Of a stretch of 46,588 nucleotides of DNA, positions 1 through 46,588 are shown piece after piece (positions within the stretch are counted from its first letter, which is position 1; each line of letters starts with the position of its first letter). Source of the stretch: Saccoglossus kowalevskii (lineage: Eukaryota; Hemichordata; Enteropneusta; Harrimaniidae); assembly GCF_000003605.2 (NCBI RefSeq), contig NW_003122588.1, forward strand, positions 1-46,588, read 5' to 3'. Under the pieces are notes generated by a model, which saw only the letters and a list, made by a program, of their open reading frames with translations, searched no databases and was not told where the DNA came from. The position numbers were made by a program, and so were the translations under genes.

Positions 1-409
1 GGCACGACAACCCCGCAGTTAAATTTTCAAAAACATTAAGTAAATGTATAGAAAATGTCCTATATAGAAAACGATTATCGCCATTGGGAACCGACAATTC
101 GAATACAAACAGCTTACAAAGTTGTGAAAACCGATTGCAAAGTTGGTAGATTCGATTGGGAATGTTACATATGATATTATACTGACGGGTCCTATAGTTA
201 AAAGCTCGAAAACAAGAATACATATTTCGTAAAATGCCATTAAAATAGTGTAGTGTTACTCGAAGTATGTAAAGGTCATAGGTCAATTCAAGAAGTAACT
301 TGTGCAAACGCTATCAATTTTAAAACAGTTTCAAACATTAAATAGCCATCAATTCAGCTAAATTTGAAATTACTTAAACAATAGTGTGGGTAGGTGATCG
401 AACAATGTT
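1..409 (+). repeat. Partial satellite unit at left edge
   Basis: The window opens at GGCACGACAACCCCGC inside segment B of a unit; segment C and the A+T-rich tail follow normally. AAAGCTCG near 199 and a substitution in AGCTAAATTTG near 356 are copy-specific. Confidence 0.95.
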
Positions 410-485
410 TAAAGTTAAGCTGATTCGGGCATGGTTAGTACTTGCATGGGAGACTACCTGAGTAAACCAGCTGGAGTAAATTTTT
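410..485 (+). pseudogene. 5S-derived fragment, copy 1
   Basis: Consensus sequence through box C (433-458) and T5. Preceded by ATGTT rather than ATGTC, as in copies 6, 13, 31 and 33. Confidence 0.88.
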
Positions 486-1365
486 GGTTGGTTCCATCAC
501 ATACATGTCAACGATATGAGGCAACGTTCGTGCATCATTTTTACTGTAATGTCAATTATTTATAGTAGAAAGACATTGAAATTTATGTATTTTTTCAAAT
601 TCATGGAAAGTTTTCGATTTTCCCTATTATTTTCAAAGAACAAGTTGTTGATGCGGTCGGCACATAGTGGGTTTTAGCTGTTAAATTACCGTAAAAAGTT
701 GTTCAAAGTGAACGCAAAGTTGTACAAAGTGATTGCAAAGTTTGTAGATGTATATGCATGTTTGACCTAACTTGTTGGCATATAGAAACCCGCAGTTGTA
801 AAGTCAAAAAATGAATAAAAGCCAGATAAAAGCAGCCTATATGAGCAGAGTGTCACATGAGCTGATTGACTGTAAAAATGACAGAAAACAGAGTGCACAG
901 TTGGTAAATGCGTTCGAAACGTTGGCGTGGCTGCTTGTATATTAAACGTACGTCATTGGCACGACAACCCCGCAGTTAAATTTTCAAAACATTAAGTAAG
1001 TGTATAGAAAATGTCCTATATAGAAACAGATTATCGCCACTGGGAACCGACAATTCGAATACAAACAGCTTACAAAGTTGTGAAAACCGATTGCAAAGTT
1101 GGTCGATTCGATTGGGAATGTTACATATGATATTATACTGACTGGTCCTATAGTTGAAAGTTCGAAAACAAGAATACATATTTCGTAAAATGCTGTTAAA
1201 ATAGAGTAGTTTTACTCGAAGTATGTAAAGGTCATAGGTCAATTCAAGAAGCAACTTGTGCAAACGCTATCAATTTTAAAACAGTTTCAAACATTAAATA
1301 GCCATCAATTCAGGTAAATTTCAAATTACTTAAACAATAGTGTGGGTAGGTGATCGAACAATGTC

Positions 1366-1442
1366 TAAAGTTAAGCTGATTCGGGCATGGTTAGTACTTG
1401 CATGGGAGACTACCTGAGTGAACTCAGCTGGAGTAAATTTTT
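1366..1442 (+). pseudogene. 5S-derived fragment, copy 2
   Basis: One inserted base and TAA to TGA change behind box C (GTGAACTCAGC). It otherwise resembles copy 16 and lies in an indel-rich stretch. Confidence 0.85.
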
Positions 1443-1770
1443 GGGTTGGGTTCCATCACATACATGTCAAAGATATGAGGCAACGTTCGTGCATTATTTT
1501 ACTGTAATGTCATTATTTATAGTAGAAAGACATGAAATTTATGTATTTTTTTTTCAAATCATGGAAAGTTTTCGATTTTCCCTATTATTTCAAAGAACAA
1601 GTGTTGATGCGGTCGGCACATAGTGCGTTTCGCTGTTAAATTACCGTAAAAAGTTGTTCAAAGTGAACGCAAAGTTGTACAAAGTGATTGCAAAGTTTGT
1701 AGATGTATATGCATGTTTGACCTAACTTGTTGGCATATAGATCCCCGCAGTTGTAAAGTCAAAAAACAAT
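1416..1770. other. Cluster of private indels
   Basis: At least eight single-base gains or losses, mostly in short homopolymers (for example GTCATTATT for GTCAATTATT, ACATGAAAT for ACATTGAAAT, ATCATGG for ATTCATGG), fall within about 350 bases, while neighbouring units have almost none. This looks like local consensus error rather than evolution. Confidence 0.6.
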
Positions 1771-2319
1771 AAAAGCCAGATAAAAGCAGCCTATATGAGC
1801 AGAGTGTCACATGAGCTGATTGACTGTAAAAATGACAGAAAACAGAGTGCACAGTTGGTAAAAGCGTTCGAAACGTTGGCGTGGCTGCTTGTATATTTAA
1901 CCTAAGTCATTGGCACGACAACCCCGCAGTAAAATTTTCAAAACATTAAGTAAATGTATAGAAAATGTCCTATATAGAAACATATTATCGCCACTGGGAA
2001 CCGACAATTCGAATACAAACAGCTTACAAAGTTGCGAAAACCGATTGCAAAGTTGGTAGATTCGATTGGGAATGTTACATATGATATTATACTGACGGGT
2101 CCTATAGTTGAAATTTCGAAAAGAAGAATACATGTTTCGTAAAATGCCGTTAAAATAGCGTAGTGTTACTCGAAGAATGTAGAGGTCATAGGTCAATTCA
2201 AGAAGTAACTTGTGCAAACGCTATCAATTTTAAAACAGTTTCAAACATTAAATAGCCATCAATTCAGGTAAATTTCAAATTACTTAAACAATAGTGTTGG
2301 TAGGTGATCGAACAATGTC

Positions 2320-2395
2320 TAAAGTTAAGCTGATTCGGGCATGGTTAGTACTTGCATGGGAGACTACCTGAGTAAACCAGCTGGAGTAAATTTTT
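2320..2395 (+). pseudogene. 5S-derived fragment, copy 3
   Basis: Consensus through T5. The upstream flank reads GTGTTGGTAGG, with one change. Confidence 0.88.
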
Positions 2396-3276
2396 GGTTG
2401 GTTCCATCACATACATGTCAAAGATATGAGGCAACGTTTGTGCATCATTTTTACTGTAATGTCAATTATTTATAGTAGAAAGACATTGAAATTTATGTAT
2501 TTTTTTCAAATTCATGGAAAGTTTTCGATTTTCCCTATTATTTTCAAAGAACAAGTTGTTGATGCGGTCGGCACATAGTGCGTTTTCGCTGTTAAATTAC
2601 CGTAAAAAGTTGTTCAAAGTGAACGCAAAGTTGTACAAAGTGATTGCAAAGTTTGTAGATGTATATGCATGTTTGACCTAACTTGTTGGCATATAGAAAC
2701 CCGCAGTTGTAAAGTCAAAAAATGAATAAAAGCCAGATAAAAGCAGCCTATATGAGCAGAGTGTCACATGAGCTGATTGACTGTAAAAATGACAGAAAAC
2801 AGAGTGCACAGTTGGTAAAAGCGTTCGAAACGTTGGCGTGGCTGCTTGTATATTTAACCTAAGTCATTGGCACGACAACCCCGCAGTAAAATTTTCAAAA
2901 CATTAAGTAAATGTATAGAAAATGTCCTATATAGAAACATATTATCGCCACTGGGAACCGACAATTCGAATACAAACAGCTTACAAAGTTGTGAAAACCG
3001 ATTGCAAAGTTGGTAGATTCGATTGGGAATGTTACATATGATATTATACTGACGGGTTCTATAGTTGAAAGTTCGAAAACAAGAATACATATTTCGTAAA
3101 ACGCCGTTAAAATAGAGTAGTTTTACTCGAAGCATGTAAAGGTCATAGGTCAATTCAAGAAGTAACTTGTGCAAACGCTATCAATTTTAAAACAGTTTCA
3201 AACATTAAATAGCCATCAATTCAGGCAAATTTCAAATTACTTAAACAATAGTGTGGGTAGGTGATCGAACAATGTC

Positions 3277-3352
3277 TAAAGTTAAGCTGATTCGGGCATG
3301 GTTAGTACTTGCATGGGAGACTACCTGAGTAAACCAGCTGGAGTAAATTTTT
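3277..3352 (+). pseudogene. 5S-derived fragment, copy 4
   Basis: Consensus through T5. The following spacer (TTGCAATTTATG, CATGTAAAG) matches the unit of copy 30. Confidence 0.88.
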
Positions 3353-4233
3353 GGTTGGTTCCATCACATACATGTCAAAGATATGAGGCAACGTTTGTGC
3401 ATCATTTTTACTGTAATGTCAATTATTTATAGTAGAAAGACATTGCAATTTATGTATTTTTTTCAAATTCATGTAAAGTTTTCGATTTTCCCTATTATTT
3501 TCAAAGAACAAGGTGTTGATGCGGTCGGCACATAGTGCGTTTTAGCTGTTAAATTACCGTAAAAAGTTGTTCAAAGTGAACGCAAAGTTGTACAAAGTGA
3601 TTGCAAAGTTTGTAGATGTATATGCACGTTTGACCTAACTTCTTGGCATATAGAAACCCGCAGTTGTAAAGTCAAAAAATGAATAAAAGCCAGATAAATG
3701 CAGCCTATATGAGCAGAGTGTCACATGAGCTGATTGACTGTAAAAATGACAGAAAACAGAGTGCACAGTTGGTAAAAGCGTTCGAAACGTTGGCGTGGCT
3801 GCTTGTATATTTGTATATAGTCATTGGCACGACAACCCCGCAGTTAAATTTTCAAAACATTAAGTAAATGTATAGAAAATGTCCTATATAGAAACAGATT
3901 ATGGCCACTGGGAACCGACAATTCGAATACAAACAGCTTACAAAGTTGTGAAAACCGATTGCAAAGTTGGTAGATTCGATTGGGAATGTTACATATGATA
4001 TTATACTGACGGGTTCTATAGTTGAAAGTTCGAAAACAAGAATACATATTTCGTAAAATGCCGTTAAAATAGAGTAGTTTTACTCGAAGCATGTAAAGGT
4101 CATAGGTCAATTCAAGAAGTAACTTGTGCAAACGCTATCAATTTTAAAACAGTTTCAAACATTAAATAGCCATCAATTCAGGTAAATTTCAAATTACTTA
4201 AACAATAGTGTGGGTAGGTGATCGAACAATGTC

Positions 4234-4309
4234 TAAAGTTAAGCTGATTCGGGCATGGTTAGTACTTGCATGGGAGACTACCTGAGTAAACCAGCTGGAG
4301 TAAATTTTT
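4234..4309 (+). pseudogene. 5S-derived fragment, copy 5
   Basis: Consensus through T5; box C at 4257-4282. Confidence 0.88.
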
Positions 4310-5190
4310 GGTTGGTTCCATCACATACATGTCAAAGATATGAGGCAACGTTCGTGCATCATTTTTACTGTAATGTCAATTATTTATAGTAGAAAGACAT
4401 TGAAATTTATATATTTTTTTCAAATTCATGGAAAGTTTTCGATTTTCCCTATTATTTTCAAAGAACAAGGTGTTGATGCGGTCGGCACATAGTGCGTTTT
4501 AGCTGTTAAATTACCGTAAATAGTTGTTCAAAGTGAACGCAAAGTTGTACAAAGTGATTGCAAAGTTTGTAGATGTATATGCATGTTTGACCTAACTTGT
4601 TGGCATATAGAAACCCGCAGTTGTAAAGTCAAAAAATGAATAAAAGCCAGATAAAAGCAGCCTATATGAGCAGAGTGTCACATGAGCTGATTGACTGTAA
4701 AAATGACAGAAAACAGAGTGCACAGTTGGTAAAAGCGTTCGAAACGTTGGCGTGGCTGCTTGTATATTTAACCTAAGTCATTGGCACGACAACCCCGCAG
4801 TTAAATTTTCAAAACATTAAGTAAATGTATAGAAAATGTCCTATATAGAAACAGATTATGGCCACTGGGAACCGACAATTCGAATACAAACAGCTTACAA
4901 AGTTGTGAAAACCGATTGCAAAGTTGGTAGATTCGATTGGGAATGTTACATATGATATTATACTGACGGGTCCTATAGTTGAAAGTTCGAAAACAAGAAT
5001 ACATATTTCGTAAAATGCCGTTAAAATAGCGTAGTGTTACTCGAAGCATGTAAAGGTCATAGGTCAATTCAAGAAGTAACTTGTGCAAACGCTATCAATT
5101 TTAAAACAGTTTCAAACATTAAATAGCCATCAATTCAGGTAAATTTGAAATTCCTTAAACAATAGTGTGGGTAGGTGATCGAACAATGTT

Positions 5191-5266
5191 TAAAGCTAAG
5201 CTGAATAGGGCATGGTTAGTACTTGCATGGGAGACTACCTGAGTAAACCAGCTGGAGTAAATTTTT
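5191..5266 (+). pseudogene. 5S-derived fragment, copy 6
   Basis: Box A reads AAGCTAAGC and the next stretch is GAATAGGGC instead of GATTCGGGC. The GAATAGGGC change is shared with copy 13. Box C is intact relative to the array consensus. Confidence 0.86.
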
Positions 5267-6145
5267 GGTTGGTTCCATCACATACATGTCAACGATATGA
5301 GGCAACGTTCGTGCATCATTTTTACTGTAATGTCAGTTATTTATTGTAGAAAGACATTGAAATTTATGTATTTTTTCAAATTCATGGACAGTTTTCGATT
5401 TTCCCTATTATTTTCAAAGAACAAGTTTTTGATGCGGTCGGCACATAGTGCGTTTTAGCTGTTAAATTACCGTAAAAATTGTTCAAAGTGAACGCAAAGT
5501 TGTACAAAGTGATTGCAAAGTTTGTAGATGTACATGCGTGTTTGACCTAACTTGTTGGCATATAGAAACCCGCAGTTGTAAAGTCAAAAAATGAATAAAA
5601 GCCAGATAAAAGCAGCCTATATGAGGAGAGTGTCACATGAGCTGATTGACTGTAAAAATGACAGAAAACAGAGTGCACAGTTGGTAAAAGCGTTCGAAAC
5701 GTTGGCGTGGCTGCTTGTATATTTAACCTAAGTCATTGGCACGACAAACCCGCAGTTAAATTTTCAAAACATTAAGTAAATGTATAGAAAATGTCCTATA
5801 TAGAAACAGATTATCGCCACTGGGAACCAACAATTCGAATACAAACAGCTTACAAAGTTGTGAAAACCGATTGCAAAGTTGGTAGATTCGATTGGGAATG
5901 TTACATATGATATTATACTGACGGGTCCTATAGTTGAAAGTTCGAAAACAAGAATACATATTTCGTAAAATGCCGTTAAAATAGAGTAGTTTTACTCGAA
6001 GCATGTAAAGGTCATAGGTCAATTCAAGAAGTAACTTGTGCAAACGCTATCAATTTTAAAACAGTTTCAAACATTAAATAGCCATCAATTCAGGTAAATT
6101 TCAAATTACTTAAACAATAGTGTGGGTAGGTGATCGAACAATGTC

Positions 6146-6221
6146 TAAAGTTAAGCTGATTCGGGTATGGTTAGTACTTGCATGGGAGACTACCTGAGTA
6201 AACCAGCTGGAGTAAATTTTT
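6146..6221 (+). pseudogene. 5S-derived fragment, copy 7
   Basis: GGGTATGG replaces GGGCATGG before box C, a subtype mark shared with copies 8, 19 and 21. Confidence 0.87.
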
Positions 6222-7102
6222 GGTTGGTTCCATCACATACATGTCAAAGATATGAGGCAACGTTCGTGCATCATTTTTACTGTAATGTCAATTATTTATA
6301 GTAGAAAGACATTGCAATTTATGTATTTTTTTCAAATTCATGGAAAGTTTTCGATTTTCCCTATTATTTTCAAAGAACAAGGTGTTGATGCGGTCGGCAC
6401 ATAGTGCGTTTTAGCTGTTAAATTACCGTAAAAAGTTGTTCAAAGTGAACGCAAAGTTGTACAAAGTGATTGCAAAGTTTGTAGATGTATATGCATGTTG
6501 GACCTAACTTGTTGGCATATAGAAACCCGCAGTTGTAAAGTCAAAAAATGAATAAAAGCCAGATAAAAGCAGCCTATATGAGCAGAGTGACACATGAGCT
6601 GATTGACTGTAAAAATGACAGAAAACCGAGTGCACAGTTGGTAAAAGCGTTCGAAACGTTGACATGGCTGCTTGTATATTAAACCTACGTCATTGGCACG
6701 ACAACCCCGCAGTTAAATTTTCAAAACATTAAGTAAATGTATAGAAAATGTCCTATATAGAAACAGATTATCGCCACTGGGAACCGACAATTCGAATACA
6801 AACAGCTTACAAAGTTGTGAAAACCGATTGCAAAGTTGGTAGATTCGATTGGGAATGTTACATATGATATTATACTGACGGGTCCTATAGTTGAAAGTTC
6901 GAAAACAAGAATACATATTTCGTAAAATGCCGTTAAAATAGAGTAATTTTACTCGAAGCATGTAAAGGTCATAGGTCAATTCAAGAAGTAACTTGTGCAA
7001 ACGCTATCAATTTTAAAACAGTTTCAAACATTAAATAGCCATCAATTCAGGTAAATTTCAAATTACTTAAACAATAGTGTGGGTAGGTGATCGAACAATG
7101 TC

Positions 7103-7178
7103 TAAAGTTAAGCTGATTCGGGTATGGTTAGTACTTGCATGGGAGACTACCTGAGTAAACCAGCTGGAGTAAATTTTT
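7103..7178 (+). pseudogene. 5S-derived fragment, copy 8
   Basis: GGGTATGG subtype; otherwise consensus. Confidence 0.87.
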
Positions 7179-8060
7179 GGTTGGTTCCATCACATACATG
7201 TCAAAGATATGAGGCAACGTTCGTGCATCATTTTTACTGTAATGTCAATTATTTATAGTAGAAAGACATTGCAATTTATGTATTTTTTTTCAAATTCATG
7301 GAAAGTTTTCGATTTTCCCTATTATTTTCAAAGAACAAGGTGTTGATGCGGTCGGCACATAGTGCGTTTTAGCTGTTAAATTACCGTAAAAAGTTGTTCA
7401 AAGTGAACGCAAAGCTGTACAAAGTGATTGCAAAGTTTGTAGATGTATATGCATGTTTGACCTAACTTGTTGGCATATAGAAACCCGCAGTTGTAAAGTC
7501 AAAAAATGAATAAAGCCAGATAAAAGCAGCCTATATGAGCAGAGTGTCACATGAGCTGATTGACTGTAAAAATGACAGAAAACAGAGTGCACAGTTGGTA
7601 AAAGCGTTCGAAACGTTGGCATGGCTGCTTGTATATTAAACCTACGTCATTGGCACGACAACCCCGCAGTTAAATTTTCAAAACATTAAGTAAATGTATA
7701 GAAAATGTCCTATATAGAAACAGATTATCGCCACTGGGAACCGACAATTCGAATACAAACAGCTTACAAAGTTGTGAAAACCGATTGCAAAGTTGGTAGA
7801 TTCGATTGGGAATGTTACATATGATATTATACTGACGGGTCCTATAGTTGAAAGTTCGAAAACAAGAATACATATTTCGTAAAATGCCGTTAAAATAGAG
7901 TAGTTTTACTCGAAGCATGTAAAGGTCATAGGTCAATTCAAGAAGTAACTTGTGCAAACGCTATCAATTTTAAAACAGTTTCAAACATTAAATAGCCATC
8001 AATTCAGGCAAATTTCAAATTACTTAAACAATAGTGTGGGTAGGTGATCGAACAATGTCT

Positions 8061-8108
8061 AAAGTTAAGCTGATTCGGGCATGGTTAGTACTTGCATGGG
8101 AGACTACC
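8061..8108 (+). promoter_or_regulatory. Pol III type 1 internal control region remnant (box A, IE, box C)
   Basis: Box A of the 5S control region corresponds to 8061-8076; its first nine bases AAGTTAAGC are intact but the following AGGGT is changed to TGATT. The intermediate element falls around 8078-8084. Box C corresponds to 8083-8108 and matches the canonical animal sequence at 23 of 26 positions by hand alignment. In 5S genes these elements bind TFIIIA and recruit TFIIIC, TFIIIB and RNA polymerase III, with the start about 50 bp upstream of box A. Whether the altered box A still works here is unknown. Confidence 0.6.
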
Positions 8109-8130
8109 TGAGTAAACCAGCTGGAGTAAA

Positions 8131-8135
8131 TTTTT
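8131..8135 (+). terminator. T5 Pol III-type terminator
   Basis: A run of five T on the non-template strand follows the 5S-like 3' end directly, where 5S genes end transcription. Nearly every copy keeps it. Exceptions are the copies at 28140 (TGTTT), 30054 and 34826 (TTTT). Confidence 0.55.
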
Positions 8136-8239
8136 GGTTGGTTCCATCACATACATGTCAAAGATATGAGGCAACGTTCGTGCATCATTTTTACTGTAAT
8201 GTCAATTATTTATAGTAGAAAGACATTGAAATTTATGTA

Positions 8240-8246
8240 TTTTTTT
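8240..8246 (+). terminator. Secondary poly-T run in spacer
   Basis: A T7 run lies about 105 bp beyond the first terminator in the context TATG-T(n)-CAAATTC. Its length varies from about 6 to 9 between copies and it is interrupted by C near 33100 and 34062. It could stop read-through Pol III transcripts on the + strand, but may be a plain homopolymer. Confidence 0.25.
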
Positions 8247-8332
8247 CAAATTCATGGAAAGTTTTCGATTTTCCCTATTATTTTCAAAGAACAAGTTGTT
8301 GATGCGGTCGGCACATAGTGCGTTTTAGCTGT

Positions 8333-8513
8333 TAAATTACCGTAAAAAGTTGTTCAAAGTGAACGCAAAGTTGTACAAAGTGATTGCAAAGTTTGTAGAT
8401 GTATATGCATGTTTGACCTAACTTGTTGGCATATAGAAACCCGCAGTCGTAAAGTCAAAAAATGAATAAAAGCCAGATAAAAGCAGCCTATATGAGCAGA
8501 GTGTCACATGAGC
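8333..8513 (+). repeat. Internal ~180-bp segment A
   Basis: This is the first of three related segments inside the unit. Landmarks are GTAAAAA at 8342, GATTGCAAAGTT at 8382, TTTGACCTAA, TTGGCA at 8426, CCCGCAGT and AAAGTCAAAAAATGAATA. Each of these recurs in segment B or C at a fixed offset. Boundaries are approximate. Confidence 0.7.
8353..8394 (+). repeat. Two 21-bp direct subrepeats in segment A
   Basis: TTCAAAGTGAACGCAAAGTTG at 8353-8373 is followed directly by a second copy at 8374-8394 with four substitutions. The core is CAAAGT. This short periodicity (two helical turns) is kept in nearly all units. Confidence 0.75.
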
Positions 8514-8693
8514 TGATTGACTGTAAAAATGACAGAAAACAGAGTGCACAGTTGGTAAAAGCGTTCGAAACGTTGGCGTGGCTGCTTGTATATTTAACCT
8601 AAGTCATTGGCACGACAACCCCACAGTAAAATTTTCAAAACATTAAGTAAATGTATAGAAAATGTCCTATATAGAAACATATTATCGCCACTG
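8514..8693 (+). repeat. Internal ~180-bp segment B
   Basis: This segment aligns to segment A at a constant offset of 181: GTAAAAA at 8523 against 8342, and TTGGCA at 8607 against 8426, the latter followed in both by CCCGCAGT. Over 55 ungapped positions starting one base before GTAAAAA I count 33 identities (checked on the first unit). Around TTGGCA, 16 of 20 positions match (TTTRACCTAA..TTGGCA). This is a diverged tandem duplicate, not chance. Confidence 0.7.
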
Positions 8694-8872
8694 GGAACCG
8701 ACAATTCGAATACAAACAGCTTACAAAGTTGCGAAAACCGATTGCAAAGTTGGTAGATTCGATTGGGAATGTTACATATGATATTATACTGACGGGTCCT
8801 ATAGTTGAAATTTCGAAAAGAAGAATACATGTTTCGTAAAATGCCGTTAAAATAGCGTAGTGTTACTCGAAG
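8694..8872 (+). repeat. Internal ~180-bp segment C
   Basis: This segment aligns to segment A at an offset of about 358, twice 179. GATTGCAAAGTT at 8740 matches that at 8382 and is followed in both by GTAGAT. An AGTTGAAA-type landmark at 8803 matches 8445, followed in both by a GAATA landmark. It is less similar to B than to A by eye. A fourth segment further on could not be shown. Confidence 0.55.
8724..8756 (+). repeat. CAAAGTTG motifs 21 bp apart in segment C
   Basis: CAAAGTTG occurs at 8724 and again at 8745, exactly 21 bp apart, with the second followed by GTAGAT as in segment A. This matches the subrepeat period in A and supports common descent of A and C. Confidence 0.6.
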
Positions 8873-9016
8873 AATGTAGAGGTCATAGGTCAATTCAAGA
8901 AGTAACTTGTGCAAACGCTATCAATTTTAAAACAGTTTCAAACATTAAATAGCCATCAATTCAGGTAAATTTCAAATTACTTAAACAATAGTGTGGGTAG
9001 GTGATCGAACAATGTC

Positions 9017-9092
9017 TAAAGTTAAGCTGATTCGGGCATGGTTAGTACTTGCATGGGAGACTACCTGAGTAAAAAAGCTGGAGTAAATTTTT
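9017..9092 (+). pseudogene. 5S-derived fragment, copy 10
   Basis: GTAAAAAAGCTGG replaces GTAAACCAGCTGG behind box C, removing the CC that corresponds to a conserved 5S helix position. Copy 9 is the reference copy. Confidence 0.86.
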
Positions 9093-9974
9093 GGTTGGTT
9101 CCATCACATACATGTCAAAGATATGAGGCAACGTTCGTGCATCATTTTTACTGTAATGTCAATTATTTATAGTAGAAAGACATTGAAATTTATGTATTTT
9201 TTTTCAAATTCATGGAAAGTTTTCGATTTTCCCTATTATTTTCAAAGAACAAGTTGTTGATGCGGTCGGCACATAGTGTGTTTTAGCTGTTAAATTACCG
9301 TAAAAAGTTGTTCAAAGTGAACGCAAAGTTGTACAAAGTGATTGCAAAGTTTGTAGATGTATATGCATGTTTGACCTAACTTGTTGGCATATAGAAACCC
9401 GCAGTTGTAAAGTCAAAAAATGAATAAAAGCCAGATAAAAGCAGCCTATATGAGCAGAGTGTCACATGAGCTGATTGACTGTAAAAATGACAGAAAACAG
9501 AGTGCACAGTTGGTAAAAGCGTTCGAAACGTTGGCGTGGCTGCTTGTATATTTAACCTAAGTCATTGGCACGACAACCCCACAGTAAAATTTTCAAAACA
9601 TTAAGTAAATGTATAGAAAATGTCCTATATAGAAACATATTATCGCCACTGGGAACCGACAATTCGAATACAAACAGCTTACAAAGTTGTGAAAACCGAT
9701 TGCAAAGTTGGTAGATTCGATTGGGAATGTTACATATGATATTATACTGACGGGTCCTATAGTTGAAATTTCGAAAAGAAGAATACATGTTTCGTAAAAT
9801 GCCGTTAAAATAGCGTAGTGTTACTCGAAGAATGTAGACGTCATAGGTCAATTCAAGAAGTAACTTGTGCAAACGCTATCAATTTTAAAACAGTTTCAAA
9901 CATTAAATAGCCATCAATTCAGGTAAATTTCAAATTACTTAAACAATAGTGTGGGTAGGTGATCGAACAATGTA

Positions 9975-10050
9975 TAAAGTTAAGCTGATTCGGGCATGGT
10001 TAGTACTTGCATGGGAGACTACCTGAGTAAACCAGCTGGAGTACATTTTT
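9975..10050 (+). pseudogene. 5S-derived fragment, copy 11
   Basis: Preceded by TGTA, and GTACATTTTT replaces GTAAATTTTT. The downstream spacer has TTTTGCTATT near 10185, a three-to-one base change shared only with copy 45. Confidence 0.87.
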
Positions 10051-10930
10051 GGTTGGTTCCATCACATACATGTCAAAGATATGAGGCAACGTTCGTGCAT
10101 CATTTTTACTGTAATGTCAATTATTTATAGTAGAAAGACATTGAAATTTATGTATTTTTTTCAAATTCATGGAAAGTTTTCGATTTTGCTATTATTTTCA
10201 AAGAACAAGGTGTTGATGCGGTCGGCACATAGTGCGTTTTAGCTGTTAAATTACCGTAAAAAGTTGTTCAAAGTGAACGCAAAGTTGTACAAAGTGATTG
10301 CAAAGTTTGTAGATGTATATGCATGTTTGCCCTAACTTGTTGGCATATAGAAACCCGCAGTTGTAAAGTCAAAAAATGAATAAAAGCCAGATAAAAGCAG
10401 CCTATATGAGCAGAGTGTCATATGAGCTGATTGACTGTAAAAATGACAGAAAACAGAGTGCACAGTTGGTAAAAGCGTTCGAAACGTTGGCGTGGCTGCT
10501 TGTATATTTAACCTAAGTCATTGGCACGACAACCCCGCAGTAAAATTTTCAAAACATTAAGTAAATGTATAGAAAATGTCCTATATAGAAACAGATTATC
10601 GCCACTGGGAACCGACAATTCGAATACAAACAGCTTACAAAGTTGTGAAAACCGATTGCAAAGTTGGTAGATTCGATTGGGAATGTTACATATGATATTA
10701 TACTGACTGGTCCTATATTTGAAATTTCGAAAACAAGAATACATATTTCGTAAAATGCTGTTATAATAGCGTAGTGTTACTCGAAGCATGTAGAGGTCAT
10801 AGGTCAATTCAAGAAGTAACCTGTGCAAACGCTATCAATTTTAAAACAGTTTCAAACATTAAATAGCCATCAATTCAGGTAAATTTCAAATTACTTAAAC
10901 AATAGTGTGGGTAGGTGATCGAACAATGTC

Positions 10931-11006
10931 TAAAGTTAAGCTGATTCGGGCATGGTTAGTACTTGCATGGGAGACTACCTGAGTAAACCAGCTGGAGTAA
11001 ATTTTT
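10931..11006 (+). pseudogene. 5S-derived fragment, copy 12
   Basis: Consensus. The following CCATACCATAC and AGTAGTACAAAG marks link this unit to those of copies 39, 40 and 42. Confidence 0.88.
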
Positions 11007-11883
11007 GGTTGGTTCCATACCATACATGTCAAAGATATGAGGTAACGTTCGTGCATCATTTTTACTGTAATGTCAATTATTTATAGTAGAAAGACATTGA
11101 AATTTATGTATTTTTTTCAAATTCATGGAAAGTTTTCGATTTTCCCTATTATTTTCAAAGAACAAGTTGTTGATGCGGTCGGCACATAGTGTGTTTTAGC
11201 TGTTAAATTGCCGTAAAAGTTGTTCAAAGTGAACGCAAAGTAGTACAAAGTGATTGCAAAGTTTGTAGATGTATATGCATGTTTGACCTAACTTGTTGGC
11301 ATATAGAAACCCGCAGTTGTAAAGTCAAAAAATGAATAAAAGCCAGATAAAAGCAGCCTATATGAGCAGAGTGTCATATGAGATGATTGACTGTAAAAAT
11401 GACAGACAACAGAGTGCACAGTTGGTAAAAGCGTTCGAAACGTTGGCGTGGCTGCTTGTATATTTAACCTAAGTCATTGGCACGACAACCCCGCAGTAAA
11501 ATTTTCAAAACATTAAGTAAATGTATAGAAAATGTCCTATATAGAAACAGATTATCGCCACTGGAAACCGACAATTCGAATACAAACAGCTTACAAAGTT
11601 GTGAAAACCGATTGCAAAGTTGGTAGATTCGATTGGGAATGTTACATATGATATTATACTGACTGGTTCCTATATTTGAAATTTCGAAACAAGAATACAT
11701 ATTTCGTAAATGCTGTTAAATAGCGTAGTGTTACTCGAAGCATGTAAAGGTCATAGGTCAATTCAAGAAGTAACTGTGCAAACGCTATCAATTTTAAAAC
11801 AGTTTCAAACATTAAATAGCCATCAATTCAGGTAAATTTGAAATTCCTTAAACAATAGTGTTGGTAGGTGATCGAACAATGTT

Positions 11884-11959
11884 TAAAGTTAAGCTGAATA
11901 GGGCATGGTTAGTACTTGCATGGGAGACTACCTGAGTAAACCAGCTGGAGTAAATTTTT
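11884..11959 (+). pseudogene. 5S-derived fragment, copy 13
   Basis: GAATAGGGC variant like copy 6. The upstream 11.69-11.78 kb carries several private single-base deletions. Confidence 0.86.
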
Positions 11960-12837
11960 GGTTGGTTCCATCACATACATGTCAAAGATATGAGGCAACG
12001 TTCGTGCATCATTTTTACTGTAATGTCAATTATTTATAGTAGAAAGACATTGAAATTAATGTATTTTTTTCAAATTCATGGAAAGTTCTCGATTTTCCCT
12101 ATTATTTTCAAAGAACAAGGTGTTGATGCGGTCGGCACATAGTGCGTTTTAGCTGTTAAATTACCGTAAAAAGTTGTTCAAAGTGAACGCAAAGTTGTAC
12201 AAAGTGATTGCAAAGTTTGTAGATGTATATGCATGTTTGACCTAACTTGTTGGCATATAGAAACCCGCAGTTGTAAAGTCAAAAAATGAATAAAAGCCAG
12301 ATTAAAGCAGCCTATATGAGCAGAGTGTCACATGAGCTGATTGACTGTAAAAATGACAGAAAACAGAGTGCACAGTTGGTAAAAGCGTTCGAAACGTTGG
12401 CGTGGCTGCTTGTATATTTGTATATAGTCATTGGCACGACAACCCCGCAGTTAAATTTTCAAAACATTAAGTAAATGTATAGAAAATGTCCTATATAGAA
12501 ACAGATTATGGCCACTGGGAACCGACAATTCGAATACAAACAGCTTACAAAGTTGTGAAAACCGATTGCAAAGTTGGTAGATTCGATTGGGAATGTTACA
12601 TATGATATTATACTGACGGGTCCTATAGTTGAAAGTTCGAAAACAAGAATACATATTTCGTAAAATGCTGTATATAGCGTAGTGTACTCGAAGCATGTAG
12701 AGGTCATAGGTCAATTCAAGAAGTAACCTGTGCAAACGCTATCAATTTTAAAACAGTTTCAAACATTAAATAGCCATCAATTCAGGTAAATTTCGAAGTA
12801 CTTAAACAATAGTGTGGGTAGGTGATCGAACAATGTC

Positions 12838-12913
12838 TAAAGTTAAGCTGATTCGGGCATGGTTAGTACTTGCATGGGAGACTACCTGAGTAAACCAGCT
12901 GGAGTAAATTTTT
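12838..12913 (+). pseudogene. 5S-derived fragment, copy 14
   Basis: Consensus. The flank reads TTTCGAAGTACTT, shared with copy 18. Confidence 0.88.
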
Positions 12914-13794
12914 GGTTGGTTCCATCACATACATGTCAAAGATATGAGGTAACGTTCGTGCATCATTTTTACTGTAATGTCAATTATTTATAGTAGAAAG
13001 ACATTGAAATTTATGTATTTTTTTTCAAATTCATGGAAAGTTTTCGATTTTCCCTATTATTTTCAAAGAACAAGTTGTTGATGCGGTCGGCACATAGTGT
13101 GTTTTAGCTGTTAAATTACCGTAAAAGTTGTTCAAAGTGAACGCAAAGTTGTACAAAGTGATTGCAAAGTTTGTAGATGTATATGCATGTTTGACCTAAC
13201 TTGTTGGCATATAGAAACCCGCAGTTGTAAAGTCAAAAAATGAATAAAAGTCAGATAAAAGCAGCCTATATGAGCAGAGTGTCACATGAGCTGATTGACT
13301 GTAAAAATGATAGAAAACAGAGTGCACAGTTGGTAAAAGCGTTCAAAACGTTGGCGTGGCTGCTTGTATATTTAACCTAAGTCATTGGCACGACAACCCC
13401 GCAGTAAAATTTTCAAAACATTAAGTAAATGTATAGAAAATGTCCTATATAGAAACAGATTATCGCCACTGGGAACCGACAATTCGAATACAAACAGCTT
13501 ACAAAGTTGTGAAAACCGATTGCAAAGTTGGTAGATTCGATTGGGAATGTTACATATGATATTATACTGACGGGTCCTATATTTGAAATTTCGAAAACAA
13601 GAATACATATTTCGTAAAATGCTGTTATAATAGCGTAGTGTTACTCGAAGCATGTAGAGGTCATAGGTCAATTCAAGAAGTAACCTGTGCAAACGCTATC
13701 AATTTTAAAACAGTTTCAAACATTAAATAGCCATCAATTCAGGTAAATTTCAAATTACTTAAACAATAGTGTGGGTAGGTGATTGAACAATGTC

Positions 13795-13870
13795 TAAAGT
13801 TAAGCTGATTCGGGCATGGTTAGTACTTGCATGGGAGACTACCTGAGTAAACCAGCTGGAGTAAATTTTT
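13795..13870 (+). pseudogene. 5S-derived fragment, copy 15
   Basis: Consensus; the flank reads GTGATTGAAC, one change. Confidence 0.88.
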
Positions 13871-14749
13871 GGTTGGTTCCATCACATACATGTCAAAGAT
13901 ATGAGGTAACGTTCGTGCATCATTTTTACTGTAATGTCAATTATTTATAGTAGAAAGACATTGAAATTTATGTATTTTTTTTCAAATTCATGGAAAGTTT
14001 TCGATTTTCCCTATTATTTTCAAAGAACAAGTTGTTGATGCGGTCGGCACATAGTGCGTTTTAGCTGTTAAATTACCGTAAAAAGTTGTTCAAAGTGAAC
14101 GCAAAGTTGTACAAAGTGATTGCAAAGTTTGTAGATGTATATGCATGTTTGACCTAACTTGTTGGCATATAGAAACCCGCAGTTGTAAAGTCAAAAAATG
14201 AATAAAAGTCAGATAAAAGCAGCCTATATGAGCAGAGTGTCACATGAGCTGATTGACTGTAAAAATGATAGAAAACAGAGTGCACAGTTGGTAAAAGCGT
14301 TCAAAACGTTGGCGTGGCTGCTTGTATATTTAACCTAAGTCATTGGCACGACACCCCGCAGTAAAATTTTCAAAACATTAAGTAATGTATAGAAATGTCC
14401 TATATAGAAACAGATTATCGCCACTGGGAACCGACAATTCGAATACAAACAGCTTACAAAGTTGTGAAAACCGATTGCAAAGTTGGTCGATTCGATTGGG
14501 AATGTTACATATGATATTATACTGACTGGTCCTATAGTTGAAAGTTCGAAAACAAGAATACATATTTCGTAAAATGCTGTTAAAATAGAGTAGTTTTACT
14601 CGAAGTATGTAAAGGTCATAGGTCAATTCAAGAAGCAACTTGTGCAAACGCTATCAATTTTAAAACAGTTTCAAACATTAAATAGCCATCAATTCAGGTA
14701 AATTTCAAATTACTTAAACAATAGTGTGGGTAGGTGATCGAACAATGTC

Positions 14750-14825
14750 TAAAGTTAAGCTGATTCGGGCATGGTTAGTACTTGCATGGGAGACTACCTG
14801 AGTGAACCAGCTGGAGTAAATTTTT
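14750..14825 (+). pseudogene. 5S-derived fragment, copy 16
   Basis: GTGAACCAG replaces GTAAACCAG. Together with GGTCGATTCG, GAAGTATG and GCATTATTTTT marks, this makes the unit a sister of copy 2, 13.4 kb away. Confidence 0.87.
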
Positions 14826-15708
14826 GGTTGGTTCCATCACATACATGTCAAAGATATGAGGCAACGTTCGTGCATTATTTTTACTGTAATGTCAATTATT
14901 TATAGTAGAAAGACATTGAAATTTATGTATTTTTTTTTCAAATTCATGGAAAGTTTTCGATTTTCCCTATTATTTTCAAAGAACAAGTTGTTGATGCGGT
15001 CGGCACATAGTGCGTTTTAGCTGTTAAATTACCGTAAAAAGTTGTTCAAAGTGAACGCAAAGTTGTACAAAGTGATTGCAAAGTTTGTAGATGTATATGC
15101 ATGTTTGACCTAACTTGTTGGCATATAGAAACCCGCAGTTGTAAAGTCAAAAAATGAATAAAAGCCAGATAAAAGCAGCCTATATGAGCAGAGTGTCATA
15201 TGAGCTGATTGACTGTAAAAATGATAGAAAACAGAGTGCACAGTTGGTAAAAGCGTTCGAAACGTTGGCGTGGCTGCTTGTATATTTAACCTAAGTCATT
15301 GGCACGACAACCCCGCAGTAAAATTTTCAAAACATTAAGTAAATGTATAGAAAATGTCCTATATAGAAACAGATTATCGCCACTGGGAACCGACAATTCG
15401 AATACAAACAGCTTACAAAGTTGTGAAAACCGATTGCAAAGTTGGTAGATTCGATTGGGAATGTTACATATGATATTATACTGACGGGTCCTATAGTTGA
15501 AATTTCGAAAACAAGAATACATATTTCGTAAAATGCTGTTAAAATAGCGTAGTGTTACTCGAAGCATGTAGAGGTCATAGGTCAATTCAAGAAGTAACCT
15601 GTGCAAACGCTATCAATTTTAAAACAGTTTCAAACATTAAATAGCCATCAATTCAGGTAAATTTCAAATTACTTAAACAATAGTGTGGGTAGGTGATCGA
15701 AAAATGTC

Positions 15709-15784
15709 TAAAGTTAAGCTGATTCGGGCATGGTTAGTACTTGCATGGGAGACTACCTGAGTAAACCAGCTGGAGTAAATTTTT
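15709..15784 (+). pseudogene. 5S-derived fragment, copy 17
   Basis: Consensus; preceded by CGAAAAATG instead of CGAACAATG. Confidence 0.88.
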
Positions 15785-16665
15785 GGTTGGTTCCATCACA
15801 TACATGTCAAAGATATGAGGTAACGTTCGTGCATCATTTTTACTGTAATGTCAATTATTTATAGTAGAAAGACATTGAAATTTATGTATTTTTTTCAAAT
15901 TCATGGAAAGTTTTCGATTTTCCCTATTATTTTCAAAGAACAAGTTGTTGATGCGGTCGGCACATAGTGCGTTTTAGCTGTTAAATTACCGTAAAAAGTT
16001 GTTCAAAGTGAACGCAAAGTTGTACAAAGTGATTGCAAAGTTTGTAGATGTATATGCATGTTTGACCTAACTTGTTGGCATATAGAAACCCGCAGTTGTA
16101 AAGTCAAAAAATGAATAAAAGTCAGATAAAAGCAGCCTATATGAGCAGAGTGTCACATGAGCTGATTGACTGTAAAAATGATAGAAAACAGAGTGCACAG
16201 TTGGTAAAAGCGTTCAAAACGTTGGCGTGGCTGCTTATATATTTAACCTAAGTCATTGGCACGACAACCCCGCAGTAAAATTTTCAAAACATTAAGTAAA
16301 TGTATAGAAAATGTCCTATATAGAAACAGATTATCGCCACTGGGAACCGACAATTCGAATACAAACAGCTTACAAAGTTGTGAAAACCGATTGCAAAGTT
16401 GGTAGATTCGATTGGGAATGTTACATATGATATTATACTGACGGGTCCTATATTTGAAATTTCGAAAACAAGAATACATATTTCGTAAAATGCTGTTATA
16501 ATAGCGTAGTGTTACTCGAAGCATGTAGAGGTCATAGGTCAATTCAAGAAGTAACCTGTGCAAACGCTATCAATTTTAAAACAGTTTCAAACATTAAATA
16601 GCCATCAATTCAGGTAAATTTCGAAGTACTTAAACAATAGTGTGGGTAGGTGATCGAACAATGTC

Positions 16666-16741
16666 TAAAGTTAAGCTGATTCGGGCATGGTTAGTACTTG
16701 CATGGGAGACTACCTGAGTAAACCAGCTGGAGTAAATTTTT
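16666..16741 (+). pseudogene. 5S-derived fragment, copy 18
   Basis: Consensus; shares the TTTCGAAGTACTT upstream flank with copy 14. Confidence 0.88.
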
Positions 16742-17623
16742 GGTTGGTTCCATCACATACATGTCAAAGATATGAGGTAACGTTCGTGCATCATTTTTAC
16801 TGTAATGTCAATTATTTATAGTAGAACGACATTGAAATTTATGTATTTTTTTTCAAATTCATGGAAAGTTTTCGATTTTCCCTATTATTTTCAAAGAACA
16901 AGTTGTTGATGCGGTCGGCACATAGTGTGTTTTAGCTGTTAAATTACCGTAAAAAGTTGTTCAAAGTGAACGCAAAGTTGTACAAAGTGATTGCAAAGTT
17001 TGTAGATGTAATTGCATGTTTGACCTAACTTGTTGGCATATAGAAACCCGCAGTTGTAAAGTCAAAAAATGAATAAAAGCCAGATAAAAGCAGCCTATAT
17101 GAGCAGAGTGTCACATGAGCTGATTGACTGTAAAAATGACAGAAAACCGAGTGCACAGTTACTAAAAGCGTTCGAAACGTTGGCATGGCTGCTTGTATAT
17201 TAAACCTACGTCATTGGCACGACAACCCCGCAGTTAAATTTTCAAAACATTAAGTAAATGTATAGAAAATGTCCTATATAGAAACAGATTATCGCCACTG
17301 GGAACCGACAATTCGAATACAAACAGCTTACAAAGTTGTGAAAACCGATTGCAAAGTTGGTAGATTCGATTGGGAATGTTACATATGATATTATACTGAC
17401 GGGTCCTATAGTTGAAAGTTCGAAAACAAGAATACATATTTCGTAAAATGCCGTTAAAATAGAGTAGTTTTACTCGAAGCATGTAAAGGTCATAGGTCAA
17501 TTCAAGAAGTAACTTGTGCAAACGCTATCAATTTTAAAACAGTTTCAAACATTAAATAGCCATCAATTCAGGTAAATTTCAAATTACTTAAACAATAGTG
17601 TGGGTAGGTGATCGAACAATGTC

Positions 17624-17699
17624 TAAATTTAAGCTGATTCGGGTATGGTTAGTACTTGCATGGGAGACTACCTGAGTAAACCAGCTGGAGTAAATTTTT
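17624..17699 (+). pseudogene. 5S-derived fragment, copy 19
   Basis: Box A is changed to AAATTTAAGC (shared with copy 22), and the copy has the GGGTATGG mark. Confidence 0.86.
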
Positions 17700-18174
17700 G
17701 GTTGGTTCCATCACATACATGTCAAAGATATGAGGCAACGTTCGTGCATCATTTTTACTGTAATGTCAATTATTTATAGTAGAAAGACATTGCAATTTAT
17801 GTATTTTTTTCAAATTCATGGAAAGTTTTCGATTTTCCCTATTATTTTCAAAGAACAAGGTGTTGATGCGGTCGGCACATAGTGCGTTTTAGCTGTTAAA
17901 TTACCGTAAAAAGTTGTTCAAAGTGAACGCAAAGCTGTACAAAGTGATTGCAAAGTTTGTAGATGTATATGCATGTTTGACCTAACTTGTTGGCATATAG
18001 AAACCCGCAGTTGTAAAGTCAAAAAATGAATAAAGCCAGATAAAAGCAGCCTATATGAGCAGAGTGTCACATGAGCTGATTGACTGTAAAAATGACAGAA
18101 AAACCGAGTGCACAGTTGGTAAAAGCGTTCGAAACGTTGGCATGGCTGCTTGTATATTAAACCTACGTCATTGG

Positions 18175-18420
18175 CACGACACCCCGCAGTTAAATTTTCA
18201 AACATTAAGTAAATGTATAGAAAATGTCCTATATAGAACAGATATCGCCACTGGGAACCGACAATTCGAATACAACAGCTTACAAAGTTGTGAAACCGAT
18301 TGCAAAGTTGGTAGATTCGATTGGGAATTGTTACATAATGAATATTATACTGACGGGTCTATAGTGAAAGTCGATACAGAATACATATTTCGTAAAATGC
18401 CGTTAAAATAGCGTTGTGTA
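18175..18420. other. Cluster of private indels, high density
   Basis: About a dozen single-base losses or gains in 250 bases (for example GACACCCCGC, TATAGAACAGATATCGCC, GGGAATTGTTACATAATG). They open a 118-codon + strand frame at 18055-18411 that no other unit has. Most likely a poorly polished stretch; the frame is judged spurious. Confidence 0.65.
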
Positions 18421-18571
18421 CTCGAAGCATGTAGAGGTCGTAGGTCAATTCAAGAAGTAACTTGTGCAAACGCTATCAATTTTAAAACAGTTTCAAACAT
18501 TAAATAGCCATCAATTCAGGTAATTTTGAAATTACTTAAACAATAGTGTGGGTAGGTGATCGAACAATGTC

Positions 18572-18647
18572 TAAAGTTAAGCTGATTCGGGCATGGTTAG
18601 TACTTGCATGGGAGACTACCTGAGTAAACCGGCTGGAGTAAATTTTT
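18572..18647 (+). pseudogene. 5S-derived fragment, copy 20
   Basis: AAACCGGCTGG replaces AAACCAGCTGG; otherwise consensus. This copy lies just after the 18.2-18.4 kb indel cluster. Confidence 0.87.
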
Positions 18648-19528
18648 GGTTGGTTCCATCACATACATGTCAAAAATATGAGGCAACGTTCGTGCATCAT
18701 TTTTACTGTAATGTCAATTATTTATAGTAGACAGACATTGCAACTTATGTATTGTTTTTCAAATTCATGGAAAGTTTTCGATTTTCCCTATTATTTTCAA
18801 AGAACAAGGTGTTGATGCGGTCGGCACATAGTGCGTTTTAGCTGTTAAATTACCGGAAAAAGTTGTTCAAAGTGAACGCAAAGTTGTACAAAGTGATTGC
18901 AAAGTTTGTAGATGTATATGCATGTTTGACCTAACTTGTTGGCATATAGAAACCCGCAGTTGTAAAGTCAAAAAATGAATAAAAGCCAGATAAAAGCAGC
19001 CTATATGAGCAGAGTGTCACATGAGCTGATTGACTGTAAAAATGACAGAAAACCGAGTGCACAGTTGGTAAAAGCGTTCGAAACGTTGGCATGGCTGCTT
19101 GTATATTAAACCTACGTCATTGGCACGACAACCCCGCAGTTAAATTTTCAAAACATTAAGTAAATGTATAGAAATGTCCTATATAGAAACAGATTATCGC
19201 CACTGGGAACCGACAATTCGAATACAAACAGCTTACAAAGTTGTGAAAACCGATTGCAAAGTTGGTAGATTCGATTGGGAATGTTACATATGATATTATA
19301 CTGACGGGTCCTATAGTTGAAAGTTCGAAAACAAGAATACATATTTCGTAAAATGCCGTTAAAATAGAGTAGTTTTACTCGAAGCATGTAAAGGTCATAG
19401 GTCAATTCAAGAAGTAACTTGTGCAAACGCTATCAATTTTAAAACAGTTTCAAACATTAAATAGCCATCAATTCAGGTAAATTTCAAATTACTTAAACAA
19501 TAGTGTGGTTAGGTGATCGAACAATGTC

Positions 19529-19604
19529 TAAAGTTAAGCTGATTCGGGTATGGTTAGTACTTGCATGGGAGACTACCTGAGTAAACCAGCTGGAGTAAAT
19601 TTTT
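19529..19604 (+). pseudogene. 5S-derived fragment, copy 21
   Basis: GGGTATGG subtype; the flank reads GTGGTTAGG. Confidence 0.87.
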
Positions 19605-20485
19605 GGTTGGTTCCATCACATACATGTCAAAGATATGAGGCAACGTTCGTGCATCATTTTTACTGTAATGTCAATTATTTATAGTAGAAAGACATTGAAA
19701 TTTATGTATTTTTTTCAAATTCATGGAAAGTTTTCGATTTTCCCTATTATTTTCAAAGAACAAGTTGTTGATGCGGTCGGCACATAGTGCGTTTTAGCTG
19801 TTAAATTACCGTAAAAAGTTGTTCAAAGTGAAAGCAAAGTTGTACAAAGTGATTGCAAGGTTTGTAGATGTATATGCATGTTTGACCTAACTTGTTGGCA
19901 TATAGAAACCCGCAGTTGTAAAGTCAAAAATTGAATAAAAGCCAGATAAAAGCAGCCTATATGAGCAGAGTGTCACATGAGCTGATTGACTGTAAAAATG
20001 ACAGAAAACCGAGTGCACAGTTGGTAAAAGCGTTCGAAACGTTGGCATGGCTGCTTGTATATTAAACCTACGTCATTGGCACGACAACCCCGCAGTTAAA
20101 TTTTCAAAACATTAAGTAAATGTATAGAAAATGTCCTATATAGAAACAGATTATCGCCACTGGGAACCGACAATTCGAATACAAACAGCTTACAAAGTTG
20201 TGAAAACCGATTGCAAAGTTGGTAGATTCGATTGGGAATGTTACATATGATATTATACTGACGGGTCCTATAGTTGAAAGTTCGAAAACAAGAATACATA
20301 TTTCGTAAAATGCCGTTAAAATAGAGTAGTTTTACTCGAAGCATGTAAAGGTCATAGGTCAATTCAAGAAGTAACTTGTGCAAATGCTATCAATTTTAAA
20401 ACAGTTTCAAACATTAAATAGCCATTAATTCAGGTAAATTTCAAATTACTTAAACAATAGCGTGGGTAGGTGATCGAACAATGTC

Positions 20486-20561
20486 TAAATTTAAGCTGAT
20501 TCGGGCATGGTTAGTACTTGCATGGGAGACAACCTGAGTAAACCAGCTGGAGTAAATTTTT
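20486..20561 (+). pseudogene. 5S-derived fragment, copy 22
   Basis: AAATTTAAGC box A variant and GAGACAACC in box C. Confidence 0.86.
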
Positions 20562-21442
20562 GGTTGGTTCCATCACATACATGTCAAAGATATGAGGCAA
20601 CGTTCGTGCATCATTTTTACTGTAATGTCAATTATTTATAGTAGAAAGACATTGCAATTTATGTATTTTTTTCAAATTCATGGAAAGTTTTCGATTTTCC
20701 CTATTATTTTCAAAGAACAAGGTGTTGATGCGGTCGGCACATAGTGCGTTTTAGCTGTTAAATTACCGTAAAAAGTTGTTCAAAGTGAACGCAAAGTTGT
20801 ACAAAGTGATTGCAAAGTTTGTAGATGTATATGCATGTTTGACCTAACTTGTTGGCATATAGAAACCCGCAGTTGTAAAGTCAAAAAATGAATAAAAGCC
20901 AGATAAAAGCAGCCTATATGAGCAGAGTGTCACATGAGCTGATTGACTGTAAAAATGACAGAAAACCGAGTGCACAGTTACTAAAAGCGTTCGAAACGTT
21001 GGCATGGCTGCTTGTATATTAAACCTACGTCATTGGCACGACAACCCCGCAGTTAAATTTTCAAAACATTAAGTAAATGTATAGAAAATGTCCTATATAG
21101 AAACAGATTATCGCCACTGGGAACCGACAATTCGAATACAAACAGCTTACAAAGTTGTGAAAACCGATTGCAAAGTTGGTAGATTCGATTGGGAATGTTA
21201 CATATGATATTATACTGACGGTTCCTATAGTTGAAAGTTCGAAAACAAGAATACATATTTCGTAAAATGCCGTTAAAATAGAGTAGTTTTACTCGAAGCA
21301 TGTAAAGGTCATAGGTCAATTCAAGAAGTAACTTGTGCAAACGCTATCAATTTTAAAACAGTTTCAAACATTAAATAGCCATCAATTCAGGTAAATTTCA
21401 AATTACTTAAACAATAGTGTGGGTAGGTGATCGAACAATGTC

Positions 21443-21518
21443 TAAAGTTAAGCTGATTCCGGTATGGTTAGTACTTGCATGGGAGACTACCTGAGTAAAC
21501 CAGCTGGAGTACATTTTT
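21443..21518 (+). pseudogene. 5S-derived fragment, copy 23
   Basis: GATTCCGGTATGG and GTACATTTTT variants. Confidence 0.86.
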
Positions 21519-22399
21519 GGTTGGTTCCATCACATACATGTCAAAGATATGAGGCAACGTTCGTGCATCATTTTTACTGTAATGTCAATTATTTATAGTA
21601 GAAAGACATTGCAATTTATGTATTTTTTTCAAATTCATGGAAAGTTTTCGATTTTCCCTATTATTTTCAAAGAACAAGGTGTTGATGCGGTCGGCACATA
21701 GTGCGTTTTAGCTGTTAAATTACCGTAAAAAGTTGTTCAAAGTGAACGCAAAGTTGTACAAAGTGATTGCAAAGTTTGTAGATGTATATGCATGTTTGAC
21801 CTAACTTGTTGGCATATAGAAACCCGCAGTTGTAAAGTCAAAAAATGAATAAAAGCCAGATAAAAGCAGCCTATATGAGCAGAGTGTCACATGAGCTGAT
21901 TGACTGTAAAAATGACAGAAAACCGAGTGCACAGTTACTAAAAGCGTTCGAAACGTTGGCATGGCTGCTTGTATATTAAACCTACGTCATTGGCACGACA
22001 ACCCCGCAGTTAAATTTTCAAAACATTAAGTAAATGTATAGAAAATGTCCTATATAGAAACAGATTATCGCCACTGGGAACCGACAATTCGAATACAAAC
22101 AGCTTACAAAGTTGTGAAAACCGATTGCAAAGTTGGTAGATTCGATTGGGAATGTTACATATGATATTATACTGACGGGTCCTATAGTTGAAAGTTCGAA
22201 AACAAGAATACATATTTCGTAAAATGCCGTTAAAATAGAGTAGTTTTACTCGAAGCATGTAAAGGTCATAGGTCAATTCAAGAAGTAACTTGTGCAAACG
22301 CTATCAATTTTAAAACAGTTTCAAACATTAAATAGCCATCAATTCAGGTAAATTTCAAATTACTTAAACAATAGTGTGGGTAGGTGATCGAACAATGTC

Positions 22400-22475
22400 T
22401 AAAGTTAAGCTGATTCTGGTATGGTTAGTACTTGCATGGGAGACTACCTGAGTAAACCAGCTGGAGTAAATTTTT
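22400..22475 (+). pseudogene. 5S-derived fragment, copy 24
   Basis: GATTCTGGTATGG variant; box C consensus. Confidence 0.87.
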
Positions 22476-23358
22476 GGTTGGTTCCATCACATACATGTCA
22501 AAGATATGAGGCAACGTTCGTGCATCATTTTTACTGTAATGTCAATTATTTATAGTAGAAAGACATTGCAATTTATGTATTTTTTTTTCAAATTCATGGA
22601 AAGTTTTCGATTTTCCCTATTATTTTCAAAGAACAAGTTGTTGATGCGGTCGGCACATAGTGCGTTTTAGCTGTTAAATTACCGTAAAAGGTTGTTCAAA
22701 GTGAACGCAAAGTTGTACAAAGTGATTGCAAAGTTTGTAGATGTATATGCATGTTTGACCTAACTTGTTGGCATATAGAAACCCGCAGTTGTAAAGTCAA
22801 AAAATGAATAAAAGCCAGATAAAAGCTACCTTTATGAGCAGAGTGTCATATGAGCTGATTGACTGTAAAAATGATAGAAAACAGAGTGCACAGTTGGTAA
22901 AAGCGTTCGAAAAGTTGGCGTGGCTGCTTGTATATTTAACCTAAGTCATTGGCACGACAACCCCGCAGTAAAATTTTCAAAACATTAAGTAAATGTATAG
23001 AAAATGTCCTATATAGAAACAGATTATCGCCACTGGGAACCGACATTTCCAATACAAACAGCTTACAAAGTTGTGAAAACCGATTGCAAAGTTGGTAGAT
23101 TCGATTGGGAATGTTACATATGATATTATACTGACGGGTCCTATATTTGAAATTTCGAAAACAAGAATACATATTTCGTAAAATGCTGTTAAAATAGCGT
23201 AGTGTTACTCGAAGCATGTAGAGGTCATAGGTCAATTCAAGAAGTAACCTGTGCAAACGCTATCAATTTTAAAACAGTTTCAAACATTAAATAGCCATCA
23301 ATTCAGGTAAATTTCAAATTACTTAAACAATAGTGTGGGTAGGTGATCGAACAATGTC

Positions 23359-23434
23359 TAAAGTTAAGCTGATTCGGGCATGGTTAGTACTTGCATGGGA
23401 GACTACCTGAGTAAACCAGCTGGAGTAAATTTTT
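23359..23434 (+). pseudogene. 5S-derived fragment, copy 25
   Basis: Consensus; begins a new subtype patch marked by GAGGTAACG downstream. Confidence 0.88.
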
Positions 23435-24315
23435 GGTTGGTTCCATCACATACATGTCAAAGATATGAGGTAACGTTCGTGCATCATTTTTACTGTAATG
23501 TCAATTATTTAGAGTAGAAAGACATTGAAATTTATGTATTTTTTTTCAAATTCATGGAAAGTTTTCGATTTTCCCTATTATTTTCAAAGAACAAGTTGTT
23601 GATGCGGTCGGCACATAGTGTGTTTTAGCTGTTAAATTACCGTAAAAGTTGTTCAAAGTGAACGCAAAGTTGTACAAAGTGATTGCAAAGTTTGTAGATG
23701 TAATTGCATGTTTGACCTAACTTGTTGGCATATAGAAACCCGCAGTTGTAAAGTCAAAAAATGAATAAAAGCCAAATAAAAGCAGCCTATATGAGGAGAG
23801 TGTCACATGAGCTGATTGACTGTAAAAATGACAGAAAACAGAGTGCACAGTTGGTAAAAGCGTTCGAAACGTTGGCGTGGCTGCTTGTATATTTAACCTA
23901 AGTCATTGGCACGACAACCCCGCAGTAAAATTTTCAAAACATTAAGTAAATGTATAGAAAATGTCCTATATAGAAACAGATTATCGCCACTGGGAACCGA
24001 CAATTCGAATACAAACAGCTTACAAAGTTGTGAAAACCGATTGCAAAGTTGGTAGATTCGATTGGGAATGTTACATATGATATTATACTGACGGGTCCTA
24101 TATTTGAAATTTCGAAAACAAGAATACATATTTCGTAAAATGCTGTTAAAATAGCGTAGTGTTACTCGAAGCATGTAGAGGTCATAGGTCAATTCAAGAA
24201 GTAACCTGTGCAAACGCTATCAATTTTAAAACAGTTTCAAACATTAAATAGCCATCAATTCAGGTAAATTTCAAATTACTTAAACAATAGTGTGGGTAGG
24301 TGATCGAACAATGTC

Positions 24316-24391
24316 TAAAGTTAAGCTAATTCGGGCATGGTTAGTACTTGCATGGGAGACTACCTGAGTAAACCAGCTGGAGTAAATTTTT
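24316..24391 (+). pseudogene. 5S-derived fragment, copy 26
   Basis: AAGCTAATTCGGG replaces AAGCTGATTCGGG. Confidence 0.87.
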
Positions 24392-25273
24392 GGTTGGTTC
24401 CATCACATACATGTCAAAGATATGAGGTAACGTTCGTGCATCATTTTTACTGTAATGTCAATTATTTATAGTAGAAAGACATTGAAATTTATGTATTTTT
24501 TTTCAAATTCATGGAAAGTTTTCGATTTTCCCTATTATTTTCAAAGAACAAGTTGTTGATGCGGTCGGCACATAGTGCGTTTTAGCTGTTAAATTACCGT
24601 AAAAAGTTGTTCAAAGTGAACGCAAAGTTGTACAAAGTGATTGCAAAGTTTGTAGATGTAATTGCATGTTTGACCTAACTTGTTGGCATATAGAAACCCG
24701 CAGTTGTAAAGTCAAAAAATGAATAAAAGCCAAATAAAAGCAGCCTATATGAGGAGAGTGTCACATGAGCTGATTGACTGTAAAAATGACAGAAAACAGA
24801 GTGCACAGTTGGTAAAAGCGTTCGAAACGTTGGCGTGGCTGCTTGTATATTTAACCTAAGTCATTGGCACGACAACCCCGCAGTAAAATTTTCAAAACAT
24901 TAAGTAAATGTATAGAAAATGTCCTATATAGAAACAGATTATCGCCACTGGGAACCGACAATTCGAATACAAACAGCTTACAAAGTTGCGAAAACCGATT
25001 GCAAAGTTGGTAGATTCGATTGGGAATGTTACATATGATATTATACTGACGGGTCCTATAGTTGAAATTTCGAAAACAAGAATACATGTTTAGTAAAATA
25101 CCGTTAAAATAACGTAGTGTTACTCGAAGCATGTAGAGGTCATAGGTCAATTCAAGAAGTAACTTGTGCAAACGCTATCAATTTTAAAACAGTTTCAAAC
25201 ATTAAATAGCCATCAATTCAGGTAAATTTCAAATTACTTAAAAAATAGTGTGGGTAGGTCATCGAACAATGTC

Positions 25274-25349
25274 TAAAGTTAAGCTGATTCGGGCATGGTT
25301 AGTACTTGCATGGGAGACTACTTGAGTAAACCAGCTGGAGTAAATTTTT
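25274..25349 (+). pseudogene. 5S-derived fragment, copy 27
   Basis: GACTACTTGAG at the end of box C; the flank reads GGTCATCG. Confidence 0.87.
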
Positions 25350-26230
25350 GGTTGGTTCCATCACATACATGTCAAAGATATGAGGCAACGTTCGTGCATC
25401 ATTTTTACTGTAATGTCAATTATTTATAGTAGAAAGACATTGAAATTTATGTATTTTTTTCAAATTCATGGAAAGTTTTCGATTTTCCCTATTATTTTCA
25501 AAGAACAAGGTGTTGATGCGGTCGGCACATAGTGCGTTTTAGCTGTTAAATTACCGTAAAAAGTTGTTCAAAGAGAACGCAAAGTTGTACAAAGTGATTG
25601 CAAAGTTTGTAGATGTATATGCATGTTTGACCTAACTTGTTGGCATATAGAAACCCGCAGTTGTAAAGTCAAAAAATGAATAAAAGCCAGATAAAAGCAG
25701 CCTATATGAGCAGAGTGTCACATGAGCTGATTGACTGTAAAAATGACAGAAAACAGAGTGCACAGTTGGTAAAAGCGTTCGAAACGTTGGCGTGGCTGCT
25801 TGTATATTAAACCTACGTCATTGGCACGACAACCCCGCAGTAAAATTTTCAAAACATTAAGTAAATGTATAGAAAATGTCCTATATAGAAACATATTATC
25901 GCCACTGGGAACCGACAATTCGAATACAAAGAGCTTACAAAGTTGCGAAAACCGATTGCAAAGTTGGTAGATTCGATTGGGAATGTTACATATGATATTA
26001 TACTGACGGGTCCTATAGTTGAAATTTCGAAAACAAGAATACATGTTTAGTAAAATACCGTTAAAATAGCGTAGTGTTACTCGAAGCATGTAGAGGTCAT
26101 AGGTCAATTCAAGAAGTAACTTGTGCAAACGCTATCAATTTTAAAACAGTTTCAAACATTAAATAGCCATCAATTCAGGTAAATTTCAAATTACTTAAAC
26201 AATAGTGTGGGTAGGTGATCGAACAATGTC

Positions 26231-26306
26231 TAAAGTTAAGCTGATTCGGGCATGGTTAGTACTTGCATGGGAGACTACCTGAGTAAACCAGCTGGAGTAA
26301 ATTTTT
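26231..26306 (+). pseudogene. 5S-derived fragment, copy 28
   Basis: Consensus through T5. Confidence 0.88.
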
Positions 26307-27185
26307 GGTTGGTTCCATCACATACATGTCAAAGATATGAGGCAACGTTCGTGCATCATTTTTACTGTAATGTCAATTATTTATAGTAGAAAGACATTGA
26401 AATTTATGTATTTTTTCAAATTCATGGAAAGTTTTCGATTTTCCCTATTATTTTCAAAGAACAAGTTTTTGATGCGGTCGGCACATAGTGCGTTTTAGCT
26501 GTTAAATTACCGTAAAAATTGTTCAAAGTGAACGCAAAGTTGTACAAAGTGATTGCAAAGTTTGTAGATGTATATGCATGTTTGACCTAACTTGTTGGCA
26601 TATAGAAACCCGCAGTTGTAAAGTCAAAAAATGAATAAAAGCCAGATAAAAGCAGCCTATATGAGCAGAGTGTCACATGAGCTGATTGACTGTAAAAATG
26701 ACAGAAAACCGAGTGCACAGTTGGTAAAAGCGTACGAAACGTTGGCGTGGCTGCTTGTATATTTAACCTAAGTCATTGGCACGACAACCCCGCAGTTAAA
26801 TTTTCAAAACATTAAGTAAATGTATAGAAAATGTCCTATATAGAAACAGATTATCGCCACTGGGAACCGACAATTCGAATACAAACAGCTTACAAAGTTG
26901 TGAAAACCGATTGCAAAGTTGGTAGATTCGATTGGGAATGTTACATATGATATTATACTGACGGGTCCTATATTTGAAATTTCGAAAACAAGAATACATA
27001 TTTCGTAAAATGCCGTTAAAATAGCGTAGTGTTATTCGAAGCATGTAGAGGTCATAGGTCAATTCAAGAAGTAACTAGAGCAAACGCTATCAATTTTAAA
27101 ACAGTTTCAAACATTAAATAGCCATCAATTCAGGTAAATTTCAAATTACTTAAACAATAGTGTGGGTAGATGATCGAACAATGTC

Positions 27186-27261
27186 TAAAGTTATGCTGAT
27201 TCGGGCATGGTTAGTACTTGCATGGGAGACTACCTGAGTAAACCAGCTGGAGTAAATTTTT
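27186..27261 (+). pseudogene. 5S-derived fragment, copy 29
   Basis: Box A is changed to AAGTTATGC; box C consensus. Confidence 0.86.
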
Positions 27262-28139
27262 GGTTGGTTCCATCACATACATGTCAAAGATATGAGGCAA
27301 CGTTCGTGCATCATTTTTACTGTAATGTCAATTATTTATAGTAGAAAGACATTGAAATTTATGTATTTTTTCAAATTCATGAAAGTTTTCGATTTTCCCT
27401 ATTATTTTCAAAGAACAAGTTGTTGATGCGGTCGGCACATAGTGCGTATTAGCTGTTAAATCACCGTAAAAAGTTGTACAAAGTGAACGCAAAGTTGTAC
27501 AAAGTGATTGCAAAGTTTGTAGATGTATATACATGTTTGACCTAACTTGTTGGCATATAGAAACCCGCAGTCGTAAAGTCAAAAAATGAATAAAAGCCAG
27601 ATAAAAGCAGCCTATATGAGCAGAGAGTCACATGAGCTGATTGACTGTAAAAATGACAGAAAACAGAGTGCACAGTTGGTAAAAGCGTTCGAAACGTTGG
27701 CGTGGCTGCTTGTATATTTAACCTAAGTCATTGGCACGACAACCCCGCAGTTAAATTTTCAAAACATTAAGTAAATGTATAGAAAATGTCCTATATAGAA
27801 ACAGATTATGGCCACTGGGAACCGACAATTCGAACACAAACAGCTTACAAAGTTGTGAAAACCGATTGCAAAGTTGGTAGATTCGATTGGGAATGTTACA
27901 TATGATATTATACTGACGGGTCCTATAGTTAAAAGTTCGAAAACAAGAATACATATTTCGAAAATGCCGTTAAAATAGCGTAGTGTTACTCGAAGCATGT
28001 AAAGGTCATTGGTCAATTCAAGAAGTAACTTGTGCAAACGCTATCAATTTTAAAACAGTTTCAAACATTAAATAGCCATCAATTCAGGTAAATTTCAAAT
28101 TACTTAAACAATAGTGTGGGTAGGTCATCGAACAATGTC

Positions 28140-28215
28140 TAAAGTTAAGCTGATTCGGGCATGGTTAGTACTTGCATGGGAGACTACCTGAGTAAACCAG
28201 CTGGAGTAAATGTTT
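28140..28215 (+). pseudogene. 5S-derived fragment, copy 30, terminator broken
   Basis: The final T run reads TGTTT, so the first Pol III stop would be lost in this copy. The rest is consensus; the unit resembles that of copy 4. Confidence 0.86.
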
Positions 28216-29096
28216 GGTTGGTTCCATCACATACATGTCAAAGATATGAGGCAACGTTCGTGCATCATTTTTACTGTAATGTCAATTATTTATAGTAGAA
28301 AGACATTGCAATTTATGTATTTTTTTCAAATTCATGTAAAGTTTTCGATTTTCCCTATTATTTTCAAAGAACAAGGTGTTGATGCGGTCGGCACATAGTG
28401 CGTTTTAGCTGTTAAATTACCGTAAAAAGTTGTTCAAAGTGAACGCAAAGTTGTACAAAGTGATTGCAAAGTTTGTAGATGTATATGCATGTTTGACCTA
28501 ACTTGTTGGCATATAGAAACCCGCAGTTGTAAAGTCAAAAAATGAATAAAAGCCAGATAAAAGCAGCCTATATGAGCAGAGTGTCACATGAGCTGATTGA
28601 CTGTAAAAATGACAGAAAACAGAGTGCACAGTTGGTAAAAGCGTTCGAAACGTTGGCGTGGCTGCTTGTATATTTAACCTAAGTCATTGGCACGACAACC
28701 CCGCAGTTAAATTTTCAAAACATTAAGTAAATGTATAGAAAATGTCCTATATAGAAACAGATTATGGCCACTGGGAACCGACAATTCGAATACAAACAGC
28801 TTACAAAGTTGTGAAAACCGATTGCAAAGTTGGTAGATTCGATTGGGAATGTTACATATGATATTATACTGACGGGTCCTATAGTTGAAAGTTCGAAAAC
28901 AAGAATACATATTTCGTAAAATGCCGTTAAAATAGCGTAGTGTTACTCGAAGCATGTAAAGGTCATAGGTCAATTCAAGAAGTAACTTGTGCAAACGCTA
29001 TCAATTTTAAAACAGTTTCAAACATTAAATAGCCATCAATTCAGGTAAATTTGAAATTACTTAAACAATAGTGTGGGTAGGTGATCGAACAATGTT

Positions 29097-29172
29097 TAAA
29101 GTTAAGCTGATTCCGGCATGGTTAGTACTTACATGGGAGACTACCAAAGTAAACCAGCTGGAGTAAATTTTT
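29097..29172 (+). pseudogene. 5S-derived fragment, copy 31
   Basis: TACTTACATGG in box C, CTACCAAAGT for CTACCTGAGT, and GATTCCGGC. The last two are shared with copy 33. Confidence 0.85.
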
Positions 29173-30053
29173 GGTTGGTTCCATCACAAACATGTCAACG
29201 ATATGAGGCAACGTTCGTGCATCATTTTTACTGTAATTTCAATTATTTATAGTAGAAAGACATTGAAATTTATGTATTTTTTCAAATTCATGGAAAAGTT
29301 TTCGATTTTCCCTATTATTTTCAAAGAACAAGTTGTTGATGCGGTCGGCACATAGTGCGTTTTAGCTGTTAAATTACCGTAAAAAGTTGTACAAAGTGAA
29401 CGCAAAGTTGTACAAAGTGATTGCAAAGTTTGTAGATGTATATGCATGTTTGACCTAACTTGTTGGCATATAGAAACCCGCAGTTGTAAAGTCAAAAAAT
29501 GAATAAAAGCCAGATAAAAGCAGCCTATATGAGCAGAGTGTCACATGAGCTGATTGACTGTAAAAATGACAGAAAACAGAGTGCACAGTTGGTAAAAGCG
29601 TTCGAAACGTTGGCGTGGCTGCTTGTATATTTAACCTAAGTCATTGGCACGACAAACCCGCAGTTAAATTTTCAAAACATTAAGTAAATGTATAGAAAAT
29701 GTCCTATATAGAAACAGATTATGGCCACTGGGAACCGACAATTCGAATACAAACAGCTTACAAAGTTGTGAAAACCGATTGCAAAGTTGGTAGATTCGAT
29801 TGGGAATGTTACATATGATATTATACTGACGGGTTCTATAGTTGAAAGTTCGAAAACAAGAATACATATTTCGTAAAATGCCGTTAAAATAGAGTAGTTT
29901 TACTCGAAGCATGTAAAGGTCATAGGTCAATTCAAGAAGTAACTTGTGCAAACGCTATCAATTTTAAAACAGTTTCAAACATTAAATAGCCATCAATTCA
30001 GGTAAATTTCAAATTACTTAAACAATAGTGTGGGTAGGTGATCGAACAATGTC

Positions 30054-30129
30054 TAAAGTTAAGCTGATTCGGGCATGGTTAGTACTTGCATGGGAGAATA
30101 CCTGAGTAAACCAGCGGGAGTAAAATTTT
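30054..30129 (+). pseudogene. 5S-derived fragment, copy 32
   Basis: GAGAATACC in box C, CCAGCGGG, and the end run shortened to AAAATTTT. Confidence 0.85.
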
Positions 30130-31010
30130 GGTTGGTTCCATCACATACATGTCAAAGATATGAGGCAACGTTCGTGCATCATTTTTACTGTAATGTCAAT
30201 TATTTATAGTAGAAAGACATTGAAATTTATGTATTTTTTTCAAATTCATGGAAAGTTTTCGATTTTCCCTATTATTTTCAAAGAACAAGGTGTTGATGCG
30301 GTCGGCACATAGTGCGTTTTAGCTGTTAAATTACCGTAAAAAGTTGTACAAAGTGAACGCAAAGTTGTACAAAGTTATTGCAAAGTTTGTAGATGTATAT
30401 GCATGTTTGACCTAACTTGTTGGCATATAGAAACCCGCAGTTGTAAAGTCAAAAAATGAATAAAAGCCAGATAAAAGCAGCCTATATGAGGAGAGTGTCA
30501 CATGAGCTGATTGACTGTAAAAATGACAGAAAACAGAGTGCACAGTTGGTAAAAGCGTTCGAAACGTTGGCGTGGCTGCTTGTATATTTAACCTAAGTCA
30601 TTGGCACGACAACCCCGCAGTTAAATTTTCAAAACATTAAGTAAATGTATAGAAAATGTCCTATATAGAAACAGATTATGGCCACTGGGAACCGACAATT
30701 CGAACACAAACAGCTTACAAAGTTGTGAAAACCGATTGCAAAGTTGGTAGATTCGATTGGGAATGTTACATATGATATTATACTGACGGGTCCTATAGTT
30801 GAAAGTTCGAAAACAAGAATACATATTTCGTAAAATGCCGTTAAAATAGCGTAGTGTTACTCGAAGCATGTAACGGTCATAGGTCAATTCAAGAAGTAAC
30901 TTGTGCAAACGCTATCAATTTTAAAACAGTTTCAAACATTAAATAGCCATCAATTCAGGTAAATTTGAAATTACTTAAACAATAGTGTGGGTAGGTGATC
31001 GAACAATGTT

Positions 31011-31086
31011 TAAAGTTAAGCTGATTCCGGCATGGTTAGTACTTGCATGGGAGACTACCAAAGTAAACCAGCTGGAGTAAATTTTT
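31011..31086 (+). pseudogene. 5S-derived fragment, copy 33
   Basis: CTACCAAAGT and GATTCCGGC as in copy 31, but box C is otherwise consensus. Confidence 0.86.
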
Positions 31087-31965
31087 GGTTGGTTCCATCA
31101 CAAACATGTCAACGATATGAGGCAACGTTCGTGCATCATTTTTACTGTAATGTCAATTATTTATAGTAGAAAGACATTGAAATTTATGTATTTTTTCAAA
31201 TTCATGGAAAGTTTTCGATTTTCCCTATTATTTTCAAAGAACAAGTTGTTGATGCGGTCGGCACATAGTGCGTTTTAGCTGTTAAATTACCGTAAAAAGT
31301 TGTTCAAAGTGAACGCAAAGTTGTACAAAGTGATTGCAAAGTTTGTAGATGTATATGCATGTTTGACCTAACTTGTTGGCATATAGAAACCCGCAGTTGT
31401 AAAGGAAAAAAATGAATAAAAGCCAGATAAAAGCAGCCTATATGAGCAGAGTGTCACATGAGCTGATTGACTGTAAAAATGACAGAAAACAGAGTGCACA
31501 GTTGGTAAAAGCGTTCGAAACGTTGGCGTGGCTGCTTGTATATTAAACCTACGTCATTGGCACGCAACCCCGCAGTTAAATGTTCAAAACATTAAGTAAA
31601 TGTATAGAAAATGTCCTATATAGAAACAGATTATCGCCACTGGGAACCGACAATTCGAATACAAACAGCTTACAAAGTTGTGGAAACCGATTGCAAAGTT
31701 GGTAGATTCGATTGGCAATGTTACATATGATATTATACTGACGGGTCCTATAGTTGAAAGTTCGAAAACAAGAATACATATTTCGTAAAATGCCGTTAAA
31801 ATTGGGTAGTGTTACTCGAAGCATGTAAAGGTCATAGGTCAATTCAAGAAGTAACTTGTGCAAACGCTATCAATTTTAAAACAGTTTCAAACATTAAATA
31901 GCCATCAATTCAGATAAATTTCAAATTACTTAAACAATAGTGTGGGTAGGTGATCGAACAATGTC

Positions 31966-32041
31966 TAAAGTTAAGCTGATTCGGGCATGGTTAGTACTTG
32001 CATGGGAGACTACCTGAGTAAACCAGCTGGAGTAAATTTTT
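31966..32041 (+). pseudogene. 5S-derived fragment, copy 34
   Basis: Consensus. The unit carries CCTATAAGAGC, shared with the next unit. Confidence 0.88.
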
Positions 32042-32921
32042 GGTTGGTTCCATCACATACATGTCAAAGATATGAGGCAACGTTCGTGCATCATTTTTAC
32101 TGTAATGTCAATTATTTATAGTAGAAAGACATTGAAATTTATGTATTTTTTCAAATTCATGGAAAGTTTTCGATTTTCCCTATTATTTTCAAAGAACAAG
32201 TTGTTGATGCGGTCGGCACATAGTGCGTTTTCGCTGTTAAATTACCGTAAAAAGTTGTTCAAAGTGAACGCAAAGTTGTACAAAGTGATTGCAAAGTTTG
32301 TAGATGTATATGCATGTTTGACCTAACTTGTTGGCATATAGAAATCCGCAGTCGTAAAGTCAAAAAATGAATAAAAGCCAGATAAAAGCAGCCTATAAGA
32401 GCAGAGTGTCACATGAGCTGATTGACTGTAAAAATGACAGAAAACAGAGTGCACATTTGGTAAAAGCGTTCGAAACGTTGGCGTGGCTGCTTGTATATTT
32501 AACCTAAGTCATTGGCACGACAACCCCGCAGTTAAATTTTCAAAACATTAAGTAAATGTATAGAAAATGTCCTATATAGAAACAGATTATCGCCACTGGG
32601 AACCGACAATTCGAATACAAACAGCTTACAAAGTTGTGAAAACCGATTGCAAAGTTGGTAGATTCGATTGGGAATGTTACATATGATATTATACTGACGG
32701 GTTCTATAGTTGAAAGTTCGAAAACAAGAATACATATTTCGTAAAATGCCGTTAAAATAGAGTAGTTTTACTCGAAGCATGTAAAGGTCATAGGTCAATT
32801 CAAGAAGTAACTTGTGCAAACGCTATCAATTTTAAAACAGTTTCAAACATTAAATAGCCATCAATTCAGGCAAATTTCAAATTACTTAAACAATTGTGTG
32901 GGTAGGTGATCGAACAATGTC

Positions 32922-32997
32922 TAAAGTTAAGCTGATTCGGGCATGGTTAGTACTTGCATGGGAGACTACCTGAGTAAACCAGCTGGAGTAAATTTTT
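32922..32997 (+). pseudogene. 5S-derived fragment, copy 35
   Basis: Consensus. The flank reads CAATTGTGTGGG as in copy 36, and the downstream T run is interrupted (TATC plus T7), also as in copy 36. Confidence 0.88.
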
Positions 32998-33880
32998 GGT
33001 TAGTTCCATCACATACATGTCAAAGATATGAGGCAACGTTCGTGCATCATTTTTACTGTAATGTCAATTATTTATAGTAGAAAGACATTGAAATTTATGT
33101 ATCTTTTTTTCAAATTCATGGAAAGTTTTCGATTTTCCCTATTATTTTCAAAGAACAAGTTGTTGATGCGGTCGGCACATAGTGCGTTTTCGCTGTTAAA
33201 TTACCGTATAAAGTTGTTCAAAGTGAACGCAAAGTTGTACAAAGTGATTGCAAAGTTTGTAGATGTATATGCATGTTTGACCTAACTTGTTGGCATATAG
33301 AAACCCGCAGTCGTAAAGTCAAAAAATGAATAAAAGCCAGATAAAAGCAGCCTATAAGAGCAGAGTGTCACATGAGCTGATTGACTGTAAAAATGACAGA
33401 AAACAGAGTGCACATTTGGTAAAAGCGTTCGAAACGTTGGCGTGGCTGCTTGTATATTTAACCTAAGTCATTGGCACGACAACCCCGCAGTTAAATTTTC
33501 AAAACATTAAGTAAATGTATAGAAAATGTCCTATATAGAAACAGATTATCGCCACTGGGAACCGACAATTCGAATACAAACAGCTTACAAAGTTGTGAAA
33601 ACCGATTGCAAAGTTGGTAGATTCGATTGGGAATGTTACATATCATATTATACTGACGGGTTCTATAGTTGAAAGTTCGAAAACAAGAATACATATTTCG
33701 TAAAATGCCGTTAAAATAGAGTAGTTTTACTCGAAGCATGTAAAGGTCATAGGTCAATTCAAGAAGTAACTTGTGCAAACGCTATCAATTTTAAAACAGT
33801 TTCAAACATTAAATAGCCATCAATTCATGTAAATTTCAAATTACTTAAACAATTGTGTGGGTAGGTGATCGAACAAAGTC

Positions 33881-33956
33881 TAAAGTTAAGCTGATTCGGG
33901 CATGGTTAGTACTTGCATGGGAGACTACCTGAGTAAACCAGCTGGAGTAAATTTTT
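33881..33956 (+). pseudogene. 5S-derived fragment, copy 36
   Basis: Consensus; preceded by GAACAAAGTC. Confidence 0.88.
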
Positions 33957-34698
33957 GGTTGGTTCCATCACATACATGTCAAAGATATGAGGCAACGTTC
34001 GTGCATCATTTTTACTGTAATGTCAATTATTTATAGTAGAAAGACATTGAAATTTATGTATCTTTTTTTCAAATTCATGGAAAGTTTTCGATTTTCCCTA
34101 TTATTTTCAAAGAACAAGTTGTTGATGCGGTCGGTACATAGTGCGTTTTCGCTGTTAAATTACCGTAAAAAGTTGTTCAAAGTGAACGCAAAGTTGTACA
34201 AAGTGATTGCAAAGTTTGTAGATGTATATGCATGTTTGACCTAACTTGTTGGCATATAGAAACCCGCAGTCGTAAAGTCAAAAAATGAATAAAAGCCAGA
34301 TAAAAGCAGCCTATATGAGCAGAGTGTCACATGAGCTGATTGACTGTAAAAATGATAGAAAACAGAGTGCACAGTTGGTAAAAGCGTTCGAAACGTTGGC
34401 GTGGCTGCTTGTATATTTAACCTAAGTCATTGGCACGACAACCCCGCAGTTAAATTTTCAAAACATTAAGTAAATGTATAGAAAATGTCCTATATAGAAA
34501 CAGATTATCGCCACTGGGAACCGACAATTCGAATACAAACAGCTTACAAAGTTGTGAAAACCGATTGCAAAGTTGGTAGATTCGATTGGGAATGTTACAT
34601 ATGATATTATACTGACGGGTTCTATAGTTGAAAGTTCGAAAACAAGAATACATATTTCGTAAAATGCCGTTAAAATAGAGTAGTTTTACTCGAAGCAT

Positions 34699-34896
34699 GT
34701 AAAGGTCAATTCAAGAAGTAACTTGTGCAAACGCTATCATTTTAAACAGTTTCAACATTAAATAGCCATCAATTCAGCAATTTCAAATTACTTAAACATA
34801 GTGTGGGTAGTGATCGAACAATGTCTAAAGTTAAGCTGATCGGGCATGGTAGTACTTGCATGGAAGACTACTGAGTAACCAGCTGGAGTAAATTTT
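34699..34896. other. Cluster of private deletions
   Basis: More than ten single-base losses in 200 bases, mostly in runs of two or more identical bases, plus loss of ATAGGTC in the repeated GGTCATAGGTC. They shorten this unit to 945 bp and damage 5S copy 37. The pattern fits an unpolished long-read junction. Confidence 0.65.
34826..34896 (+). pseudogene. 5S-derived fragment, copy 37, deletion-rich
   Basis: Only 71 bases: single-base losses in GATTCGGGC, GGTTAG, CTACCTG, GTAAACC and the T run, plus GGAAGAC in box C. The losses are probably technical. Confidence 0.83.
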
Positions 34897-35777
34897 GGTT
34901 GGTTCCATCACATACATGTCAAAGATATGAGGTAACGTTCGTGCATCATTTTTACTGTAATGTCAATTATTTATAGTAGAAAGACATTGAAATTTATGTA
35001 TTTTTTTTCAAATTCATGGAAAGTTTTCGATTTTCCCTATTATTTTCAAAGAACAAGTTGTTGATGCGGTCGGCACATAGTGTGTTTTAGCTGTTAAATT
35101 ACCGTAAAAGTTGTTCAAAGTGAACGCAAAGTTGTACAAAGTGATTGCAAAGTTTGTAGATGTATATGCATGTTTGACCTAACTTGTTGGCATATAGAAA
35201 CCCGCAGTTGTAAAGTCAAAAAATGAATAAAAGCCAGATAAAAGCAGCCTATATGAGGAGAGTGTCACATGAGCTGATTGACTGTAAAAATGACAGAAAA
35301 CAGAGTGCACAGTTGGTAAAAGCGTTCGAAACGTTGGCGTGGCTGCTTGTATATTTAACCTAAGTCATTGGCACGACAACCCCGCAGTAAAATTTTCAAA
35401 ACATTAAGTAAATGTATAGAAAATGTCCTATATAGAAACAGATTATCGCCACTGGGAACCGACAATTCGAATACAAACAGCTTACAAAGTTGTGAAAACC
35501 GATTGCAAAGTTGGTAGATTCGATAGGGAATGTTACATATGATATTATACTGACGGGTCCTATATTTGAAATTTCGAAAACAAGAATACATATTTCGTAA
35601 AATGCTGTTAAAATAGCGTAGTGTTACTCAAAGCATGTAGAGGTCATAGGTCAATTCAAGAAGTAACTTGTGCAAACGCTATCAATTTTAAAACAGTTTC
35701 AAACATTAAATAGCCATCAATTCAGGTAAATTTCAAATTACTTAAACAATAGTGTGGGTAAGTGATCGAACAATGTC

Positions 35778-35853
35778 TAAAGTTCAGCTGATTTGGGGAT
35801 GGTTAGTACTTGCAAGGGAGACTACCTGAGTGAACCAGCTGGAGTAAATTTTT
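35778..35853 (+). pseudogene. 5S-derived fragment, copy 38
   Basis: Diverged: AGTTCAGC, GATTTGGGGATGG, TGCAAGGG in box C and GTGAACCAG. The first, second and last changes recur in copy 44. Confidence 0.85.
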
Positions 35854-36735
35854 GGTTGGTTCCATCACATACATGTCAAAGATATGAGGCAACGTTCGTG
35901 AATCATTTTTACCGTAATGTCAATTATTTATAGTAGAAAGACATTGAAATTTATGTATTTTTTTTCAAATTCATGGAAAGTTTTCGATTTTCCCTATTAT
36001 TTTCAAAGAACAAGTTGTTGATGCGGTCGGCACATAGTGCGTTTTAGCTGTTAAATTACCGTAAAAAGTTGTTCAAAGTGAACGCAAAGTTGTACAAAGT
36101 GATTGCAAAGTTTGTAGATGTATATGCATGTTTGACCTAACTTGTTGGCATATAGAAACCCGCAGTTGTAAAGTCAAAAAATGAATAAAAGCCAGATAAA
36201 AGCAGCCTATATGAGCAGAGTGTCATATGAGCTGATTGACTGTAAAAATGACAGACAACAGAGTGCACAGTTGGTAAAAGCGTTCGAAACGTTGGCGTGG
36301 CTGCTTGTATATTTAACCTAAGTCATTGGCACGACAACCCCGCAGTAAAATTTTCAAAACATTAAGTAAATGTATAGAAAATGTCCTATATAGAAACAGA
36401 TTATCGCCACTGGGAACCGACAATTCGAATACAAACAGCTTACAAAGTTGTGAAAACCGATTGCAAAGTTGGTAGATTCGATTGGGAATGTTACATATGA
36501 TATTATACTGACGGGTCCTATATTTGAAATTTCGAAAACAAGAATACATATTTCGTAAAATGCTGTTATAATAGCGTAGTGTTACTCGAAGCATGTAGAG
36601 GTCATAGGTCAATTCAAGAAGTAACCTGTGCAAACGCTATCAATTTTAAAACAGTTTCAAACATTAAATAGCCATCAATTCAGGTATATTTCAAATTACT
36701 TAAACAATAGTGTGGGTAGGTGATCGAACAATGTC

Positions 36736-36811
36736 TAAAGTTAAGCTGATTCGAGCATGGTTAGTACTTGCATGGGAGACTACCTGAGTAAACCAGCTGG
36801 AGTAAATTTTT
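36736..36811 (+). pseudogene. 5S-derived fragment, copy 39
   Basis: GATTCGAGC variant, shared with copy 45. CCATACCATAC follows, as in copies 12, 40 and 42. Confidence 0.87.
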
Positions 36812-37691
36812 GGTTGGTTCCATACCATACATGTCAAAGATATGAGGTAACGTTCGTGCATCATTTTTACTGTAATGTCAATTATTTATAGTAGAAAGAC
36901 ATTGAAATTTATGTATTTTTTTCAAATTCATGGAAAGTTTTCGATTTTCCCTATTATTTTCAAAGAACAATTTGTTGATGCGGTCGGCACATAGTGTGTT
37001 TTAGCTGTTAAATTGCCGTAAAAGTTGTTCAAAGTGAACGCAAAGTTGTACAAAGTGATTGCAAAGTTTGTAGATGTATATGCATGTTTGACCTAACTTG
37101 TTGGCATATAGAAACCCGCAGTTGTAAAGTCAAAAAATGAATAAAAGCCAGATAAAAGCAGCCTATATGAGCAGAGTGTCATATGAGATGATTGACTGTA
37201 AAAATGACAGACAACAGAGTGCACAGTTGGTAAAAGCGTTCGAAACGTTGGCGTGGCTGCTTGTATATTTAACCTAAGTCATTGGCACGACAACCCCGCA
37301 GTAAAATTTTCAAAACATTAAGTAAATGTATAGAAAATGTCCTATATAGAAACAGATTATCGCCACTGGGAACCGACAATTCGAATACAAACAGCTTACA
37401 AAGTTGTGAAAACCGATTGCAAAGTTGGTAGATTCGATTGGGAATGTTACATATGATATTATACTGACGGGTCCTATATTTGAAATTTCGAAAACAAGAA
37501 TACATATTTCGTAAAATGCTGTTATAATAGCGTAGTGTTACTCGAAGCATGTAGAGGTCATAGGTCAATTCAAGAAGTAACCTGTGCAAACGCTATCAAT
37601 TTTAAAACAGTTTCAAACATTAAATAGCCATCAATTCAGGTAAATTTCAAATTACTTAAACAATAGTGTGGGTAGGTGATCGAACAATGTC

Positions 37692-37767
37692 TAAAGTTAA
37701 GCTGATTCGGGCATGGTTAGTACTTGCATGGGAGACTACCTGAGTAAACCAGCTGGAGTAAATTTTT
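37692..37767 (+). pseudogene. 5S-derived fragment, copy 40
   Basis: Consensus, with CCATACCATAC downstream. Confidence 0.88.
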
Positions 37768-38647
37768 GGTTGGTTCCATACCATACATGTCAAAGATATG
37801 AGGTAACGTTCGTGCATCATTTTTACTGTAATGTCAATTATTTATAGTAGAAAGACATTGAAATTTATGTATTTTTTTCAAATTCATGGAAAGTTTTCGA
37901 TTTTCCCTATTATTTTCAAAGAACAAGTTGTTGATGCGGTCGGCACATAGTGTGTTTTAGCTGTTAAATTGCCGTAAAAGTTGTTCAAAGTGAACGCAAA
38001 GTAGTACAAAGTGATTGCAAAGTTTGTAGATGTATATGCATGTTTGACCTAACTTGTTGGCATATAGAAACCCGCAGTTGTAAAGTCAAAAAATGAATAA
38101 AAGCCAGATAAAAGCAGCCTATATGAGGAGAGTGTCACATGAGCTGATTGACTGTAAAAATGACAGAAAACAGAGTGCACAGTTGGTAAAAGCGTTCGAA
38201 ACGTTGGCGTGGCTGCTTGTATATTTAACCTAAGTCATTGGCACGACAACCCCGCAGTAAAATTTTCAAAACATTAAGTAAATGTATAGAAAATGTCCTA
38301 TATAGAAACAGATTATCGCCACTGGGAACCGACAATTCGAATACAAACAGCTTACAAAGTTGTGAAAACCGATTGCAAAGTTGGTAGATTCGATTGGGAA
38401 TGTTACATATGATATTATACTGACGGGTCCTGTATTTGAAATTTCGAAAACAAGAATACATATTTCGTAAAATGCTGTTAAAATAGCGTAGTGTTACTCG
38501 AAGCATGTAGAGGTCATAGGTCAATTCAAGAAGTAACCTGTGCAAACGCTATCAATTTTAGAACAGTTTCAAACATTAAATAGCCATCAATTCATGTAAA
38601 TTTCAAATTACTTAAACAATAGTGTGGGTATGTGATCGAACAATGTC

Positions 38648-38723
38648 TAAAGTTAAGCTGATTCGGGCATGGTTAGTACTTGCATGGGAGACTACCTGAG
38701 TAAACCAGCTGGAGTTAATTTTT
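38648..38723 (+). pseudogene. 5S-derived fragment, copy 41
   Basis: GGAGTTAATTTTT replaces GGAGTAAATTTTT. The unit also has GTATGTGATCG, TACATTTCAAAG and TATATCCATG, shared with copy 43. Confidence 0.87.
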
Positions 38724-39605
38724 GGTTGGTTCCATCACATACATTTCAAAGATATGAGGCAACGTTCGTACATCATTTTTACTGTAATGTCAATTATTTA
38801 TAGTAGAAAGACATTGAAATTTATGTATTTTTTTTCAAATTCATGGAAAGTTTTCGATTTTCCTTATTATTTTCAAAGAACAAGTTGTTGATGCGGTCGG
38901 CACATAGTGCGTTTTAGCTGTTAAATTACCGTAAAAAGTTGTTCAAAGTGAACTCAAAGTTGTACAAAGTGATTGCAAAGTTTGTAGATGTATATCCATG
39001 TTTGACCTAACTTGTTTGCATATAGAAACCCGCAGTTGTAAAGTCAAAAAATGAATAAAAGCCAGATAAAAGCAGCCTATATGAGCAGAGTGTCACATGA
39101 GCTGATTGACTGTAAAAATGACAGAAAACAGAGTGCACACTTGGTAAAAGCGTTCGAAACGTTGGCGTGGCTGCTTGTATATTTAACCTAAGTCATTGGC
39201 ACGACAACCCCGCAGTAAAATTTTCAAAACATTAAGTAAATGTATAGAAAATGTCCTATATAGAAACAGATTATCGCCACTGGAAACCGACAATTCGAAT
39301 ACAAACAGCTTACAAAGTTGTGAAAACCGATTGCAAAGTTGGTAGATTCGATTGGGAATGTTACATATGATATTATACTGACTGGTCCTATATTTGAAAT
39401 TTCGAAAACAAGAATACATATTTCGTAAAATGCTGTTATAATAGCGTAGTGTTACTCGAAGCATGTAGAGGTCATAGGTCAATTCAAGAAGTAACCTGTG
39501 CAAACGCTATCAATTTTAAAACAGTTTCAAACATTAAATAGCCATCAATTCAGGTAAATTTCAAATTACTTAAACAATAGTGTGGGTAGGTGATCGAACA
39601 ATGTC

Positions 39606-39681
39606 TAAAGTTAAGCTGATTCGGGCATGGTTAGTACTTGCATGGGAGACTACCTGAGTAAACCAGCTGGAGTAAATTTTT
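39606..39681 (+). pseudogene. 5S-derived fragment, copy 42
   Basis: Consensus, with CCATACCATAC downstream. Confidence 0.88.
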
Positions 39682-40561
39682 GGTTGGTTCCATACCATAC
39701 ATGTCAAAGATATGAGGTAACGTTCGTGCATCATTTTTACTGTAATGTCAATTATTTATAGTAGAAAGACATTGAAATTTATGTATTTTTTTCAAATTCA
39801 TGGAAAGTTTTCGATTTTCCCTATTATTTTCAAAGAACAAGTTGTTGATGCGGTCGGCACATAGTGTGTTTTAGCTGTTAAATTGCCGTAAAAGTTGTTC
39901 AAAGTGAACGCAAAGTAGTACAAAGTGATTGCAAAGTTTGTAGATGTATATGCATGTTTGACCTAACTTGTTGGCATATAGAAACCCGCAGTTGTAAAGT
40001 CAAAAAATGAATAAAAGCCAGATAAAAGCAGCCTATATGAGGAGAGTGTCACATGAGCTGATTGACTGTAAAAATGACAGAAAACAGAGTGCACAGTTGG
40101 TAAAAGCGTTCGAAACGTTGGCGTGGCTGCTTGTATATTTAACCTAAGTCATTGGCACGACAACCCCGCAGTAAAATTTTCAAAACATTAAGTAAATGTA
40201 TAAAAAATGTCCTATATAGAAACAGATTATCGCCACTGGGAACCGACAATTCGAATACAAACAGCTTACAAAGTTGTGAAAACCGATTGCAAAGTTGGTA
40301 GATTCGATTGGGAATGTTACATATGATATTATACTGACGGGTCTTATAGTTGAAAGTTCGAAAAGAAGAATACATATTTCGTAAAATGCCGTTAAAATAG
40401 CGTAGTGTTACTCAAAGCATGTAGAGGTCATAGGTCAATTCAAGAAGTAACTTGTGCAAACGCTATCAATTTTAAAACAGTTTCAAACATTAAATAGCCA
40501 TCAATTCATGTAAATTTCAAATTACTTAAACAATAGTGTGGGTATGTGATCGAACAATGTC

Positions 40562-40637
40562 TAAAGTTAAGTTGATTCGGGCATGGTTAGTACTTGCATG
40601 GGAGACTACCTGAGTAAACCAGCTGGAGTTAATTTTT
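40562..40637 (+). pseudogene. 5S-derived fragment, copy 43
   Basis: AAGTTGATTCGGG and GGAGTTAATTTTT; sister of copy 41 two units earlier. Confidence 0.87.
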
Positions 40638-41518
40638 GGTTGGTTCCATCACATACATTTCAAAGATATGAGGCAACGTTCGTGCATCATTTTTACTGTA
40701 ATGTCAATTATTTATAGTAGAAAGCCATTGAAATTTATGTATTTTTTTTCAAATTCATGGAAAGTTTTCGATTTTCCCTATTATTTTCAAAGACAAGTTG
40801 TTGATGCGGTCGGCACATAGTGCGTTTTAGCTGTTAAATTACCGTAAAAAGTTGTTCAAAGTGAACTCAAAGTTGTACAAAGTGATTGCAAAGTTTGTAG
40901 ATGTATATCCATGTTTGACCTAACTTGTTTGCATATAGAAACCCGCAGTTGTAAAGTCAAAAAATGAATAAAAGCCAGATAAAAGCAGCCTATATGAGCA
41001 GAGTGTCACATGAGCTGATTGACTGTAAAAATGACAGAAAACAGAGTGCACACTTGGTAAAAGCGTTCGAAACGTTGGCGTGGCTGCTTGTATATTAAAC
41101 CTACGTCATTGGCACGACAACCTCGCAGTAAAATTTTCAAAACATTAAGTAAATGTATAGAAAATGTCCTATATAGAAATAGATTATCGCCACTGGGAAC
41201 GGACAATTCGAATACAAACAGCGTACAAAGTTGTGAAAACCGATTGCAAAGTTGGTAGATTCGATTGGGAATGTTACATATGATATTATACTGACAGGTC
41301 TTATAGTTGAAAGTTCGAAAAGAAGAATACATATTTCGTAAAATGCCGTTAAAATAGCGTAGTGTTACTCAAAGCATGTAGAGGTCATAGGTCAATTCAA
41401 GAAGTAACTTGTGCAAACGCTATCAATTTTAAAACAGTTTCAAACATTAAATAGCCATCAATTCATGTAAATTTCAAATTACTTAAACAATAGTGTGGGT
41501 AAGTGATCGAACAATGTC

Positions 41519-41594
41519 TAAAGTTCAGCTGATTTGGGGATGGTTAGTACTTGCATGGGAGACTACCTGAGTGAACCAGCTGGAGTAAATTTTT
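41519..41594 (+). pseudogene. 5S-derived fragment, copy 44
   Basis: AGTTCAGC, GATTTGGGGATGG and GTGAACCAG as in copy 38. This copy heads the truncated unit. Confidence 0.86.
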
Positions 41595-41841
41595 GGTTGG
41601 TTCCATCACATACATGTCAAAGATATGAGGCAACGTTCGTGAATCATTTTTACTGTAATGTCAATTATTTATAGTAGAACGACATTGAAATTTATGTATT
41701 TTTTTTCAAATTCATGGAAAGTTTTCGATTTTCCCTATTATTTTCAAAGAACAAGTTGTTGATGCGGTCGGCACATAGTGCGTTTTAGCTGTTAAATTAC
41801 CGTAAAAAGTTGTTCAAAGTGGTAGGTGATCGAACAATGTC
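41519..41841 (+). repeat. Truncated satellite unit (323 bp)
   Basis: The unit runs normally to TTGTTCAAAGT at 41820, inside segment A, then jumps directly to GGTAGGTGATCG of the next unit's 5S flank. About 634 bp (rest of A, all of B and C, and the A+T-rich tail) are missing. Only one or two bases are shared at the junction, so this looks like an end-joining type deletion or out-of-register exchange, or a misassembly of the array. Confidence 0.85.
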
Positions 41842-41917
41842 TAAAGTTAAGCTGATTCGAGCATGGTTAGTACTTGCATGGGAGACTACCTGAGTAAACC
41901 AGCTGGAGTAAATTTTT
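41842..41917 (+). pseudogene. 5S-derived fragment, copy 45
   Basis: GATTCGAGC variant. The downstream TTTTGCTATT mark (near 42051) is shared with copy 11. Confidence 0.87.
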
Positions 41918-42797
41918 GGTTGGTTCCATCACATACATGTCAAAGATATGAGGCAACGTTCGTGCATCATTTTTACTGTAATGTCAATTATTTATAGTAG
42001 AAAGACATTGAAATTTATGTATTTTTTTCAAATTCATGGAAAGTTTTCGATTTTGCTATTATTTTCAAAGAACAAGGTGTTGATGCGGTCGGCACATAGT
42101 GCGTTTTAGCTGTTAAATTACCGTAAAAAGTTGTTCAAAGTGAACGCAAAGTTGTACAAAGTGATTGCAAAGCTTGTAGATGTATATGCATGTTTGACCT
42201 AACTTGTTGGCATATAGAAACCCGCAGTCGTAAAGTCAAAAAATGAATAAAAGCCAGATAAAAGCAGCCTATATGAGCAGAGTGTCACATGAGCTGATTG
42301 ACTGTAAAAATGACAGAAAACAGAGTGCACAGTTGGTAAAAGCGTTCGAAACGTTGGCGTGGCTGCTTGTATATTTAACCTAAGTCATTGGCACGACAAC
42401 CCCGCAGTTAAATTTTCAAAACATTAAGTAAATGTATAGAAAATGTCCTATATAGAAACAGATTATCGTCACTGGGAACCGACAATTCGAATACAAACAG
42501 CTTACAAAGTTGTGAAAACCGATTGCAAAGTTGGTAGATTCGATTGGGAATGTTACATATGATATTATACTGACGGGTTCTATAGTTGAAAGTTCGAAAA
42601 CAAGAATACATATTTCGTAAAATGCCGTTAAAATAGAGTAGTTTTACTCGAAGCATATAAAGGTCATAGGTCAATTCAAGAAGTAACTTGTGCAAACGCT
42701 ATCAATTTTAAAACAGTTTCAAACATTAAATAGCCATCAATTCAGGCAAATTTCAAATTACTTAAACAATAGCGTGGGTAGGTGATCGAACAATGTC

Positions 42798-42873
42798 TAA
42801 AGTTAAGCTGATTCGGGCATGGTTAGTACTTGCATGGGAGACTACCTGAGTAAACCAGCTGGAGTAAATTTTT
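42798..42873 (+). pseudogene. 5S-derived fragment, copy 46
   Basis: Consensus; the flank reads AGCGTGGG. The unit is nearly identical to the next one. Confidence 0.88.
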
Positions 42874-43754
42874 GGTTGGTTCCATCACATACATGTCAAA
42901 GATATGAGGCAACGTTTGTGCATCATTTTTACTGTAATGTCAATTATTTATAGTAGAAAGACATTGAAATTTATGTATTTTTTTCAAATTCATGGAAAGT
43001 TTTCGATTTTCCCTATTATTTTCAAAGAACAAGTTGTTGATGCGGTCGGCACATAGTGCGTTTTCGCTGTTAAATTACCGTAAAAAGTTGTTCAAAGTGA
43101 ACGCAAAGTTGTACAAAGTGATTGCAAAGTTTGTAGATGTATATGCATGTTTGACCTAACTTGTTGGCATATAGAAACCCGCAGTTGTAAAGTCAAAAAA
43201 TGAATAAAAGCCAGATAAAAGCAGCCTATATGAGCAGAGTGTCACATGAGCTGATTGACTGTAAAAATGACAGAAAACAGAGTGCACAGTTGGTAAAAGC
43301 GTTCGAAACGTTGGCGTGGCTGCTTGTATATTTAACCTAAGTCATTGGCACGACAACCCCGCAGTTAAATTTTCAAAACATTAAGTAAATGTATAGAAAA
43401 TGTCCTATATAGAAACAGATTATCGCCACTGGGAACCGACAATTCGAATACAAACAGCTTACAAAGTTGTGAAAACCGATTGCAAAGTTGGTAGATTCGA
43501 TTGGGAATGTTACATATGATATTATACTGACGGGTTCTATAGTTGAAAGTTCGAAAACAAGAATACATATTTCGTAAAACGCCGTTAAAATAGAGTAGTT
43601 TTACTCGAAGCATGTAAAGGTCATAGGTCAATTCAAGAAGTAACTTGTGCAAACGCTATCAATTTTAAAACAGTTTCAAACATTAAATAGCCATCAATTC
43701 AGGCAAATTTCAAATTACTTAAACAATAGTGTGGGTAGGTGATCGAACAATGTC

Positions 43755-43830
43755 TAAAGTTAAGCTGATTCGGGCATGGTTAGTACTTGCATGGGAGACT
43801 ACCTGAGTAAACCAGCTGGAGTAAATTTTT
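43755..43830 (+). pseudogene. 5S-derived fragment, copy 47
   Basis: Consensus through T5. Confidence 0.88.
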
Positions 43831-44710
43831 GGTTGGTTCCATCACATACATGTCAAAGATATGAGGCAACGTTTGTGCATCATTTTTACTGTAATGTCAA
43901 TTATTTATAGTAGAAAGACATTGAAATTTATGTATTTTTTTCAAATTCATGGAAAGTTTTCGATTTTCCCTATTATTTTCAAAGAACAAGTTGTTGATGC
44001 GGTCGGCACATAGTGCGTTTTCGCTGTTAAATTACCGTAAAAAGTTGTTCAAAGTGAACGCAAAGTTGTACAAAGTGATTGCAAAGTTTGTAGATGTATA
44101 TGCATGTTTGACCTAACTTGTTGGCATATAGAAACCCGCAGTTGTAAAGTCAAAAAATGAATAAAAGCCAGATAAAAGCAGCCTATATGAGCAGAGTGTC
44201 ACATGAGCTGATTGACTGTAAAAATGACAGAAAACAGAGTGCACAGTTGGTAAAAGCGTTCGAAACGTTGGCGTGGCTGCTTGTATATTTAACCTAAGTC
44301 ATTGGCACGACAAACCCGCAGTTAAATTTTCAAAACATTAAGTAAATGTATAGAAAATGTCCTATATAGAAACAGATTATCGCCACTGGGAACCAACAAT
44401 TCGAATACAAACAGCTTACAAAGTTGTGAAAACCGATTGCAAAGTTGGTAGATTCGATTGGGAATGTTACATATGATATTATACTGACGGGTCCTATAGT
44501 TAAAAGTTCGAAAACAAGAATACATATTTCGAAAATGCCGTTAAAATAGCGTAGTGTTACTCGAAGCATGTAAAGGTCATAGGTCAATTCAAGAAGTAAC
44601 TTGTGCAAACGCTATCAATTTTAAAACAGTTTCAAACATTAAATAGCCATCAATTCAGGTAAATTTCAAATTACTTAAACAATAGTGTGGGTAGGTGATC
44701 GAACAATGTC

Positions 44711-44786
44711 TAAAGTTAAGCTGATTCGGGCATGGTTAGTACTTGCATGGGAGACTACCTGAGTAAACCAGCTGGAGTAAATTTTT
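44711..44786 (+). pseudogene. 5S-derived fragment, copy 48
   Basis: Consensus. The upstream TTTCGAAAATGCCG (loss of TA near 44531) is shared with the unit at 27960, so that deletion is a true inherited variant. Confidence 0.88.
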
Positions 44787-45668
44787 GGTTGGTTCCATCA
44801 CATACATGTCAAAGATATGAGGCAACGTTCGTGCATCATTTTTACTGTAACGTCAATTATTTATAGTAGAAAGACATTGAAATTTATGTATTTTTTTCAA
44901 ATTCATGGAAAGTTTTCGATTTTCCCTATTATTTTCAAAGAACAAGGTGTTGATGCGGTCGGCACATAGTGCGTTTTAGCTGTTAAATTACCGTAAAAAG
45001 TTGTTCAAAGTGAACGCAAAGTTGTACAAAGTGATTGCAAAGTTTGTAGATGTATATGCACGTTTGACCTAACTTGTTGGCATATAGAAACCCGCAGTTG
45101 TAAAGTCAAAAAATGAATAAAAGCCAGATAAAAGCAGCCTATATGAGCAGAGTGTCACATGAGCTGATTGACTGTAAAAATGACAGAAAACAGAGTGCAC
45201 AGTTGGTAAAAGCGTTCGAAACGTTGGCGTTGCTGCTTTGTATATTTAACCTAAGTCATTGGCACGACAACCCAGCAGTAAAATTTTGAAAACATTAAGT
45301 AAATGTATAGAAATTGTCCCGTATAGAAGCAGATTATCGCCACTGGGAACCGACAATTCGAATACAAACAGCTTACAAAGTTGTGAAAACCGATTGCAAA
45401 GTTGGTAGATTCGATTGGGAATGTTAAATATGATATTATACTGACGGGTCCTATAGTTGAAAGTTCGAAAACAAGAATACATATTTCGTAAAATGCCGTT
45501 AAAATAGCGTAGTGTTACTCAAAGCATGTAGAGGTCATAGGTCAATTCAAGAAGTAACTTGTGCAAACGCTATCAATTTTAAAACAGTTTCAAACATTAA
45601 ATAGCCATCAATTCATATAAATTTCAAATTACTTAAACAATAGTGTGGGTATGTGATTGAACAATGTC

Positions 45669-45744
45669 TAAAGTTAAGCTGATTCGGGCATGGTTAGTAC
45701 TTGCATGGAAGACTACCTGAGTAAACCAGCTGGAGTAAATTTTT
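45669..45744 (+). pseudogene. 5S-derived fragment, copy 49
   Basis: ATGGAAGAC in box C; otherwise consensus. The unit that follows is cut by the window end at 46588, about 40 bases before the next expected 5S-derived segment. Confidence 0.87.
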
Positions 45745-46588
45745 GGTTGGTTCCATCACATACATGTCAAAGATATGAGGCAACGTTCATGCACCATTTT
45801 TACTGTAATGTCAATTATTTATAGTAGAAAGACATTGAAATTTATGTATTTTTTCAAATTCATGGAAAGTTTTCGATTTTCCTTATTATTTTCAAAGAAC
45901 AAGTTGTTGATGCGGTCGGCACATAGTGCGTTTTAGCTGTTAAATTACCGAAAAAAGTTGTTCAAAGTGAACGCAAAGTTGTACAAAGTGATTGCAAAGT
46001 TTGCAGATGTATATGCATGTTTGACCTAACTTGTTGGCATATAGACACCCGCAGTTGTAAAGTCAAAAAATAAATAAAAGCCAGATGAAAGCAGCCTATA
46101 TTAGCAGAGTGTCACATGAGCTGACTGACTGTAAAAATGATAGAAAACAGCGTGCACAGTTGGAAAAAGCGTTCGAAACGTTGGCGTTGCTGCTTGTATA
46201 TTTAACCTAAGTCATTGGCACGACAACCCCGCAGTAAAATTTTCAAAACATTAAGTAAATGTACAGAAAATGTCCTATATAGAAACAGATTATCGCCACT
46301 GGGAACCGACAATTCGAATACAAACAGCTTACAAAGTTGTGAAAACCGATTGCAAAGTTGGTAGATTCGATTGGGAATGTTACATATGATATTATACTGA
46401 CGGGTCCTATAGTTGAAAGTTCGAAAACAAGAATACATATTTCGTAAAATGCCGTTAAAATAGCCTAGTGTTACTCAAAGCATGTAGAGGTCATAGTCAA
46501 TTCAAGAAGTAACTTGTGCAAACGCTATCAATTTTAAACAGTTTCAAACATTAAATAGCCATCAATTCATGTAAATTTCAAATTACTT

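Follow-up and report, generated by a model that had tools for sequence, protein, structure and literature searches.

The 46,588-bp window (the whole stretch of DNA analysed here) consists of a single satellite of ~957 bp, each unit of which carries a relic of a 5S rRNA gene. On balance, we consider it probable that this is a 5S-derived satellite in which the IE/C box and the terminator have been kept, and that its units, as putative factor-binding sites, still bind TFIIIA/TFIIIC and are perhaps transcribed by Pol III. 5S-derived satellites are already known in several groups. The satellite, probably from an acorn worm, adds an animal lineage, probably the hemichordates, to those that carry such repeats, and footprinting becomes possible because a single genome contains multiple families of it that have diverged from each other.

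The window is one tandem array

All of the window's bases (46,588/46,588) belong to one head-to-tail repeat, which fills the entire contig. The core TGGTTAGTACTTGCATGGGAGAC occurs 49 times, 44 of them exact and none with more than 4 mismatches, in agreement with the initial annotation, which had placed a 5S-derived segment in every unit; exact occurrences of AAGTTAAGC, GGTTAGTACTTG and ATGGGAGAC number 42, 47 and 45, respectively. Cores are spaced by 943-959 bp, the single exception (323 bp) reflecting a fusion of two units. The unit consensus is 957 bp, and units diverge from it by a mean of 1.9% in an alignment from which unit 44 (323 bp) was omitted, in which unit 49 was trimmed to 957 bp and in which unit 45 aligned poorly (0.78). 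The features of the array are:

1..46588, + strand: ~957-bp satellite tandem array, 49 cores at ~957-bp spacing
1..956, + strand: first unit (arbitrary phase)
112..303 (approximate borders), + strand: subrepeat M3
112..146, + strand: second block of wide occurrence (CAAAGTTG block), without 5S origin; conserved windows at -318 to -310
364..481, + strand: the first unit's 5S-derived stretch, in the register of 5S nt 1-118, from gapless comparison with the genome's own 5S and the related-copy consensus; recurs in each unit
412..454, + strand: best-preserved part, 5S nt 49-91, 40/43 identical to the genome's own 5S
432..454, + strand: 23-nt IE/C-box core TGGTTAGTACTTGCATGGGAGAC, matching nt 69-91 of the own 5S at every position
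481..485, + strand: T5 run in the place of the 5S terminator, putative Pol III terminator
692..877 (approximate borders), + strand: subrepeat M1
878..1067 (approximate borders), + strand: subrepeat M2, crossing the arbitrary unit border
41110..42388, + strand: fused unit in which consensus 1-711 runs straight into 389-957, ~635 bp lost
45691..45713, + strand: final C-box core of the 49 (1 mismatch)

Outside the 5S-derived segment, the unit had been described as unrelated to 5S, and the repeat as possibly an undescribed family. Both statements need refinement: three degenerate, old subrepeats of ~185 bp account for much of the non-5S part, and the family is one branch of a larger superfamily, with units of ~729, 941 and 957 bp as well as diverged copies. 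Protein coding was rejected, the longest stop-to-stop frame in a tripled unit being only 96 aa.

An entire, decayed 5S gene

Alignment to the genome's own 5S, one of the checks proposed at the outset, puts the relation beyond doubt. Identity is 40/43 over nt 49-91, a stretch that we take to comprise the A box, the IE and the start of the C box, and the local score of the unit is 71, compared to 26 at most in 500 mononucleotide shuffles. Using the own 5S as query against the satellite, blastn reports 93% identity over 43 nt (E 2e-13). Outside this stretch, the consensus unit matches the own 5S at 14/27 positions of nt 92-118 (Fisher P 1e-4 versus nt 49-91) and at 20/48 positions of nt 1-48.

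The segment had been viewed as the 3' half of 5S, which is correct as to homology (nt 49-91) and incorrect as to confinement. The related-copy consensus shows similarity over nt 21-48 too (19/28), so a whole 5S gene was captured. It was built from 15 rows that had been retrieved by other means than the C box, including two family consensuses, with the qualification that a 729-bp family consensus among these rows derives from contigs to which the C box had originally led; when this row is removed (14 rows), nt 21-48 match at 18/28 positions, and P is 2e-4 for nt 1-48. Judged from these alignments, the 5S part represents the entire gene in decayed form, covering nt ~21-118 and the terminator, with near-perfect preservation limited to nt 49-91; the satellite is 5S-derived, as first proposed, while its 5S part is not a mere 3' half.

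The segment is not a functional 5S gene: it has no 5S-like fold, and the suggested Rfam check with RF00001 gave no match at gathering in the window. Under permissive settings, five of the six segments in positions 1-6000 were listed, at 17-19.6 bits (gathering 38), and these matches spanned model positions 1-120 with E 2-9.9 for 4227 families. Permissive Rfam matches to bantam, mir-287 and Avalong_thermometer lay far below gathering and were treated as chance.

The identity of the 23-nt consensus core to the own 5S would also be compatible with gene conversion from functional 5S arrays, which could keep the core uniform without selection on the satellite. However, gene conversion would be expected to restore nt 92-118 (14/27) and nt 1-48 (20/48) too, and neither 5S spacer class resembles the unit above shuffle level, so that we regard this explanation as highly improbable. 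A connection of the unit with the genome's own 5S spacers was rejected as well, given that the best local scores equalled those of shuffles for both 5S classes.

Conservation of the C box and the terminator

All rows of the related-copy consensus have at most 6 C-box mismatches, which makes block conservation there a biased test, whereas 14 loci fetched by a non-5S motif provide an unbiased one. In these loci, few or no stretches exceed the C box in conservation: relative to the 957 consensus, its identity is 0.854 (unit: 0.753), with 4/957 windows scoring higher, and relative to the 729 consensus it is 0.875 (unit: 0.772), with 0/727 windows higher. Likewise, C-box divergence among 60 units of the 957 family is 0.51% versus 2.12%, with 3.7% of windows lower. 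The copies share ancestry and are therefore not independent.

The C box is followed by a T-run near the position of the 5S terminator. Of 21 copies, 20 have a run of at least four T residues that begins 14-34 nt past the C box, the distance in the own 5S being 27 nt, compared to 15% of background positions under the same counting rule; this count is restricted to copies with at most 6 C-box mismatches, takes 5 of its 21 copies from four loci identified via the C box, omits L083, L086, L087 and L091, and excludes L082 and one L070 copy owing to edge limits. T-runs are thus retained at the terminator site although the surrounding sequence changes, and C box and downstream T-run are both in place, as a Pol III type 1 promoter requires.

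A structured RNA, on the other hand, was rejected, as 20 predicted transcripts fold no better than shuffles (z -1.45 to +1.12, compared to -3.0 for the own 5S). The IE/C-box core is the main TFIIIA contact. Going by sequence, in which the 5S origin, C-box conservation, terminator retention and loss of the RNA fold can all be read, constraint appears to act on the TFIIIA contact and the terminator and not on the RNA.

Other comparisons fit an inert satellite, that is, a dead 5S pseudogene in arrays changing by unequal exchange, whose spreading families happened to retain the C box. Across the full 43-nt control region, variability is not below that of the unit (48% of windows are lower; 41% in the 60-unit set), and the same holds for the C box in the 729-bp array (11 units; 59-62% of windows lower). 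The A box is 5S-like in the window and degenerate in several families, including the 729-bp family. Conservation exclusive to the C box was rejected because the non-5S block is equally frequent: it is found at 2,973 genome places within 3 mismatches, versus 2,699 for the C-box 35-mer of the superfamily (572-Mb genome). One large sister family may contribute most of these matches, and of those in two further genome-wide counts (171 and 222), so the counts do not represent independent events; the 2,699 places may stem mostly from that family. Against an inert satellite stand the high rank of the C box in the 14 loci not selected by it, its low divergence in the 60 units, and the T-runs held at the terminator place amid changing sequence. 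We consider inertness unlikely, albeit a serious contender.

Related copies elsewhere in the genome

Diverged copies sit in large contigs, and similarity to the 957 consensus starts at 104-108 in five loci. Both observations favour a non-autonomous retroelement that carried a 5S promoter, either SINE3 or a TRIM like Cassandra or Ajax, and turned tandem, the unit comprising LTR and internal part. Cassandra, Ajax and SINE3 resemble the satellite as repeats bearing 5S promoter boxes: Cassandra has retained a 5S promoter and terminator within its LTRs and forms tandem arrays (PMC7215508), and in Ajax LTRs nothing but box A, the IE and box C is left (PMC10886601). In contrast to Cassandra and Ajax, no LTR pair was seen in the 957-bp unit; its internal repeats are the three ~185-bp subrepeats, although tandem units cannot separate LTR from internal part. 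In addition, many diverged loci carry at least two copies in tandem, and the other starts and the far ends vary among the 14 loci, which does not support a transposon with fixed ends in spite of the five shared starts. A retroelement origin is very unlikely on these grounds.

Proposed history and function

We propose the following history for the 5S-derived satellite and its putative factor-binding sites. A tandem repeat of ~185 bp, the older component, would have taken up a complete 5S rRNA gene. Amplification of this composite, and its division into a superfamily of satellites, would have followed; the 957-bp array represents one homogenised branch. Afterwards the RNA fold and the remaining gene would have decayed, with the IE/C-box core and the T-run terminator kept. 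As the likeliest working, units would still bind TFIIIA and TFIIIC, and could thereby either (a) be transcribed by Pol III into an unstructured RNA of ~120 nt or (b) serve as TFIIIC sites that place or silence arrays near the nucleolus or 5S clusters.

A bolder and more doubtful variant is a 'TFIIIA-box' satellite, in which C box, terminator and second, non-5S box would form a protein-binding module selected across fast-changing copies. It can be compared to mammalian centromere satellites, in which the CENP-B box is kept. If true, the arrays would share an address in the nucleus, next to the 5S/nucleolar compartment, or would give rise to a short Pol III RNA that functions in their chromatin.

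The proposed working of the satellite, for which we infer factor binding, transcription and nuclear position, is taken from mouse 5S pseudogenes. These have lost the RNA fold and kept the internal A/C boxes, and some bind TFIIIC and are located at the nucleolus (PMC3261910). They differ from the satellite in being dispersed single copies outside the array and not tandemly repeated (PMC3261910).

As a tandem array descended from the host 5S, the repeat belongs to the general class of 5S-derived satellites. Among the entries listed by searches of an open-access literature library, none describes the 957-bp unit, which may be undescribed. The unit is similar to PcP190 of hyloid frogs, a 5S-derived tandem satellite whose 5S-like part is conserved as the remainder changes, and which occurs as several types per genome, thought to be derived from 5S rDNA, much like the several families described above (PMC11675491). 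The same source weighed the possibility that only the 5S-like part is transcribed and found no support for it (PMC11675491). However, PcP190 has ~190-bp units with a 120-bp 5S-like region ~70% like 5S (PMC11675491), a layout that the 957-bp unit does not share: the units described here measure 0.7-0.96 kb, only nt 49-91 are near-perfect and the rest contains three subrepeats. 5SHindIII, a centromeric satellite of Hoplias malabaricus, is likewise reported to be 5S-derived and tandem. The genome that holds the 957-bp satellite also carries a separate 216-bp repeat with a nearly full-length 5S, the layout of which is closer to PcP190 than that of the 957-bp unit.

A satellite of 957-bp units derived from 5S rDNA

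The window spans all of contig C1534 (46,588 bp) and is a tandem array throughout. Cut at the 5S-like core, it gives 49 segments spaced by ~957 bp (943-959); the consensus unit measures 957 bp, units diverge from it by a mean of 1.9%, and G+C is 35%. The window-wide satellite with a 5S segment in every unit described by the initial annotation is thus confirmed. A few bases are common to the two joined ends of one fused unit:

41110-42388: fused unit, the sole spacing exception, ~635 bp missing

A second contig, C3707 (128,967 bp), carries the same family at ~96-99% identity to the consensus in the three stretches read, and by length the two contigs together would hold ~184 units. Satellites derived from 5S are an established kind, PcP190 being one; going by publication titles, so are those of Hoplias and of a Plantago B chromosome. 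The 957-bp array belongs to this kind, perhaps as a new form, and no description of it was found among the matches listed from the open-access literature.

Capture of an entire 5S gene

In gapless alignment with the 5S gene of the same genome, the unit agrees at 40/43 positions across the control region (5S nt 49-91), at 14/27 across nt 92-118 and at four of the five terminator T's. Nucleotides 1-48 agree at 20/48, a value exceeded in none of the 957 registers and equalled in 0.3%. The claimed 5S origin is therefore borne out by the species' own gene, but not by the covariance model also proposed: RF00001 found no match in the window at the gathering threshold and scored at best 19.6 bits within positions 1-6000, whereas the genome's own 5S genes score 105-113 bits (47 matches scored). 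These genes lie in arrays of ~1139-bp (C3485) or ~1580-bp units (C2212, C3801), and similarity of the satellite unit to both spacers is not above shuffles. Where arrays were read on C2212 and C3485, the two classes differ in their spacers and have nearly identical genes.

A consensus of related copies (15 fetched without the C box, two of the rows being family consensuses) matches the 5S gene at 39/43 positions over nt 49-91, 14/27 over nt 92-118 and 5/5 T's, as well as 19/28 over nt 21-48 and 25/48 over nt 1-48 (shuffle P 5e-5). The last two matches argue that an entire 5S gene, not a part, was taken into the repeat. The earlier label of a 5S 3' half was right in that the 3' part is present, but is too narrow given nt 21-48.

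A distinct tandem repeat of ~216 bp, read at loci selected by the C-box pattern described below, combines a nearly full-length 5S with a ~98-bp spacer and scores 58-99 bits with RF00001 (14 copies, three loci). It may represent either a PcP190-like satellite or a further, third class of 5S:

L060, L064, L074 (contigs C404, C576, C1640): ~216-bp repeat loci

Similar spacing also occurs at loci L061, L062, L065, L066, L068 and L072.

A superfamily with shared blocks

A C-box pattern built to exclude true 5S and the window consensus matched exactly at 291 places in the genome (control 0), and stretches were read at some places among the matches listed (at least 100). Three contigs (C590, C115, C883) carry ~729-bp units homologous to the 957-bp unit throughout its extent, at 65.6% identity in one pairwise alignment; C1338 has a 941-bp unit ~76% like that of the window, and C1003, C1414 and C1747 hold diverged copies. 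Being chosen by their C box, these loci provide no test of its conservation. On C594, diverged copies stand in opposite orientation at most 1.7 kb apart, and on C1747 an unrelated tandem repeat of ~40 bp directly abuts a diverged fragment of ~350 bp whose C box is exact.

The unit contains three ~185-bp subrepeats, M1-M3. When the subrepeats of both consensuses (957 and 729) are paired, 15/15 scores exceed the maximum of 100 shuffles (narrowest margins 52 against 45 and 53 against 46), and the best cross-family partners are M1-M1, M2-M2 and M3-M3; the triplication therefore predates the family split.

Patterns from the window consensus, counted genome-wide with no more than 3 mismatches allowed (0 places for the reversed patterns used as control), gave 2,699 places for a C-box 35-mer and 2,973 for the 35-mer at 112-146, against 222 for the 33-mer immediately upstream of the former and 171 for the 35-mer at 601-635. 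There are therefore at least two widely shared blocks, the C box and the CAAAGTTG block (112-146), while the other two stretches tested are almost confined to the family seen in the window. Counted places are of common ancestry, and most may stem from one large sister family; if each of the 2,699 were a 0.73-0.96-kb unit, they would add up to ~2.0-2.6 Mb, or 0.34-0.45% of the assembly. The CAAAGTTG motif returns in degenerate form within the subrepeats, and the non-5S block CAAAGTTG...GCAAAGTTGG, at 112-146 and related subrepeat places, has a spread comparable to that of the C box.

Conservation of the C box

An unbiased set was obtained with a 16-mer outside the 5S part (484 places, control 0; 14 stretches taken among at least 100 matches listed). 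The 23-nt C box (5S nt 69-91) was present with at most 6 mismatches in 12/14 stretches and with 7-8 in another (L091); in L083 it was not found, allowing up to 8. In whole-unit alignment of the 14 loci to the 957 consensus, identity is 0.854 at the C box vs 0.753 unit-wide, and 4/957 windows exceed the C box, each of them lying at -318 to -310 next to the search anchor; for the 729 consensus it is 0.875 vs 0.772, with 0/727 windows higher. Across 60 full 957-family units (window and C3707 together), the C box diverges by 0.51% vs 2.12%, with a lower value in 3.7% of windows. Two results count against conservation: taken over all its 43 nt, the control region shows average variability (48% and 41% of windows lower in two analyses), as is the C box among 11 units of the 729-bp family. 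On such grounds the units might be a passive 5S relic, the main rival reading, which we consider possible but less likely given the identity seen at the C box.

Possible binding of TFIIIA and TFIIIC

A run of at least four T's begins 14-34 nt past the C box in 20/21 copies, compared with 15% of background positions, and sequence flanking it varies between copies; in the own 5S gene it starts after 27 nt. Predicted transcripts (n=20) have fold z-scores of -1.45 to +1.12 vs -3.0 for the own 5S, and none of the 20 folds better than dinucleotide shuffles. With C box and T-run kept and folding at shuffle level, the sequences point to a promoter contact and terminator that were retained and an RNA fold that was lost. 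A study of mouse 5S pseudogenes (PMC3261910) reports the same signature, alike in the kept promoter contact and lost RNA fold, with some pseudogenes binding TFIIIC and sitting at the nucleolus. We favour, at slightly better than even chances, the reading that the units would still bind TFIIIA/TFIIIC; a short Pol III RNA might accompany this binding, which would not require it.

A mitochondrial contig

Contig C4830 (17,037 bp; loci L057, L058) is mitochondrial, with the series ATP6-COX3-G-ND3-R-ND4L-ND4-H-S-ND5-CYTB from tRNA calls and open frames, by reading of which genes were named. Most of the remaining protein genes are on the other strand from COX1. The gene order, codon use and tRNA of this contig, compared below with published genomes, together suggest a hemichordate close to Saccoglossus. 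Passages of PMC2697986 describe nd5-cob adjacency in hemichordates and Xenoturbella, ATA=Ile in echinoderms and hemichordates, and AAA=Lys in Saccoglossus, not echinoderms. On C4830, ATA occupies several usual-isoleucine sites of COX1 and CYTB, a tRNA has anticodon TTT, and AAA stands at lysine sites.
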